A model generated the notes under the pieces. The model was not told the DNA's origin. It saw only the letters and a program-made list of their open reading frames with translations, and did no database searches. Of a DNA stretch of 64,000 nucleotides, positions 1-64,000 are shown in pieces (position 1 is the first letter of the stretch; every line of letters starts with the position of its first letter). Location: assembly GCA_022793195.1 (NCBI GenBank), contig JAAWCJ010000029.1:62001-126000 (forward strand), written 5' to 3'. The translations under genes and the position numbers were made by a program. The stretch comes from Lachnospiraceae bacterium (lineage in GTDB: Bacteria > Bacillota > Clostridia > Lachnospirales > Lachnospiraceae).

Positions 1-221
1 ACTGATTTCCAGGCGCTGTAAACAGGCCCTGGCTGCATCACCAGTCCCGCCCCTCCGCCATAAGGGGCATCATCTACCCGGTTATGTTTATTTTCTGAAA
101 AGTCCCGGATATTGACTGCCTTTAAGGACAGCACTCCTTTTTCTTCCGCCCGCCCCAAAATACTGGTACGCAGGCCGTCAAGCACCATCTGGGGAAACAG
201 GGTCAGTATATGGCAGTTCAT
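1..221 (-). CDS. trmD: tRNA (guanine-N1)-methyltransferase TrmD, partial (N-terminal 73 residues)
   Basis: TrmD transfers a methyl group from S-adenosylmethionine to G37 of tRNAs, which prevents frameshifting. Only the N-terminus is visible; the gene runs off the left edge. The reading starts MNCHILTLFPQMV and contains the family signature VDDAPYGGGAGLVMQP near residues 48-63, part of the knotted SAM-binding fold. The start at 221 is supported by a GGAGG ribosome binding site just upstream, and it lies 12 bp after the rimM stop, so it is the next gene of the ffh-rpsP-khpA-rimM operon. This is the usual rimM-trmD order; rplS would be expected beyond the edge. Confidence 0.93.
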   Translation of the reverse strand, partial: MNCHILTLFPQMVLDGLRTSILGRAEEKGVLSLKAVNIRDFSENKHNRVDDAPYGGGAGLVMQPGPVYSAWKS

Positions 222-233
222 ATGATTCCTCCA

Positions 234-746
234 TTATAGATCCAAAAGCCCGTCCAAAACATGGACAAGAACCTCACTTTTTTCCAAATCCACATCCAGA
301 ACACATTCATCCGTCACCGGAAGCAACACAGTTTTGCCGTTTTCCATCTGCACCTCGTAGACATCATTGGCCCCTGTCTGAAGAACATCCTTTAAAGTGC
401 CGAGGAGCGCTCCTTCATCTGTCACCACAGACAGGCCGATTAAATCCGCAATAAAATACTCCCCCTCTTTTAACGGCACCGCCTGTTCCCTTGTAATCCA
501 AAGTTCTGCCCCTTTATACCGTTCCACTTCATTGATATCATCAATGCCTTTAAATTTTATAATGACAAACTGTTTGAAAAACCTGACGCTCTCAATCTCC
601 AATACCGGTTTCTCCCGCTTTGCAACAAGAATCACCTGTTTCAAAACCTTAAAACGGGCCGGGTCATCTGTAGTCGGAAATACTTTGACCTCTCCGCGAA
701 GCCCGTGAGTAGATGTAATCACTCCTACGCGAAATTCTGATACCAT
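234..746 (-). CDS. rimM: 16S rRNA maturation factor RimM
   Basis: RimM assists maturation of the 30S subunit head and binds ribosomal protein S19. The 170-residue protein has the normal family length: an N-terminal RimM barrel (EFRVGVITSTHGLRGEVKVFPTTDDP, given here only as its first and last parts around residues 4-29) and a C-terminal PRC-barrel-like half (about 95-168, with GEYFIADLIGLSV and the conserved ANDVYEV segment). It sits between khpA and trmD on the same strand. A 127-bp spacer to khpA holds two hairpins (793-823 and 832-866), so expression of rimM-trmD may be tuned separately from the upstream genes. Confidence 0.95.
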   Translation of the reverse strand: MVSEFRVGVITSTHGLRGEVKVFPTTDDPARFKVLKQVILVAKREKPVLEIESVRFFKQFVIIKFKGIDDINEVERYKGAELWITREQAVPLKEGEYFIADLIGLSVVTDEGALLGTLKDVLQTGANDVYEVQMENGKTVLLPVTDECVLDVDLEKSEVLVHVLDGLLDL

Positions 747-792
747 TGTTTTCTCCCATAAAAAAGACTGCTATTCCCCTCAGAGGGTTTTC

Positions 793-823
793 ATCGTATA
801 GGGAACGAAGTTTCCTATACGAT
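793..823. repeat. Perfect inverted repeat (10-bp arms) between khpA and rimM
   Basis: Arms ATCGTATAGG (793-802) and CCTATACGAT (814-823) are perfectly complementary around an 11-base loop. A diverged copy of the same 30-base unit occurs at 46588-46617, so this is a dispersed hairpin repeat rather than a unique operon feature. It could act as a terminator, attenuator or mRNA stabiliser; no T-tract follows it on either strand. Confidence 0.75.
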
Positions 824-831
824 AAGAAATC

Positions 832-866
832 ATTTCCCCTGCAAGGCAAAAGCCCCCAGGGGAAAT
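832..866 (-). terminator. Hairpin downstream of khpA (possible partial terminator)
   Basis: Arms ATTTCCCCTG (832-841) and CAGGGGAAAT (857-866) pair perfectly over 10 bp, 7 bp after the khpA stop. No U-tract follows in the transcribed direction, so it may act as an mRNA 3'-end stabiliser or a leaky terminator inside the operon. Confidence 0.5.
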
Positions 867-873
867 AGTTTCT

Positions 874-1101
874 TTACTGAATTTCCAGAACTGCTTTTTT
901 GTCCTCTCTGGAAGCCGCCGCCTTTACAACGCTGCGGATTGCCTTTGCAATTCTGCCCTGCTTTCCAATGACCTTCCCCATATCGGAAGGATCCACATGA
1001 AGCTCCAGAATCGTTTCTTTTCCTTCCTCCTTTTCCGTAACGGATACGCAGTCAGGATGATCCACCAGAGCTTTTGCAATTACTTCAACCAGTTCTTTCA
1101 T
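874..1101 (-). CDS. khpA: KH-domain RNA-binding protein KhpA (YlqC)
   Basis: A 75-residue single KH-domain protein. KhpA binds RNA, often with KhpB/Jag, and affects cell elongation and division in several Firmicutes. The KH GxxG loop is visible as VIGKQGRIAKAIRSVV near residues 41-56. I chose the ATG at 1101 because GGAGGTGAGGC lies directly upstream; the open frame continues to 1134 but without a ribosome site and overlapping rpsP. Its position between rpsP and rimM is the conserved Firmicutes arrangement. Confidence 0.93.
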   Translation of the reverse strand: MKELVEVIAKALVDHPDCVSVTEKEEGKETILELHVDPSDMGKVIGKQGRIAKAIRSVVKAAASREDKKAVLEIQ

Positions 1102-1120
1102 TGCCTCACCTCCATGCGGA

Positions 1121-1366
1121 TTATTTTTCAACACCGGCGATTTTCAGAAGCTTCGCAACTGTGTCTGTGGGCTGTGCGCCTGTGGATAACCACTTCTTTG
1201 CCAGCTCCTCATTGATTTTGATCACACTGGGGTCTTTTGTCGGATCATAGTATCCGATTTCCTCGATAAATCTGCCATCTCTGGGAGACCTGGAATCTGC
1301 AACAATGATTCTATAAAAAGGCGCCTTCTTCTGACCCATTCTCTTTAATCTCATTTTAACTGCCAT
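1121..1366 (-). CDS. rpsP: 30S ribosomal protein S16
   Basis: An 81-residue S16 of normal length, starting [20 protein letters not shown], with the typical [17 protein letters not shown] segment at about residues 27-43. It is a primary 30S assembly protein that binds 16S rRNA. It lies between ffh (36 bp upstream) and khpA (19 bp downstream of its stop) in one operon. An AGGAGG-like site (CCAAGGAGGTGAATG on the coding strand) precedes the start. Confidence 0.97.
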
Positions 1367-1401
1367 CTCACATTCACCTCCTTGGAATATTTTTATATTT
1401 A

Positions 1402-2739
1402 TTAAAAAGGAAGTTTAAACCTGCCTTTTTTCCCTGCTTTTCCCATCATGCCGGACATCTGTTTCATCATCTTCCGGCTCTGCTCATGCTGTTTGATCAG
1501 CCGGTTCACTTCGGCAATATCCACACCGGCCCCCGCCGCAATCCTCTTTTTCCTGGAAGGATTGATAATATCTGGATTTGATCTTTCAGCCGGCGTCATA
1601 GAATAAATGATGGATTTTGTCCTGTCCATTGCCTTTTCGTCAATGTCCACATTTTTAAGTTTGCTCCCAAACCCCGGAAGCATACTGAGCATATCGGCAA
1701 TGCCGCCCATTTTTTTGATCTGCTCCATCTGCTCCAGATAATCATTGAAGTCAAACTCTGCTTTTTTCATCTTCTGTTCCAGCTTCTTGGCCTGATTTTC
1801 ATCAAACTGGGCTTCTGCCTTTTCAATGAGGGTCAGCACATCACCCATGCCAAGAATCCTGGAAGCCATCCTGTCGGGATAGAACTGTTCCAGGTCAGAA
1901 AGCTTCTCTCCCATACCCACATACAAAATCGGTTTTCCGGTCACCGCCCGGATGGAGAGCGCCGCCCCACCCCTGGTATCGCCGTCCAGCTTGGTGACGA
2001 TGACTCCGTCAATGCCGATTTTATCATTGAAAGTCCCTGCGGCATTGACCGCATCCTGCCCTGTCATGGCATCCACCACCAGGACAGTCTGATCCACATG
2101 GATATTTCCCTTGATTTCCTGAAGTTCGGCCATCATATCTTCGTCAATATGAAGCCGTCCTGCCGTATCCAGGATCACCACATTATTACCATTTTTCTCC
2201 GCATGCTCAATGGCTGCCTTTGCAATATTTACAGGCTTATGCTTATCACCCATGGAAAAAACAGGTACTCCCTGCTTCTCCCCATTGACCTGAAGCTGTT
2301 TCACTGCCGCCGGACGATATACATCGCATGCCACCAAAAGAGGCCGCTTTCCTTTTGCCTTAAGTTTCCCTGCAATTTTCGCTGAAGTGGTGGTCTTTCC
2401 GGCGCCCTGAAGCCCCGCCATCATAACCACCGTCATGGTATTTCCATGATTTAATTTAAGCTCTGTAGTCTCGCTTCCCATCAGGGAAACCATTTCTTCA
2501 TTTACGATCTTGATGACCATCTGGCCCGGTGTCAGGCTGTTTAACACATCCTGTCCCACGGCTCGCTCTTCCACAGCCTTTACAAACTGCTTGACAACCT
2601 TGAAATTGACATCTGCCTCCAGGAGGGCCATCTTGACCTCTTTCAGGGCTGCCTTCACATCTGCTTCCGAAAGGCGCCCCTTTCCCCGCAGCTTTTTAAA
2701 TACATTCTGCAATTTATCAGATAAGCTCTCGAACGCCAC
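1402..2739 (-). CDS. ffh: Signal recognition particle GTPase Ffh (SRP54)
   Basis: Ffh binds signal sequences on translating ribosomes together with 4.5S/6S RNA and hands them to FtsY at the membrane. The 445-residue protein has the N domain (1-90), the G domain with P-loop [15 protein letters not shown] (about 109-123), DVYRPAA, DTAGR and TKLDGD motifs, and a methionine-rich M domain ending in [17 protein letters not shown] for signal peptide and RNA binding. It follows ylxM after 78 bp and precedes rpsP, the standard order in Clostridia. Confidence 0.97.
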
Positions 2740-2817
2740 TGTTTCCCTCCGCTGCTTTGTTTAAAGCCCCTGTTTCCAAATGCCAAAACCTACCCATACC
2801 AAGACACTACCTGCCAC

Positions 2818-3159
2818 CTAAAGACGGCTGATTTTTACTGAAAGCTCTTCAATCTGAAAAACCAGTTCCCGGTCTTCGGTCTTTTTATACTCCATGGCGA
2901 GCCGATGGATCTCCTCTGCCATTTCCCTGGTTTTCAAAAACTTTTCCACCAGGCCCAACTTTCTTTCATATTCTTTTAAAGTCTTGTCGCAACGCCTGAT
3001 GAGATCATGAACCCCCTGTCTGGAAATCCCTCTTTCCTCAGCAGCTTCGCTAAGTGACAAGTCATTGAACACCACATCTTCATAAACCTGCCTCTGGTGC
3101 TCTGTCAGAAGCTCCCCGTAAAAGTCATATAGAAGCGTCTGCTCCACGATTTTTTCCAT
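2818..3159 (-). CDS. ylxM: YlxM-family helix-turn-helix protein of the SRP operon
   Basis: A 113-residue predicted DNA-binding protein of the YlxM/UPF0122 family, which has a sigma-70 region-4-like helix-turn-helix (DLSLSEAAEERGISRQGVHDLI, roughly residues 33-54). The family is found next to ffh and ftsY and is thought to modulate SRP function or expression. It is the first gene after the strong promoter at 3180-3208 and has a GGTGAG ribosome site. Length and motif match the family; the exact role is not established. Confidence 0.92.
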   Translation of the reverse strand: MEKIVEQTLLYDFYGELLTEHQRQVYEDVVFNDLSLSEAAEERGISRQGVHDLIRRCDKTLKEYERKLGLVEKFLKTREMAEEIHRLAMEYKKTEDRELVFQIEELSVKISRL

Positions 3160-3179
3160 GGCTTCTCACCACCCTGTAC

Positions 3180-3208
3180 ATCATACAGGAAAAGAGAGGG
3201 ACTGTCAA
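3180..3208 (-). promoter_or_regulatory. SigA-type promoter of the ylxM-ffh-rpsP-khpA-rimM-trmD operon
   Basis: On the minus strand TTGACA (3203-3208) is followed after 17 bp by TATGAT (3180-3185), about 20 bp before the ylxM start. This is close to the consensus and the only strong promoter-like sequence upstream of the operon. Confidence 0.85.
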
Positions 3209-3224
3209 GTGTTTTTTCTTTACA

Positions 3225-3848
3225 CTAATCATTTACTGTCAAATGTTTTGAACCTGCAACCTTTCTGACTACCTGTTCTGATAATTGCAGGATAAACGAT
3301 GTCTGTTTAACACTTTTTGTAGTTCTAAGTGCATTCACTATCATTTGTTCTCTTCCTTCTTCTCTTCCTTTTTCCATATTCTCCTGGTCTCTCATCAACA
3401 AAGTCATATATTCATGCCTCCATTCTCTATTCCTTTTTGCTTCTTTCACTGCTTCTTCCAGCTCCTTCACATAAGAATCCGCCGAATCCTTGCCTGCCAC
3501 ATAATCCAGAAAAGCTTTTAACTCACTGCTTACATCATCAAGTGTACCCTTTGTATTTAAAAAAATCTTTACGGCTTCATCTCCCATGAAAATGCTGCTA
3601 TCTTCTTTACAGATATTCTCAAAAGTATAGATATGTCTTCCCTTTCCATACACATCAAAGGAACAGATAAATATAATATAACTCCGATTTAACTTTTTAT
3701 AATGCTCCCCTTTTTCAATTAGCTGCAAATCAATCATGCTCTGATAATAACGGCTTCTTTTGGGCAATTCCTTTGCATTGCTCACCTGCATTTCTATATC
3801 ATAAACACTTTCTTTATCGTCGATTGACAAAGACATACTCGCTCTCAT
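3225..3848 (-). pseudogene. N-terminally truncated Rpn / PD-(D/E)XK nuclease-family transposase remnant
   Basis: The 207-residue frame resembles the C-terminal two thirds of Rpn-type PD-(D/E)XK proteins, which are recombination-promoting nucleases common in Clostridia and usually near 290 residues. It keeps VYDIEMQ (the E-x-Q half of the active site), KRSRYYQSMIDLQLIEKGEHY, the SYIIFICSFDVYGKGRHIYTFE core in pieces and IFLNTKG, but lacks the roughly 70 N-terminal residues that carry the first catalytic aspartate. An in-frame TAG lies five codons upstream of the first usable start. The break coincides with an inverted repeat (3818-3857), which suggests rearrangement at a repeat. A glutamate/lysine-rich tail (EKGREEGREQ) is typical of the family. 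It is probably non-functional. Confidence 0.8.
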
Positions 3849-3857
3849 CAATCGACG
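3818..3857. repeat. Inverted repeat at the truncation point of the Rpn remnant
   Basis: Arms CGTCGATTGA (3818-3827) and TCAATCGACG (3848-3857) are perfect complements. The right arm, read as TCAATCGACGGTA, matches a dispersed repeat seen at 43020 and, with one change, at 46680. The repeat covers the first codons of the truncated frame. Confidence 0.7.
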
Positions 3858-3871
3858 GTATACCTAGCAAA

Positions 3872-3902
3872 CCCCCATGAGAGACGCACATTCCCATGGG
3901 GG
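3872..3902 (-). terminator. Hairpin downstream of rlmH
   Basis: Arms CCCCCATG (3872-3879) and CATGGGGG (3895-3902) pair perfectly, about 50 bp after the rlmH stop, followed on the minus strand by TTTGCTAG. It is a plausible end for the glxK-carB-rlmH transcript. The weak T-tract lowers confidence. Confidence 0.5.
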
Positions 3903-3954
3903 TAAAAATATAATTCTCATTTACTTTTGTCCAAAAAAACTTCCACTCTCATCG

Positions 3955-4434
3955 TCACTTATGATACGGCTCCCCTGCCTGGATTTTAAAGCTCCGATAA
4001 ACCTGTTCCAGGAGGATTACCCGCATCAGCTGGTGGGGGAAGGTCATGGAAGAAAAACTCAAGGTCTCGTCAGCCCGCTTAAGCACTGCATCCGAAAGCC
4101 CCAGGGAACCCCCGATGACAAAAGCGATATGGCTTTTCCCGGAAAGCCCCAGGCCGGAAAGGTGCTCCGAAAGCCCTTCGGAGCTTCGCGCCTTTCCGTT
4201 TATGGCGAGGGCGATCACATACATCCCGTCTTTTACATGGGAGAGGATCCTCTCCCCCTCTTTTTCCCTGATTCTCCGGATGGCCGCCTCCCCGGCGCCA
4301 TCCGGCGTCTTTTCGTCGGCAGCCTCAATGATCTCCAGCTTACAGTATCTGGAGAGGCGCTTTGCGTACTCTGCAACGGCCTCCGTATAAAATTTTTCTT
4401 TGATCTTCCCCACTGCCAGCACTGTAATTCTCAT
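3955..4434 (-). CDS. rlmH: 23S rRNA (pseudouridine1915-N3)-methyltransferase RlmH
   Basis: RlmH is a SPOUT (knotted) methyltransferase acting on pseudouridine 1915 of helix 69 in assembled 70S ribosomes. The 159-residue length is exactly that of the family, from MRITVLAVGKIKEKF to the C-terminal MRVILLEQVYRSFKI, with the SAM-binding FVIGGSLGLSDAVL loop (about residues 105-118) and the SFSSMTFPHQLMR segment. Its ATG overlaps the carB stop by four bases (ATGA), so translation is coupled to carB. That partner is unusual, since rlmH more often sits alone. Confidence 0.96.
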   Translation of the reverse strand: MRITVLAVGKIKEKFYTEAVAEYAKRLSRYCKLEIIEAADEKTPDGAGEAAIRRIREKEGERILSHVKDGMYVIALAINGKARSSEGLSEHLSGLGLSGKSHIAFVIGGSLGLSDAVLKRADETLSFSSMTFPHQLMRVILLEQVYRSFKIQAGEPYHK

Positions 4435-7400
4435 ACTTTATCCCGGATAGTCCCGTGCAGCTCCTGAAGGGAATGTACCTGGCCGTTTCCATGCTCTTTT
4501 ACGAACCGGATACCGCCGATCATCGCCCCTGCCGCCGCCATGGTGGTGGCATAAGGAACCTTTTTCTTGATGGCCGCCTTCCTAAGGTAGCTGTCGTCCA
4601 TCTTCCGTTCCTTTTCCACCGGCGTATTGATAATAATGTCAATTTTCCCGTTGGTGATCAGGTCGAGCATATTGGGACGGCCCTCCTGGAGCTTGTTGAT
4701 CATCTCTGCCTCAAGGCCGTTATCCGTCAGCATGGCACATGTATTTCTGGAGGCGATGATTTTAAACCCTGCCGCGGCAAACTCCCTTGCCACCTCCAGC
4801 GCCTCCGGCTTATCCTTGTCGCTGACACTGATGAGGACCGTGCCTTCCAGCGGAAGTTTTGTCTGCGTGGCCTCCTGAGCCTTGTAAAAGGCTTCTCCCC
4901 AGGATTTTGAAAGCCCCAGCACTTCTCCGGTGGAACGCATTTCCGGCCCAAGAACCGGGTCGACTTCCTGGAACATATTGAAAGGGAACACCGCTTCCTT
5001 TACACCATAATAAGGAATATGCTGTTCTGTAAGCTCCGGCACCGGCGACGGCCTCCCTGTCAGCTCTCCCGTCACAATATCAATGGCCAGGGGCACCATG
5101 CGGATGTTACATACTTTTGATACAAGCGGCACGGTCCGTGAAGCCCTGGGGTTTGCTTCCAGTACGTACACCTTTCCATTCTCAATGGCGTACTGCATAT
5201 TCATCAGGCCTTTTACATGCATCTCCTCCGCGATTTTCCGCGTGTATTCCTTGATGGTTTTTACACTTTCTTCCGACAAATGCCTGGAAGGAATAATACA
5301 GGCCGAATCGCCGGAATGGACGCCTGCCAGCTCAATGTGCTCCATCACCGCCGGCACAAAGGCATGGGTACCGTCGCTGATGGCGTCCGCCTCGCACTCT
5401 GTGGCATGGACCAGGAACCGGTCGATGAGGATGGGCCTGTCGGGAGTCACACCCACAGCCGCCTCCATATATCCTTCCATGCTTTTCGCATCGTAGACCA
5501 CTTCCATGCCGCGGCCGCCGAGGACATAAGAAGGGCGAACCATCACCGGATATCCGATTTTCTCCGCAATCTCCAAAGCCTCCGACACATTCACTGCCAT
5601 ACCGGATTCCGGCATGGGAATATCCAGACGGTCCATCATGGCCCTGAACTGATCCCTGTCCTCCGCCAGGTCAATGACTGCAGGAGCCGTACCCAGAATC
5701 TTAACGCCGTTCTTTTCCAGGTCTGCCGCCAGGTTGAGCGGCGTCTGGCCGCCAAACTGGGCGATAACGCCCACCGGCTTTTCCTTTTTGTATATGCTCA
5801 ACACGTCCTCCAGAGTCAGAGGCTCAAAATAAAGCTTATCGGAGGTATCATAGTCTGTGGAGACGGTTTCCGGGTTGCAGTTGACAATGATCGTCTCAAA
5901 CCCCAGCTTTTTAAGGGCTAAAGATGCATGGACGCAGCAGTAGTCGAATTCAATTCCCTGCCCAATCCTGTTGGGGCCTCCGCCCAGGATCATGACCTTG
6001 GGCCTGCCGGTACGGACAGGGTTTTTGTCTGTTCCATTATAAGTGGAATAGTAATATGCACTGTCCTTCGTCCCGCTCACATGGACGCCTTCCCAGGTTT
6101 CTTCCATGCCCAAAGCAATGCGCCTCTTTCTGACAACATCCTCACCCACCTGGAGGATCTGACTCAGGTATTTATCAGAAAACCCGTTTTTCTTTGCTGA
6201 AATCAACATTTCATCTGCAGGAAGGCTTCCCCGGAAAGAAGAAAGCCCTTCTTCTTCTTCCAGCAGTTCCTTCATCTGCTCAATAAAATAATGTTTTACT
6301 TTTGTAATTTCATGAAGCTCTTCCACCGTTGCGCCCTTTCGCAGCGCTTCATACAGAAGGAAATACCGCTCACTGGAAGGCGTTGCCAAAAGCCGGAGAA
6401 GTTCCTCTTTTGTCTTCGTATCAAAATCTTTGCCATGGCCCAGTCCGAAGCGGCCCGTCTCCAGGCTGCGGATTGCTTTCTGGAAGGCCTCTTTAAAGGT
6501 CTTCCCGATGCTCATCACTTCGCCCACAGCGCGCATCTGGGTTCCCAGTTTATCTTCCACGCCTTTGAATTTTTCAAAGGCCCAGCGGGCAAATTTGATG
6601 ACTACGTAATCCCCGTCGGGAACATATTTGTCCAGTGTCCCGTATTTCCCACAAGGAATGTCTGAAAGCGTCAGGCCGGAGGCCAGCATGGCCGACACAA
6701 AGGCAATGGGAAAACCGGTTGCCTTGGAGGCCAACGCCGAAGACCGGGAAGTCCGCGGGTTAATTTCAATGATCACATCCCTGTCTGTCTTCGGGTCATG
6801 GGCCCACTGGACATTGGTTCCGCCGATCACCTCAATGGATTCCACAATTTTATAGGACTTTTCCTGTAAACGTCTCTGGACTTTTTCCGAAATGGTCAGC
6901 ATAGGAGCCGCACAGAAAGAATCCCCTGTGTGGGTTCCCATGGGATCAATGTTTTCAATAAAGCAGACGGTGATCATATTGTTGTCGGCATCCCGGACCA
7001 CCTCAAGCTCCAGCTCTTCCCAGCCAAGGACAGATTCCTCCACCAGAACCTGCCCCACCAGGCTGGCCTGGAGGCCGCGGGCACAGACAGTTTTTAACTC
7101 GTCCACATTATAGACCAGGCCGCCCCCGGCGCCGCCCATGGTGTAAGCGGGGCGGAGTACCACCGGATATCCCAGTTTGTCTGCAATGGCCAGCGCTTCT
7201 TCCACGGAATAGGCCACTTCACTTTTTGCCATCTCAATTCCCAGTTTCTCCATGGCGTGTTTAAACTCAATCCGGTCCTCTCCACGCTCAATGGCGTCCA
7301 CCTGAACGCCGATGACTTTCACGCCATACTTCTCAAGGATTCCGGCGCCCGAAAGCTCCGAACACAAATTTAACCCCGACTGGCCTCCCAGATTGGGAAG

Positions 7401-7658
7401 CAGCGCATCCGGCCGTTCTTTAGCAATAATCTGTTCCAGCCGTTCAATATTCAACGGTTCAATATATGTGACATCGGCAATCTCCGGATCCGTCATAATT
7501 GTGGCCGGGTTGGAATTTACCAACACGATCTCATAGCCCAGTTTTCTGAGGGCTTTGCAGGCTTGTGTCCCTGAATAGTCGAATTCACAGGCTTGCCCGA
7601 TAATAATGGGACCGGAACCGATAATCATCACTTTATGGATATCTTTTCTCTGAGACAT
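4431..7658 (-). CDS. carB: Carbamoyl-phosphate synthase large subunit
   Basis: CarB makes carbamoyl phosphate from bicarbonate, two ATP and ammonia delivered by CarA, feeding pyrimidine and arginine synthesis. The 1075-residue protein has the full duplicated layout: carboxy-phosphate domain (1-400, with SGPIIIGQACEFDYSGTQA), oligomerisation domain, carbamoyl-phosphate domain (about 545-930, with ILGGGPNRIGQGIEFDYCC) and a C-terminal MGS-like allosteric domain (about 935-1075, GTVLISVSDKDK...). It overlaps rlmH by four bases and lies 34 bp after the glycerate kinase gene. The small subunit carA is not adjacent and is not in the window. Confidence 0.97.
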   Translation of the reverse strand: MSQRKDIHKVMIIGSGPIIIGQACEFDYSGTQACKALRKLGYEIVLVNSNPATIMTDPEIADVTYIEPLNIERLEQIIAKERPDALLPNLGGQSGLNLCSELSGAGILEKYGVKVIGVQVDAIERGEDRIEFKHAMEKLGIEMAKSEVAYSVEEALAIADKLGYPVVLRPAYTMGGAGGGLVYNVDELKTVCARGLQASLVGQVLVEESVLGWEELELEVVRDADNNMITVCFIENIDPMGTHTGDSFCAAPMLTISEKVQRRLQEKSYKIVESIEVIGGTNVQWAHDPKTDRDVIIEINPRTSRSSALASKATGFPIAFVSAMLASGLTLSDIPCGKYGTLDKYVPDGDYVVIKFARWAFEKFKGVEDKLGTQMRAVGEVMSIGKTFKEAFQKAIRSLETGRFGLGHGKDFDTKTKEELLRLLATPSSERYFLLYEALRKGATVEELHEITKVKHYFIEQMKELLEEEEGLSSFRGSLPADEMLISAKKNGFSDKYLSQILQVGEDVVRKRRIALGMEETWEGVHVSGTKDSAYYYSTYNGTDKNPVRTGRPKVMILGGGPNRIGQGIEFDYCCVHASLALKKLGFETIIVNCNPETVSTDYDTSDKLYFEPLTLEDVLSIYKKEKPVGVIAQFGGQTPLNLAADLEKNGVKILGTAPAVIDLAEDRDQFRAMMDRLDIPMPESGMAVNVSEALEIAEKIGYPVMVRPSYVLGGRGMEVVYDAKSMEGYMEAAVGVTPDRPILIDRFLVHATECEADAISDGTHAFVPAVMEHIELAGVHSGDSACIIPSRHLSEESVKTIKEYTRKIAEEMHVKGLMNMQYAIENGKVYVLEANPRASRTVPLVSKVCNIRMVPLAIDIVTGELTGRPSPVPELTEQHIPYYGVKEAVFPFNMFQEVDPVLGPEMRSTGEVLGLSKSWGEAFYKAQEATQTKLPLEGTVLISVSDKDKPEALEVAREFAAAGFKIIASRNTCAMLTDNGLEAEMINKLQEGRPNMLDLITNGKIDIIINTPVEKERKMDDSYLRKAAIKKKVPYATTMAAAGAMIGGIRFVKEHGNGQVHSLQELHGTIRDKV

Positions 7659-7692
7659 ATCTTTTCCCCCTGTATTTGTCTTTCCTGTTTAT

Positions 7693-8844
7693 TCATCGCT
7701 CGTTTTTACCTGTCTGCATACCTGCCCTGACAAAGCGGAACATCCGCCTGGCCGCGCTTTTATAAAGCTCTTCTGCCTCAGCAAAGGCTGTTTCCAAATC
7801 CATTGGCCGGTTTACCGTAGAAATTACGCTGTCGATTCCATATTCATACAGATTTTCCGCTCCTGTTCCCATACCTCCCACAATGGCTACGGCAGGAACC
7901 CCGGCCTTTTTACAGCGCATCCCGACGCCATAAGGGACTTTCCCAAACACAGACTGCCAGTCCATATTCCCCTCTCCCGTTACAACCAGGGAAACATCTT
8001 TTAAATATTCATCAAACCCGATTAAATCCAATACTGTATCAATCCCCGGTTTCATATGGGCATGAAGAAATACCATCAGGGCGGCTCCAAGGCCTCCGGC
8101 AGCTCCTGCCCCCGGCGCTTCTGAAATATCCAGGCCTGTCTTTTTCTTCATCATGTCACAGAAATGCCCCATCCCCTGCTCCAGTCTCGCCTGCATGGCC
8201 TCATCGGCCCCTTTCTGCCTGCCAAAGGTGTAAGTGGCTCCGTCTTTTCCCAAAAGCGGGTTTTTCACATCGCACATAACTGTAAAAGAAGTCTCCTTTA
8301 CCGCCGGATGGAGCCCGGACAAATCAATGTCACAAACCCGTTCCAAATCCTGACCCCGTCCCGGAAGAACTTCTCCATTTTCATCCAGGAATCGAATTCC
8401 CAAAGCTGACATGGCGCCCATCCCGCAGTCGTTGGTGGCGCTTCCTCCAATGGCCACGGAAATATTCCGGCAGCCTCTGTTTAATGCATCAAGAATCAGC
8501 TCTCCGGTTCCATAGGTGGTGGTGAGAAGCGGATTCCTTTTCTGAACCGGAACAAGCGGCAGGCCGGACGCGCTGGCCATCTCAATCACCGCCTCCCCAC
8601 TTTTCAGGATTCCGTAAGAAGCCATTACAGATTCAAATAACGGGCCTGTCACTTCTTTTTCCACACGGTTTCCGCCCACTGCATCTAAAACAGCATCTGT
8701 AGTCCCCTCTCCTCCATCAGCCATCAAAAATCCCTGAAAACTGCAGCCGGGAAAAACCTCCTGCGCTGTTTCGGAAAGAAGCCGGTTGATAGTTTCCGAG
8801 GAAAGTGTTCCTTTAAACGAATCTGATGCGAATAAAAATTTCAT
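7693..8844 (-). CDS. Glycerate 2-kinase (GlxK/GarK family)
   Basis: Phosphorylates D-glycerate, in this family to 2-phosphoglycerate, linking glyoxylate, serine or hydroxypyruvate catabolism to glycolysis. The 383-residue protein starts FLFASDSFKGTLSS and has the FLMADGGEGTTDA, AIGGSATNDCGMG and LVVTGEGNMD segments typical of the family. I chose the ATG at 8844, with an AGAGAGG site upstream; a TTG two codons earlier is possible. A promoter (8884-8912) precedes it, and carB follows after 34 bp, so both are probably cotranscribed. Confidence 0.9.
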   Translation of the reverse strand: MKFLFASDSFKGTLSSETINRLLSETAQEVFPGCSFQGFLMADGGEGTTDAVLDAVGGNRVEKEVTGPLFESVMASYGILKSGEAVIEMASASGLPLVPVQKRNPLLTTTYGTGELILDALNRGCRNISVAIGGSATNDCGMGAMSALGIRFLDENGEVLPGRGQDLERVCDIDLSGLHPAVKETSFTVMCDVKNPLLGKDGATYTFGRQKGADEAMQARLEQGMGHFCDMMKKKTGLDISEAPGAGAAGGLGAALMVFLHAHMKPGIDTVLDLIGFDEYLKDVSLVVTGEGNMDWQSVFGKVPYGVGMRCKKAGVPAVAIVGGMGTGAENLYEYGIDSVISTVNRPMDLETAFAEAEELYKSAARRMFRFVRAGMQTGKNER

Positions 8845-8883
8845 ATACAACCTCTCTTATGCTGAGTTTTTTGCCATCAAGTT

Positions 8884-8912
8884 ATTGTATCATGGGCTTG
8901 TCCGAATTACAA
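8884..8912 (-). promoter_or_regulatory. Promoter of the glycerate kinase-carB-rlmH unit
   Basis: On the minus strand TTGTAA (8907-8912), 17 bp spacer, TACAAT (8884-8889), about 40 bp upstream of the kinase start. No pyrimidine-responsive leader was recognised by eye. Confidence 0.65.
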
Positions 8913-8950
8913 TTCTTTTTATGTAATTCCATAGGGATATTATCTTGTAA

Positions 8951-9205
8951 GAAAATATACATCGTACTGATCTGGCATATAAGGCAGTCGGAAAACTTTT
9001 GGAGATTGTCAAAGTATGCAGTGTTACAAACAATGATGTCCTTATTACATTACAGAAAAAGGCAAAGGATTTCGAGGATTGTCTTGTTGCTACTTGCGCC
9101 AAATCTATACATTGTGATTATATTGCCACCCGAAGCAAAAGAGATTTTGAAGGTTTTGATATTCCTGTACTTACCCCAACCGAAATCCTTTTGCAAATCA
9201 TGTAA
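8951..9205 (+). pseudogene. C-terminal fragment of a PIN-domain toxin-like protein
   Basis: After an in-frame TAA at 8948, codons read ENIHRTDLAYKAVGKLLE, then IVKVCSVTNNDV and KDFEDCLVATCAKSIHCDYIATRSKRDFEG (given in parts), ending at a TAA at 9203-9205. The DFEDCL...ATR...DF pattern matches the C-terminal half of PIN-fold ribonucleases of the VapC type, including acidic residues of the metal site, but the N-terminal strand with the first catalytic aspartate is absent and no antitoxin is adjacent. The only usable internal start is a TTG at 8999. I read it as a decayed toxin-antitoxin locus. Confidence 0.65.
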
Positions 9206-9278
9206 TCCATAATTTCACAGAAATTTTCGCTTCGCTCCTTGCCTTTCCCTACTTCTACGCCGGGCACGTCGCCGGCCT

Positions 9279-9444
9279 CTAGTGTTCTGTCTGGATTATA
9301 TCTGACGAAACTCCGCAGAATATTCGCTCATCGGCAAGGCGGATTTTCGACGGCGTAGCGGTGGCTACGGATAGAAAATTCAACGCAGCAGATGGGCGAA
9401 AAGGCAAGGAGGTTTGGCTGGATATAATCCAGACAGAGCACTAG
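9279..9444. repeat. Large hairpin element C (166 bp) downstream of groEL
   Basis: Terminal arms of 24 bp (9279-9302 and 9421-9444) pair with one G-T wobble, starting CTAGTG and ending at GGATTATATC. Inside, on the minus strand, nested stems follow: CATC/GATG, ATTTTC/GAAAAT and GTAGC/GCTAC. Between the CATC/GATG and ATTTTC/GAAAAT stems lie unpaired GCTGCGTTGA on one side and CCGCCTTGCC on the other. These internal-loop sequences resemble those of elements A and B (17161-17339, 41335-41548). Stretches 9206-9278 and 9445-9480 next to it are rich in short CTTCGCTTCG-type inverted repeats, and I see no gene in them. Confidence 0.7.
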
Positions 9445-9480
9445 CTTGACTTCGCTTCGCTCCGTCGCGCTAGAGGCGGC

Positions 9481-9562
9481 GCCGGATAGAAATAAAAGGA
9501 GTACCGCCAAGGCTTTGAGCAAGCTCAAGTCCCTGGCGGTACTCCTTTTATTTCTGCCCGGC
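9481..9562. terminator. Long bidirectional hairpin terminator after groEL
   Basis: Left arm 9481-9509 and right arm 9534-9562 form a stem of more than 25 bp: GCCGG/CCGGC, a 2-bp bulge, then a 22-bp perfect stem beginning AGAAATAAAAGG and ending ACCGCCA. The loop holds a second small hairpin (TTTGAGC/GCTCAAG). It ends 10 bp after the groEL stop and is A/T-rich at the base on both sides, as expected for a factor-independent terminator. Confidence 0.85.
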
Positions 9563-9572
9563 TTGTGGCTGA

Positions 9573-11201
<1,629 letters not shown>

Positions 11202-11225
11202 TTAATCTCCTTTATTCTAATATGC

Positions 11226-11498
11226 TTATTTCACAACTGCCAGGATATCTCCCTGTTTTACAACGATGTACTCTTCCTCATCCAACTTCACTTCTGTGCC
11301 GGCGTATTTGGAATAAATCACTGCATCTCCCACAGCTACCTCCATTTTCACATCATCGGTGCCGGGACCCACAGCTACCACTTGCGCCTGCTGGGGTTTT
11401 TCCTTTGCGGTGCCGGGAAGGACAATCCCGGACTTTGTAGTCTCTTCTGCTTCAACCTGTTTTAATACGACTCTGTCGCCTAAAGGTACTAACTTCAT
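11226..11498 (-). CDS. groS: Co-chaperonin GroES (Hsp10)
   Basis: Caps the GroEL cavity as a heptamer. The 90-residue protein starts [19 protein letters not shown] and has the mobile-loop region [18 protein letters not shown] (about residues 21-38). Two ATGs are possible: the one at 11498 lies seven bases after AGGAGG, whereas the one at 11504 is only one base after it, so 11498 is the better start. It is the first gene of the groESL operon behind the CIRCE element. Confidence 0.97.
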
Positions 11499-11520
11499 TT
11501 TCATTCCTCCTGTTTAATTA

Positions 11521-11547
11521 TTAGCACTCACTTTAATTGAGTGCTAA
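11521..11547 (-). promoter_or_regulatory. CIRCE operator (HrcA binding site) of groESL
   Basis: Perfect CIRCE: TTAGCACTC, nine bases, GAGTGCTAA, 22 bp upstream of the groES start and just downstream of the promoter. By established knowledge HrcA binds here and represses until heat or protein stress. hrcA itself is not in the window. Confidence 0.97.
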
Positions 11548-11559
11548 CCAACTGTTACT

Positions 11560-11588
11560 ATCTTATATAATTTAAATTCAAAATGCAA
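11560..11588 (-). promoter_or_regulatory. Promoter of groESL
   Basis: On the minus strand TTGCAT (11583-11588), 17 bp, TAAGAT (11560-11565). The CIRCE lies directly downstream, the usual arrangement for HrcA repression. Confidence 0.8.
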
Positions 11589-11701
11589 CGTTGTTTTAAA
11601 GGCTGATTTTCCGCATTTCCCGTTATTATCTTTTATTTTCCCCGTTTTTCTCATTATTATTTGTTTTTTCTATATTTTTTCATTTTCGTTAAATTATCCC
11701 T

Positions 11702-11729
11702 TTTCATATTTCCCAAAAAGGATTACAAT
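11702..11729 (+). promoter_or_regulatory. Possible promoter of the small membrane-anchored protein
   Basis: TTTCAT (11702-11707), 16 bp, TACAAT (11724-11729), 36 bp before the start at 11765. The -35 is weak. Confidence 0.45.
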
Positions 11730-11764
11730 ATTACCATAGTTTTTTCTGAGAAAGGAGTTTTGAC

Positions 11765-12106
11765 ATGTGTAAAAGAAAAGGATTTTTTAAAAAGCTTCTG
11801 GCTGTGACTGCCATTGTCGGCGGGGCCGCCGTCCTGATTTCAAAATTAAAAGGGAACCACAAAGAAACCTGCTCTGAGGATTGTTATGATGACGATGAAT
11901 CTTTAGATGATGAGAGCAGTGATACGTCTGCCAGAAATTATGTTCCCATTTCCCACGGACAAGAAGGCGCTGAGCCGGAATCCCCTTCCGAAGAAGCTGC
12001 TCCGTCCGCAGAAGAAATTGCCGCAAAGCTGGAACAAGCTGTTGCGGAAACCGAGGCCAGATACGAAGAAGCTGCCAAAGAAGCTGCTGCCGATCAGGAA
12101 AAATAA
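11765..12106 (+). CDS. Small membrane-anchored acidic protein of unknown function
   Basis: A 113-residue protein that I do not recognise. It has a basic start (MCKRKGFFKK), one hydrophobic segment (LLAVTAIVGGAAVLI, about residues 11-25), then a strongly acidic stretch (DDDESLDDESSD) and an alanine/glutamate-rich C-terminal helix (about 75-113) likely to form a coiled coil. This suggests a membrane-anchored, helical cytoplasmic or surface protein. A GAAAGGAG ribosome site lies eight bases before the ATG. It is monocistronic: convergent with the MocR gene, and both share the terminator at 12122-12187. Confidence 0.75.
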   Translation: MCKRKGFFKKLLAVTAIVGGAAVLISKLKGNHKETCSEDCYDDDESLDDESSDTSARNYVPISHGQEGAEPESPSEEAAPSAEEIAAKLEQAVAETEARYEEAAKEAAADQEK

Positions 12107-12121
12107 ACCGGAAAGCCTATC

Positions 12122-12187
12122 GAGGGCTGTTGCAAAGTATAAAGTATCCGGGTACATGTGAATTCCGGATACTTTTCAACAGTCCTC
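12122..12187. terminator. Bidirectional terminator between two convergent genes
   Basis: Nested hairpin: outer arms GAGGGCTGTTG (12122-12132) and CAACAGTCCTC (12177-12187) with one G-T pair, inner arms AAGTATCCGG and CCGGATACTT. It overlaps the last codons of the MocR gene. It belongs to the dispersed GGGCTGTTGCAAA-type terminator repeats also seen at 17129, 46694 and 52346. Confidence 0.75.
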
Positions 12188-13603
12188 ATATTTTCCTTTT
12201 GGTAATTCAGAAAACGCCCCGGCCAAAAGCCCCGCGCCACGTTCAATCTCTTCTTTTCCAAGGCTTGCATATCCAAGGAGCACCGTGCCTGTCTCTTCTT
12301 TTCCCTGCCCTTGTTTTCCAATATCAAATTCCGAAAGACCATAAACACGCACACCGGCTGAACCTGCTGCCTGTATGAGTTCCTCCTCCGTATGTCCGCA
12401 CCTGCTCTTCAGAAGAATATGGATTCCGGCATACGCCCCACTGACGGAAAAAGTTTCTGAAAGAGGAAAAAGCGCAGCCAGGAGCGCATCATGTTTGGCT
12501 TTATAAATCCCCCTCATCTTATTTAAATGGCGTTCATAGTACCCGCCTTCCATAAATTCCGTCAAAATCCTCTGGTCAATCCTGGAAACCGTGGAAGCAT
12601 AAAAACTACAGGAACTCTCATAAAGGGCAAGGAGCGATTCCGGAAGCATCATATAACTGACACGGATACCAGGGGCAACTGCCCTGGAAAAAGTCCCCAA
12701 ATAAATGACCCTCCCTTTTGTATCTGCGCTTTGCAAAGAGGGGACAGGCTTTCCTTTATACCGGAATTCACTGTCATAATCATCTTCAATCAGATAACGT
12801 CCCTCCTGCCCCGAAGCCCAGGAAAGCAGCTCCATCCTTCTTTTAATGGGCATGATAATTCCCGTGGGAAACTGATGGGAGGGCATCACATAAGCAATTT
12901 TCGCACCGGAAGCCTCCAGGGCATCCGCTCTCATTCCGCTTCCGTCCATTTCCACAGGGAGCACCTTGTGTCCCAGACATTCAAATACGCGGTAAGCCTG
13001 CCGGTAAGTGGGCGTCTCCATGGCAATCCTCTGATTTCCCAAAAGCTGATGGAGCAGCATCAGGAGATATTCATTCCCGGCCCCAACAAGAATCTGCTCC
13101 GGCCTGCAGTTGACCCCCCTGGCTCCATAAAGATAAGTACAAATGGCCTGCCGCAAAGCTGCGTCGCCTTTATTTTCCCCAGCGGAAAAAAGTTCCCTGT
13201 TGTCATCGTTTAAACTGTTTTTAGACAGCCGCCTCCAAAGGCCGTAAGGAAAACGCTCCAGGTCAATGCCCCGCGGAGAAAAATCCACCAGCCATTGTTT
13301 CTTTTCCCGGTTTTTCTTTTCCTCCGGCTGTTCCATCCTCTGCTCCAGGTGAAACAGAGTATCCAGTTTTGCCACAAAATATCCGCGGTAAGGCTCCGCC
13401 TCCAGATACCCTTCCGCCACCAGCTGGTCATAGGCCAGCTGAGTCGTACTTCTGCTGACTTCCAGATGTTCTGCCAGTTTTCTGGTGGAGGGAAGCCTTG
13501 TTCCCGCCAAAAGACGCTTTGTCCTGATCTGTACTTTTATATATTTATAAATCTGCTCATACAAGGGTTCTTGTTCGCTGAAGGGAATCGTCAGCTCATA
13601 CAT
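12176..13603 (-). CDS. MocR/GabR-type regulator (GntR helix-turn-helix fused to class I aminotransferase fold)
   Basis: A 475-residue transcription regulator: GntR winged helix at about residues 10-78 (RLPSTRKLAEHLEVSRSTTQ) and an aminotransferase-like domain at about 105-465. Regulators of this family usually bind pyridoxal phosphate and respond to amino compounds such as GABA or to vitamin B6. The pocket residues EDDYDSEFRY (273-282) are kept, but the Schiff-base lysine of the usual GTFSK motif is Arg307 here (GTFSRAVAPGIR). Cofactor binding would therefore be non-covalent or lost. It is not next to an obvious pdx or gab gene; the upstream small gene ends one base before its start, so the two are coupled. 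Confidence 0.9.
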   Translation of the reverse strand: MYELTIPFSEQEPLYEQIYKYIKVQIRTKRLLAGTRLPSTRKLAEHLEVSRSTTQLAYDQLVAEGYLEAEPYRGYFVAKLDTLFHLEQRMEQPEEKKNREKKQWLVDFSPRGIDLERFPYGLWRRLSKNSLNDDNRELFSAGENKGDAALRQAICTYLYGARGVNCRPEQILVGAGNEYLLMLLHQLLGNQRIAMETPTYRQAYRVFECLGHKVLPVEMDGSGMRADALEASGAKIAYVMPSHQFPTGIIMPIKRRMELLSWASGQEGRYLIEDDYDSEFRYKGKPVPSLQSADTKGRVIYLGTFSRAVAPGIRVSYMMLPESLLALYESSCSFYASTVSRIDQRILTEFMEGGYYERHLNKMRGIYKAKHDALLAALFPLSETFSVSGAYAGIHILLKSRCGHTEEELIQAAGSAGVRVYGLSEFDIGKQGQGKEETGTVLLGYASLGKEEIERGAGLLAGAFSELPKGKYEDC

Positions 13604-13604
13604 C

Positions 13605-13892
13605 CTATTCTTCCACCATGCCCAGGGACTTCATAATCTCATATCCATCCAGGATTCCCGCCATATAAGCGTTTACTACCCTTTCTGTTTCCGCCTCATC
13701 CCGCCTGGCTATCAGTGTACCGACTGTTTCCTCCTCGTTTTCAGAAAGCTTCAGGGTTCTGTATTTCTCATCTGCCCTGCGGACCTCCGCAACCACCTTC
13801 TGGTATTCCGCATCGTTCGTCAACAAGGTGTTTAACGTACCACTTTTCATACTGCCTGCCATCAATTTTAGTTTCTCTTTGATTATTTCCAT
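13605..13892 (-). CDS. Small helical protein of unknown function
   Basis: A 95-residue, charged, mostly helical protein (MEIIKEKLKLMAGSMK at the start, DGYEIMKSLGMVEE at the end) without membrane segments. I do not recognise the family with confidence; the C-terminal AYMAGILDGYEIMKSLG resembles small uncharacterised proteins common in Clostridia. I chose the ATG at 13892 because AAAGGAGTGAAG precedes it. It lies 25 bp after glnS and one base before the MocR start, so it is probably translated from the glnS transcript and coupled to the regulator. Confidence 0.75.
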   Translation of the reverse strand: MEIIKEKLKLMAGSMKSGTLNTLLTNDAEYQKVVAEVRRADEKYRTLKLSENEEETVGTLIARRDEAETERVVNAYMAGILDGYEIMKSLGMVEE

Positions 13893-13917
13893 CTTCACTC
13901 CTTTTGCACATCGTTTT

Positions 13918-15588
13918 TTATTTCTGCTCAATTTTAAAAGAACTTTTTAACGATACAATCCGGTTAAATACCAGGTGCTTCGGACTTGAATCCTTGCTGT
14001 CCACACAAAAATAGCCATTTCGCACAAACTGAAAACTCTCCGGCGCTGCTGCCTCCGCAAGATTTGGCTCCAGATAACATTCCTTCAACACCACCAGGGA
14101 ATTGGGATTCAAATTCAGGCTTCCGTCTTCATCATTATAAACGCCCCGTTCTTCATCCACAATATTTTCATACAGACGGACTTCCGCTTTCACCGCATGA
14201 CGGGCCGATACCCAGTGAATGGTGCCCTTCACCTTCCTTCCCGTAAAGCCATTGCCGCTCCTGGTCTCCGGGTCATAAGTACAGTGTACTTCTATAACAT
14301 TGCCATCCTCATCTTTTACTATATCCGTACAGGTGACAAAGTATCCATTCATCAGGCGGACTTCATTTCCGGGATAAAGACGGAAATACTTTTTCACAGG
14401 CACTTCCATAAAATCTTCCTGCTCTATATAAAGCTCCTTGCAAAAAGGCACTTTACGGACACCCAGGTCAGGATTCTCCTGATTGTTCTGCACCTCCATA
14501 TATTCCACCTGATCTTCGGGATAATTGTCAATGACCAGTTTCAGGGGATGGAGAACCGCCATCATTCTGGGCCGTTTCATTTTTAAATCTTCCCGGATAC
14601 AGTATTCCAGCATAGGCATTTCACAGGTACTGTTACTTTTTGACACTCCGGCCATTTCCACAAACATCCGAATAGATTCCGGTGTATAGCCGCGGCGCCT
14701 GAGGCCACTGATGGATACAAGCCTCGGGTCGTCCCAGCCATCCACAATGCCATCCTCCACCAGCTTTTTAATATACCGTTTTCCTGTCACCACATTTTTC
14801 AGGTACAGTTTTGCAAATTCAATCTGCTTGGGCGGATGGTCAAACTCACATTCCTGCACCACCCAGTTATAAAGGGGCCTGTGGTCTTCAAATTCCAAAG
14901 TACAGACAGAATGAGTCACATGCTCCACTGCATCCTCAATGGGATGGGCAAAATCGTACATCGGATAAATGCACCATGCATCGCCGGTGTTGTGATGGCT
15001 CATATGGGCCACCCGGTAGATAACAGGATCTCTCATATTGATATTGGGCGACGCCATATCAATTTTAGCCCGGAGCACTTTTTCCCCGTCTTTGTAAAGC
15101 CCCTTCTTCATGTTTTCAAAAAGCTCCAGATTTTCTTCAATACTCCTGTCGCGGTAGGGGCTGTTTTTCCCGGGTTCTGTCAAAGTCCCTCTGTATTCCC
15201 TGATCTGCTCCGCTGTCAGGTCACAGACAAATGCCTTTCCTTTTTTGATCAGTAAAACGGCACATTCATACATGGTTTCAAAATAATCGGAGGCAAAAAA
15301 CAGCCGGTCTTCCCAATCTGCCCCCAGCCAAGCCACGTCTTCTTTTATGGACTCCACAAACTCACTTTTCTCTTTTGTGGGGTTTGTATCGTCAAATCGC
15401 ATATTAAACTTTCCCTGGTATTTTTGGGCCAGCCCATAATTTAAAAGGATGGACTTGGCATGTCCAATATGAAGATAGCCATTTGGCTCCGGTGGAAATC
15501 TGGTCTGCACATGATCATAAACCCCCTCTGCCAAATCCTTATCAATAATTTGTTCGATAAAGTTTTTTGTTTCATTTTCCATAACCAT
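13918..15588 (-). CDS. glnS: Glutaminyl-tRNA synthetase
   Basis: Charges tRNA-Gln with glutamine directly. The 556-residue class I synthetase shows [17 protein letters not shown] (HIGH motif, about residues 31-47), the CP1 and acceptor-binding regions, a VSKSN segment in place of KMSKS ([11 protein letters not shown]) and the two C-terminal anticodon-binding beta barrels (about 340-550). Many Firmicutes lack GlnRS and use Glu-tRNA amidation, but a transferred glnS is common in gut Clostridia. It is the first gene of a unit with the small protein and the MocR regulator; AGGAGG is five bases before the ATG. Confidence 0.96.
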
Positions 15589-15697
15589 AAAAGCCTCCTG
15601 CTATCCGTAATGTAAGGAAAATACCGTTTTATCGTATAGAAAAACCCTTTGTGGAAGCGCAGGGCACAACCATTTCACAGTATTTCCAATATTTTTT

Positions 15698-15703
15698 ATC
15701 ATA
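15698..15703 (-). promoter_or_regulatory. Extended -10 promoter of glnS
   Basis: On the minus strand TGGTATGAT forms an extended -10, about 110 bp upstream of glnS; the -35 region is poor. The leader (15589-15690) shows no T-box that I can recognise, but does carry a stray ATCGTATAG similar to the repeat at 793. Confidence 0.5.
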
Positions 15704-15742
15704 CCACAAAATTTTGATTTTTAAAATACTTTATAAATTGTC

Positions 15743-15771
15743 TTGTTATTTTCCACTTTCTGTTCTAAAAT
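15743..15771 (+). promoter_or_regulatory. Promoter of tmcAL
   Basis: TTGTTA (15743-15748), 17 bp, TAAAAT (15766-15771), 32 bp before the ATG. It diverges from the glnS promoter. Confidence 0.65.
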
Positions 15772-15803
15772 AGAGACAACTACAGGGAACAGGGGGGTTG
15801 ATT

Positions 15804-17090
15804 ATGAAGGTTGTCGGTTTAATTACGGAATATAATCCTTTCCACAACGGCCATTCCTACCATATCCAAAAAGCCAGGGAAATAACCGGCGCAGATTATT
15901 GTATCGTCATTATGAGCGGCCATTATGTCCAGCGGGGTGAGCCTGCATGTATGGACAAATACCTGAGAGCAAATATCGCCCTTCTTTCCGGCGCCGACCT
16001 GGTACTGGAGCTGCCGGTTCCCTTTGCCACCGGAAGTGCGGAATACTTTGCCGCAGGGGCAGTCTCTGTCCTGGACAAACTGGGTGTGGTGGATTTTCTC
16101 TGTTTCGGAAGTGAAAGTGGAAACTTGCCACTTATTTCCTCTGTGGCTTCCATTTTTTCCAGGGAACCTGAACCCTTTTCCGGCCTGGTGAAGCAGTTTC
16201 TCGCAGATGGTTCCAGCTATCCGGCAGCCAGAACTAAGGCACTTATCCGCTATCTGACAGAATACGCTCCATCTGATGGAGAATCTCTTCCTGTGGATCA
16301 GATTCAGTCTTTGATCTCAGCTCCCAACAACATTCTGGGAATTGAGTATGTCAAGGCCCTGGACCGGCGCCATTCGTCCATCCGGCCTGTCACCATCCGG
16401 CGGACCACCGATTATTTGTCAAAATCCCTGTCACTTCCTTTTTGTTCCTCTACGGCTATCCGTCATACGTTTCAATCGGGGACTTCCGGCACACAGCCCA
16501 TAACTCAGTCTTTGAAAACGGTGCGTTCCTTCGTACCGCGGGAAGCTTACTCCGTTATGTCTGAAAATTTTAATTCCAGGCTTCCTATTTTTGCAGATGA
16601 TTTCTCTTCCATGTTGTTATATAAACTGCTTTCTGCAAGGTACGACGACCTGACCGATTACCTGGATGTTTCCCCTGACCTGGAAAACAGGATTAAAAAA
16701 CAGCTTACGGAAATTTCCTCTTTTACCGGTTTCATCGACGCAGTCAAATGTCGCCAGTATACCAGAACCAGAATCAGCCGTGCGCTACTTCATATCCTGC
16801 TGGATATCAAAGTGGAGGATATGATCCGCTACCGTGAAAATGATTACGTTTCCTATGCCAGGATGTTGGGCTTCAAAAAAAGCGCTTCCGCCCTCCTAAA
16901 AGCCATAAAACGGAATTCTTCCGTACCTCTGATTACAAAAATGGCCGATGCGGAAGGCCAGCTTGACTCAGTCAGTTCCAACATGCTCAGCCAGGAAGGC
17001 TTTGCTTCCAATTTGTATCAGTCGGTTGTATACAACAAATATGGATGCCGGATGAAAAACGAATATACTTACGGTATTATTAAATTATAA
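15804..17090 (+). CDS. tmcAL: tRNA(Met) cytidine acetate ligase TmcAL (YlbM)
   Basis: TmcAL forms N4-acetylcytidine at the wobble position of elongator tRNA-Met using acetate and ATP. The 428-residue protein opens with the nucleotidyltransferase motif VGLITEYNPFHNGHSYH (HxGH-like, residues 3-20) and has MSGHYVQRGEPA and FGSES segments characteristic of the family. I chose the ATG at 15804, six bases after AGGGGGG, over a TTG at 15798. It is divergent from glnS and convergent with the alpha/beta hydrolase gene. Confidence 0.93.
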   Translation: MKVVGLITEYNPFHNGHSYHIQKAREITGADYCIVIMSGHYVQRGEPACMDKYLRANIALLSGADLVLELPVPFATGSAEYFAAGAVSVLDKLGVVDFLCFGSESGNLPLISSVASIFSREPEPFSGLVKQFLADGSSYPAARTKALIRYLTEYAPSDGESLPVDQIQSLISAPNNILGIEYVKALDRRHSSIRPVTIRRTTDYLSKSLSLPFCSSTAIRHTFQSGTSGTQPITQSLKTVRSFVPREAYSVMSENFNSRLPIFADDFSSMLLYKLLSARYDDLTDYLDVSPDLENRIKKQLTEISSFTGFIDAVKCRQYTRTRISRALLHILLDIKVEDMIRYRENDYVSYARMLGFKKSASALLKAIKRNSSVPLITKMADAEGQLDSVSSNMLSQEGFASNLYQSVVYNKYGCRMKNEYTYGIIKL

Positions 17091-17128
17091 TTCAAAGGCT
17101 TTGGCATCCGAGTTCAGTATAACAAAAA

Positions 17129-17373
17129 GGGATTGTTGCAAAATATCTGGATTTATATATGCCCAGCATCCCTCCTGTCTCTGTCCTTATCCGATAGGCA
17201 GATTTTGCAGGTTTTGTGAGACTAGCGGCGCCAGCCCCGCTGACCGGCTTCTATGGAAGCGGCGGCTGGTGGCAATAGGCGGCGCAGCAAAACCAAAAAA
17301 TCAACGTGGATAAGAACAGAGACAGGAGGGATGCTGGGCAGACATAACTATCAGAATATTTTACAACAATCCC
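17129..17373. terminator. Terminator-type inverted repeat interrupted by element A
   Basis: Outer arms (17129-17150 and 17352-17373) match as GGGATTGTTG, C or T, AAAATAT, with a one-base bulge. They are the same type as the compact hairpin at 46694-46740, but here 201 bp, mostly element A, sits in the loop. The whole unit lies between convergent genes tmcAL and the hydrolase and probably ends both transcripts. Confidence 0.7.
17161..17339 (-). repeat. Structured element A: 115-bp conserved core inside a 32-bp stem
   Basis: Arms 17161-17192 and 17308-17339 pair at 31 of 32 positions (begin GCCCAGCATCCC). The core 17193-17307, read on the minus strand, is about 90% identical over all 115 bases to the core of element B (41385-41499). 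Inside the core GATTTT pairs with AAAATC and GGTTTTG with CAAAACC, followed by further GC-rich stems (CCGCT/AGCGG; CTTC/GAAG). No convincing open frame lies in it. It could be a non-coding RNA or a non-autonomous mobile hairpin. Confidence 0.8.
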
Positions 17374-17383
17374 TTTAATAATT

Positions 17384-18352
17384 TTACTTCCCCGCTTCCT
17401 CAGAAGAGAGAATCCTTTTCACCGTCCGCCCCCACTCCTCCGGTTCATTCTTAATAGGGGAATGGGCAGATTTCTCAAACCAAATCCATTCCTTTTTTGG
17501 TGCCGAAAGCTGATTAAACCATTTCTCTGCAAGAGGAATCGGCGTATTCTGGTCATGGCGGCCTTCTGTGAGGTACACTGGCATTTTAAGCTCCGGGACT
17601 ATTTCGCCCAAATCAAAGTCCACCACTTCATCCCACATGGCTCTGAGGCTGAAAAATGCTCCTTTATAATATTTCCACAAATCAAAAAGGCTGTATTCGG
17701 GAGAATGTAAAATTGGCAACAATACCGATTTGATGATACCGTCACTTTCTCCGTAATCCTCTCCGCCATATTTGGACATCAAATTCCGCTGAACCATCAA
17801 GTCATCCAAACTTTTATAATGTCCTTTATCCGGCCAGCCAATCCGCTCCAGATCCGAAAGTGCTTTCTTATCCCCTCGTTTTTTCGCCTCTTTAAGGACA
17901 AACTCATAGGACAGTCGTTCGTTTTCGGATCCGCTCACAAACTGGCCCATTCCAATATAAGCCGCCACATCTTCCGGATATTTATGGGCCAGAAGCGTCC
18001 CCAGGAGGGAGCCCCAGGAATGTCCCACAATATAGACTGATCTTTTCTTAAACCGTTCCTTCAGATAAGCCACAAGCTCATGGGCATCCTCCACCATCCG
18101 CCACACGTTGAGATCATCCTCTTTCAGATTTTTGCTATAGCTTAAACCGGCGCCCCGCTGATCCCAACACACCATAGTGGCGTTTTCCGCCAGGGCTGAT
18201 TGGTCTTTTAACACCCAGTGCCTGTCACATACCCCCGGCCCGCCATGGAGAAACAGCAAGACGGGAAGCGATACATCACAGCTGCGTATGCGGATATGCT
18301 GCAGGATGTTTCCCAGGGAAACCGTAGTTTTTTCATCAATCGCGTAAGCCAT
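17384..18352 (-). CDS. Alpha/beta hydrolase, proline iminopeptidase-like
   Basis: A 322-residue cytoplasmic hydrolase. Oxyanion loop FLHGGPG (residues 34-40), nucleophile elbow GHSWGS, catalytic aspartate in EGRHDQNTP and histidine in KSAHSP near the C-terminus form a complete triad. The HGGPG plus GHSWGS combination is typical of prolyl aminopeptidase-like enzymes and related serine hydrolases; the substrate cannot be told. A GGGGGAG site precedes the start. It lies 20 bp after the PFL-family gene at the end of the long minus-strand run. Confidence 0.85.
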   Translation of the reverse strand: MAYAIDEKTTVSLGNILQHIRIRSCDVSLPVLLFLHGGPGVCDRHWVLKDQSALAENATMVCWDQRGAGLSYSKNLKEDDLNVWRMVEDAHELVAYLKERFKKRSVYIVGHSWGSLLGTLLAHKYPEDVAAYIGMGQFVSGSENERLSYEFVLKEAKKRGDKKALSDLERIGWPDKGHYKSLDDLMVQRNLMSKYGGEDYGESDGIIKSVLLPILHSPEYSLFDLWKYYKGAFFSLRAMWDEVVDFDLGEIVPELKMPVYLTEGRHDQNTPIPLAEKWFNQLSAPKKEWIWFEKSAHSPIKNEPEEWGRTVKRILSSEEAGK

Positions 18353-18372
18353 GCCAACTCCCCCTTTTTCGT

Positions 18373-19737
18373 CTAATTTTTAAAACTATGGATGGGCGCC
18401 GGAATCCTGCCTCCCCTATTCACAAATGCTGCGCAGGAATAGTCATTTACCGGCATCACCGGGGCATAGCCCAGAAGGCCTCCGAACTCCACCACATCTC
18501 CCGCCTTTTTCCCTTCAGCCGGAATCAGGCGGACTGCCGTAGTTTTCTGGTTCACCATTCCAATGGCCGCCTCGTCGGCAATAATCCCGGAAATCGTTTC
18601 CGCCGTCGTGTCACCCGGTATTGCAATCATATCAAGCCCCACGGAACAAACGCAAGTCATCGCTTCCAGCTTTTCAAGGGTCAGTGCACCCCTGTTTACA
18701 GCATCGATCATCCCCTGGTCTTCGCTGACCGGAATAAAAGCCCCGGAAAGGCCGCCCACATAAGAAGAAGCCATGACGCCGCCTTTTTTTACCTGGTCGT
18801 TGAGCAGGGCCAAGGCTGCCGTAGTGCCGGGGGCGCCTACGCTTTCCAGCCCTATTTCTTCCAGAATCTCCGCCACACTGTCTCCCACCGCAGGCGTCGG
18901 AGCCAGGGATAGGTCTACAATTCCAAAAGGTACGTTTAACCGCTCTGACGCTTCCTTTGCCACCAGCTGTCCCACCCGCGTCACCTTAAAGGCCGTCTTT
19001 TTGATGGTCTCGCAAAGGGTTTCAAAACTCTCCCCCCTGACTTCTTCCAGGGCGGTTTTCACCACTCCGGGTCCGCTGACGCCCACATTGATCACGGCAT
19101 CTGCCTCCGTCACTCCGTGGAAAGCGCCTGCCATAAAGGGATTGTCATCCGGCGCGTTACAAAAAACCACCAGCTTCGCGCACCCCAGGGAATCCTGGTT
19201 CTTTGTAGCTTTTGCCGTTTCTTTTATGACCTGCCCCATCAGCTTTACTGCATCCATATTAATCCCGGTTTTTGTGGAACCCACATTGACGGAGCTGCAG
19301 ACCCTGTCGGTTATGGCCAGCGCCTCCGGGACAGAACGGATCAGCAGCTCATCCGCCTGGGTCATTCCCTTGCCCACCAGCGCAGAATAGCCGCCAATAA
19401 AATTGACTTTCACTTCTTTTGCAGCCTGATCCAGGGTTTTCGCCAGAGAAACAAAATCCCCGGCAGTCTTTACGGCCGCTCCACCCACCAAAGCGATGGG
19501 AGTGACGGAAATCCGCTTATTCACAATGGGAATCCCGTATTTCACTTCGATCTCCCGTCCTACTTTCACCAGGTCTTTTGCATAAGAAACTATTTTATTG
19601 TAGACTTTTTCATTTACCTTCTGGATATCGGAATCTATGCAGTCCAGAAGGCTTATACCCATGGTAATGGTACGGACGTCCAGCTTCTCCTGCTCGATCA
19701 TCTTATTGGTTTCGTTCACTTCAAATCTGCTTATCAT
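18373..19737 (-). CDS. PFL-family protein (UPF0210/DUF711)
   Basis: A 454-residue protein of the UPF0210 family, related in fold to pyruvate formate-lyase but without known activity. Visible family segments: [20 protein letters not shown] near the start, [43 protein letters not shown] and the glycine-rich C-terminus. I start it at the ATG at 19737, behind GAGGGG; the frame is open 18 codons further up. It lies 11 bp after an ACT-domain gene, a conserved two-gene unit in many Firmicutes and archaea. Confidence 0.9.
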
Positions 19738-19748
19738 GACAGCCCCTC

Positions 19749-20021
19749 TTAAATTCTGTGCATTTTGTTGAAAATGTCTTCGTGCTGGCAACGGATTTTT
19801 ACCCCGATCTCCCCTCCGATCTGGTCTAACTCCTCCACCACATCCCCAAAAGGCTTTGTGGATTTGCTGGCGTCCACAATCATCATCATATTAAAATATC
19901 CCTGAAGGATGGTCTGGGAAATATCTTCAATGTTGATACGGTTATTGGCCAGATAAGTACACACCTTTGCAATAATTCCCACAGTATCCTTTCCTACCAC
20001 TGTAATAATCGTCTTTTCCAT
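19749..20021 (-). CDS. ACT-domain protein (UPF0237)
   Basis: A 90-residue protein with one ACT domain ([20 protein letters not shown]...[22 protein letters not shown], in parts), related to GcvR-like regulators that sense amino acids. It is always paired with the UPF0210 gene downstream, 11 bp away here, so it probably regulates that protein. The ligand is unknown. Confidence 0.92.
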
Positions 20022-20051
20022 CGTTTCCTCTCCTCATTTTTATGTATCCTG

Positions 20052-20849
20052 CTATATATAAACCGTTTCCGACATCACACTCCTGTCTGCCACGGAAATA
20101 TCAAAATCCGTTCCCCGGTAAGCGTTTTCCCCCATGGTCACCTCCAGGCGCACCGTTTCATAGGCAAGCTGTGCGTAATTATTTTCCTTGGATAAATGTC
20201 CCAGGAGAACCTTTTTAAATTTATCGTGAAGAAGCTCCCCCAAAAGCCTCCCTGCCGAATCATTGGACAGATGCCCGTTGTTCCCCATGATCCTCCGCTT
20301 CAGGTAATAAGGATACGGCCCTGTCTCCAGCATACGGACATCATGGTTTGATTCCAGCAAAAGGGCATCCAGGCCCAACAGATGATTGATGGTATACTGG
20401 CTGTAGTTTCCAAGATCTGTAACCACCGCTGCAGAAGCATATTCAGAATTTACCCTGAATGCACATGGATTGGCCGCGTCATGGTCGATGGAAAATGGGG
20501 AAATCTTCATATCCCCGATGGAAAAGTCCACATCGGGAAAAATTTCCCGGTGAAGCCCGTCTGGAAGTTCCCCGACGCTCCGTGCCGTCAGGATCCTCTC
20601 ATAAGTTTCTCTGGTAGTATAAATCGGAATCCCATTTTTCCTGGAAAACACCCCCAAACCCCCGATATGGTCAGAATGTTCGTGAGTAACCAGAATTCCC
20701 GAAAGTTCACTTCCTTTGATTCCAAGCTTCGCAAGCCCCCCTTCAATCCGCCTGGCCGATATGCCGGCGTCAATCAAAAGATGGGTGGTGTCCGTGCCAA
20801 CGTAAATACAGTTTCCGCTGCTTCCGCTGGCTATGCTGGCAAGCCGCAT
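20052..20849 (-). CDS. MBL-fold metallohydrolase, YycJ/WalJ family
   Basis: A 265-residue metallo-beta-lactamase-fold protein starting MRLASIASGSSGNCIYVG, with the zinc motif THEHSDHIGG (about residues 54-63), later ligands VVTDLGNY and LLESNHD, and NNGHLSN. The WalJ/YycJ family is linked to DNA repair and to coordination of cell division with replication in Firmicutes, where it normally sits in the walRK operon; here it follows coaE and polA instead. The sequence assignment is clear, the role inferred. Confidence 0.88.
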   Translation of the reverse strand: MRLASIASGSSGNCIYVGTDTTHLLIDAGISARRIEGGLAKLGIKGSELSGILVTHEHSDHIGGLGVFSRKNGIPIYTTRETYERILTARSVGELPDGLHREIFPDVDFSIGDMKISPFSIDHDAANPCAFRVNSEYASAAVVTDLGNYSQYTINHLLGLDALLLESNHDVRMLETGPYPYYLKRRIMGNNGHLSNDSAGRLLGELLHDKFKKVLLGHLSKENNYAQLAYETVRLEVTMGENAYRGTDFDISVADRSVMSETVYI

Positions 20850-20877
20850 TTCCTCTTCCTCTCTTCCGTGCTAAAAT

Positions 20878-21477
20878 TCATATCATTAATTTTTCAATCT
20901 GGATTTCCATCTGTTTTCTGCTGCCGTCATTTTCAAGGATGGCGGAGGCTCTCCTTTTAAATTCCCCTTCCTCCATTTGGCTTTCCATCACCTTTAAACA
21001 CCGTTCCCTGGTGTAGCCCCTGGTTTCCATAAGCCGGGAAATCCTGGTTTCCTTGGAAGCATACACATACCAGATCTCTTTGCAGATATCTTCATATCCC
21101 GCTTCCAGAAGAATGGCCGATTCAATCACCGCAAAGACAGGAACCCCATTCCGCCTTTCCTCTTCCCTAAGCCTGTCCAGCCTGGCTTCAATTTCCTGAC
21201 GGACTGCCGGATGGATAATCCCGTTTAACCGGTCAAGGGCCTCATCATCCCCGAAAACAAGCCCCGCAATTTTTCCCCGGTCCAGCCTTCCATCCGGCCT
21301 CACTACTGTTTCCCCAAATACTTTCACCACCGGGGCAAAGCAAGTGCCTCCCGGCTCCATAAGCTCTCTTCCAATCTCATCTGCCAAAAGGGGCTTTGCC
21401 CCGTATACCTCTTCCAAGATTTCCAGAACCGTACTTTTTCCGGCTCCCACGCCGCCTGTCACACCGATCACTTTCAT
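20878..21477 (-). CDS. coaE: Dephospho-CoA kinase
   Basis: Catalyses the last step of coenzyme A synthesis, ATP-dependent phosphorylation of dephospho-CoA. The 199-residue protein has the P-loop GVTGGVGAGKSTVL (residues 5-18), DEIGRELM, and the lid region with LMETRGYTRERC. Its ATG overlaps the polA stop by four bases, so it is coupled to polA; polA-coaE adjacency is widespread in Firmicutes. Confidence 0.95.
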   Translation of the reverse strand: MKVIGVTGGVGAGKSTVLEILEEVYGAKPLLADEIGRELMEPGGTCFAPVVKVFGETVVRPDGRLDRGKIAGLVFGDDEALDRLNGIIHPAVRQEIEARLDRLREEERRNGVPVFAVIESAILLEAGYEDICKEIWYVYASKETRISRLMETRGYTRERCLKVMESQMEEGEFKRRASAILENDGSRKQMEIQIEKLMI

Positions 21478-24116
21478 TTTGTCTCAAACCAGCTCTTTCC
21501 CACATTCATATCCACTTCCAGCGGAACTGAAAGGGCCGCGGCTCCATCCATTTCCTCAAGAAGGATGGCTTTCACCTGCTCCAGTTCCGAAAGGGCTGTT
21601 TCCACCAGCAGTTCATCATGAATCTGAAGAATCAGCCTGGATTTTAAACCTTCCCGCCTAAGGCGCCTGTCCACCCCTACCATGGCAATCTTCATGATAT
21701 CGGCAGCAGTCCCTTGTATGGGGCTGTTCATGGCCACCCGCTCCCCGAAACTCCTCTGCATAAAGTTGGAAGAAGAAAGCTCCGGCACCGGGCGCCTGCG
21801 GCCATAAAGGGTCGACACATATCCCTTTTCTTTGGCCTGGGCCACAAGGCCGTCCAAAAAAGCTTTCACTCCCGGATAAGTCTCAAAATACTGGTCAATA
21901 TAATCCACCGCTTCTTTCCTGCTGATACTTAAGCCTTCACTGAGGCCAAAAGCGCTGATACCGTACACAATTCCAAAATTCACCGCCTTGGCGTTCCGCC
22001 GCTGCAAGGCCGTCACCTCCTCAAAGGGGGTATGGAACACCTGGGAAGCTGTGATACGGTGGATATCCTCCGCCTGATGATAGGCTTCGATCAGCCGTTT
22101 ATCTCCCGACATATGCGCCAGGACCCGCAGCTCAATCTGGGAATAATCCGCATCCACAAATAGGAACCCCTCTTTTGGCACAAATACTTTTCGGATCTCC
22201 CGCCCTAACTCCATACGAACTGGAATATTCTGAAGGTTCGGCTCTGTACTGCTGATTCTTCCTGTTGCCGTGATGGTCTGGTTAAATTTCCCGTGAATTC
22301 TGCCATCATCACAAATAAACGCCGCCAATCCGTCCGCATAGGTGGATTTTAGCTTTGCAAGCTGCCGGTATTCCAGAATCTTCGCCACGACCGGATGCTC
22401 TGCGGCCAATTTTTCCAAAATATCTGCCGCTGTGGAATAACCGGTCTTTGTCTTTTTTCCGTAAGGCAGCTTCAATTTCTCAAAAAGGACCACTCCCAGC
22501 TGCTTTGGCGAATTAATATTGAAAATTTCACCTGCCAGCTCATAAATTTCCTTTTCCAGACAGTCTATCTGTACCTTAAGGGTTTCTCCATAAGTGGAAA
22601 GCGCTTCCTTTTCCACCTGGACCCCTTCTTTCTCCATATGATACAAACTATAGACCAAAGGCATTTCAATATTTAAAAACAGCTCCTTCATACCCGCTTC
22701 CTTCAGTTTTTCCATGAGGATCGGTCCTGCTGCAAAAGCTGTATAAGCCATATAACAAAAACATGTGACACTTGCCTCCTGATTTTCCGAAAGCGCTTCC
22801 CTGAAAGATAATTTCCCCAGCAGGTCGCCCCTGGAAGACACGGTCATACCCAGATGCTCTCCAGCCAGCCCGTCATAAGTATAAGCGTTTTTCAAAGGAT
22901 TTAAAAGATATCCTGCCACAGCAGCGTCATAAAGCCCGTCTCTTTCCGAAACCTGTACAAAAGGAAGCATCTCTTTTAAATCAAATGTCCAGACATGTCC
23001 ATTCTTTCTACAAAGCTCTGCTACCCTTCCCGCCAGATATTCCCCTGTCAGAAATCCGCCCGCTTCGATAAAATAAATATCTTCCTCCCCGTATGCCAGG
23101 GAAAGCCCCAGGATTTCCCCTTTTTCGGCAATCAGTGCGACCCCGGCGCAGGCCGCTTTTTCTGCCTCCTCAAAAACCCTCTCCGCGCCGGAAAAATCAT
23201 CCACAAGAAGAAATTCTTTTTCCACAAAATTTCGCGTCTGGCTTCCTGACTCAAACCGTTTTAAGAGGCTTTTAAGCTCCAGCCTCTTCATGATCTCATA
23301 TGCTTCCTGTGTGAAAAGCTGTCCAATCCGGGCGGCTTCCAGGGAAAATTCCACCGGACATGCCCGGTCGATCTTTGCCAGGATCCTGGAAAGCTCCGCC
23401 TGCTCCCTGCTTCCAGAGAGGGCTTTCTTTGCCCGCTCCGGCTTCACCGCTTCCAGGTTTTCATAGACTGCCTCCAGGCTGTGATAAGTCTGAATCAGCC
23501 CATAGGCAGTCTTCTCCCCAATCCCGGCCACTCCGGGGATATTGTCGGAAGAATCACCCATAAGCGCTTTGACGTCAATGAACTCTTCCGGTGTGACTCC
23601 CATCCGCTCCACCACATCTTTTTTCAAATAATCTTCTACCGTAGTGGCGCCGCCTTTTGTCTTTGGAATCCGAACCTTCGTCCTGTCACTGGCCAGCTGC
23701 AAAAGATCCCTGTCTCCCGAAACCAGCACCACCGAAAGCCCTTTTTCTTCACATCTGGCAGACAGCGTCCCTAAAATATCGTCGGCCTCGTATCCGGCAA
23801 GTTCCACCGAAGGGATTCCCATGGCCCCAAGAACCTCTTTTGTAATGGGAACCTGCTCATGAAGCTCCTCTGGCATCCCTTTTCTTGTCCCTTTATAAGC
23901 TTCATAAAGCTGATGGCGGAAAGTAGGCGCCTTCACGTCGAAAGCCACCGCCAAGTACTGGGGCTGTTCTTCATCCAGGATTTTAAGGAGGATATTTAAA
24001 AAACCATACACTGCGTTGGTATGAAGCCCCTCAAAATTTGTCATATTGGCATGAACGCCGTAAAAAGCCCTGTTTAAAATGCTGTATCCGTCAATCAGTA
24101 CAATCTTTTCGGCCAT
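21474..24116 (-). CDS. polA: DNA polymerase I
   Basis: Fills gaps in repair and removes RNA primers. The 880-residue protein has an intact 5' nuclease domain (1-290; SILNRAFYG, GYEADDILGTL, SGDRDLLQL, MGDSSDNIPGV), a central 3'-5' exonuclease-like domain (about 310-480) and a family-A polymerase domain (about 490-880; DADYSQIELRVLAHMSGD, NAKAVNFGIVYGIS, QIHDELLVE). The DxE metal motif of the proofreading domain is missing (ALIAEKGE at its place), as in other Firmicutes Pol I. It follows the zinc-finger membrane gene after 33 bp. Confidence 0.97.
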   Translation of the reverse strand: MAEKIVLIDGYSILNRAFYGVHANMTNFEGLHTNAVYGFLNILLKILDEEQPQYLAVAFDVKAPTFRHQLYEAYKGTRKGMPEELHEQVPITKEVLGAMGIPSVELAGYEADDILGTLSARCEEKGLSVVLVSGDRDLLQLASDRTKVRIPKTKGGATTVEDYLKKDVVERMGVTPEEFIDVKALMGDSSDNIPGVAGIGEKTAYGLIQTYHSLEAVYENLEAVKPERAKKALSGSREQAELSRILAKIDRACPVEFSLEAARIGQLFTQEAYEIMKRLELKSLLKRFESGSQTRNFVEKEFLLVDDFSGAERVFEEAEKAACAGVALIAEKGEILGLSLAYGEEDIYFIEAGGFLTGEYLAGRVAELCRKNGHVWTFDLKEMLPFVQVSERDGLYDAAVAGYLLNPLKNAYTYDGLAGEHLGMTVSSRGDLLGKLSFREALSENQEASVTCFCYMAYTAFAAGPILMEKLKEAGMKELFLNIEMPLVYSLYHMEKEGVQVEKEALSTYGETLKVQIDCLEKEIYELAGEIFNINSPKQLGVVLFEKLKLPYGKKTKTGYSTAADILEKLAAEHPVVAKILEYRQLAKLKSTYADGLAAFICDDGRIHGKFNQTITATGRISSTEPNLQNIPVRMELGREIRKVFVPKEGFLFVDADYSQIELRVLAHMSGDKRLIEAYHQAEDIHRITASQVFHTPFEEVTALQRRNAKAVNFGIVYGISAFGLSEGLSISRKEAVDYIDQYFETYPGVKAFLDGLVAQAKEKGYVSTLYGRRRPVPELSSSNFMQRSFGERVAMNSPIQGTAADIMKIAMVGVDRRLRREGLKSRLILQIHDELLVETALSELEQVKAILLEEMDGAAALSVPLEVDMNVGKSWFETK

Positions 24117-24149
24117 AATTTATCCTTTCTCTGTCTGTCATCCCTGATG

Positions 24150-24512
24150 TCAGATCATCCCCATGTCGGCAAAAATACGAAGTTGTAAAAGAGCCGCCAG
24201 CACAATACACCAAAATGCCGTTGTATAAATAACATAACGAAGGCCCTGGAAAAAATGGCGCCGCCTGATCTGTCGTTCCGAATGATAAAGCTCTTCAGCC
24301 AGTGCCCCGTCCAAATCATAGAGTTCCTTTACTTCTTCCTCTTCATGCTCCAACTGCAGGATTCCCAGATACAAAGTATAATAAATATTCAGCTCTTCCC
24401 TGCACTCTTCACAGGAATGGATATGGTCAATAAATCCCTCCAGCCTGTCCGGAGTCATGGTCCCATCTATATAATCTGTAATTTGCGCCTGAATTTCCAT
24501 ACAGCGGTTCAT
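24150..24512 (-). CDS. Putative anti-sigma-type zinc-finger membrane protein (zf-HC2)
   Basis: A 120-residue protein with an N-terminal cytoplasmic zf-HC2 motif (HIHSCEEC, preceded by ITDYIDGTM, about residues 9-36) and one C-terminal membrane segment (YVIYTTAFWCIVLAALLQL, about 90-108). This is the layout of ZAS anti-sigma factors, but no ECF sigma factor is adjacent, so the partner is unknown. I chose the ATG at 24512 behind AAAGGGGGACG. An extended -10 box at 24548-24553 may give it its own promoter. Confidence 0.75.
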   Translation of the reverse strand: MNRCMEIQAQITDYIDGTMTPDRLEGFIDHIHSCEECREELNIYYTLYLGILQLEHEEEEVKELYDLDGALAEELYHSERQIRRRHFFQGLRYVIYTTAFWCIVLAALLQLRIFADMGMI

Positions 24513-24547
24513 ACCCGTCCCCCTTTTCCCGGCAAGCCCTGTCAGCC

Positions 24548-24553
24548 AGTATA
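24548..24553 (-). promoter_or_regulatory. Possible extended -10 promoter before the zf-HC2/polA genes
   Basis: TGGTATACT on the minus strand in the 90-bp gap after the diguanylate cyclase gene; no good -35. The same extended box precedes dgt. Confidence 0.4.
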
Positions 24554-24602
24554 CCATATCCTCGCTTCTTTTTCTACAAGCGTCTTACCTTCCCGCCTGG
24601 CA

Positions 24603-25679
24603 TCACCGGACAAGAGCCGGATATTTCTCCTTGTTTCTGCGTTTACATTTATACATAATGGCGTCTGCTTTCTGAAGGATTTCGTCAAGGGTCCACTCAT
24701 TATCCTTCCCTTCAATTTCCACAATGCCATAACTGAAACTGCATTGGTAATCCGCATAATGCTCCGACTGGAAGGAATGGAGGAGTTCCTCCATCTTCCG
24801 GTCAATGAGGCTTTTGAGATGGCCTGTGAGGACGAGGCAGAATTCATCTCCCCCAGTCCTTGCAAAGGTATCGCCGTTTCGGAAGCTGCTCCTTATAAGC
24901 TCCACGAAATTCTGGATATAGATATCTCCTTCCAGATGGCCAAAGGTGTCATTGACATATTTTAACCCGTCCAAGTCCAGGTAACACAGCGTGGCTTCCC
25001 TTTTTTCTGCCAGGATCTTTTCCATATATTCTTCAAAAAACAGGCGGTTTTTGATTCCTGTTCCCGGATCATGGTATGCCTTGCTGGTCAACATATGAGC
25101 CGCCCGTTTTTCGTCACTGATATCCACCACGATATGTACGTAAGAACTCTTCTCATTCCATTCGACCGGAAAAGAAGTAATCCTGTAGTAGACTTCATTT
25201 CCACCGCTCATTTCCCATACGCTGTAGGAATCATGTCCGCAGTCTTCCTTCCAGTTTAAAAGCTCTGTCCGGAAAGAGAGCCGTTTCTTACAGGTTTCAC
25301 AGGCAACATCGCCGCCGTCTTCCCCCCGCTTTCGTTTATTACAGTAGAGAATCTCCTGGCTGTCCGCATCCACCACAAGGAGCCACTCATTCCGCCTGCT
25401 GAGCAGTTCCATCAAAAGCCCGTTGTCGTTGTCCACCAGTTTTGCATGTCTCCTGGCGCTTTCGGCCTCCTCTTCCAAAACAGCCATCCTGTTTCTAATC
25501 TGTTCCAAGCTCTCAGAAAGCTTTTTCAGATTTCCGTGGAGGTTCCTCTCTCCTGTGGGAAATGCCGCCAGGTTTCCTGCGGCCAGCATTTTAGCATAAG
25601 CTGTCAACATCTCCAGCTCCTGGCCCCACTCCGGTTCCCGGCCGTTTTCTTCCTCTTCATTTTTGCCTTTTGTCATCAT
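24603..25679 (-). CDS. Diguanylate cyclase with N-terminal coiled coil and PAS-like domain
   Basis: Makes cyclic di-GMP from two GTP. The roughly 358-residue soluble protein has a charged coiled-coil start, a PAS-like region (about 70-190, with a CETCKKR pair of cysteines) and a GGDEF domain (about 200-350). The active-site loop ARTGGDEFCLVL is intact and RNGD five residues before it fits the inhibitory I-site RxxD. I prefer the ATG at 25679, six bases after GAGGG; the frame is open to 25718. It lies between the nucleoside kinase and the zf-HC2/polA genes. Confidence 0.9.
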   Translation of the reverse strand: MMTKGKNEEEENGREPEWGQELEMLTAYAKMLAAGNLAAFPTGERNLHGNLKKLSESLEQIRNRMAVLEEEAESARRHAKLVDNDNGLLMELLSRRNEWLLVVDADSQEILYCNKRKRGEDGGDVACETCKKRLSFRTELLNWKEDCGHDSYSVWEMSGGNEVYYRITSFPVEWNEKSSYVHIVVDISDEKRAAHMLTSKAYHDPGTGIKNRLFFEEYMEKILAEKREATLCYLDLDGLKYVNDTFGHLEGDIYIQNFVELIRSSFRNGDTFARTGGDEFCLVLTGHLKSLIDRKMEELLHSFQSEHYADYQCSFSYGIVEIEGKDNEWTLDEILQKADAIMYKCKRRNKEKYPALVR

Positions 25680-25721
25680 GTCCATCCCTCTGCCCTTCTT
25701 CTGAATTTTCCCAGCCATATA

Positions 25722-27377
25722 TTATACATTAAAACAGCTTCCTCCCATAAATTCTCTCAGCAGGGAATTTTTCGGGATATCATCGTTTACCACTGTCAGA
25801 AAATAATCGAAAAACTTCAAAAGCCGTTTCGCTTCCACATATTCCGGCGCATCTTTCGGGATTCCAAAAAGCAGCGGCTCCGCGTAAGGCTTCAATACTG
25901 CCAGTTCATAAATCAGCGCAGAATTAAACACCACATCCGCTGATTCCTGGTAAGGGAAAATATTCTCCTCTTCGCCTCTCCTGACAGAAGGCCACATGGC
26001 AATGGTATCTTTGGCTGCCGTTCCCCTGGTACGGGCGTCCCGCACCATCCGGCGGATCAGCCTTCCGTCGGTGCTGGGAATACGGTTATGCTCATCCACA
26101 TTTAACTGAGTCAGGGCGCTGATATAAATTTTGTATTTATATTCTGAAGACAGGCTATAAGAAAGCTTGTCGTTTAACCCATGGATCCCCTCTATCACCA
26201 AAATATCCTCCGGACCCATGGCCAGGGTATCTCCGCGGTATTCCCGCCTTCCTTTTTTAAAATTGAAGGTGGGCATGGCCACCGTCTTTCCTGCCAGAAG
26301 CTCTGTCATATCTTTATTAAACTGCTCCACATCAATGGCTTCCAGACACTCAAAGTTGTATTCCCCAAATTCATCCCTGGGGGTATCTTCCCTGTTGACA
26401 AAGTAATTATCCAGGGCAATGGGATGGGGTTTTAAGCCCAGGGTCCTTAGCTGGATGGAAAGGCGGTGGGAAAAGCTGGTTTTCCCTGAGGAAGAAGGCC
26501 CTGCAATCATCACAAATTTTTTCTTTCTGTCCGCCGCAATCTCTGAAGCAATTTCCGCCAGGCGTTTTTCCATCAAAGCTTCCTGCACCAGAATCAAATC
26601 ACCGATGGTCCCGTTGACAATTTGTTCATTGAGATCCCCAACCGTATCCACCCCCAGATTCTCTCCCCACCTGGAAGCCTCTTTCTGGCAGCGGTACACC
26701 TTTTCTCCCGGATTGAAATCGGGAATCTTCTCCGGTTCTCTCTGGATGGGCATCTGGATCACAATGCCCCCATCAAAATAGAACAATTTAAAATATTTTA
26801 AATACCCTGTATCCGGCACCATATATCCATAATAATAATCTTCAAAATTTCGGATTTTATAGACGTTTACCCTGGATACCCTCCTGTAACGGAACAGTTT
26901 TTCTTTATCATGCATCTGATATTTTCCAAACAGCTCCACCGCCTCATTGATGGGGAGGTTCCGTTTTTCGATGGGAAGCCTTTCTGCCACCAGCTCCCGC
27001 ATCTTTTCCTCCACTTTTGCAGTAAAGGCTTCGTCCACCAGGACACGGCCCCGGATATCCACGTAAACCCCTTTGCTGACAGCAAAATCCACCAGCACCT
27101 TATCCAACACTTCCCGTCCCGCCACGGCGTAGATTGCCTTCACCAAAAGGAAAATCATACTGCGCCGGTAAGTCTGAAAACCTGGTTTATCTGCTGCCGT
27201 AAAAAACCGGACACTGCTTCCATCCACCACTGTTTTATGTAGCTCTGCCAGTTTTCCGTCCACGGAAGCCAGTAAAATATCATGCTTATAATGTTCCTGC
27301 ACCTGCCCCGCCAGAGAATAAAGCGTACCGTTTTCCTCCACCTGAAGCTCCTGATTGTTCCACATTACCTTCCACAT
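25722..27377 (-). CDS. TGS-domain nucleoside (uridine) kinase
   Basis: A 551-residue cytoplasmic protein: an N-terminal TGS-like and threonyl-tRNA synthetase-like editing region (1-230; the start MWKVMWNNQELQVEENGTLY resembles a ubiquitin-like TGS fold) fused to a C-terminal uridine kinase/phosphoribulokinase domain (about 285-500) with P-loop GPSSSGKTSFSHRL. This fusion is widespread in Clostridia and annotated as nucleoside kinase; the physiological substrate is uncertain. It lies 12 bp after the Nif3 gene. Confidence 0.88.
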   Translation of the reverse strand: MWKVMWNNQELQVEENGTLYSLAGQVQEHYKHDILLASVDGKLAELHKTVVDGSSVRFFTAADKPGFQTYRRSMIFLLVKAIYAVAGREVLDKVLVDFAVSKGVYVDIRGRVLVDEAFTAKVEEKMRELVAERLPIEKRNLPINEAVELFGKYQMHDKEKLFRYRRVSRVNVYKIRNFEDYYYGYMVPDTGYLKYFKLFYFDGGIVIQMPIQREPEKIPDFNPGEKVYRCQKEASRWGENLGVDTVGDLNEQIVNGTIGDLILVQEALMEKRLAEIASEIAADRKKKFVMIAGPSSSGKTSFSHRLSIQLRTLGLKPHPIALDNYFVNREDTPRDEFGEYNFECLEAIDVEQFNKDMTELLAGKTVAMPTFNFKKGRREYRGDTLAMGPEDILVIEGIHGLNDKLSYSLSSEYKYKIYISALTQLNVDEHNRIPSTDGRLIRRMVRDARTRGTAAKDTIAMWPSVRRGEEENIFPYQESADVVFNSALIYELAVLKPYAEPLLFGIPKDAPEYVEAKRLLKFFDYFLTVVNDDIPKNSLLREFMGGSCFNV

Positions 27378-27389
27378 AGCAAATCCCTC

Positions 27390-28220
27390 CTATAGTACTT
27401 TGCACGGATAGGAAACCGGCGCCTGCACCACTTCCAGTCCGGTTTTTTCTGTCATAAGCCTGTCAGCTACTGTTTCCACAAAAATATGTTCCAGCCCATA
27501 ATGTCCGGCATCCACAAGGGCCACCCCCTCTGCCGTAAGGTCCAACCCTTCATGATGGCCCATGTCCCCGGTGATCAGGACATCCACTCCTGCCCTGACG
27601 GCAGCTTCCATCATGCTCTTCCCGGAACCGGGGGAAATCGCCGCTTTTTTTATCATTCCCATGGAGCCCGGCCAAGATAATCTCCTTTGCAAAACAGGAT
27701 ATACCGTAAGGGACGGTATCTGAAACCGCTCCTTCAAAGCCTCTGCCAGCTCCTCCAATGACATGGGTTTTTTCAAATACCCCACTTTCCCAATCCCCAC
27801 CAAAACGCCTTCCTGCTCCCCGGAAGGCTCCAGCGGAAGAAGCCCCCTTTCTTCATCAAACAAGCCAAAACGCCCTGCTGCCAAATCTGCCATTCCGCCC
27901 TTTGCAATATCAAAGTTTGTATGGCCTGCATAGCAGGAAAGGTCTGCTTTTATGAGAGACAAAAGCCGTCTTCCCAGGGCATCCTGGTCACAAACCCTCT
28001 TTATCCCTCCAAAAATCAGTGGATGGTGGGTAATCATCATGTCGGCTCCCGCAGATACGGCCGCTTCTATGGTTTCTTCCGTAGCATCAAGGGCTATATA
28101 TACCTTCTTTACCTCTTTCTCCGCCCTCCCGGCCAAAAGCCCCACATTATCCCAGGGACAGGCCAGGGATTCCGGCCACCTTGCGTCAAACCATTCCATT
28201 ATTTCCAGGCAAGTTCTCAT
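27390..28220 (-). CDS. Nif3-like dinuclear metal-centre protein
   Basis: A 276-residue NIF3/YqfO-family protein (also called GTP cyclohydrolase 1 type 2 homologue) that forms a hexameric ring with two metal ions per subunit. Ligand motifs: MITHHPLIF (about 61-69), GHTNFD (about 99-104) and GHYGLEHIFVE near the C-terminus. Function is unsettled. It is two bases downstream of trmK; the trmK-nif3 pair after rpoD is conserved in Firmicutes. Confidence 0.92.
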   Translation of the reverse strand: MRTCLEIMEWFDARWPESLACPWDNVGLLAGRAEKEVKKVYIALDATEETIEAAVSAGADMMITHHPLIFGGIKRVCDQDALGRRLLSLIKADLSCYAGHTNFDIAKGGMADLAAGRFGLFDEERGLLPLEPSGEQEGVLVGIGKVGYLKKPMSLEELAEALKERFQIPSLTVYPVLQRRLSWPGSMGMIKKAAISPGSGKSMMEAAVRAGVDVLITGDMGHHEGLDLTAEGVALVDAGHYGLEHIFVETVADRLMTEKTGLEVVQAPVSYPCKVL

Positions 28221-28222
28221 GG

Positions 28223-28981
28223 TTAAAACTCCTCCCCTTTCTTTCCCTCTGCCTTCCGGAACAAGTCAAGGGCTCCATTGATCTGTAGTAATTTCTTTTC
28301 TATTTCAAAAAGACGCCCATCCGCCCGTTTTGTTCCCGCCTTGGAAAGCTTCCCCTTCAAAGCCTCACATGTCCGCTTTTCCTTTAAAAGAAACTCTTCC
28401 ACCACAGGCTTCCCCGACCGCAGCAGATACCGCCCATAAGCTTCTTCTATGTAGTCCCACGGCTTTTTATCGTCTGCTTCCTGATGGAAAGCCGTTTTTA
28501 TCACCGTGTAATATTTGCCCCCGTCCTCTGCCATATCTTCATCCAGGATTTCATATCCGTTCTCCAGAAGATAACGGCGTACCAGGCGTACCTCAGACTG
28601 GGGAGAAAGCACCAGATAATCCAGCACCCTGGCCGTCTCCTTTCCGTTTTCCAAAATACGGATGGTTAAGGGGCCCCCCATCCCCGCAATGACGGCTGCG
28701 TCGGCTTCTCCCGGCGAAACGGCCAAAAACCCGTCACTGAGCCTTAAGGATATCCTGTCGTCAAATCCCTTCTCCCTCACATGTTCCTCTGCCCGCAGAA
28801 GGGGGCCACGGTTGATGTCGGCTGCAATGGCGCCGGATATTTTCCCGTCCTCCAAGAGCCGGATGGGAAGATATCCGTGATCTGTACCGATGTCCGCCAA
28901 TATGCCCCCTTCCTCCACCATGGCTGCGATTGCCTGAAGCCTGGAGGAAAGAAAGGTTTTCCCTTTTGTGTGCTGTCCCAT
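28223..28981 (-). CDS. trmK: tRNA (adenine22-N1)-methyltransferase TrmK
   Basis: Methylates A22 in tRNAs, using SAM. The 252-residue protein has the Rossmann-like motif ILADIGTDHGYLPIRLLE (about residues 26-43), AVIAGMGGPLTIRIL (the GMGG loop) and a C-terminal helical coiled-coil region (about 190-245). It lies between rpoD and nif3, matching the rpoD-trmK-nif3 order of Bacillus and Clostridia. Confidence 0.94.
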   Translation of the reverse strand: MGQHTKGKTFLSSRLQAIAAMVEEGGILADIGTDHGYLPIRLLEDGKISGAIAADINRGPLLRAEEHVREKGFDDRISLRLSDGFLAVSPGEADAAVIAGMGGPLTIRILENGKETARVLDYLVLSPQSEVRLVRRYLLENGYEILDEDMAEDGGKYYTVIKTAFHQEADDKKPWDYIEEAYGRYLLRSGKPVVEEFLLKEKRTCEALKGKLSKAGTKRADGRLFEIEKKLLQINGALDLFRKAEGKKGEEF

Positions 28982-29004
28982 CGTGTGTCTCTCCGATTTC
29001 TCAT

Positions 29005-30096
29005 TTATTCCAGAAAATCTTTCAGCTTCCTGCTCCTGCTGGGGTGCCGCAGCTTCCGCAGCGCTTTGGCTTCAATCTGGCGGATTCTCTCCCTTGTCAC
29101 ATTAAATTCTTTTCCCACTTCTTCCAGGGTACGTCCCTGTCCGTCCAAAAGGCCGAACCTCATGCAAAGCACCTGGCGTTCCCTGTCCGTAAGCGTATGA
29201 AGCACCTCTCCCAGCTGTTCTTTCAGCATGGAGAAGTCCGCCGCCTCTGCAGGCACCAGTACACGGTCATCCTGAATGAAATCCGACAGATGGCTGTCGT
29301 CTTCTTCGCCCACAGGCGTTTCCAGAGAAACAGGCTCCAAAGAGAATCTCATGATCTCACGTACCCGGTCAGGAGACAGTTTCATGTATTCCGCAATTTC
29401 TTCCGGGCTTGGTTCCCGTCCGTATTCCTGGGTTAAACTTCTGGACACCCGGATAACCCGGTTGATGGTCTCCACCATGTGGACGGGGATCCGGATAGTT
29501 CTTCCCTGATCCGCAATGGCCCTGGTAATGGCCTGGCGAATCCACCAGGTAGCATAAGTGCTGAACTTGTAACCCTTTTTATAATCAAATTTTTCCACAG
29601 CCTTCATCAGGCCCAGGTTCCCTTCCTGAATCAAATCCAAAAACTGCATTCCACGGCCCGCATACCGCTTGGCGACGCTGACCACCAGACGGAGGTTTGC
29701 CTCCGCAAGCCTTCTTGCAGCCTCCTCATCTCCCTTTTCAATCCTTTTTGCCAGGCCTGCCTCTTCTCCCGGCGTAAGAAGCGGAATCTTTCCGATCTCC
29801 TTTAAATAAAGCCGTACCGGATCTTCCTCCGAAGCGCCTTCCATCTCTCTGGTAAACGGAAGTTCTTCCCCTTCCACTTCCTCCGGAAGGGGAAAGGATC
29901 CTTCCGGAAGCTCACTTTGTATCTCCACGCCTGCAGCCTCCAGCACCTGAAAGGTTCTGTCAATGCAGTCCGCATTCAGACCATCCTCCCCAAGCGCCTC
30001 CATGATATCCTGGTAATCCAGAATGTTCTTCCTCTGTGCCGCCAGCGCAAGTAATCCTGCCAGCTTGTCCTCCAGTCGGAGATTTACCGCCTCCAT
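29005..30096 (-). CDS. rpoD: Primary sigma factor RpoD (SigA)
   Basis: Housekeeping sigma-70 factor. The 363-residue protein, short as in other Clostridia, has a region 1.1-like N-terminus, region 1.2 ([21 protein letters not shown]), region 2 ([30 protein letters not shown], in parts, and [15 protein letters not shown]), region 3 and region 4 with the helix-turn-helix [21 protein letters not shown] chose the ATG at 30096 behind GGATGGGAG; the frame is open 21 codons further up. It follows dnaG in the macromolecular synthesis operon. Confidence 0.97.
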
Positions 30097-30179
30097 ACAA
30101 CTCCCATCCTTCCGTCGTCTACTACTGTTCCGTGATACCCCATGGCTGTCACTCGACATTCCACAAAGATATTTTTTCC

Positions 30180-31937
30180 TTAATTGAGAGAAATATGCAG
30201 CCCGTTTATGTTTGCCTGCTCTTTCATAAGCTCCTGCAAAGCGGCGATGTCTGTCACGCGCCTGGTCTTTTCCTCCAGGCTGTGCCGTTTAATCCGCTTT
30301 ACCGTTTCTGAAAACGCCTTCTCCCGTTCTTCCTTTGTCAGTTCTGAAAGAGAAGTGTTGAACAGCGATGCCACTTCCTTATACTCATCTCCATCGTTGA
30401 TAAAATGATTCAAAATCCCGGCCGGTGTGAGATTTCCCTGATCCAGGCCCTCATACACCATGGCGGCCACCTTTTGATATAAGTCTTCCGTAAAGTCTTC
30501 CGGCGTGAGAATCCCCTTCACTGCAGGATACGCTCTCTTATCTTCAATCAGCCAGGTCAGTAAAAGCCTCTGGGATTTGCGGATACCATCCGGTTTTTCT
30601 TTCTTTTCTTCCTGCCGGTAGCTGCGGGGCGTCCCCCTTGCCACAAGTCCCACCCGTCCGCCTTTGGCGTTCACCAGCCCTTTCAGGCTGTCATAGTCAA
30701 TATGGTACTGCCTTGCGGCCGCTTCCATATAGTTTTCCCGCTCCAGCCGTTCGCTAAACTGTAAAAGCCTCTCTGCAAGGGCATTGTGGAACGCCGTTTT
30801 TTGTTCCGGATCCCCCATATCATACCGGGCATACAAAACATCCGTCTCAAACAGAAAACTGTTTTTCGCCTGGGAAATCCGTTCCTCAAAGGCTTCTCTT
30901 CCCAGGGCTTTCATAAATTCATCCGGATCCTTATAAGGTTTTAAACTCAATACTTTCGCCGAAAGCCCTGCCTCTTTTAGAATCGGGATCGCCCTGAGGG
31001 CTGCTTTCATCCCTGCCCCGTCACTGTCATAAGCTAAAACCACCTGCTCCGTATAACGGCGCAAAAGATTTGCCTGCCCCGGCGTAAATGCTGTCCCCAG
31101 GGAAGCGACCGCATTGGAAAATCCCGCCTGATGCATGGAAATCACATCCATATATCCCTCACAAATCAACATATACGGCTTTCTGGAAGTCCTGGCATAA
31201 TTTAACCCATAAAGATTTCGGCTTTTATCAAAAACCCGCGTTTCGGGGGAATTCAGATATTTCGGCTCCCCTTCTCCCATAACCCGGCCACCAAAACCGA
31301 TAATTTTCCCATTTACATCCATAATGGGGAACATGACCCTGTTCCAGAACCGGTCTTTAGCGCCCCGCTCCTCAATCTTTACCAGCCCTGTTTCCTTCAG
31401 AAGTTCATCCGGGTATTCCTTCTTTTTCAGATACCGGTATAAATCGTCACTGCACATATTGGAATACCCCAAACCAAACCGCCGGATGGTTTCATCACTG
31501 AGCGCCCTGCCCCTCAGGTATTCATAAGCTCTCGCCCCTGCATTCCCTTTCATCTGATAATAAAAATACCTTCCGGCTTCTTTGTTCACTTCCAGGATCC
31601 TGGCTTTCAGATCCGCCTGCTTTCTGGCCTCAGCGCTTTCCTCCCCTTTCGGAAGCTCCACCCCCGCCCGCATCGCCAGCGCCTCCAGCGCTTCCCGGAA
31701 GGTGTAATTTTCATACTCCATCAAAAATGTAATCACATTTCCACCTGCACCGCATCCGAAACAATAATACATCTGTTTCCCCAGCGCCACGGAAAAAGAA
31801 GGCGTTTTTTCATTGTGAAAAGGACACAGCCCGAAATAATCGCCGCCCTTTTTCTGCAGTTTTACATAGGAGGAAATCACGTCCACAATATCATTACGGG
31901 AACGGACCTCCTCCACCACTTCTTCTGGATAAAACAT
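30180..31937 (-). CDS. dnaG: DNA primase DnaG
   Basis: Synthesises RNA primers at the replication fork. The 585-residue protein has the CHC2 zinc finger ([13 protein letters not shown]...[10 protein letters not shown], about residues 40-65), the catalytic TOPRIM core with [15 protein letters not shown] (about 265-279) and YDSDGAG, and a C-terminal helicase-binding domain. I start it at the ATG at 31937, behind AGGGGTGAGAG, rather than at 31976. It is 13 bp after dgt and 83 bp before rpoD. Confidence 0.97.
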
Positions 31938-31950
31938 TCTCTCACCCCTG

Positions 31951-32955
31951 TCAGTCTTTCCACGCCTTCGGCACAAACAGCCTGGTAAAAGTATCTATGG
32001 CGTATCCGTCGCTCATTCCCGCAATGTAATCGCAGACCACCCGCTCCCTGGAATCCCCCTGCTCCATAAAATATAGATATTCTTCCGGAAGCTCTTCCGT
32101 GCATTTCATATAATAATCAAACAGCGCAATCAACAGGTCTTTCGCCCGCGGATCTTCCTCTTTTGACACACTGTTGGTATAAACGTGTTGAAACATAAAG
32201 GCCCTGAGGTTTCCCATGGCTTTCTCCACCTCAGGGGACATGACAATCTCCGGCTTCCCCAGGCTTTCTTTGATAATACTATGGATAATCGTATTCAGCC
32301 GCTCTCTTACCGTATGCCCTAAAATATCAGTATATTCCGCCGGAAGCTCTGCTTCCGTCAAAATGCCTGCCCGGATGGCGTCATCAATGTCGTGGTTAAT
32401 ATATGCAATTTTATCGGAAAGGCGCACAATCATCCCTTCCAGGGTAGAAGGTTTTCCTGAAGTCCTGTGGTTTAAAATACCGTCCCGCACTTCCCAGGTC
32501 AGATTCAGCCCTTCTCCGTTCTTTTCCAGCCGTTCCACCACCCGTACACTCTGTTTATAATGGGCAAACCCTTCGGAACAGACGGAATCAAGAGCCGCCT
32601 CCCCGGCATGGCCAAATGGGGTATGCCCCAGATCATGGCCCAGGGCAATGGCTTCTGTCAACTCTTCATTGAGACGCAGGGATTTGGAAATGGTCCTGGC
32701 AATCTGTGCCACCTCCAGAGTATGGGTCAGGCGGGTGCGGTAATGATCCCCCACCGGGGAAAGAAACACCTGGGTCTTATGTTTCAGACGGCGGAAAGAT
32801 TTACAGTGAAGAATCCTGTCCCTGTCCCTTTGATACGCCGGACGGATATCGCAAAGCTCCTCTTCCCGTTCCCGTCCTTTCGTATTTCTGCTGAAGGAAG
32901 CGTATGGGCTTAAGGTTTTTTCCTCCAGCGCTTCCAACTGTTCCCGGATATTCAT
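31951..32955 (-). CDS. dgt: Deoxyguanosinetriphosphate triphosphohydrolase-like protein
   Basis: HD-domain enzyme that hydrolyses dNTPs to the nucleoside and triphosphate. The 334-residue protein shows TRLTHTLEVAQIARTIS, the HD pair in GHDLGHTPFGHAGE (about residues 107-120) and LSDKIAYINHDIDDAIRAG. It is the first gene of the dgt-dnaG-rpoD operon, an arrangement common in Clostridia. A promoter lies at 33010-33037. Confidence 0.94.
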   Translation of the reverse strand: MNIREQLEALEEKTLSPYASFSRNTKGREREEELCDIRPAYQRDRDRILHCKSFRRLKHKTQVFLSPVGDHYRTRLTHTLEVAQIARTISKSLRLNEELTEAIALGHDLGHTPFGHAGEAALDSVCSEGFAHYKQSVRVVERLEKNGEGLNLTWEVRDGILNHRTSGKPSTLEGMIVRLSDKIAYINHDIDDAIRAGILTEAELPAEYTDILGHTVRERLNTIIHSIIKESLGKPEIVMSPEVEKAMGNLRAFMFQHVYTNSVSKEEDPRAKDLLIALFDYYMKCTEELPEEYLYFMEQGDSRERVVCDYIAGMSDGYAIDTFTRLFVPKAWKD

Positions 32956-33009
32956 GATCCCATCATCCCTTCTCTTTTGGATATTCTTATGTGGACATTC
33001 CTGTCTATG

Positions 33010-33037
33010 AGTATACCATACTCCCTTCCGATAGCAA
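33010..33037 (-). promoter_or_regulatory. Promoter of the dgt-dnaG-rpoD operon
   Basis: On the minus strand TTGCTA (33032-33037), 16 bp, TATACT (33010-33015) with an extended TGG before the -10. It lies 55 bp upstream of dgt. Confidence 0.65.
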
Positions 33038-33142
33038 AGTAAATCCCTTCGCCTTTTTTTGATAATTTTATAAAATAGGGAAAAAATAGAGATTTATTAT
33101 ATATGGTATTTTTAGGAATTTTACAGAAAATTCACTTTTCCC

Positions 33143-33171
33143 TTGTCCCTCCAGTGATTTTATTGTAAACT
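33143..33171 (+). promoter_or_regulatory. Promoter of the NSS transporter gene
   Basis: TTGTCC (33143-33148), 17 bp, TAAACT (33166-33171), 32 bp before the ATG, which has a strong GGAGGAAAG site. Confidence 0.6.
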
Positions 33172-33203
33172 AGTAGGAAACTATCACTATTGGAGGAAAG
33201 ACT

Positions 33204-34559
33204 ATGGAACAGACAACAAAGAGAAGCAGTTTCTCCGGAAAGCTGGGTTTTGTCCTGGCGGCTTCCGGTTCTGCGGTAGGACTGGGGAACATCTGGCGTT
33301 TCCCGTATCTGGCAGCTAAATACGGAGGAGGAATCTTCCTTCTGGTTTATTTGATTTTGGCCGTGACTTTCGGTTTTGCCCTGATGGTGGCAGAGATTGC
33401 CATTGGACGGAAAACAAGACAGAGCGCCATCCACGCTTACGGCGTCCTTGATAAGCGGTTCCGGTTTTTAGGGCCTTTGGCTTCCCTGGTTCCCATTATC
33501 ATCACCCCTTATTACTGCGTCATCGGCGGATGGGTCATCAAATATCTGGCTGTCTATGCCACCGGTAATGGCGCTACCTTAGCCGACGGAAATTATTTCA
33601 CTGAATTCATCTCATCCGTATCGCCCATGGTATGGTTCATTGTTTTTGTGGCCGTCACCGTTATCATCGTTATGACCGGCGTGGAAAAAGGCATTGAAAA
33701 GGTCAGCAAATTTATGATGCCCCTCCTCGTCCTTCTTTCCCTGGGCATTGCCATTTACTGCCTGACTCTGCCCGGGGCCATGGACGGCGTCGTCTACTAC
33801 CTGAAACCGGATTTCAGCAAATTTTCCGTCACCACCGTATTGGCCGCCATGGGACAGCTTTTCTATTCTATGTCCCTGGCCATGGGCATTATGATCACTT
33901 ACGGTTCTTATATGAAAAAGGATTCCCATCTGACGGCCTCCGTCCATCAGATTGAAATTTTCGACACCGGCATCGCATTCTTAGCCGGGCTGATGGTGAT
34001 TCCCGCAGTTTTTTCCTTTACAGGAGGAGCGGATATCAATGCCGGCCCCGGGTTAATGTTTATCACCCTGCCGAAAGTATTCGGAAGCATCGCCATCACC
34101 AATATTATCGGAACCTTATTTTTCCTGCTGGTACTGTTTGCAGCATTGACCTCTGCCATTTCCTTAACGGAAACCGTGGTTTCCATCATCTGCGACAAAA
34201 CCGGCATGAAGCGTATGCCCAGCTGTATTCTCACAGCCGTGATCCTCATCGCTCTTGGAAGCCTGTCGGCCCTTGGCTACGGCGTCCTTGCACAAGTTCA
34301 GATTATTGGAATGGCATTCCTGGATTTCTTTGACTTCGTAAGCAACAGTGTACTGATGCCCATCGTGGCTTTCCTCACCTGTATTCTGGTGGGCTATGTG
34401 ATCAAGCCCGCTCCTATGATCGAAGAGGCGGAAGCAGAAGGGGCCGCTTTCAAGGGAAAGCAGTTGTTTGTTTTCGTAATCAAATACCTTGCGCCTATCT
34501 GCATTGTCGCAATTTTAATCAGCTCTGTTTTAAGCGCTTTCGGTATCATCAGTATCTGA
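33204..34559 (+). CDS. Neurotransmitter:sodium symporter (NSS/SNF family)
   Basis: A 451-residue integral membrane protein with 11-12 predicted transmembrane helices, the size of bacterial NSS carriers such as LeuT, MhsT and TnaT, which import amino acids with sodium. The signature GSAVGLGNIWRFPYLAAKYGG in TM1 (about residues 19-39; sodium and substrate site) is intact, and SMSLAMGIMITYGSYM marks TM6-7. Substrate is probably a neutral or aromatic amino acid but cannot be read from sequence. It is monocistronic, with its own promoter and a factor-independent terminator. Confidence 0.93.
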   Translation: MEQTTKRSSFSGKLGFVLAASGSAVGLGNIWRFPYLAAKYGGGIFLLVYLILAVTFGFALMVAEIAIGRKTRQSAIHAYGVLDKRFRFLGPLASLVPIIITPYYCVIGGWVIKYLAVYATGNGATLADGNYFTEFISSVSPMVWFIVFVAVTVIIVMTGVEKGIEKVSKFMMPLLVLLSLGIAIYCLTLPGAMDGVVYYLKPDFSKFSVTTVLAAMGQLFYSMSLAMGIMITYGSYMKKDSHLTASVHQIEIFDTGIAFLAGLMVIPAVFSFTGGADINAGPGLMFITLPKVFGSIAITNIIGTLFFLLVLFAALTSAISLTETVVSIICDKTGMKRMPSCILTAVILIALGSLSALGYGVLAQVQIIGMAFLDFFDFVSNSVLMPIVAFLTCILVGYVIKPAPMIEEAEAEGAAFKGKQLFVFVIKYLAPICIVAILISSVLSAFGIISI

Positions 34560-34579
34560 CACCTGGTAACTAGATTTCC

Positions 34580-34622
34580 ATACTGTCCGGCGGGCGGTTT
34601 TCCTTCCGGATAGTATTTTTTC
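34580..34622 (+). terminator. Factor-independent terminator after the NSS gene
   Basis: Arms ATACTGTCCGG (34580-34590) and CCGGATAGTAT (34606-34616) pair perfectly over 11 bp and are followed by a run of T, 20 bp after the stop. Confidence 0.9.
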
Positions 34623-34636
34623 AAAGGCTTTTTTAC

Positions 34637-35320
34637 ATGATAAAGAAATTTTTAAAACGTCTTCCCATCGGTGGATTGATTCCGCTTTTGACTTGTTTTC
34701 TGGTAAATGATTTTGTTTATTTTATTTTGCGTATATTTATGGAAGACGCATATCATTATGATATGACCACCTTTCTGGATGAAAAAATTCCATTCATTCC
34801 CGGATGGGTCAGCATTTATTTTATCTGTTACATTTTCTGGGTGGTAAATTATCTTTTAATTGCCAGCCGGGGAAAAGAACATCTTTACCGTTTTGTGACG
34901 GCAGATTTGCTTTCCCGCATCATATGCGGGGTATTTTTCATACTTCTGCCCACCACCAATGTACGCCCTGAGATTACCGGAAACGGACTTTGGGAAAATT
35001 TGATGCGGTTTTTATATGCCGTTGATCCACCCACCAACCTGTTTCCTTCCATCCACTGTCTCACCAGCTGGTTCTGCTATATCGGTATCCGGGGACAAAA
35101 AGGCATATCTCGCGCTTATCAGGTTTTTTCCCTGGTTTTTACAGTGCTTATCTGCCTGTCCACCCAATTTACCAAACAGCATTACCTGGTGGATGTCATC
35201 GGCGGCATTGTGCTGGCGCAGGTTTGTTACTCTTTATCCATGAAATTTAACTGGTATAAACCGATAATGAAATTTTTTGAATGTATCAATAATAAAGTTT
35301 GGAGACATAACTATCTATGA
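34637..35320 (+). CDS. PAP2-family membrane phosphatase
   Basis: A 227-residue protein with five to six transmembrane helices. The PAP2 active-site motifs are partly visible: LFPSIHCLTSW (PSxH, about residues 134-144) and QHYLVDVIGG (H and D of motif 3, about 176-185). Likely removes phosphate from a lipid such as phosphatidic acid, phosphatidylglycerophosphate or undecaprenyl pyrophosphate. It heads a four-gene lipid cluster with the flippase-like protein, PssA and Psd, 18 bp from the next gene, so a role in phospholipid turnover is likely. Confidence 0.85.
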   Translation: MIKKFLKRLPIGGLIPLLTCFLVNDFVYFILRIFMEDAYHYDMTTFLDEKIPFIPGWVSIYFICYIFWVVNYLLIASRGKEHLYRFVTADLLSRIICGVFFILLPTTNVRPEITGNGLWENLMRFLYAVDPPTNLFPSIHCLTSWFCYIGIRGQKGISRAYQVFSLVFTVLICLSTQFTKQHYLVDVIGGIVLAQVCYSLSMKFNWYKPIMKFFECINNKVWRHNYL

Positions 35321-35338
35321 CGCAAGCAGGGAAACTTT

Positions 35339-36394
35339 ATGGGAAATAAAAAAAATCATATTTTAAATCTACTCTTTCTGCTCCTGGTCTTCTCTCTGAC
35401 CATCTGGGCAGTTTTTAAAGGCGAAGATCTCAGTCTGATTTTTTCCTATATCCGGACTGCAGATCCTGTGTACCTTTTTTTAGGCATTTTATGCGTAGTG
35501 ACTTTTATCCTGGGAGAAGCCATTATCATCTGTTATCTTCTCCGCGTCTTAGGATACCGTGTCCGTGCCACCAGGTGTTACCTCTATTCCTTTATCGGCT
35601 TTTTTTTCAGTTGCATTACGCCTTCTGCCACAGGGGGACAGCCTGCACAGGTTTATTATATGAAAAAAGACCATATCCCAATCCCGGAATCCACCCTTGT
35701 CCTTATGATCGTCACCATCACTTACAAGATGGTTTTGGTGGTGTTGGGAATCCTGGTTTTACTGCTTCGCCCCAGGCGGGTCATGGTTTACCTGGAGCCG
35801 GTCATGTTCTGGATTTACCTGGGCCTGGCTTTAAACGTATTCTGTGTGACTTTTATGATGATTTTAGTCTTCCATCCAAAGCTGGCAAAATGGCTGATGG
35901 TAAAAGGGCTAAAACTTCTGGAACGGATGCATTTGCTGCGAAAAAAAGGAAAACGGCTGAAAAAGCTGGAATCTTCCATGGACGATTATCATGCGGCCGG
36001 CGAATTTTACTGGAAACACAAACCCGTGGTCATCCGTGCTTTTCTGATCACTGTGGTTCAAAGGCTGCTTTTATTTTTTGTCACCTATCTGACCTATCGT
36101 GCATTTGGTCTCTCCGGTGAAAATATGGTTACGATTGTGTGTCTGCAGGGAATGATCTCCCTGGCAGTGGATATGCTTCCCCTTCCAGGAGGTATGGGAA
36201 TCAGTGAACGGCTGTTCCTTTCTATTTTTACTCCTGTATTTGGAACGACACTTCTTCTGCCGGCCATGATCGTAAGCCGTGGAATCAGCTATTATTCCCA
36301 GCTGACCATCAGCGCCATTATGACTGTGGCCGCACATTTTATCATTGGAAATTACCACTCAAAAGAATCAAAACCAGGAGGCAAAGCGACATGA
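35339..36394 (+). CDS. Flippase-like integral membrane protein (LPG synthase TM domain/UPF0104)
   Basis: A 351-residue protein with about eight transmembrane helices of the PF03706 type, the domain that flips lysyl-phosphatidylglycerol in MprF, but without the soluble synthase domain. Family segments: FFFSCITPSATGGQPAQVYYM (first part at about residues 82-90, GGQP at 94-97) and PLPGGMGISERLF (about 281-293). Stand-alone members are thought to move lipids or isoprenoid-linked sugars across the membrane. It overlaps pssA by four bases (ATGA), indicating a link to phosphatidylserine/phosphatidylethanolamine metabolism. Confidence 0.85.
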   Translation: MGNKKNHILNLLFLLLVFSLTIWAVFKGEDLSLIFSYIRTADPVYLFLGILCVVTFILGEAIIICYLLRVLGYRVRATRCYLYSFIGFFFSCITPSATGGQPAQVYYMKKDHIPIPESTLVLMIVTITYKMVLVVLGILVLLLRPRRVMVYLEPVMFWIYLGLALNVFCVTFMMILVFHPKLAKWLMVKGLKLLERMHLLRKKGKRLKKLESSMDDYHAAGEFYWKHKPVVIRAFLITVVQRLLLFFVTYLTYRAFGLSGENMVTIVCLQGMISLAVDMLPLPGGMGISERLFLSIFTPVFGTTLLLPAMIVSRGISYYSQLTISAIMTVAAHFIIGNYHSKESKPGGKAT

Positions 36395-37077
36395 TTGGAT
36401 TTTATAATTATACGGTAATTCTTACTTATATCAGCCTGATTTCTTCCGTATTTGGAATGACACAGGCCATCCACGGGCATTTTAAAACTGCTATCTTCTG
36501 TCTGGCCCTCTCAGGACTCTGCGATATGTTTGATGGAAAAATCGCCCGGACAAAAAAAGACCGGACAGATGATGAAAAAGCTTTTGGCATCCAGATTGAT
36601 TCTCTGTGCGATGTGGTCTGCTTTGGGGCTTTTCCTGCCCTGATCTGCTATCTCCTTGGAGTCCGCGGTATTTTGGGGCTTCTTATTATCTCCATATATT
36701 GTGTCTGCTCTGTTATCCGCCTGGCTTTTTTTAATGTTCTGGAAGGACGGCGCCAGCAGACAGAAGGCGGCGCAAACCACTATTACCATGGACTTCCCAT
36801 CACTTCCATGTCCGTGGTTTTACCTTTAATTTTTATGACTCAATTTTTTATTCCTGATTTTGTCTTTCTTATTTTGTTACATATTGTCCTTTTGGTGGTG
36901 GGCATCCTCTTTGTGGTGGATTTCCCGTTCCGCAAACCAAATAATCATGTATTGGCTGTTTTAGTGGCTGTAGTCGCTGCCGCCCTCCTGGCCCTGTTCA
37001 TCTACAGCAAGTTCCGTGTGCCCAAGCCTACGGAGGACAGCAATCCTATTATTGATAAAATTTTTGAGGAGTCCTGA
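36391..37077 (+). CDS. pssA: CDP-diacylglycerol-serine O-phosphatidyltransferase
   Basis: A 228-residue membrane protein of the CDP-alcohol phosphatidyltransferase family. The motif DMFDGKIAR followed by GIQIDSLCD (about residues 46-78) fits DxxDGxxAR...GxxxDxxxD, with a 12-residue gap between the arginine and the glycine. Makes phosphatidylserine from CDP-diacylglycerol and serine; the pairing with psd downstream (17 bp gap) supports serine rather than glycerol phosphate as the alcohol. About six transmembrane helices. Confidence 0.9.
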   Translation: MIGFYNYTVILTYISLISSVFGMTQAIHGHFKTAIFCLALSGLCDMFDGKIARTKKDRTDDEKAFGIQIDSLCDVVCFGAFPALICYLLGVRGILGLLIISIYCVCSVIRLAFFNVLEGRRQQTEGGANHYYHGLPITSMSVVLPLIFMTQFFIPDFVFLILLHIVLLVVGILFVVDFPFRKPNNHVLAVLVAVVAAALLALFIYSKFRVPKPTEDSNPIIDKIFEES

Positions 37078-37094
37078 AATAAAGAGGTATTTTC

Positions 37095-37961
37095 ATGATT
37101 TATAAAACAAGAGATGGCAAAGAAATATCAGGAAATGACGGACAAGACCAGTTTCTGTCGCTACTTTATGGTTCTCTGCCCGGAAGAATGGCTGTCCGCC
37201 TCCTGATTCATCCGGTTGTTTCCAAAATCGGCGGTGTTTTTTTGAACAGCCCTCTGTCGCGGTTCATGATTCGTCCATTCATAAAGAAAAATAAAATTGA
37301 TTTAAGCCTGTACGAAACAGCTGCCTATCATTCTTATAATGAATTTTTTATCAGAAAAATAAAAAAAGAGGCCAGGCCTTTTGATCAAAATCCTTCTCAT
37401 CTTGTCAGCCCCTGCGATGGGAAACTTACTATTTATCCCATTCAAAAAAACGGCAGGTTTTTGATCAAACAGACTGCCTATACGACAGAAACCCTCCTGC
37501 GGAATAAAAAACTGGCCAGGCGATATGAAAATGGGTTGGCCCTTCTTTTTCGTCTGACGGTGGATGACTACCATCGCTATTTCTATGTGGATGACGGCAG
37601 AAAAAGCCGAAATGTATGCCTTTCCGGCGTTCTCCATACAGTAAACCCCGCTGCCAATGATGCATACCCTATTTATAAGGAAAACGCAAGACAGTACAGC
37701 CTTCTAAAATCCGTCCATTTCGGCACCATCCTCATGATGGAAGTGGGTGCCCTGATGGTAGGTAAAATCAGCAATCACCACCAGGAGGCTTTTGTCACCC
37801 GCGGCGCTGAAAAAGGGTTTTTTGAATTTGGAGGCTCTACAATCCTTCTTCTTTTTGAGCCCCACTGGATTTTACCCGATGAAGATCTGTTAAAAAACAG
37901 CCTGGAAGGTTTTGAAACCGTTGTAAAAGCAGGCGAACGAATCGGAAAAGCTGTGCGCTGA
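37095..37961 (+). CDS. psd: Phosphatidylserine decarboxylase proenzyme
   Basis: Decarboxylates phosphatidylserine to phosphatidylethanolamine. The 288-residue proenzyme carries the self-cleavage site FGGSTILLLF (about residues 246-255), where the serine becomes the pyruvoyl cofactor of the small alpha chain, and DDYHRYFYVDDG with the catalytic histidine (DYHR, about 156-159). Length fits the type II family of Firmicutes. Together with pssA this gives the cell a complete route to phosphatidylethanolamine. Confidence 0.95.
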   Translation: MIYKTRDGKEISGNDGQDQFLSLLYGSLPGRMAVRLLIHPVVSKIGGVFLNSPLSRFMIRPFIKKNKIDLSLYETAAYHSYNEFFIRKIKKEARPFDQNPSHLVSPCDGKLTIYPIQKNGRFLIKQTAYTTETLLRNKKLARRYENGLALLFRLTVDDYHRYFYVDDGRKSRNVCLSGVLHTVNPAANDAYPIYKENARQYSLLKSVHFGTILMMEVGALMVGKISNHHQEAFVTRGAEKGFFEFGGSTILLLFEPHWILPDEDLLKNSLEGFETVVKAGERIGKAVR

Positions 37962-37986
37962 CCAGCAGATACTGTCGGATGTCGAA

Positions 37987-38090
37987 GAATATTTTGATTT
38001 TAGGTTCTGTCCGCCAGACGTTTGCCCTGCCTACTGGACAAAATCAGAGGCAGGGCAAAACGCCTGGCATATAAAAATCAAAATATTTTC
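37987..38090. terminator. Bidirectional hairpin between psd and the hybrid kinase gene
   Basis: Outer arms AATATTTTGATTTT and AAAATCAAAATATT (14 bp perfect, from 37988 and 38074) enclose a second stem with GCCAG, CGTTT and GCCCTGCCT against AGGCAGGGC, AAAACG and CTGGC. It lies between two convergent genes, with A/T-rich arms on both sides, and fits a terminator for both. Confidence 0.8.
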
Positions 38091-38106
38091 CAGCAGTTTC
38101 CGCTTG

Positions 38107-41100
38107 TCACGCGCTCTGCCCTGCCAGCACCTCATCCAGTGTTTCCAGCAGTTTCTCCACATCAATGGGCTTCGCAATGTGTCCATTCATTCCACATTCC
38201 AGGGCTGCCTGCCTGTCTTCTTCAAAGGCATTTGCCGTCATTGCCAGAATCGGCACAGAAGACAATCTTTGATCCTCCAGTTTTCGGATTTCCCTGGCAG
38301 CTTCATGGCCATTCATCACCGGCATCTGGACATCCATAAGCACAAGCTGATAGTAGCCCGGTTCAGAAGATTTTACCATATCCACCGCGATTTCCCCATT
38401 TTCCGCAACATCGACAGAAAAGCCTGCATCTTTCAGGATTTCCATTGCGATTTCCTGGTTCAGCTTATTATCCTCAGCCAGAAGAATCCTCCCTGTCTGG
38501 GCTTTCACCAGCTCTTTCGGGTTATTGTTTTCGCTGGCCTGCCCTGTTCCCACAATAGAAGACAGACAATTCCTAAGCTCCGATAGAAACAACGGCTTAC
38601 TGCAAAATGCCGTCACTCCGGCTTCCTTTGCCTCCTCCTCAATCTCCGACCAATCATAAGCAGTCAATACGATCACCGGTACTTTTTCTTCCGTTTCCTG
38701 GCGGATTCTCCTGGTAACTTCAATTCCATTCATATCCGGCAGGAACCAGTCAACAATATAAACGCTGTACTCATCACCACGCATCACTGCCTGGCGGGTA
38801 CGAAGCACCGCTTCCTTCCCTGACAAAGTCCATTCCGCCCTCATTCCAATCTGTCCCAGCATATAGGACACACTGTCACAAGTATTAAAATCATCATCCA
38901 CCACCAAAGCCCGGCAGTCCTTCAGCTCCGGTATATCCTGCGGTTCTTTTGCATCTGAATCCAGGCGGAAAGTAAAGGAGACAACGAACTCTGTCCCTGC
39001 GCCTTCTTCACTCTTGACCGCAATGGAGCCGTTCATCATATCCACGATATTCTTCGTAATGGCCATTCCCAGGCCAGTTCCCTGAATTCCGCTGATGGTG
39101 GTATTTTTTTCTCTCTCAAAAGGCTCAAAAACATGGGCGACAAACTCTTCACTCATTCCAATGCCCGTATCTCTGATATAAAATTCATAATTGGCGTATC
39201 CGGCAGGCGCTCCGGCTTTTTCCGTAATCCTCAAGGTGATAATTCCACCTGCGCCTGTATATTTAATGGCATTGCTGAGCAGATTTAAAAGCACCTGGTT
39301 CAACCGCAGTTTATCGCAATAAATGTCCTCGTCAAAAACATCCACCGTATCAATATAAAATTCCAACTGCTTTGCATGGATATCCGCCTGTACGATATTG
39401 CGCAGCCCATGGAGAATATCCGGCAGCCTGCAGGGCTTCTCTTCTAAATGCATTTTCCCGCTTTCAATACGGCTCATATCCAACACGTCATTGATCAGGC
39501 TCAACAAATGATTGCCGGATGTCATGATTTTTTTCAGATATTCTTTTACCCGTTCCTGACGCTCGATATGGGTAAGGGCCAGGGCCGTAAAGCCAACAAT
39601 GGCATTCATCGGCGTACGGATATCGTGGGACATATTGGAAAGAAATGTACTCTTGGCCCGGTTGGCCCGGTTGGCCTGCATAAGCGCACTCTCAAGCAGG
39701 CTCTTTTGCTCCATCTCATTTCGGATTTCCTCATCCACACTGCGGAAGCCCAAAACAATCCCGTGGTTTTCTTCCCACTCACCTGTGCGCACCACTTTCA
39801 TCTGAAAATATTTTACATGGTCATTTTTCAAAGTGCGGTAATTCATGTAACACTGTGTTTTTTCTGCCAGCTCTCTCTTCAGCCCTTCCCTGGAAGCCAT
39901 CTGCCGCAGCATCTCACGGTCATCCTCATGGACAAATGCCTCTATGTAACGCTCCATCCTGTCGTCCAGGGAAAGCTCCCCTTCAAAGATTGTCTCTAAA
40001 AGACTGTCGCCGTTGTCCTCATGACGGATCCTGTGTCCCATGCCCGTATTCAAATCAAAGAAACAGACAAGATTATAATCAATGCTAAGTGCATGAACCA
40101 GCTCCATCTGCCTCTGTTCATGCTCCTTTTCCTGAAGCTTCTGCGCCGTACAATCCAAAAGGAAACGCTGGTAAAGAAGTTCTCCATTTTCCTTCAACAG
40201 CTTCACATTTCCCATTACATGCAAAATATCGCCGTTTTTATGGCACACACGGTATTCCACGCTGGTGCTGTCCCCTTCTCTGGTCAGGTCACGGATACTT
40301 TTCCTGAGAGTTTCCTTGTCTTCTTCCATCACTGACTGGGCCACCATATCAAAACCTTCGGCCATCATCTCTTCCTGAGACTCATACCCAAGGATTTTGA
40401 GAGCCGCCCTGTTGATGCTTAAAATCCGCGCTCCATCCGTTGTATGGCACATGACGCCACACTCCATCGTAGTGAATATCGTCTCCAGTGTACGGTTTTT
40501 CTGGATGATCTCCTGTTCATAAGCCCGCTCCTGGGTCACATCAATGGCAACCCCCACTGTTCCCATGACACTTCCATCCAAATCATACAGTGGAGATTTA
40601 TATGTAGTGAGCAATTTGATACCATCTCCGGACTTTACTGTTTCCTCAGAGATGCAGGTTTCCCTTCTGCTCATCACTTCCCGCTCCGACTCAATACAGG
40701 CGGGATCATCCTCTTCCACATCCCAGATGTAAGCATGCCGCTGGCCTTCCACCTGCTTCTTTGTCTTACCCACAGTCCGGCAAAAACTGTCATTTACTTT
40801 TTCATGAACTCCATTTTTGTCCTTATACCAGATCAGGTTGGGTATATTATTGATGGTGGCCTCCAGGTAATGGCTGGTCTGCCAGTAATCCTTTTCCATC
40901 TTGCATGTCTTTTGCCATTTAAGAAAGCGGAAACGGATCTCCTCCTCCGTCATGGGCAGCTTCCATAAATCCTCAATTTCAGACAAGTACTCCGTCAAAC
41001 ACGCTGCATCCCCTTCATCAGCAAGAAGGATCAGCTTTGCTCCCTTCCGCTTTTCTGTAAGCAATGTCCGAAGCCCCTCTGTCAGTCCAATATCCTGCAA

Positions 41101-41262
41101 GACGGCCAATATCACATCCGCTTCGGCCGCCAGCGCCTGATCCGGTTTTTCACCCTCTGAAAACTCGTGGGTAAAAGCCTCCAGCGGAGACATCTCTTTT
41201 ACGATTTCAAACGCTCTGCACGGCTTCCCCGCAAAATAAAAGTGGATATGGCAGCGATACAT
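38107..41262 (-). CDS. Soluble hybrid sensor histidine kinase (pseudo-receiver, PAS, HisKA, HATPase, two receivers)
   Basis: A 1051-residue phosphorelay protein without transmembrane segments. Order: receiver-like N-terminal domain without a clear phospho-aspartate (about 1-118), PAS (135-250), PAS (260-380), a third PAS-like region (395-510), HisKA with MSHDIRTPMN (His near 545), HATPase (about 655-775, DTGIGMSEEF and GTGLGMAI), receiver 1 (VDWFLPDMNG) and receiver 2 (LMDVQMPVMNG). No cognate HPt or output regulator is adjacent. The 297 bp upstream hold element B and no promoter that I can name. The kinase at 61394 has the same C-terminal half. Confidence 0.9.
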   Translation of the reverse strand: MYRCHIHFYFAGKPCRAFEIVKEMSPLEAFTHEFSEGEKPDQALAAEADVILAVLQDIGLTEGLRTLLTEKRKGAKLILLADEGDAACLTEYLSEIEDLWKLPMTEEEIRFRFLKWQKTCKMEKDYWQTSHYLEATINNIPNLIWYKDKNGVHEKVNDSFCRTVGKTKKQVEGQRHAYIWDVEEDDPACIESEREVMSRRETCISEETVKSGDGIKLLTTYKSPLYDLDGSVMGTVGVAIDVTQERAYEQEIIQKNRTLETIFTTMECGVMCHTTDGARILSINRAALKILGYESQEEMMAEGFDMVAQSVMEEDKETLRKSIRDLTREGDSTSVEYRVCHKNGDILHVMGNVKLLKENGELLYQRFLLDCTAQKLQEKEHEQRQMELVHALSIDYNLVCFFDLNTGMGHRIRHEDNGDSLLETIFEGELSLDDRMERYIEAFVHEDDREMLRQMASREGLKRELAEKTQCYMNYRTLKNDHVKYFQMKVVRTGEWEENHGIVLGFRSVDEEIRNEMEQKSLLESALMQANRANRAKSTFLSNMSHDIRTPMNAIVGFTALALTHIERQERVKEYLKKIMTSGNHLLSLINDVLDMSRIESGKMHLEEKPCRLPDILHGLRNIVQADIHAKQLEFYIDTVDVFDEDIYCDKLRLNQVLLNLLSNAIKYTGAGGIITLRITEKAGAPAGYANYEFYIRDTGIGMSEEFVAHVFEPFEREKNTTISGIQGTGLGMAITKNIVDMMNGSIAVKSEEGAGTEFVVSFTFRLDSDAKEPQDIPELKDCRALVVDDDFNTCDSVSYMLGQIGMRAEWTLSGKEAVLRTRQAVMRGDEYSVYIVDWFLPDMNGIEVTRRIRQETEEKVPVIVLTAYDWSEIEEEAKEAGVTAFCSKPLFLSELRNCLSSIVGTGQASENNNPKELVKAQTGRILLAEDNKLNQEIAMEILKDAGFSVDVAENGEIAVDMVKSSEPGYYQLVLMDVQMPVMNGHEAAREIRKLEDQRLSSVPILAMTANAFEEDRQAALECGMNGHIAKPIDVEKLLETLDEVLAGQSA

Positions 41263-41334
41263 TTTCCTTTTTCCTCCCTGTGCATTGTGGCCAAAGCTTC
41301 TATACTATTGCTATTTTAACAATCATAAGGAGCG

Positions 41335-41548
41335 GTGTCAATCCATATTTCACCCGGCGTCCTGCCTGTCTGCCGCGTCTGTCCACGTTGATTTTTTGGT
41401 TTTGCTCCGCCGCTTATTGCCGACAGCCGCCGCTTCCATAAAAGCCAGTCAGCGGGTCTGCCGTCGCTATGCTCACAAAACCTGCAAAATCTGCCTACCG
41501 GACAGACGCGGCAGACAGGCAGGACGCCGGGCGAATATGGATTGACAC
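41335..41548 (+). repeat. Structured element B: 115-bp conserved core inside a ~50-bp stem
   Basis: Left arm 41335-41384 and right arm 41500-41548 pair almost completely (one mismatch and one bulge), from GTGTCAATCCATATT at the outside to GTCTGTCC at the inside. The core 41385-41499 is about 90% identical to that of element A in opposite orientation. Stem positions differ between A and B in a compensated way (CCCGGCGTCC/GGACGCCGGG here, CCCAGCATCC/GGATGCTGGG in A). It begins 11 bp after the spoVAF stop and fills most of the gap to the kinase gene. Confidence 0.85.
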
Positions 41549-41559
41549 AGTTTCCTTCT

Positions 41560-42993
41560 CTATCTCTCTTCCGGTGTAAGTCTGGCCCGGAAAAATCTTC
41601 TCTTCAATTCCCGCAGGCTAAAGGGAAGAATCGGATAGATATAACTCTTTCCTGCGATGGTCTTGTTGGTAACAATGGCCATCACAAAAATCACCATTCC
41701 TGCAATAAATCCCCACAGGTTGAAAATACATGTCAGAATTAAAAGCTGAAGCCGCATAAATTTGAGGGCATATCCCAGCTCAAAGCTGGACTGGGTATAA
41801 TTGGACAAGGCCACAAATGCCATATACAACATTGTCTCCGAATTAAACCATCCAGAATTTGCGGCAAACTCTCCCACCACCAGGGCTGCAATCACGCTTA
41901 ACGGTGTAGTCAGCATACTTGGCGTATTGAGGGCTGCCAACCGCAGGCCGTCAATGGAAAATTCCAAAATCAATAGCTGCCAGATCAGCGGAATATTTAC
42001 CGCATCTTTAATCTCCAGAAACTGGAAACTTTCAGGAATCCATTCCGGATTCTGCATGAGCAAAAGCCAAATGGGTGTCAAAATCACGCCCAGCAAAGAA
42101 ATCGTCATCCTGGAAAGCCGCAGATACGTACCTGTAAGGGGCGGAAAATAAAAGTCATCCGCTTCTTCGATAATATCAAAAACAGAAGAAGGAAGAATCA
42201 TGGCTGCCGGAGAAGTATCCACCAAAATAATGATGTTTCCCTCCAGAAGTTGTGCCGCCGCCGTATCCGGACGCTCTGAATACTTAAATTTGGGAAAAGG
42301 ATTATACCATTTATGGGGATAGATACATTCCGCCAGGCTTTCCTGATTCATGGTGAGTGCATCCACCTTAAGATTCTGAATCCTTCCCTTAATCCTGTCC
42401 AACAGTTCCGTATCTACCCGCCCTTCCATATAGCAGATCGCGATATCTGTTCTGGAGCTTGTCCCTGCCTGGGTAATTTCCACCGTAAGTTTGGGGTCAC
42501 GAATCCTCCGGCGGATCATAGCCGTATTAAAAATCAGCGTTTCCACAAATCCGTCTCTGGAGCCACGCAGTACCTTTTCCTTTCCTGGCTCCGATACGCT
42601 CCTGGCTGGGTAGCTTCTGCAGTCAATGGTGATGGCCGCATCATAACCGTCCACAAAGAAACAAGTGATTCCCATGAGAAGCTGGGTAATAATTTCATCC
42701 ACATTCCTCAAAATCCCAATTTCCCCGTAGGGCAGACACTTTTTGGAAAACTCATGAGCTTCTTTTGGGAAATCCTCTTCTCCGATTCCGCACATATACT
42801 GGATAATCCGCTGAAGCACCTCATCCTTTACAAAACCGTCCACAAAATAAAAACAGGCCTGGCGCCCTCCGATTTTCATAGTCCTGTATACTACGTCAAA
42901 ATTCTGATCCACCCTCAGGATCCGATGGAACAATTCCATATTTTCCGCCACACTGGTGGAAATAACTGTCTGATTCCCGCTGCCTGTGCTCAT
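41560..42993 (-). CDS. spoVAF: GerA-family spore protein, SpoVAF type
   Basis: A 477-residue membrane protein of the GerA A-subunit family. The segments GFVETLIFNTAMIRRRIRDP (about residues 142-161), NQESLAECIYPHKWYNPFPKFKYSERPDTA (in parts) and FYFPPLTGTYLRLSR fit SpoVAF better than germinant-receptor GerAA. SpoVAF sits in the inner spore membrane with the SpoVA channel that moves dipicolinic acid. About five C-terminal transmembrane helices (300-440). I start it at the ATG at 42993 behind AAGGGAG. No other spoVA genes are adjacent, which is unusual. Expression should depend on a forespore sigma factor, but no such promoter was recognised. Confidence 0.87.
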   Translation of the reverse strand: MSTGSGNQTVISTSVAENMELFHRILRVDQNFDVVYRTMKIGGRQACFYFVDGFVKDEVLQRIIQYMCGIGEEDFPKEAHEFSKKCLPYGEIGILRNVDEIITQLLMGITCFFVDGYDAAITIDCRSYPARSVSEPGKEKVLRGSRDGFVETLIFNTAMIRRRIRDPKLTVEITQAGTSSRTDIAICYMEGRVDTELLDRIKGRIQNLKVDALTMNQESLAECIYPHKWYNPFPKFKYSERPDTAAAQLLEGNIIILVDTSPAAMILPSSVFDIIEEADDFYFPPLTGTYLRLSRMTISLLGVILTPIWLLLMQNPEWIPESFQFLEIKDAVNIPLIWQLLILEFSIDGLRLAALNTPSMLTTPLSVIAALVVGEFAANSGWFNSETMLYMAFVALSNYTQSSFELGYALKFMRLQLLILTCIFNLWGFIAGMVIFVMAIVTNKTIAGKSYIYPILPFSLRELKRRFFRARLTPEER

Positions 42994-43052
42994 AACTGTC
43001 TCCCTTCCGCATACTCTTGTCAATCGACGGTAGTATCTGCAAAAAGGGAAAA

Positions 43053-43080
43053 ATTATACAGGGCGTCTGCCCTGTATAAT
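43053..43080 (-). terminator. Terminator of the nfn-Dabb-araD unit
   Basis: Arms ATTATACAGGGC (43053-43064) and GCCCTGTATAAT (43069-43080), 12 bp perfect with a 4-base loop, followed on the minus strand by TTTTTCCCTTTTT. It lies 8 bp after the araD stop. Confidence 0.9.
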
Positions 43081-43088
43081 CTTCAAAA

Positions 43089-43778
43089 TTATTTCTGTCC
43101 GTAATAAGCGTTTGCACCGTGTTTTCTAAAATAATGCTTATCCTGTACATATTGGATAGCAGGCGTTACTTTGGGATTTGCCAGTTCCGTGCGGGTCGCC
43201 ATCTTGGCTACCTCCTCCAATACCACCGCATTGTGGACAGCCTCTGCCGCATCTTTTCCCCAGGTAAAAGGTCCATGGCTGGTACAGAGGACGCCAGGTG
43301 TCGCCATAGGGTCTCTGCCTTCAAAAGCTTCGATAATCACCGTACCTGTATGCTTCTCGTAAGCGCTTTCCACTTCCTCTTTTGTCAGTACCCTGGCACA
43401 GGGGATATCCCCATAAAAATAATCGGCATGGGTGGTTCCGTAGCAGGGAATACTCCGGCCGGCCTGCGCCCAGGAAGTCGCCCAGGCCGAATGGGTATGG
43501 ACAATACCTCCCACACCGGAAAATGCCTTGTAAAGTTCCAGATGGGTGGGGGTATCGGAGGACGGACGAAGCTCACCTTCCACCACATTTCCCTCCAAAT
43601 CCACAATCACCATATCTTCCGGCTTCATTGTTGCATAATTTACACCGCTGGGCTTAATGGCCACCAGGCCGCTCTCCCTGTCAATGGCGCTGACATTTCC
43701 CCAAGTATAAACCACCAGGCCAAATTCCGGAAGCTCCATATTGGCATGGTATACTTTTTCTTTTAATGCTTCTAACAT
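43089..43778 (-). CDS. araD: L-ribulose-5-phosphate 4-epimerase (AraD/UlaF/SgbE family)
   Basis: Class II aldolase-fold, zinc-dependent epimerase converting L-ribulose 5-phosphate to D-xylulose 5-phosphate. The 229-residue protein has the family length, with [11 protein letters not shown] (about 27-37), [30 protein letters not shown] (zinc histidines, about 93-111) and TTHADYF. No araA, araB or arabinose transporter is adjacent, so it may serve arabinose, ascorbate or pentitol breakdown encoded elsewhere. It lies 29 bp after the Dabb gene; an AAGGAGAAAAG site precedes it. Confidence 0.92.
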
Positions 43779-43807
43779 CTTTTCTCCTTCTCATCCGCTA
43801 CCGGACG

Positions 43808-44113
43808 CTAATCCAGCACATAATCACAGCAGACCCGGTCTGTCATATAAGGCTTCACACAAGCGGCTCCTGCTGCTACGTGGTCAGGGTGAACCTGATA
43901 AGCCGCAAGGGCCTCCTCAGACTCAAATGTACTGTCAAGTACCACATCCACCGTACTGGTAGACAGAGGAGGGACAATGACCTTCACGTCCAAAACACCG
44001 TCTGCCACTTCCTTGACCGCCTGCAGACGGCGGGCAAATTCTTCCGCCACACGCGCCCGTTCCCCGGCAGATACTTCTGCCTTGAATTTCCAGCTCACAA
44101 TATGTTTAACCAT
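43808..44113 (-). CDS. Dabb (stress-responsive alpha/beta barrel) protein
   Basis: A 101-residue ferredoxin-like-fold protein of the Dabb family: MVKHIVSWKFKAEVSAGERA at the start, then YQVHPDHVAA and a C-terminal DRVCCDYVLD. Dabb proteins form dimeric barrels; a few bind small aromatic or haem-like ligands, most have no known function. It lies between nfnB and araD in the same direction with an AAGGAG site. Confidence 0.87.
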   Translation of the reverse strand: MVKHIVSWKFKAEVSAGERARVAEEFARRLQAVKEVADGVLDVKVIVPPLSTSTVDVVLDSTFESEEALAAYQVHPDHVAAGAACVKPYMTDRVCCDYVLD

Positions 44114-44149
44114 GGAAAACTCCTTCCCGGATTCTTTTTACCCGGATCA

Positions 44150-45532
44150 TTATTTTGACAGAAACTCATGGATTCCTTTTGCGCCGGCGCGTCCTGCTTC
44201 CATGGCCAGGATCACCGTCGCTGCTCCGGTCACAGCATCTCCGCCGGCATAAACACCGTCTTTGCTGGTTTTCCCGGTCTCAGCTTCTGCCACAATACAT
44301 TTCCTCTTATTGATTTCCAGTCCCGCAGTGGTGGAAGAAATCAGAGGGTTGGGAGATGTACCCAGAGACATAATGACTGCATCTGCCTCAATTTCAAATT
44401 CAGACCCTTCCACAGGCACAGGTCTCCTTCTTCCGGAAGCATCCGGTTCTCCAAGCTCCATTCTGATGCAACGGACACCGCTTACCCAACCATTTTCATC
44501 TGTCAGGATTTCCACAGGGTTGGTCAAAATGTCAAAGATCACGCCTTCTTCTTTTGCATGATGAACCTCTTCCGCCCTGGCAGGAAGCTCCGCTTCACTT
44601 CTTCTGTATACGATGTGGCTCTCAGCGCCCAGACGGAGAGCTGTCCTGGCTGCATCCATGGCTACGTTTCCGCCACCGACGATGACTGCCTTTTTGCTCA
44701 CCGGCATGGGGGTTGCATAATCTTCAAGCCTTGCCTTCATCAGGTTGCTTCTGGTTAAATACTCATTGGCAGAGAACACGCCGTTGGCGTTTTCACCGGG
44801 GATCCCCATAAACATGGGAAGGCCTGCCCCGGAACCGATAAATACAGCATCAAAGCCTTCTTCTTCTAAAAGCTCATCAATGGTCACAGACTTTCCGACA
44901 ATCACATCTGTCTCTATCTTCACGCCAAGGGATTTTACATTCTCCACTTCAGGCTTCACCACTGCATCTTTGGGAAGACGGAATTCCGGAATTCCATATG
45001 TAAGTACGCCGCCAGCCTCATGAAGCGCTTCAAAAATTGTCACCTCATAGCCCCATTTTGCCAAATCTCCCGCACAGGAAAGCCCTGCAGGACCAGAACC
45101 GATCACCGCCACTTTCTTTCCATTGAGGCTTTCTGCCTTTTTGGGCTTAATGCCGTTTTCCCTGGCCCAGTCTGCCACAAACCGCTCCAGCTTTCCGATG
45201 GAAACAGGGTCTCCCTTCTTTCCGCGGATACATTTTCCTTCACACTGGCTCTCCTGCGGGCACACACGGCCGCATACTGCCGGCAGGGAAGAAGAAGCCG
45301 TCAATACCTCATACGCCCCTGCAAAATCCTCTTCCACGATCTTTCCAATAAATCCGGGGATATCAATGGCCACCGGACATCCCTGGGAACACATGGGCTT
45401 TTTGCACTGCAGACAACGCTTTGCCTCTTCTACTGCCTCTTCTTTATTGTATCCCAGACATACTTCCTCGAAATTCGCTGCCCTTACCTTAGGAGCCTGC
45501 TCTCTGACAGGTACTCTGTTTAATCCTTCCAT
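44150..45532 (-). CDS. nfnB: NADP-binding bifurcating transhydrogenase subunit NfnB / GltA-type oxidoreductase
   Basis: A 460-residue flavin and iron-sulfur protein annotated in many genomes as NADPH-dependent glutamate synthase small chain (GltA). N-terminal cysteine clusters RCLQCKKPMCSQGCP and CGRVCPQESQCEGKC (about residues 39-53 and 90-104) bind [4Fe-4S] clusters; Rossmann motifs VIGSGPAGLSCAGDLAKWGY and VGGGNVAMDAARTA bind FAD and NADPH. No glutamate synthase large subunit is nearby. The adjacent flavin/[2Fe-2S] gene (TAATG overlap) makes the NfnAB complex the better call: it couples ferredoxin and NADH to NADP by electron bifurcation. Confidence 0.88.
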   Translation of the reverse strand: MEGLNRVPVREQAPKVRAANFEEVCLGYNKEEAVEEAKRCLQCKKPMCSQGCPVAIDIPGFIGKIVEEDFAGAYEVLTASSSLPAVCGRVCPQESQCEGKCIRGKKGDPVSIGKLERFVADWARENGIKPKKAESLNGKKVAVIGSGPAGLSCAGDLAKWGYEVTIFEALHEAGGVLTYGIPEFRLPKDAVVKPEVENVKSLGVKIETDVIVGKSVTIDELLEEEGFDAVFIGSGAGLPMFMGIPGENANGVFSANEYLTRSNLMKARLEDYATPMPVSKKAVIVGGGNVAMDAARTALRLGAESHIVYRRSEAELPARAEEVHHAKEEGVIFDILTNPVEILTDENGWVSGVRCIRMELGEPDASGRRRPVPVEGSEFEIEADAVIMSLGTSPNPLISSTTAGLEINKRKCIVAEAETGKTSKDGVYAGGDAVTGAATVILAMEAGRAGAKGIHEFLSK

Positions 45533-46419
45533 TATTCGTCACCTCCGCAATGTCCGCATCCGCCGTGATGGGTATCGCCCTCCTGGAATTTGAGAAGCTT
45601 TCTGCCCTCTTCCGTCCTGTACATAGCCTGGCGTTTCATGGCTTCATCAAAATTGATCTTGTGGCCGTCAAACTCAGGGCCGTCCACGCAAGCGAATTTC
45701 ACTTCATCTCCTACTGTCAGGCGGCAAGCCCCGCACATACCGGTGCCGTCCACCATGATAGGATTCATGCTGACAACTGTGGGAATCCCCAGCTTCTTTG
45801 TGGTCAGGCAACAGAATTTCATCATAATCATGGGACCAATGGCAATACATACGTCGTACTCTTTCCCCTCTGCCACCAAATCTTCAATAGCTTTTGTCAC
45901 CATACCGCTTCTGCCATAACTTCCGTCGTCGGTGGTGATATAAAGGTTCCCGGCCACCTTCTCCATCATCTCTTCCATAATCACCAGGCTCTTGGTTTTT
46001 GCGCCGACGATTACATCCGCGGCAATCCCATGTTCGTGAAGCCATTTCACCTGAGGATACACAGGCGCTGTGCCCACACCACCTGCCACAAAAAGAATTC
46101 TCTTTTTCTTCGTAACTTCCAGATCCTCGGTAATCAGGTCGGACGGCCTCCCCAAAGGACCTACAAAATCCATCATGCTGTCTCCCGCCTTCAGACCCGC
46201 CAGCTGATGAGTCGAAGCTCCGATGGGCTGGAACACAATGGTGACAGTCCCCTTTTCCCTGTCGTAGTCGGCAATGGTCAAAGGAATCCGTTCCCCTTTT
46301 TCATCCACTCTGACAATGATAAACTGACCCGGTTCGCAGGACTTTGCCACACGTTTTGCTTCCACATCCATCAGAATGATATTTTCTGCCAGATGCTCCG
46401 CTTTCAGAATCTTGAACAT
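45532..46419 (-). CDS. nfnA: Ferredoxin:NADP oxidoreductase subunit NfnA-like (sulfide dehydrogenase-type)
   Basis: A 295-residue FAD/NAD-binding reductase of the PyrK/ferredoxin-NADP reductase group. FAD-binding barrel (1-100, with PLTIADYDREKGT), NAD-binding FVAGGVGTAPVYPQ (about residues 111-124) and a C-terminal [2Fe-2S] site (MCGACR, then FACVDGPEFDGH). This domain order together with the NfnB-like partner matches NfnA, which binds NADH. The extra C-terminal HHGGCGHCGGDE tail has two further cysteines. It is first in the nfnA-nfnB-Dabb-araD unit, behind the promoter at 46480-46508. Confidence 0.87.
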   Translation of the reverse strand: MFKILKAEHLAENIILMDVEAKRVAKSCEPGQFIIVRVDEKGERIPLTIADYDREKGTVTIVFQPIGASTHQLAGLKAGDSMMDFVGPLGRPSDLITEDLEVTKKKRILFVAGGVGTAPVYPQVKWLHEHGIAADVIVGAKTKSLVIMEEMMEKVAGNLYITTDDGSYGRSGMVTKAIEDLVAEGKEYDVCIAIGPMIMMKFCCLTTKKLGIPTVVSMNPIMVDGTGMCGACRLTVGDEVKFACVDGPEFDGHKINFDEAMKRQAMYRTEEGRKLLKFQEGDTHHGGCGHCGGDE

Positions 46420-46479
46420 TTTATTTCCTCCTTACCTTTCCTCCCGCACGGCGGCTTTCCCACACATGCTATCACTTTC

Positions 46480-46508
46480 ATTTTAACACCGTATTTTCGC
46501 CATTTCAA
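46480..46508 (-). promoter_or_regulatory. Promoter of the nfnA-nfnB-Dabb-araD unit
   Basis: On the minus strand TTGAAA (46503-46508), 17 bp, TAAAAT (46480-46485), about 60 bp before nfnA. Confidence 0.75.
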
Positions 46509-46587
46509 CATGAAATTCAGGGAAAAATACGGAAACCTGTAAAAAAAGATTGCACCCGCGGGCTGCACTTCCTTTGGTGTTTTTTGC

Positions 46588-46740
46588 CGTATGGGGGACA
46601 AAGTTTCTTATACAATGCCGCCGATTGACAAGGACACACACGCTCCGGTCTGTATGATTCGGTCGTATATGCCCTTGTCAAGCGACGGTAAAAGGGGCTG
46701 TTGCAAAATATCAGGATATTTTATATTTTGCAACGGCCCC
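46588..46740. repeat. Three chained hairpin repeats between the zinc-ribbon gene and nfnA
   Basis: From left to right: a 30-bp unit CGTATGGGGGACAAAG... (46588-46617) that matches the hairpin at 793; a hairpin with arms CCGCCGATTGACAAGG (46618-46633) and CCTTGTCAAGCGACGG (46673-46688); and a compact terminator hairpin with 18-bp arms GGGGCTGTTGCAAAATAT (46694-46711) and its complement (46723-46740). The composite fills most of the gap 46420-46798 together with the nfnA promoter. I see no gene in it. The last hairpin, lying 59 bp after the zinc-ribbon gene, probably ends that transcript. Confidence 0.75.
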
Positions 46741-46798
46741 CTCTTCAGATACCGCGTTCATATACCTGCATGTAATGACCCAGGCGAAATAACAATCA

Positions 46799-47824
46799 TC
46801 ACATAAGTCTTCCAAACAGACTGGCTATGTCATTTCCGATAATCTTTCCATAAAGCCATGCAATGATATAAGAGGCAACAATACTGACAACAAGCGTCAA
46901 AAATATCTGCCATACTTTTCGATTTTTATCATCGGCCCCAAACCGCTCCATAGCTGCCGGAATAAACGTATATGCCAGAAGGTTTCCTGCACAGTAAATC
47001 AGGAAAGTAATGATCAGCATAATCCCGCTTCCTTCATTTATGGGCATAATCAGGACAAACAAGGCCGTTACAGCCGTAAACGGCATCTGGGCCAGCGCCT
47101 TTGCCGCGGCTACGCCAAGGCCCTGCATATAAGTCATATTTTTCTTTGCAACCCCTTTTGTAAATGCCAGAGCAAAAGCTCCATAAGCCGCCAGAACCCC
47201 TGCCCCTGCAATGAGGGCCATCACAAACATCAGGGGTGTATTCGCCACCTTGAAGCCTCCCATCGCGCCATTGACCCTGAAACCCAAAAACATAAAAATC
47301 AAACTGAACAGCAATGTCTGGATCCCGCAAATCCCCATGATCACCGGCACCTTCGCCGACTCCGCGAGGCTGGATAGTGTTTCCGCCGGTTTTTTATAAG
47401 CGTCCAGAATCGTGCCCCAGAGCCCCTTCATATAAATTCCGGCAGCTCCCGGCTGCTGGGGAGCGCCATAAGGCGCCTGGCCATACCCGTAAGGCTGCCC
47501 CTGCGGCGGCACCTGGCCGTATCCGTAAGGCTGCCCCTGCGGCGGCACCTGGCCGTATCCGTAAGGCTGCCCCTGCGGCGGCACCTGGCCGTATCCACCA
47601 GGCTGGCCCTGCGGCCCCTGGCTGTATCCACCAGGCTGCCCTTGCGGTCCCTGGCCAAACCCACCAGGCTGCCCCTGCGGCGCTGCCTGGCTATATTCGC
47701 TGGGCTGTCCCTGCGGCACTGCCCCCTCCTGGTTTACAGCAGGATTCCCGCCTGCTGCCTGCTGGCAGGTACAAACCTCCCCCTCCTGCAACGGTTTTCC
47801 ACACTGACTACAAAATCTTGCCAT
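46799..47824 (-). CDS. Zinc-ribbon membrane protein with PQGQPYGYGQ tandem repeats
   Basis: A 341-residue protein. Order: N-terminal zinc ribbon (MARFCSQCGKPL...CTC), a proline/glutamine/glycine-rich tandem repeat region (about residues 35-140) with 10-12-residue units such as PPQGQPYGYGQV, then five predicted transmembrane helices (about 165-335) resembling a Yip1-like membrane domain. The repeat is exact enough at DNA level (36-bp units, three nearly identical) to vary in number. I chose the ATG at 47824 behind AGGAGG. The function is unknown; it groups with the FHA, TadZ-like and YARHG genes on the same strand. Confidence 0.82.
   Translation of the reverse strand: MARFCSQCGKPLQEGEVCTCQQAAGGNPAVNQEGAVPQGQPSEYSQAAPQGQPGGFGQGPQGQPGGYSQGPQGQPGGYGQVPPQGQPYGYGQVPPQGQPYGYGQVPPQGQPYGYGQAPYGAPQQPGAAGIYMKGLWGTILDAYKKPAETLSSLAESAKVPVIMGICGIQTLLFSLIFMFLGFRVNGAMGGFKVANTPLMFVMALIAGAGVLAAYGAFALAFTKGVAKKNMTYMQGLGVAAAKALAQMPFTAVTALFVLIMPINEGSGIMLIITFLIYCAGNLLAYTFIPAAMERFGADDKNRKVWQIFLTLVVSIVASYIIAWLYGKIIGNDIASLFGRLM
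47475..47690. repeat. 36-bp and shorter tandem repeats within the zinc-ribbon gene
   Basis: Units reading GGCTGCCCCTGCGGCGGCAC followed by CTGGCCGTATCCGTAA on the plus strand occur three times almost unchanged (47493-47600), flanked by diverged copies. They encode PPQGQPYGYGQV. Confidence 0.85.
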
Positions 47825-47953
47825 ATTTTCCTCCTTCATGTGCCTTCTTTTTTCAAAAGGCATGGTGTTGTATAAAGATTAATATTTTTAATAAAGCTCG
47901 TTCATACCTCCAACACCGGCCGGCAAAAGCCGTCGGGGCCGCTCCCCTTTTTC

Positions 47954-48919
47954 TTACCGTATCATAAACTGAAACGGCTCATCTGCCAGGACAAATCCAT
48001 CCCCATGGCAAAGCCGGTATTCATCCCCCGGATCCAGCCTCATTCCGTTCAGATATGTGGAATTCGTCGAATCGTGGTCTACTAAATAATATTCCCCGCC
48101 CTCCATTATAATGCTGGCATGATGGCGGCTGACTGCCCGGTTACCCCGGATGCAAAAATCCGCATCCGAACTCTTTCCCAATAAAGTCTCATCCAGCACA
48201 AGGGCCATTTCATCCCCTGTCCGAATACGGATAATATAAGCGACTTCCTTTGCCTTTGTAAACACATCGGGAATCATAATATTCAGGCCATCACCGCTCT
48301 CCTTCCAGGATTCTCCATATTCCACTCCAATCCCACCGTCGTCATATCCATAGAGCTCCTGCTCACCGGAAGCTGCTGCCTCCGATTCCGCCGCCATATC
48401 CTGAAGAAAAAGAGTATCCGCCATGGCTTTACACTGACTCAGGTTCTCCCTGTTTACACTTTTTACATAGTTTAACAGCGTATGCATATTGTCCCGGTTC
48501 TCCTCCGGGTTTCCCTCCATAATGGTCAGAAGCTCTGCCATCAGGAGGCGCAACTTTTCCACAGGGCTTCTGGGATCTTTCTGCAACCCGCAGATCCACC
48601 GGATTTCTCCGGTCTCATCATGGGTATATACGTCTGAAAGGCTCATAAGCAGCTCACTTCGCGGAATCATATAATCGTCCAGATTCACCCATACGCTGAA
48701 TAAGCTTTTTAAAATCTGAACTACTGTTTTTTTTGAAATACCGGCTAAAAAAATACGGCTTAAAGGAGTGAATCCCTCTGTATTATAATTGGCCGTCCCG
48801 GTCTCCTCATTGGTGATTTCCAACCGGAATACGCCGTCGATTTCATTGCAGAAAAGCATATGATAAGTGACATTATCAAACGCATTTTCTGACGGTGCCT
48901 GCCGTTCAATCCTGTCCAT
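47954..48919 (-). CDS. DUF6382-FHA domain protein
   Basis: A 321-residue soluble protein. The N-terminal part (about 1-165) resembles DUF6382 (ITNEETGTANYNTEG..., LDDYMIPRSELLMSLSDVY), a linker follows, and the C-terminal FHA domain (about 230-321) has the phosphothreonine-binding residues in SDADFCIRGNRAVSRHHASI and STNSTYLNGMRL. FHA domains read Ser/Thr kinase signals, but no kinase is adjacent. In Clostridia DUF6382-FHA proteins occur near Tad-like pilus or secretion genes, which fits the TadZ-like ATPase 24 bp upstream. Confidence 0.87.
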   Translation of the reverse strand: MDRIERQAPSENAFDNVTYHMLFCNEIDGVFRLEITNEETGTANYNTEGFTPLSRIFLAGISKKTVVQILKSLFSVWVNLDDYMIPRSELLMSLSDVYTHDETGEIRWICGLQKDPRSPVEKLRLLMAELLTIMEGNPEENRDNMHTLLNYVKSVNRENLSQCKAMADTLFLQDMAAESEAAASGEQELYGYDDGGIGVEYGESWKESGDGLNIMIPDVFTKAKEVAYIIRIRTGDEMALVLDETLLGKSSDADFCIRGNRAVSRHHASIIMEGGEYYLVDHDSTNSTYLNGMRLDPGDEYRLCHGDGFVLADEPFQFMIR

Positions 48920-48943
48920 CCTAATCCAAAACTCCTTTCCGGC

Positions 48944-49954
48944 TTACCTCAAAACCTCACGCAGCGCCTCATGTCCGATCATCTGTTCCATGATCTGAGA
49001 CGGCCCTCCCGGTGAAAGAACATCGATACTTCCCGCCATGGGAAGTTCCGGATTCTCATACATACGTCCATATTGTTCATGAAACTTATTATAAAGAAGC
49101 ACCGATTTTTTGCAGAGGCCGCAGCCCAGTGTCTTAAACAGGCACCATATTTTATGTACCCTCTGGTTTGAAGTATAGATACCGTCGCTCACAAGAATCA
49201 CCCGATCCGCCAGGCGGCAAGCCTCCAACAATCCATGATTCAGGGAAAAACTGCTGTCTATGATAATATACCGGAACTCCCCTGAGTCCTTAAGTCTCTT
49301 TAAAAATATTTCCATATGTGCCCTTGTGATATCCATAAGGGAAAGCGGCGCCGACAGGTTATCGTAATAATATACGCCCTCAGAATTTCTGTTCAAAACA
49401 GCTGCCATCGCTGCATCCAAATCCCCACCGGTTTCCAGTTCCTTAAGCAAATACTGAAAATCCCTGGGGTTTCCTCCCTGGAAAATGCATCCTGCATCCC
49501 CAAGGCTGTTCATATTAATATATAATACCCTTTTTTCTTCCCGGGCAAGCCCCTGGGCACAGGCAGATGCCGTTGTGGAACAGCCGCAGCCGGCCCCCGC
49601 TCCCACAAAAACAAACATCTTCACTGAAGTGTCTTCCCTTTCCATCAGGGCATCTAACACCTCCAGGATTTCTCCCCGGCTCTGATAACGAAAAATTTCC
49701 CCCTCTTCTTCCATGGGTTCTCTTGTCAGGTATCCCACATGGATATCTCCGATAAACAATGGATATTCTTCTTTAAGGGCGTCGGAAACCAATACTCCCC
49801 CCACTTCCCTGGAGGAAATCATACGATTCAGCTGTTCTTTCTCATAGACCGGATGGAACTCATAGTCCTGTCCCGGCACTTCATTCATATACTGACAAAA
49901 CCGCTCCGTATAGGCAGCATCCAAATCGTATACTGCTATTCCTGTCTGTGCCAT
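48944..49954 (-). CDS. TadZ/CpaE-like ATPase of the MinD superfamily with atypical P-loop
   Basis: A 336-residue protein: a degenerate receiver-like N-terminal domain (about 1-105) and a MinD/ParA-like domain (about 110-330). The deviant Walker A is VGAGAGCGCSTTA (118-130); the usual lysines of KGGxGKT are absent, as in TadZ proteins that localise Tad pilus machinery to a cell pole. Walker B-like IIIDSSFSLN and ADRVILVSDG are recognisable. No CpaF, TadB/C or pilin gene is in the window, so the partner system is elsewhere or different. It lies between the YARHG and FHA genes. Confidence 0.8.
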   Translation of the reverse strand: MAQTGIAVYDLDAAYTERFCQYMNEVPGQDYEFHPVYEKEQLNRMISSREVGGVLVSDALKEEYPLFIGDIHVGYLTREPMEEEGEIFRYQSRGEILEVLDALMEREDTSVKMFVFVGAGAGCGCSTTASACAQGLAREEKRVLYINMNSLGDAGCIFQGGNPRDFQYLLKELETGGDLDAAMAAVLNRNSEGVYYYDNLSAPLSLMDITRAHMEIFLKRLKDSGEFRYIIIDSSFSLNHGLLEACRLADRVILVSDGIYTSNQRVHKIWCLFKTLGCGLCKKSVLLYNKFHEQYGRMYENPELPMAGSIDVLSPGGPSQIMEQMIGHEALREVLR

Positions 49955-49987
49955 CTTATGTAATCATCCCCTTTGATTCACTAAAAA

Positions 49988-50917
49988 TCAATAACCCATT
50001 TTTTTCTCATAATCCGCAATCAGCTTACGGTTGGCAGCCTCATAGTCGTTGAATACATTCTCATTGAACCGGTCTGCCTCAACAAGCGGTGTATACCAGG
50101 ATTTCCCCATAAAATAATCATTGAGGCCGGAATCTTTAAACTTTCTTCCATGACGTGCATAAATCTCATTCCTGGCAAGCCTCAACTCTTCTTTTGTCAG
50201 GGTAGCCAGATCTGCCTCTGTCAGATAAGTGGAATTACTGTTTGGAAGAATATATTCCGACACTGCCTCCACTGTCTCAGGCAAGGGGAATGTCTGCGGT
50301 GCGGAAGATGGAGGCACTGTTTCCACAGACGGCGGCAAACTCTCCGTCTCACGAAGGGCAGTTTCCGATTCTGTCTCTTCCGAACTTTCTTCATAATCAG
50401 TGCTGGCCCGTTCCTCTCTTTCTGCCACCTTTTCCTCATCCGGTTTCTTTCCGCCAAACGTATGTATACACAAAACAACGAGAGCACATGTCAATGCCAC
50501 CGCCACTATGCTAAGCACTATAATCAGAACGGTCGATGCGCCGCCCTTCTTTTTTTTCTTTTCCCGGCCTTGTTGACTGGCAACAGGCTTCTCATATGAA
50601 GGATAAACCGGATTTGTCCTGTAAGAAGGCTCCTCTCCGGAAGGCGCCTGGTATAGCGTCTCCTGATATCCGCGACTCTGGTACGGCGGTTCCTGATACC
50701 CCGGCTCCTGATATCCCGGTTCCTGGTACGGTGGTTCCTGATATCCCGGTTCCTGGTACGGCGGCTCCTGATACCCCGGTTCCTGGTACGGCGGCTCCTG
50801 ATACCCCGGTTCCTGATATAATGGCACCGTCTCATCAAAAAAGCTCACCGGATTTCCACAGTGCTCACAAAATCTGGCATCATCAGGGATTTGCTTTCCG
50901 CAGTTCTCGCAAAACAT
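49988..50917 (-). CDS. Zinc-ribbon, repeat-rich membrane protein with C-terminal YARHG domain
   Basis: A 309-residue protein: zinc ribbon (FCENCGKQIPDDARFCEHCG, residues 2-21), YQEPGYQEPP tandem repeats (about 34-90), one transmembrane helix (TVLIIVLSIVAVALTCALVVLCI, about 128-150), an acidic Ser/Thr/Pro-rich extracellular linker and a YARHG domain (RLARNEIYARHGRKF...YDYEAANRKLI, about 240-305). YARHG domains are extracellular and often linked to wall binding or sensing. GGGAGG precedes the ATG. It shares its zinc-ribbon/repeat plan with the protein at 46799, three genes away. Confidence 0.88.
   Translation of the reverse strand: MFCENCGKQIPDDARFCEHCGNPVSFFDETVPLYQEPGYQEPPYQEPGYQEPPYQEPGYQEPPYQEPGYQEPGYQEPPYQSRGYQETLYQAPSGEEPSYRTNPVYPSYEKPVASQQGREKKKKKGGASTVLIIVLSIVAVALTCALVVLCIHTFGGKKPDEEKVAEREERASTDYEESSEETESETALRETESLPPSVETVPPSSAPQTFPLPETVEAVSEYILPNSNSTYLTEADLATLTKEELRLARNEIYARHGRKFKDSGLNDYFMGKSWYTPLVEADRFNENVFNDYEAANRKLIADYEKKMGY
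50660..50825. repeat. 30-bp tandem repeats within the YARHG-protein gene
   Basis: Repeats of a 30-bp unit, read on the plus strand as GGTTCCTGGTACGGCGGC then TCCTGATACCCC, occur about five times with few changes and encode YQEPGYQEPP. Number variation between strains is likely. Confidence 0.85.
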
Positions 50918-50988
50918 AACTATCCTCCCGCATCTTTAATTATGACAAAAATCTATTGTTATTTTAGCACATATTTCCGGTTGCCGCA

Positions 50989-52260
50989 TTAATTTTTTTG
51001 GTCGATTTCTGAATTGTTCGACTTTTTTTCTGATTGCGCCGTCTTACTTCCGGCATCCGCCAGTGCAATCAGCCCTTTCCTGCGCAGACGATAATCCACA
51101 ATCCGGCTGATAATCCGGTAAATAACCGCAAACAGAGGCACTCCAATCAACATTCCCACAATACCGAAAAGGCCGCCAAAGAATAAAATGGAAAACACCA
51201 CCCAAAATGCGGAAAGCCCCGTGGACTCACCAAGAATCTTCGGACCGATAATATTTCCGTCCACCTGCTGCAAAATCAAAATAAAAAGAATAAAAATCAA
51301 TCCTTTGGCAGGATTGGCCAAGAGGATTAAAATAGCGCTGGGAACCGCTCCCAGATAAGGTCCAAAGAAAGGAATAATATTGGTAACCCCCACAATCACA
51401 CTGACTAAAACCGTATAAGGCATCCGAAGCAAATAAAGCACTATAAAACAAAGAATCCCAATAATCAGGGAATCCACCAGTTTTCCCGCAATAAAACCGC
51501 CGAATACCTGATTGCTCTCCTTCAGGGTATTGATCAAAATTTCCGCATGCTGCTCAGAAAAAGCAGCGTAAATCAGCTGCTTTGCCTGGCGTTTAAACGT
51601 CTTTCTCCCATTTAAGACATAGATCGCCACAATTACCCCGATGATAATATTGAAAGTAGTGCTGAAAAAGCTGATTACTCCTGTCGTCAGATGACCAAAC
51701 AGCACGTTCATGTTCTTAAAGAAATCTGTCTCCACCCAGTTGTTGAAGAAATTCAGGGCTTTATCCGTGAGGGTCCGCACAATATCCGTATCCATCCCCT
51801 CCTGCTGCATAAAGTCAACGATTTCCACCGATGCATGACGGATCTGGTCAGGCAGAGCTACAATCATACTGCTGATGTTTGTATAAAGCTCAGGAATTAC
51901 CATAACAGCCAAAATCGCAATCAGGGCAATCCAGAAAACCAGGGCCAGAAGGATACTGAGTCCCTTCGCTATATTGGCCGCCCTGTCTTTCCTCTTGATT
52001 CCCTTTCTGAAGAGCCGCAACAAATTCTTCTCAAAAAATTTCACCACAGGCAACATGAGGTATGCGATAATAAAGCCAAATACAATGGGTTCCAAAATTC
52101 CAAGAACCGTCTTAATTGCCCCAATCACTGTCTCATACTTATAAAGCAGCAAAAAAAATAAAATACTGGCAGCAATGACACAGAAAGCTGTCAGCCCCAT
52201 GGAGGCATACTTTTTCATCCCCTCCCTGGCAGATTCCCTTCTCTCCTCTTCTTTCTTCAC
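50989..52260 (-). CDS. AI-2E family transporter (PerM/YtvI-like)
   Basis: A 423-residue integral membrane protein of the AI-2E (UPF0118) family with about eight transmembrane helices. Visible family parts: FGFIIAYLMLPVVKFFEKNL, GVIVAIYVLNGRKTFKRQAKQL (in part) and NIIPFFGPYLGAVPSAILILL. Members export signalling molecules, sodium/protons or unknown solutes; the name does not prove AI-2 transport. Start is GTG, seven bases after GGGGGA. The C-terminus is basic and hydrophilic. Confidence 0.88.
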   Translation of the reverse strand: MKKEEERRESAREGMKKYASMGLTAFCVIAASILFFLLLYKYETVIGAIKTVLGILEPIVFGFIIAYLMLPVVKFFEKNLLRLFRKGIKRKDRAANIAKGLSILLALVFWIALIAILAVMVIPELYTNISSMIVALPDQIRHASVEIVDFMQQEGMDTDIVRTLTDKALNFFNNWVETDFFKNMNVLFGHLTTGVISFFSTTFNIIIGVIVAIYVLNGRKTFKRQAKQLIYAAFSEQHAEILINTLKESNQVFGGFIAGKLVDSLIIGILCFIVLYLLRMPYTVLVSVIVGVTNIIPFFGPYLGAVPSAILILLANPAKGLIFILFILILQQVDGNIIGPKILGESTGLSAFWVVFSILFFGGLFGIVGMLIGVPLFAVIYRIISRIVDYRLRRKGLIALADAGSKTAQSEKKSNNSEIDQKN

Positions 52261-52345
52261 AGAAAAATCCCCCTTTTACGAAATCGCACACATCCGGACA
52301 AACCCGGGCCTGTCCGCCTTTTGGTCCAATACAAATGATTGACCA

Positions 52346-52394
52346 GGGGCTGCCTGCAAAATATAAGATATTCTGACATTTTGCGGGCAGCCCC
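52346..52394. terminator. Hairpin terminator between the HAD and AI-2E genes
   Basis: Arms start GGGGCTGCCTGCAAAAT (52346) and end ATTTTGCGGGCAGCCCC (52394), with one G-T pair. It is followed on the plus strand by TTTGTC and lies 17 bp after the HAD stop. It belongs to the same repeat type as the hairpin at 46694. Confidence 0.75.
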
Positions 52395-52410
52395 TTTGTC
52401 TCGCAGCCGT

Positions 52411-53133
52411 TCATAAAAGAGACGGCATACGCTCCGCATATTGATAAAACGATTGAAAATCCCCGGACAAAAATCCCTCAAGCGGCCGCCCGCTCCGGTT
52501 GATGAGACAGTCCGTCAGAAGATAGCCGGACATTCCCATGGAAACAACGCACATATCCTCGTCCACATCATTTCCTACCATCATACATTGCTCCGGCTTC
52601 TTTTTAAACCGCTCTAAAATCGACATATAGTACTTCAGATTCGGTTTACAATAGCGCTCCTCCTCATACGTCGTCACCAGATGAAAATCCTCCGGCGAAA
52701 GGCCCGCCCACCGCATACGCCGATAAGTGGCCACTGTGGGAAACAGCGGATTCGTCGCCAAAATCACCGTATAGCCTTTGTCCCTAAAAAGCCGTACCGC
52801 CTCAGCTGCCAAAGGCTGAAGCTTCGTCGAAGCTTTGGATTCCCCAAATTGGTTTTCATAGAATTTTACAAAATGAGGCTCTCTGTCCGCCATCTCCTGC
52901 TCCATGGCCCCGGAAAACTCTTTCCAGAATCTGTCCCTGTTGCTGATGGAGCCATCATTTTCCACCATGGCCTGAACGCCTTTCCAGACAGAAGAAGTCA
53001 GTTTCTTTGGTTCAAACCCCTCTTCTGCGAATGTCCGCCCCAGCGCTCCCATATAAAGCCTGACGAAAACGTCCTGGTCCATGGGAAGCAGACTTCCATC
53101 CAGGTCAAACAGCACGGTATCTATTTTTCCCAT
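52411..53133 (-). CDS. HAD-superfamily hydrolase
   Basis: A 240-residue haloacid-dehalogenase-type phosphatase. Motif I DLDGSLLPM (residues 8-16; the usual DxDGT has Ser for Thr), motif II in ILATNP, and motif III/IV with KPNLKYY and MVGNDVDEDM. The substrate is unknown. The ATG at 53133 lies two bases after the stop of the decarboxylase gene, so both are translationally coupled; the phosphatase may therefore act in the same pathway or as a side-product repair enzyme. Confidence 0.85.
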   Translation of the reverse strand: MGKIDTVLFDLDGSLLPMDQDVFVRLYMGALGRTFAEEGFEPKKLTSSVWKGVQAMVENDGSISNRDRFWKEFSGAMEQEMADREPHFVKFYENQFGESKASTKLQPLAAEAVRLFRDKGYTVILATNPLFPTVATYRRMRWAGLSPEDFHLVTTYEEERYCKPNLKYYMSILERFKKKPEQCMMVGNDVDEDMCVVSMGMSGYLLTDCLINRSGRPLEGFLSGDFQSFYQYAERMPSLL

Positions 53134-53135
53134 GG

Positions 53136-54410
53136 TCAGTCCTGCCATTTCATATCTTTTAATACATCGCAAAAATCAAAGGTGGCAAAATAATCTTTTG
53201 GAGTTTCGCCCCTGCGGATCAACTGTACACTTCCGTCTTCTTTTAAAAGAAGCTCTGCCGAACGCAGCTTTCCATTATAATTATACCCCATGGAATAGCC
53301 GTGGGCCCCCGTATCATGAATCACCAGGAAATCTCCCACATCCACCCTGGGAAGCATCCGGTCAATGGCAAACTTATCGCTGTTTTCACATAAAGAACCT
53401 GTCACGTCATATTTGTGGTCGCAGACATCATTGTCTTTTCCCATCACGGTAATATGGTGGTAAGCGCCGTAAATGGCCGGACGCATTAAATTTGCCGCAC
53501 AGGCATCACAGCCAATATACTCTTTATAAATATGTTTCTGATGGATGGCCTTTGTCACCAGGCAACCGTAAGGCCCCATCATAAAACGTCCCATCTCTGT
53601 GTAAATGGCCACGTCATCCATACCTGCAGGCGTCAAAATCTCTTCATAGACCTTCCGTACACCGTCACCGATCACCATGATGTCATTTTGCTCCTGCTCC
53701 GGCCTATAGGCAATCCCCACGCCCCCCGACAGATTGATGAATTTCACAGAAACCCCTGTCTTTTCCTTCAGTTCCACCGCCAGCTCAAAAAGAACCTTTG
53801 CAAGAAGAGGATAATATTCATTTGTCACTGTGTTGCTGGCCAGGAACGCATGAAGGCCAAAAGTCTTTACCCCCTTCGACTTCAGAATCCGAAAACCTTC
53901 GATAATCTGATCATGGGTAAAACCGTACTTGGAATCACCGGGGTTATCCATGATTCCATTACTCATTTTAAATATACCGCCGGGGTTATAACGGCAGCTG
54001 ATGGTTTCAGGAATCCCTGCACATTTCTCCAGGTATTCAATATGGGTAAAGTCATCCAGATTGATGGTGGCATTGATCTTTCTGGCAAACTGATATTCCT
54101 CTGCCGGCGTGGCATTGGAAGAAAACATAATTCCCTCCCCGGAAAAACCCAGGGCATCTGCCATCATCAATTCCGTCATGGAAGAACAGTCGCAACCGCA
54201 GCCATATTCTTTTAAAATCTGAATCAGAAAAGGGTTAGGGGTTGCTTTTACTGCAAAATATTCACGAAAGCCTTTATTCCAGGAAAAGGCTTCTTTCACC
54301 CGTTTTGCATTTTCCCGGATACCTTTTTCATCATAAAGATGATACGGCGTCGGATAAGTTTTTTCAATTTCCTTTAATTGCTCCAGTGTTACAAAAGGTT
54401 CCTTCTTCAT
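53136..54410 (-). CDS. lysA: Diaminopimelate decarboxylase-like PLP enzyme
   Basis: A 424-residue fold-type III decarboxylase. The PLP lysine lies in EYFAVKATPNP (about residue 51), with the substrate-linked CDCSSMTE, FINLSGGVGIAYRP (phosphate loop) and the C-terminal GSLCENSDKF motif that includes the catalytic cysteine. Most likely makes lysine from meso-diaminopimelate; related enzymes act on other amino acids. It has its own promoter, which leaves almost no leader if the ATG at 54440 is used, so I prefer 54410 with AAAGGAG 13 bases upstream. Confidence 0.87.
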   Translation of the reverse strand: MKKEPFVTLEQLKEIEKTYPTPYHLYDEKGIRENAKRVKEAFSWNKGFREYFAVKATPNPFLIQILKEYGCGCDCSSMTELMMADALGFSGEGIMFSSNATPAEEYQFARKINATINLDDFTHIEYLEKCAGIPETISCRYNPGGIFKMSNGIMDNPGDSKYGFTHDQIIEGFRILKSKGVKTFGLHAFLASNTVTNEYYPLLAKVLFELAVELKEKTGVSVKFINLSGGVGIAYRPEQEQNDIMVIGDGVRKVYEEILTPAGMDDVAIYTEMGRFMMGPYGCLVTKAIHQKHIYKEYIGCDACAANLMRPAIYGAYHHITVMGKDNDVCDHKYDVTGSLCENSDKFAIDRMLPRVDVGDFLVIHDTGAHGYSMGYNYNGKLRSAELLLKEDGSVQLIRRGETPKDYFATFDFCDVLKDMKWQD

Positions 54411-54451
54411 CTTGATATTGCTGCTCCTTTCGTTTCTCATAAGTCAAAATC

Positions 54452-54480
54452 AGCATACTATAGCCACCGCAAAATGTCAA
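54452..54480 (-). promoter_or_regulatory. Promoter of the lysA-like gene and HAD gene
   Basis: On the minus strand TTGACA (54475-54480), 17 bp, TATGCT (54452-54457). The -35 overlaps the region just after the guaB terminator. Confidence 0.8.
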
Positions 54481-54481
54481 T

Positions 54482-54517
54482 AAAAGCCGCGGCCGGATTT
54501 TCCCGGCTGCGGCTTTT
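54482..54517 (-). terminator. Terminator of guaB
   Basis: Arms AAAAGCCGCGGCCGG and CCGGCTGCGGCTTTT with one mismatch, followed on the minus strand by TATTGAC. A-rich and T-rich flanks fit a factor-independent terminator, 28 bp after the guaB stop. Confidence 0.9.
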
Positions 54518-54544
54518 GTAAAGCAAAAAGCTCACTGGCGCATT

Positions 54545-56041
<1,497 letters not shown>

Positions 56042-56055
56042 TTATTTTATAAAAT

Positions 56056-56084
56056 ATCCTACCCAAAATGTCCGACTGTGTCAA
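56056..56084 (-). promoter_or_regulatory. Promoter of guaB
   Basis: On the minus strand TTGACA (56079-56084), 17 bp, TAGGAT (56056-56061), about 57 bp before the start. Confidence 0.8.
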
Positions 56085-56127
56085 GCGTTTATAGTGAAGG
56101 CAAACAAATTTATGTTTCCTATACAAC

Positions 56128-56162
56128 AAAAAAGCCTGCCAGCACACCACCTGACAGGACTT
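56128..56162 (-). terminator. Terminator of rpsT
   Basis: On the minus strand GTCCTGTCAG and CTGGCAGGCT pair with one G-T, followed by TTTTTTGTTG; it lies about 20 bp after the rpsT stop. Confidence 0.85.
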
Positions 56163-56182
56163 TTAATTTCGGGCTATTTTTA

Positions 56183-56446
56183 TTATGCAACGCCGTTTAC
56201 GGCTTTCGTCAAACGGGCAACTTTTCTGGAAGCAGTGTTCTTGTGATAAACACCCTTGGAAGCAGCCTTGTCAATTTCGCTGATTGCTACTAATAAGCTG
56301 GCCTGTGCAGCAGCCTTGTCACCGGCAGCGATAGCAGCCTCAACCTTTTTGATCATGGTCTTAACTTTAGAACGGATCGCTTTGTTTCTGGCAGTCTTGG
56401 TCTGGGCCACCAGCACTCTTTTCTTTGCGGATTTGATATTTGCCAA
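56183..56446 (-). CDS. rpsT: 30S ribosomal protein S20 (TTG start)
   Basis: An 87-residue S20 of exactly the usual length, reading ANIKSAKKRVLVAQTKTARN after the start and ending with KAVNGVA. The start is a TTG at 56446, eight bases after GGAGG; the ATG at 56461 would add a non-family pentapeptide and sits before the ribosome site. A weak TTG start for rpsT occurs in other bacteria, where S20 controls its own translation. It stands alone with its own promoter and terminator. Confidence 0.95.
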   Translation of the reverse strand: MANIKSAKKRVLVAQTKTARNKAIRSKVKTMIKKVEAAIAAGDKAAAQASLLVAISEIDKAASKGVYHKNTASRKVARLTKAVNGVA

Positions 56447-56538
56447 TTTGTACACCTCCAAATCAAATAAAATATTTTGTTTTTATCTGGTTTGCATTAA
56501 AGCCGGACACGGACAGTCTAATGTAAACATACTTTTAC

Positions 56539-56567
56539 ATTCTATCGAAAAAAATTCAGGCTGTCAA
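56539..56567 (-). promoter_or_regulatory. Promoter of rpsT
   Basis: On the minus strand TTGACA (56562-56567), 17 bp, TAGAAT (56539-56544). The leader is about 85 nt long. Confidence 0.85.
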
Positions 56568-56666
56568 TAGGTATTTCACTTGAGTTTCCGTATTTTTATT
56601 TTCTTTTTAATATGACAGAAGAAGGTGGGCATTTTCCTTCCAAAACACGCTTCCCCTCTAATCTTG

Positions 56667-56695
56667 TTGCCATTCTGTCTTCCCTCATGTATAAT
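56667..56695 (+). promoter_or_regulatory. Promoter of the membrane protein at 56727
   Basis: TTGCCA (56667-56672), 17 bp, TATAAT (56690-56695), 31 bp before the ATG. Confidence 0.75.
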
Positions 56696-56726
56696 AAAGT
56701 AAATCTATTGAAAAGGACTTAAAACC

Positions 56727-57428
56727 ATGATTACTCTTATTTCTGATGAATCAGAACAGATTTCCAGAATCCTTGAATTTCTGACTTATTCCGGTATTGA
56801 TGCGGAAAGTTCTTACAACGGCGAAACCGACCTGTTTGTCCTGAAAGTTCCGGGTCAGCAGTACCGCCAGGCATCTGCCCTCCTCAAAATCTATATGGAA
56901 CAAGAACCCGATACGCCGGACAAAGACCATGAAGAAGCTGCAGTCCCCGCCCATACATTTGTGGGCAGCGACGATAAATATAAAGACAATGCTTCTTCTG
57001 CCTTTGCTTTCCTGACCGTCGGCGCCTTAATCCTTCTCGTCCTTATCCTCTGCTCCTGCAATCTCCTTGCGTTGCCCCTTACCTTTGCAAAACAGCCCTT
57101 CATGTTTCTGACTCTTTTGTTCCTCGCCTTTGCGTTTCTTGTCATCGGTATCCTTTCGCTGAAAAAAGCCGATACCTACAAGGAAAAAATGAAAACAGAG
57201 AAAGCCCTGGAGGCTGATATGATCAAATGGTTTCTGGCCACCTATAGAAAAGAACAGCTTGACCACATCATCGAAGCCGGAGAAGGCACCCTCCCCAGGG
57301 CAGAAATCTTATGTCTCAAACGGCTGGAGCTGATCCGCAGTTATCTTCTCCGGGAATATCCTGCCCTGGAGGAAAACCATGCGGATGCAGTCAGCGAAAC
57401 CATCTACCAAAAAATCTTTGAAGAATAA
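56727..57428 (+). CDS. Two-helix membrane protein of unknown function
   Basis: A 233-residue protein that I do not recognise beyond its layout. The N-terminal about 65 residues (ITLISDESEQISRILEFLTYSGIDAESSYN, in parts) look like a small ferredoxin-like or DUF2007-like domain that handles a short signal. An acidic linker follows, then two adjacent transmembrane helices (about 93-115 and 120-142) and a helical cytoplasmic C-terminus. Both ends are probably cytoplasmic. It is a single gene with its own good promoter, convergent with yitT. Confidence 0.75.
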   Translation: MITLISDESEQISRILEFLTYSGIDAESSYNGETDLFVLKVPGQQYRQASALLKIYMEQEPDTPDKDHEEAAVPAHTFVGSDDKYKDNASSAFAFLTVGALILLVLILCSCNLLALPLTFAKQPFMFLTLLFLAFAFLVIGILSLKKADTYKEKMKTEKALEADMIKWFLATYRKEQLDHIIEAGEGTLPRAEILCLKRLELIRSYLLREYPALEENHADAVSETIYQKIFEE

Positions 57429-57459
57429 ATACATTTCCTTTTACCGCCATCTGTCCTGT

Positions 57460-58350
57460 TTACAGATGTTTCGGAAAATTGCCATAAATCTGGCAGCCTT
57501 CATTTAAAACAAGAAATGCGTGGGGATCGATCTCCTTCACCAGACGCCTTAAAATTGCCGCCTCATACTTTGACAGGACCGAATACACAATCACCGTATC
57601 CTTCTCCGTATAGCCTCCCACGCCGGTCCAGAGGGTTGCGCTTCTGCTGAACTCTTTAATAATCATCTCACGGATGGCATCTCCGCCATTCCTGGTAAAA
57701 ATCATAACCTGAACATTGATACTCTGAGTATGGGCCTGGTCTACCACAATGGCTGAAAACACTGCAAAAATAATGCAGTAAATAGCTACGGACACGTCAA
57801 ATAAAAGAATACAAATGCCATAAATCACACCATTGATCACAATGGACAATTTTCCTATGCTGACGCTCTTTCCTTTTTTCGCCAGATATACACCGAGGAT
57901 CTCCAGGCCACCTCCGCTTCCTCCTGCCCGCAGAGTAATCCCGGCGCCCGCTCCGCAGATGATACCGCCGATCAGGGCGCACGTCAGCTGTTCTTCAATA
58001 ATTGCCACTTCCGGCACCGGAATAATCCCCAGAAAAAAGGAAACACATATGACATTGATTCCTGTCTTAATCAGAAATTGTTTCCCGATGCTACGCATGG
58101 CCATAATAAATAATGGTACATTCAGGAAAAAATAAAGCACCGCACTGAGATTAAATCCTCCCAGATTAATATGGAGCTTCTCTGTCACAACGCTCTGAGC
58201 GATCTGGCTGATACCCATCACGCCTCCGGCATACAATCCCATAGAGGCCACAAAAGCATTCATTCCAAATGAATAGATAAACGCCCCCACCACACAAAGA
58301 AGGTATCTGGGCCATTGTTTTTTCTGCATATACACTTCCATCTGTTCCAT
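57460..58350 (-). CDS. YitT-family membrane protein (DUF161/DUF2179)
   Basis: A 296-residue protein with five to six N-terminal transmembrane helices (about 15-205), including FVASMGLYAGGVMGISQI and LRAGGSGGGLEILGVYLAKKGK, and a C-terminal cytoplasmic DUF2179 domain (about 215-285, TGVGGYTEKDTVIVYSVLS). YitT proteins are widespread in Firmicutes; their transport substrate is unknown. GAGGAT precedes the start. Confidence 0.9.
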   Translation of the reverse strand: MEQMEVYMQKKQWPRYLLCVVGAFIYSFGMNAFVASMGLYAGGVMGISQIAQSVVTEKLHINLGGFNLSAVLYFFLNVPLFIMAMRSIGKQFLIKTGINVICVSFFLGIIPVPEVAIIEEQLTCALIGGIICGAGAGITLRAGGSGGGLEILGVYLAKKGKSVSIGKLSIVINGVIYGICILLFDVSVAIYCIIFAVFSAIVVDQAHTQSINVQVMIFTRNGGDAIREMIIKEFSRSATLWTGVGGYTEKDTVIVYSVLSKYEAAILRRLVKEIDPHAFLVLNEGCQIYGNFPKHL

Positions 58351-58501
58351 AGTTCTATCCTCATTCCATCATTAAAAATTCGCAGCCTTTCACTTGTATC
58401 CCAAAATCTCCCCCTTGTCAATACTTTTTCCAAAAGCCTTTATTTAAAACGGCTTTTAAGCAAAAAATCTTTCGATTCTTTCGTTATTAATGAAAAGCCC
58501 A

Positions 58502-59215
58502 TCATTCCCCTGTCAATCTGTTTTTTACTTTTCCGCCTACAAAGTCCACTGCCGCCTCTGCCAGCACAAGGGTCGGATCGATGTTGGGCCGGTCGATGTG
58601 AAACAAGTCAAAAGCCACCGGAAGCTCCGTGCAGCCAAGGACCAGGGTTTCCGCCCCTTCATTAAACAGCTCTTCCATGGCCCCGTAAAATCCTGTCAGG
58701 CCGATGGAGCGGTTTCCTGCTTTCACCCCTTTATAAATCACATCCATAACGCTTTTCTGCTTTTCCGGTGAAGGCATACATATCTCAATCCCTTTTGCAT
58801 CAAATACCGTTTTATAGACTCCCGACCGACAGGTTCCGTCAGTGGCCAAAAGCCCTACCTTGCTAAAACCCTTCCTTTTGATCTCTTTCGCAGTTTCCTC
58901 AATCATATGGAGGAAAGGAATCTCCACAAAAGGAATCACACGGCCATAAAAATAGTGGGCTGTGTTGCAGGGCATAATCAGTACATCAGCTCCCATGGCC
59001 TGCAGCCTCACAGCACTTTTCACCATTTCCGGGACAGGGTCTTTTCCCCCCTTCAAAATGGCGGCTGTCCTGTCCGGTATCTCCGTATTATTGTCAATAC
59101 AGACTCTGACATGCTCCTGGTCGCAGGCAGCATCCGTAACCTCCACAATTTTACGAAATAAATCACTGGTGGCCAAAGGCCCCATTCCACCAATAATACC
59201 TATGGTTTTTTTCAT
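58502..59215 (-). CDS. Aspartate/glutamate racemase family protein
   Basis: A 237-residue cofactor-independent racemase. Both catalytic cysteines are present: LIMPCNTAHYF (about residue 82) and LVLGCTELP (about residue 192). The start TIGIIGGMGPLATSDLF is typical of aspartate racemases or broad-specificity amino acid racemases (RacD/YgeA type). D-aspartate serves in peptidoglycan cross-bridges of many Firmicutes; that link is inferred. I chose the ATG at 59215 behind AGGAGGAG. It stands 80 bp from the signalling gene, possibly in the same transcript. Confidence 0.9.
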   Translation of the reverse strand: MKKTIGIIGGMGPLATSDLFRKIVEVTDAACDQEHVRVCIDNNTEIPDRTAAILKGGKDPVPEMVKSAVRLQAMGADVLIMPCNTAHYFYGRVIPFVEIPFLHMIEETAKEIKRKGFSKVGLLATDGTCRSGVYKTVFDAKGIEICMPSPEKQKSVMDVIYKGVKAGNRSIGLTGFYGAMEELFNEGAETLVLGCTELPVAFDLFHIDRPNIDPTLVLAEAAVDFVGGKVKNRLTGE

Positions 59216-59295
59216 AGTTTCTTCTCCTCCTGCAGCAGGATAAAGGCCGCCAATCCGGCGGCCAGCTTGTTTATGTACCACAACATTTTATATTA

Positions 59296-61377
59296 TTATT
59301 CCCGGCCCTCTTCATCGGTGGCCTCCGCCAAAACATGCTCCATGCTTTCTTCATAAAACTTATAAGTTCCGCGCCCTCCCCGCTTGGCGGCATAAAGCGC
59401 CGTGTCTGCCATGTGGAACAGCGTATCATAGCTGCCGTCGCAATCCTCTGCACAGGCAATTCCCATACTGACACGCACCGGAAATCCACGGTATTCACTG
59501 GTGAGCTGGCTAAACACACGCTTTACCTGTGGTTCCATATCTGTCTTATATGCCATGAAGATCATAAACTCATCCCCACCGGTACGCACTGCAATATCGG
59601 CGCTTCTGATGCTGTCTTTAATGGTTTCCGCCACATGCCTCAAAACTTCATCTCCAAAAAGATGCCCATAATTATCATTGGCCTGTTTGAAACGGTCCAG
59701 GTCAAATAGCATCAACATATAATGCTTTTCCCCATCCCCAATCAAAAGCGGTGCAATCCGCTTTTTCGCTTCCGCATGATTAAAAAGGCCCGTCAGGGAG
59801 TCATGTGCCGCCATCAGTTCCAGCCTGTTGAGCCGCTCCATATCATCGTGGATATCCACAATTTTCCCAATGGCCCCCACATACTCCATCAGTTCTTCAT
59901 TTCCCCACATGGAACGGGCAATGACTCTGCTCCAATGCTCCTGGCCCTGAATATTCAGAATATAATTTTTTTCGACAAGCGGGTCTTTCGGTGTCGTGGC
60001 TTTTAGGCTGTCCAGCAAATCTGTAAAATCTTCTTCCGAAAACACCTTCTGGCCGAAATCTTCCTTCCTGGGGTCTAAAATCGTCTCCGGCATATCCAGC
60101 TGTTGTGCTCCCCATTCAGATAAAATCATCATCTCCGGCATTGCCCTGTATTCAAACTGAATTTCCTGAGACATTTCAGAAAAGAACCTGTATTTTGTCC
60201 GCTCATGTTCCAAAAGCCGCAGGGTCCGCTCCGAAATATCCAGGCCTCCCCGCTCCATGATCTGCTCAACAGAATCTAAAATTGCATTCTGTGTGGAATC
60301 CCTCTCCAGGGATACCGCATTAAATTCTTCTTTTAAAGTATTTGACACATCCTTCAGACATTCCATAAGCAGAGGATTAAAAGTGCCACATTCCCCATTT
60401 AAAATCATATCTATGGCCTTTTCATGAGAATAAGCCGCCTTATATACACGTTTACTGGTCAGGGCGTCATATACGTCGGCCAAGGCTACCACCTGGGCCG
60501 TAATGGGAATTTCCTCTCCTTTTAATCCATCCGGATAGCCGCGCCCATCGTACCGCTCATGATGCCACCGGCAAATTTGGTATCCCACTTTGATTAACGG
60601 CTCGTCTTCCCCCATTGCTGCACTGCGCAGCATCTCAGCGCCCTCCGCCGCATGGGTGCGCATAATGTCAAACTCTTCATCAGTCAAACGGCCCGGTTTA
60701 TTGAGGATCTCCGAAGGAATGACAATCTTTCCAATATCGTGCAACGCTGCCGCATTGCTAATCAGTGGAATGTCTTTTTTAGAAATCCCATACTGGTCAG
60801 TCATCTGCAAAAGACTCTTTAAAAGAAGCTCTGTCAGCATACGGATATGAAGCACGTGAAGTCCGCTCTCTCCATTACGGAATTCCACGATATTGGACAA
60901 TATCTCAACCATCAGCTTATTGTCCTTTTCCTTTTCATAGATCTGGTCCATCACCATATGGGCCAGCTCTTTTTGTTTGGAGGCCAGCATAATGGTGCTG
61001 ATTACACGTCTTCGTACCGTCCTCTCGTCAAAAGGCCTGCTGATGTAATCTAACACCCCCATATCATAAGCCCGGTCCACATAAGAAGGGGCTGCCTCAG
61101 ATGAAATCATGATCACCGGAATACTTTTAATCCAGCCGTTTTGGTTCATAACTGCCAGCATCTCAAATCCATCCATCACAGGCATCACAATGTCTAAAAG
61201 CATCAGGGATATCTCCTGTTCGTGGCTGTGAAGAATGGCAGAAGCCTCCATGCCGTTTTCCGCTTCCAGGATATCAAACTCGCCGGACAACATGTCGGAC
61301 AGAAGCGCACGGTTAAAATCTGAGTCATCCACAATTAAAATTTTACTTCTCCCATGACCCTCTTCACTGAACCCCAT
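59296..61377 (-). CDS. Response regulator with HD-GYP and GGDEF domains (cyclic di-GMP turnover)
   Basis: A 693-residue soluble protein: receiver (about 10-130, phospho-aspartate in LMLLDIVMPVMDG), HD-GYP phosphodiesterase (about 150-350; LHDIGKIVIP and HHERYDGRGYPDGLKGEEIP complete the metal and GYP motifs), a PAS-like linker (about 395-510) and a GGDEF domain (about 530-690). VRTGGDEFMIF is intact and RSAD lies five residues before GGDEF, a full I-site. The protein can probably both make and degrade cyclic di-GMP under phosphorylation control. GGAGGGG precedes the ATG; it is 16 bp after the hybrid kinase gene, its likely partner. Confidence 0.92.
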   Translation of the reverse strand: MGFSEEGHGRSKILIVDDSDFNRALLSDMLSGEFDILEAENGMEASAILHSHEQEISLMLLDIVMPVMDGFEMLAVMNQNGWIKSIPVIMISSEAAPSYVDRAYDMGVLDYISRPFDERTVRRRVISTIMLASKQKELAHMVMDQIYEKEKDNKLMVEILSNIVEFRNGESGLHVLHIRMLTELLLKSLLQMTDQYGISKKDIPLISNAAALHDIGKIVIPSEILNKPGRLTDEEFDIMRTHAAEGAEMLRSAAMGEDEPLIKVGYQICRWHHERYDGRGYPDGLKGEEIPITAQVVALADVYDALTSKRVYKAAYSHEKAIDMILNGECGTFNPLLMECLKDVSNTLKEEFNAVSLERDSTQNAILDSVEQIMERGGLDISERTLRLLEHERTKYRFFSEMSQEIQFEYRAMPEMMILSEWGAQQLDMPETILDPRKEDFGQKVFSEEDFTDLLDSLKATTPKDPLVEKNYILNIQGQEHWSRVIARSMWGNEELMEYVGAIGKIVDIHDDMERLNRLELMAAHDSLTGLFNHAEAKKRIAPLLIGDGEKHYMLMLFDLDRFKQANDNYGHLFGDEVLRHVAETIKDSIRSADIAVRTGGDEFMIFMAYKTDMEPQVKRVFSQLTSEYRGFPVRVSMGIACAEDCDGSYDTLFHMADTALYAAKRGGRGTYKFYEESMEHVLAEATDEEGRE

Positions 61378-61393
61378 ATGATCCCCTCCCCGT

Positions 61394-63949
61394 CTATTTC
61401 AAATATTTTTTCAAAATCTGGGTCAGCCTGTTTACATCAATCGGCTTTGCCACATGGGCATTCATCCCACAGTCCAGGCAATGCTGGATATCCTCTGAGA
61501 AAGCATCTGCTGTCATAGCAATAATTGGCAGATCTGCATCCGGCCTTGACATTGCCCGGATTCCCTTCGCCGCATCATAGCCACCCATCACAGGCATCCG
61601 TATATCCATCAGGATAAGGTCATAATATCCTATTTGTGAATTTTCAAATATATCCATACAAATCTGGCCGTTTTCGGCCCGTTCCACCTGGAATCCCGCT
61701 TCCGACAAAATCTCTTCCGCTATCTCCCAGTTCAGGTCATTGTCTTCTGCCAACAAAATACGCTTTCCTGAAAACTGGGCGTACTTCTCCTCCTCCGGTT
61801 CCTCCTCCGGTTCCTCCTCCGGTTCCTTGTCCAAAACAAAGCGGCTCAACTCCAGATACAAACTGGACTTAAAAAGCGGTTTTGAAATAAATCCCTGAGC
61901 GCCGGCCGCCCTCGCTTCTTCCTCGATTTCACTCCAGTCATAGGCAGAAATAATCAGGATCGGTGTAATGTCCCCCAGGTATCTGCGTATCTCCTTAAGG
62001 GTCTCCAGGCCGTCCATGCCAGGCATCTTCCAGTCCAGAAGAATCACATCATAGTCATTTTGTTCCATGTGGCGCTTCTTTACCAGTTCTACTGCTTCTT
62101 CCCCGCTTGTGGCCCATTCCGATTCTATACCGATTTCCTTCAAAGTACTGACAGCGCTGCTGCATAATTCTTCATTATTATCCACCATCAGCATTTTCCA
62201 GGGCGGCAGAATCATATCCTTTTCCTGAACCGTGGCTCTTTCCAAATCCAATATAATATGGAATTCACTGCCTTTCCCCTGCTCGCTTTTCAGTTCAATC
62301 GTCCCATCCATGGCACTGACAATGGATTTGGTAATTGCCATTCCAAGGCCCGTTCCCTCAATTTTATCCACGTTGGAACTTTTCTCTCTGGCAAAGGTAT
62401 CAAAAATATGGGACTGGAACTCCGGACTCATACCGATTCCTGTGTCCCTCACCCGGAAATGGCACCGCACATAAGCCTCTCCCCTGGGTGAAGCTTCCTG
62501 TCTCAGATATACCCTGACGGTACCTCCCACCGGTGTAAACTTGATCGCATTGGAAAGCAGGTTGATCAGGATCTGATTCAGGCGTACACTGTCACAGTGT
62601 ACCTCCTCTGTTTCAATATCCTGTATGAAAATATCGAAATGCTGTTCCTTGGCCTTCACCTGTGACTGTACGATATTTACAATATTATCCATCGTGTCCC
62701 GCAAAGAAACCTGATTCATATTTAAAGACAGCTTCCCGCTTTCAATCTTGGACATATCCAGCACATCATTAATTAATCCCAGCAAGTGCTTACTGGACAA
62801 CGTAATTTTTTTCAGGCAGTCCTGTACCCGCGTCATATCATGAATATTGGCTATGGCAATGGCCGACATACCCACAATCCCATTCATAGGTGTACGAATA
62901 TCATGGCTCATGTTGGAGAGGAACTCACTTTTCGCCTTATTTGCGCGTACCGCTTCTGCTTTTGCCTCCTCCATCTGCCTGATCTGCCGCTGGGACATCC
63001 GGTAATACATAATAAAGATCGTGACAATGGCCACCATAATAACGGCGCAGGCCCCTGTCATCGCATATACACGCTGATCCCCCAGTTCATTGATGGAATC
63101 GTCCAGGATTCCATAAGGCATCACGCTGACAAGATACCAGTTGGAAAAAGGCAGGGGCGTACAGTAAAGATGCTGATGCACTCCGCCCACCTTTACCAGT
63201 GCGGAATACTCCCCTCCCACTGCGATAGCCGCCTTTAACCCATTTACATACTCTTCAATATCCTTTCCATCTTCTTTGTCATACTGCTCCCGCATACGGT
63301 CAAAATAATTGCTGCGGAAAGCATTGCCATTACGAATCACAAAGCTTCCGTCCCGATGGATGACGTGGCTGTACATCAAGGCATTTTCCTCTTCCAGCAC
63401 CAATGCCTTCTCCAGATATGACATGGGGATACCTGCCACCAGGGCCGTACTGGTTCTCCCGCCATTCATCGGATATGCCGCATCAATTCCCAAAAATAAA
63501 ATCCGTTCTCCATCCGCCCCATATCCACTGGTCACTTTACTGTTTCCAGACACCAAAGAATCCAGGAAGTCCTGCTGGTCAATAATCTCCACAGGTTCTC
63601 CTGAAATCACTTCGCAGTAGCCCTCTTCCGTATAAAAAGCAAGATAAGTAAAGTTTCTGACACTGCCGCTTAGCGCCAGCTCCTCCAGCATCTGGGGCCC
63701 GTATTCCACAGTCTCCGGGTCAGTCCGCTCCACAATTCCCCCGACCTGAGATAACCGAAGATCAATAATCGCCGTAAATTTCTGCTGCAGCTGTTTATTC
63801 ATCTCGCCCATATAAATCGCGCCTATCTCACTGATGGAGGCTTCGCTCCTCTGGGACATGACAACCGATACCCCGAAAAAGACCACGGCGCACAAAAGAA
63901 TCAGGCAGGTAAAGCTGGCTACTAAAAACTTCTTTGGTTTCTGAATCAT
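61394..63949 (-). CDS. Membrane hybrid sensor histidine kinase with Cache sensor and two receivers
   Basis: An 851-residue kinase: TM1 (VASFTCLILLCAVVFFGVSVV, about residues 10-31), a large extracellular Cache-type sensor (about 35-305), TM2 (about 310-332), HisKA with MSHDIRTPMN (His349), HATPase (about 455-575), receiver 1 (LLDWKMPGMDG), an (EEEP)4-type linker (DKEPEEEPEEEPEEEK) and receiver 2 (LMDIRMPVMGG). The adjacent REC/HD-GYP/GGDEF gene is the obvious output for a His-Asp relay, although an HPt protein would be needed and is not in the window. I start it at the ATG at 63949 with AAGGAG upstream, so the gene appears complete. Confidence 0.9.
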   Translation of the reverse strand: MIQKPKKFLVASFTCLILLCAVVFFGVSVVMSQRSEASISEIGAIYMGEMNKQLQQKFTAIIDLRLSQVGGIVERTDPETVEYGPQMLEELALSGSVRNFTYLAFYTEEGYCEVISGEPVEIIDQQDFLDSLVSGNSKVTSGYGADGERILFLGIDAAYPMNGGRTSTALVAGIPMSYLEKALVLEEENALMYSHVIHRDGSFVIRNGNAFRSNYFDRMREQYDKEDGKDIEEYVNGLKAAIAVGGEYSALVKVGGVHQHLYCTPLPFSNWYLVSVMPYGILDDSINELGDQRVYAMTGACAVIMVAIVTIFIMYYRMSQRQIRQMEEAKAEAVRANKAKSEFLSNMSHDIRTPMNGIVGMSAIAIANIHDMTRVQDCLKKITLSSKHLLGLINDVLDMSKIESGKLSLNMNQVSLRDTMDNIVNIVQSQVKAKEQHFDIFIQDIETEEVHCDSVRLNQILINLLSNAIKFTPVGGTVRVYLRQEASPRGEAYVRCHFRVRDTGIGMSPEFQSHIFDTFAREKSSNVDKIEGTGLGMAITKSIVSAMDGTIELKSEQGKGSEFHIILDLERATVQEKDMILPPWKMLMVDNNEELCSSAVSTLKEIGIESEWATSGEEAVELVKKRHMEQNDYDVILLDWKMPGMDGLETLKEIRRYLGDITPILIISAYDWSEIEEEARAAGAQGFISKPLFKSSLYLELSRFVLDKEPEEEPEEEPEEEKYAQFSGKRILLAEDNDLNWEIAEEILSEAGFQVERAENGQICMDIFENSQIGYYDLILMDIRMPVMGGYDAAKGIRAMSRPDADLPIIAMTADAFSEDIQHCLDCGMNAHVAKPIDVNRLTQILKKYLK

Positions 63950-64000
63950 GAATATGTAACTCCTTCTATTACGATAAAAACTCCATGCAAAAAAGGGCAT

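Follow-up and report, generated by a model that had tools for sequence, protein, structure and literature searches.

MITEs such as ERIC, Bcr1 and Correia are non-coding, imperfect palindromes of about 100-250 bp that are dispersed and encode no protein. REP/BIME sequences show a preference for the 3' ends of genes. Invertons are phase-variable invertible DNA, in which the segment between inverted repeats flips. Two papers describe REP palindromes as short, high-copy sequences of 20-40 bp (PMC3733652, PMC2817692). According to a study of inverted repeats in yeast, template switching homogenises the arms of an inverted repeat and inverts the spacer when the switch is between molecules (PMC8604942). 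A further report proposes that template switching can give rise to RNA hairpins and compensatory changes and can maintain them (PMC8794818).

Here we analyzed a window of 64,000 nucleotides (G000:C55:62001-126000) from the genome of a Lachnospiraceae bacterium (G000; 2.69 Mb, 57 contigs). The window contains two copies, A and B, of an intergenic hairpin repeat of 200-260 bp. Like REP/BIME sequences and RAYT-mobilised repeats, these are short intergenic hairpins in high copy. However, they are 200-260 bp long instead of 20-40 bp, their stem sequence is unconserved, and the conserved part is an internal core of 115 nt. With MITEs the repeat shares a non-coding nature, a similar size, an imperfect palindrome, dispersal and the lack of an encoded protein. 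MITE ends are conserved across copies, whereas here conservation is in the invertible centre, and both ends and arms are variable. As in invertons, a segment between inverted repeats flips, but the hairpin repeat has no common repeat sequence or associated recombinase, and its flips are seen between species. The yeast case likewise joins arm homogenisation and spacer inversion in one mechanism; its inversions are substitutions of 2-5 bp in coding genes, whereas the spacer here is structured, 115 bp long and part of a multi-copy bacterial repeat (PMC8604942). Because the centre and not the ends is conserved and flips, this repeat is unusual among small dispersed bacterial hairpin repeats. We did not find it described in the open-access literature searched (one library). 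From comparison of sequences, we consider it probable that this is a dispersed, non-coding Lachnospiraceae hairpin repeat with a REP- or MITE-like lifestyle, whose arms stay paired mainly through template switching and whose core is constrained as a folded strand.

Results

Two distant elements share a 115-bp core

A first-pass annotation of the window had placed elements A and B in it, and both are present where it put them (rows L022 and L001, respectively, of our alignment A1). Each core is 115 bp long, as that annotation had it, and its estimate of about 12 core differences agrees with the 11 of 115 that we counted by eye in alignment A1. The stem changes that it quoted between A and B are also there. 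The stems exist, but the lengths it gave them, 32 and about 48 bp, are too short: outward alignment without wobble bias yields 66 Watson-Crick pairs of 75 in the arms of A and 52 of 55 in those of B. Element A extends from about 17126 to 17376, and the two cores are oriented oppositely relative to the window. The folded-strand orientation taken here is the reverse of that used in the annotation. The features are as follows, with G007 a second species of the genus.

17126..17194, no strand: left arm of A, with the genus-wide half-palindrome GGGATTGTTGCAAAATAT at its outer end (outward arm alignment)
17195..17309, plus strand (the orientation tolerating G-U in the inner stem): core of A, 115 bp (R1 match C55:79195-79309:+; alignment A1 row L022)
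17310..17376, no strand: right arm of A, which pairs with the left arm (outward arm alignment)
41335..41382, no strand: left arm of B, its outer part common to species G007; overlaps a promoter-like -35 box
41383..41497, minus strand: core of B, 115 bp (R1 match C55:103383-103497:-; alignment A1 row L001)
41498..41548, no strand: right arm of B, its outer part mirroring the left arm in G000 and not in G007
46694..46740, no strand: solo short palindrome without a core, of the type seen as outer arms in many copies

Pfam shows the four ORFs adjoining A and B to be ordinary host genes. An insertion sequence was considered and rejected, as the element is only 200-260 bp long and these neighbouring ORFs include no encoded transposase. 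A promoter-like site lies at 41313-41341 on the minus strand (11/12, extended -10), in a scan that at its threshold finds 0.8 sites per shuffled region. Its -35 box is inside the outer left arm of B, and the gene downstream of it is a histidine kinase gene (38107-41262, minus strand).

The annotation could not assign the elements to a named family, and comparison with Rfam agrees. When the whole window was searched against Rfam 15, there were 0 matches at or above the gathering score. With E up to 5, B has four matches, all below gathering: mir-4520, the best, at 25.7 bits against 90, followed by MIR1151, ES003 and Six3os1_1. Locus L234 has none at this E.

The repeat is dispersed within a genus and reaches other genera

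From the two copies in the window the annotation had predicted many in the genome, and covariance model R1 finds about 65 in G000. R1 was built from 60 cores of G000 and related species, and the arms were not included. A 22-base core motif has 60 sites in G000 at three or fewer mismatches and 0 for a reversed-pattern control, so the pattern is far above chance. We searched 11 genomes of the genus with R1 and scored 150 candidates per genome, which makes the copy counts lower bounds: at least 65 in G000, at least 35 in G004, at least 27 in G010, at least 15 in G009, at least 14 in G006, at least 12 in G007 and at least 5 in G005. No R1 match was found among the candidates scored in the same-genus genomes G001, G002, G003 and G008. 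The covariance-model search of this and other Lachnospiraceae genomes, which the annotation had outlined, thus places the core, with other paired arms, in at least seven of the 11 genomes searched within the genus. Across the family, at least nine of 150 genomes match. One is the bacterium's own; the other eight belong to other genera, and their copy numbers range from 1 to 7, again as lower bounds. These eight contribute 22 distant core matches. The named relatives are mostly Lachnospiraceae metagenome assemblies.

A second model, R2, was built from the 22 distant core matches. In 341 genomes of the class, R2 matched the bacterium's own genome only, with ten candidates scored per genome and under stricter filters, settings at which weak matches can be lost. 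The core of B has no match in plasmid and phage collections at E 1e-5, and one specific core pattern has 0 matches in viral contigs. On these grounds a phage or plasmid origin was rejected.

Four copies (L004, L008, L013 and L014) are 95-97% identical over about 250 bp. In their 40-base far flanks, L008, L013 and L014 share 50-65% identity with L004. Such close similarity of copies at unrelated sites indicates recent dispersal, which is a mark of MITEs. Conserved MITE termini were rejected: among the 58 G000 copies that could be extracted with both core ends, GGGGCTGTTGC-type ends are found in many, not all, and are absent by pattern in B, L028, L063, L065 and others. In some copies, a direct repeat (CTGATATT- or AATATCAG-like, read by eye), a possible target site duplication, flanks the inner unit. 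The ends of the element may resemble IS6-like ends.

Three other loci are of note. L091 (DBBQ01000048.1) has the exact core motif in a contig filed as Flavobacteriaceae, which is possibly misbinned. At L237 (G154), two diverged inverted copies are only about 225 bp apart. L222 (G138:C114, 1973-4737) has a tyrosine recombinase gene and two small ORFs, the latter without PHROGs matches, enclosed by two copies in inverted orientation.

The core, unlike the outer arms, probably behaves as one folded strand

Core length is 115-128 nt, and 44 of the 58 extracted G000 copies have a core of 115 bp. Mean identity among these 44 equal-length cores is 88%, and their 32-base 5' arms are 51% identical ungapped. 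The core contains two nearly constant A/U-rich helices, GATTTT with AAAATC and GGTTTTG with CAAAACC, and conserved joints around GAGCATAGC and GGCGGCGCAGC. Its inner stem varies with compensation and bears a conserved loop. In 13 of the 22 distant matches, the loop has instead a loose TGTCTGAGCC...GGCGAGTT-like pattern, which presumably resembles a kink-turn.

We next consider wobble pairs. The core structure was predicted on the reverse strand, favouring G-U; its register is largely backed by Watson-Crick exchanges too. Across the ten pairs of the inner stem, read on the reverse of the annotation's strand, G-U outnumbers A-C by 50 to 6, and by 30 to 6 when the most extreme pair is left out. 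Two-sided change is seen in 17 of 30 predicted core pairs. The strand-specific wobble of the inner stem suggests that the core is selected as a folded strand. Taken as the signs of a structured RNA, strand-specific wobble and helix covariation are found together in the core and not in the arms beyond their first 8 pairs.

Some cores are longer. About 93 extra bases occur at one fixed place in seven G000 loci (L064, L068, L070, L071, L074, L075 and L077). In G004, loci L209, L210 and L216 have them at the equivalent position. The extra bases contain two paired blocks, also with compensated changes. Another insert lies in the terminal loop of the core in L069, L076 and apparently L068. A third repeat family, which contains GGAAAGGAAATTAGCCTTTCAG, is a core-loop insert in some G000 copies (L069, L076) and stands in tandem at the A locus of G007 (L112).

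The arms pair within each copy. The annotation had held that copies with unpaired stems would speak against it, and all 58 extracted copies are paired: every within-copy arm score is at least 31 (median 41), whereas scores between copies have a 95th percentile of 28 (median 14). For 49 of the 58, none of the 58 right arms pairs better with the left arm than the copy's own. For the distant copies, 20 of 22 arm scores exceed the between-copy 95th percentile of 14, the two lowest being 10 and 13, and the own right arm is the best of all 22 in 20. Since R1 contains no arms, yet these arms pair, the distant matches are supported independently of the model.

Selection on the arms as RNA would be expected to leave more G-U than A-C on one of the strands. 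In the orientation of the annotation, the arms of the 58 G000 copies have 148 G.T and 165 A.C mismatches (p = 0.37); p-values in this test are only indicative because the copies are related. The first 8 arm pairs beside the core have 6 G.T and 27 A.C in the same orientation, favouring the reverse strand (p = 0.0003, again indicative), and the pairs beyond them have 142 and 138. In the reverse orientation, the two counts for the arms of the 22 distant matches are 63 and 47. As the arms show no G-U preference (148 against 165), RNA selection need not explain them. What the test counts against is selection on the arms as RNA; it has no bearing on selection for a DNA cruciform.

The annotation had read the paired changes as the classic sign of selection on pairing. 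A templated mutational process can yield compensated changes without selection, and for the arms the reading is not supported in that form: the wobble signature is lacking, and the core inversion and joint arm changes described below point to templated mutation. It is supported for the inner stem and perhaps for the first 8 arm pairs, which favour the same strand (27 against 6). The DNA-level alternative that the annotation offered alongside RNA, a cruciform, was well placed.

The core is inverted between related species

We compared loci with collinear flanks in a second species as ortholog pairs. Pairs with one-sided, short or repeat-only flank matches were left out (for example L004/L149, L081/L114, L201/L190 and L140/L148). 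Core orientation is opposite in seven of the 17 pairs that have a core on both sides.

Inverted pairs: L003/L116, L028/L117, L063/L119, L015/L115, L087/L139, L207/L187, L216/L193
Same-orientation pairs: L066/L126, L006/L133, L023/L137, L144/L151, L196/L185, L198/L181, L202/L179, L205/L188, L211/L191, L212/L190

Inversions make up 4 of 5 pairs for G000/G007, 1 of 3 for G000/G006 and 2 of 9 for G004/G010. The weakest are L216/L193 and L087/L139, where cores are partial or have changed strongly, and for L115 the contig stops within the arm. When the four inverted G000/G007 cores were compared with 48 own cores, the ortholog was the best match in three and the second best in one. These cores therefore look like flips, not re-insertions. 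The four-base spacer beside the core moves along with the core in inverted pairs. Divergence between G000 and G007 at four-fold sites of the flanking genes is 0.25, 0.36, 0.30 and 0.22 at four loci, and three of the inverted cores differ at 10/115, 8/115 and 5/114 positions, so the cores change less than synonymous sites.

We also counted arm columns in 16 pairs, setting aside 194 gap columns and leaving out L015/L115, where the contig ends in the arm. Among these columns, 339 are unchanged, 83 changed on both sides and are still paired, and 70 changed on one side. The remainder are 54 mismatches common to both species, 7 that are swapped and 53 others. Two-sided changes account for 18 of 40 ungapped columns in L006/L133, 16 of 37 in L023/L137 and 14 of 33 in L087/L139, all of them G000/G006 pairs. 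Between L202 and L179, a patch in one species perfects the core stem at the cost of a conserved joint.

Some loci differ in whether the core is there at all. G007 has no core at A (L022/L112), B (L001/L172), L008 and L014. At the B locus it has a short hairpin. At L008 it has a short palindrome, and the G000 copy there is a palindrome of this type that encloses the core. In sister species, one and the same locus can hold a hairpin that has the core or one that lacks it. G000 and G007 resemble each other in the outer left arm of B, and the right arm mirrors the left only in G000, which suggests templated extension. The promoter-like site overlaps this left arm, whose conservation may therefore be due to selection, and which arm would have been the template is uncertain.

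Short palindromes of the outer-arm type, often an A-run, GGGGCTGTTGCAAAATAT... and a T-run, also stand alone, for example at 46694-46740 of the window. This one and L152-L166 are about 47 bp long and match many copies in the sequence of their outer arms. The palindrome half-motif has 84 sites in G000 at two or fewer mismatches, arms of core-bearing copies included, and 0 in the reversed control.

Copies often lie between convergent genes

By mechanical ORF calls, 56 of the 58 copies have two callable neighbours, which are convergent in 28, tandem in 24 and divergent in 4. In the window as a whole, 8 of 52 gene pairs are convergent, or 5 of 24 where the gap is at least 60 bases. Core orientation in the 24 tandem contexts divides 11 and 13; this randomness relative to tandem genes is awkward for a cis-acting RNA. 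TTTT is near the right arm end in 11 of 58 copies, the left in 17 of 58 and both in 8. It is found in 214 of 2000 14-mers drawn at random from these loci, a control unmatched in base composition, and is thus modestly commoner near arm ends than in random 14-mers. With Pfam and PHROGs, no shared partner gene was seen in thirty neighbour entries, some of them repeated; the neighbours are ordinary or unnamed genes.

Discussion

We propose that replication template switching is mainly what would keep the arms paired, with one arm serving as template for the other, on the same strand or across strands. Events of this class would also invert the core and collapse arms, and they may extend arms into the flank. 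Template switching would account for the concerted arms, the lack of wobble bias, the core inversion, the arm growth and the perfecting patches. Dispersal and the conserved core are not explained by it and need a recogniser. We suggest that the core is under a constraint of its own as a folded single strand, more likely RNA than ssDNA, and that this constraint probably comes from recognition by a trans-acting factor that disperses the element. Against template switching, paired arms and double changes could also result from selection, and 70 arm columns changed on one side only. Also against the proposal, no transposase or other mobilising gene was identified, and the family search matched few genomes (at least nine of 150).

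Several other explanations share part of this evidence. That the arms are paired purely by selection on a long hairpin, as RNA or cruciform, with inversion a by-product of recombination, was the view of the first-pass annotation and would fit the pairing in 58 of 58 own copies and in the 20 of 22 distant matches above the between-copy 95th percentile, as well as the strand-specific wobble of the first 8 arm pairs and the inner stem. We think it rather unlikely, given heavy two-sided change at single loci (18/40 in L006/L133, 16/37 in L023/L137, 14/33 in L087/L139) and counts of 142 G.T and 138 A.C beyond the first 8 pairs, which show no RNA-type tolerance, though this wobble result leaves DNA cruciform selection unaffected. 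The wobble in the core would also be expected if the element dispersed as a folded single strand, by an HUH or retro mechanism, and if each insertion rebuilt its arms, or extended them, from the target flank. The outer arms are indeed locus-specific and mirrored into the flank, as at B and L008. However, members of the recent subfamily (L004, L008, L013 and L014) have the same arms although they lie at different sites, so that an insertion does not always remake the arms, and we hold this route to be improbable. An invertible switch, flipped by a dedicated site-specific recombinase as in an inverton, is harder still to credit. Core inversion at orthologous loci and the tyrosine recombinase gene flanked by two inverted copies in G138 would suit it, but the arms are copy-specific and a common recombinase site was not found. 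Near-full-length relatives of this recombinase have at most 39% identity in 24 other genomes, 14 of them carriers; one 73-residue fragment reaches 47% in G154, and the non-carriers G002 and G003 hold equally similar proteins (34%). We rejected it as the dedicated enzyme, since it has no close relative in other carriers. A second protein, at 57%, is found in G138 itself.

A function at the sites of insertion is a somewhat more open matter. The hairpin could be a bidirectional transcription terminator or insulator between convergent genes, with the core tuning RNA polymerase or RNA decay; this is possible, though we lean against it. The 28 of 56 copies between convergent genes, with 4 between divergent ones, exceed the 8 of 52 convergent pairs in the window, the solo palindromes are often an A-run, hairpin and T-run, and TTTT stands at right (11/58), left (17/58) or both (8) arm ends against 214 of 2000 composition-unmatched 14-mers. 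However, there is no orientation preference in tandem contexts (11 against 13), a simple terminator scan, which allows loops of 3-8 only, is negative at hairpins A and B, and the location may only reflect where insertions do no harm. The terminator reading is compatible with template switching.

Building on template switching, we tentatively raise a broader idea. A structured-RNA class, with a conserved core and a kink-turn-like loop in several genera, may have spread as a mobile hairpin. Its arms would maintain themselves as a palindrome by template switching, which would lengthen them and flip the core, and structure, not sequence, would be what is heritable in the ends.

Selected RNA structure is usually proved by compensated stem changes, and here much of the compensation can come from mutation alone. 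The repeat provides dozens of natural replicates, with selection visible in the core of the same molecule, so that the two signatures, wobble asymmetry and core inversion, can be separated. It shows recurrent inversion of a 115-bp spacer between bacterial species. It also adds to nine Lachnospiraceae genera an unannotated high-copy repeat, whose conserved core is probably recognised by something.
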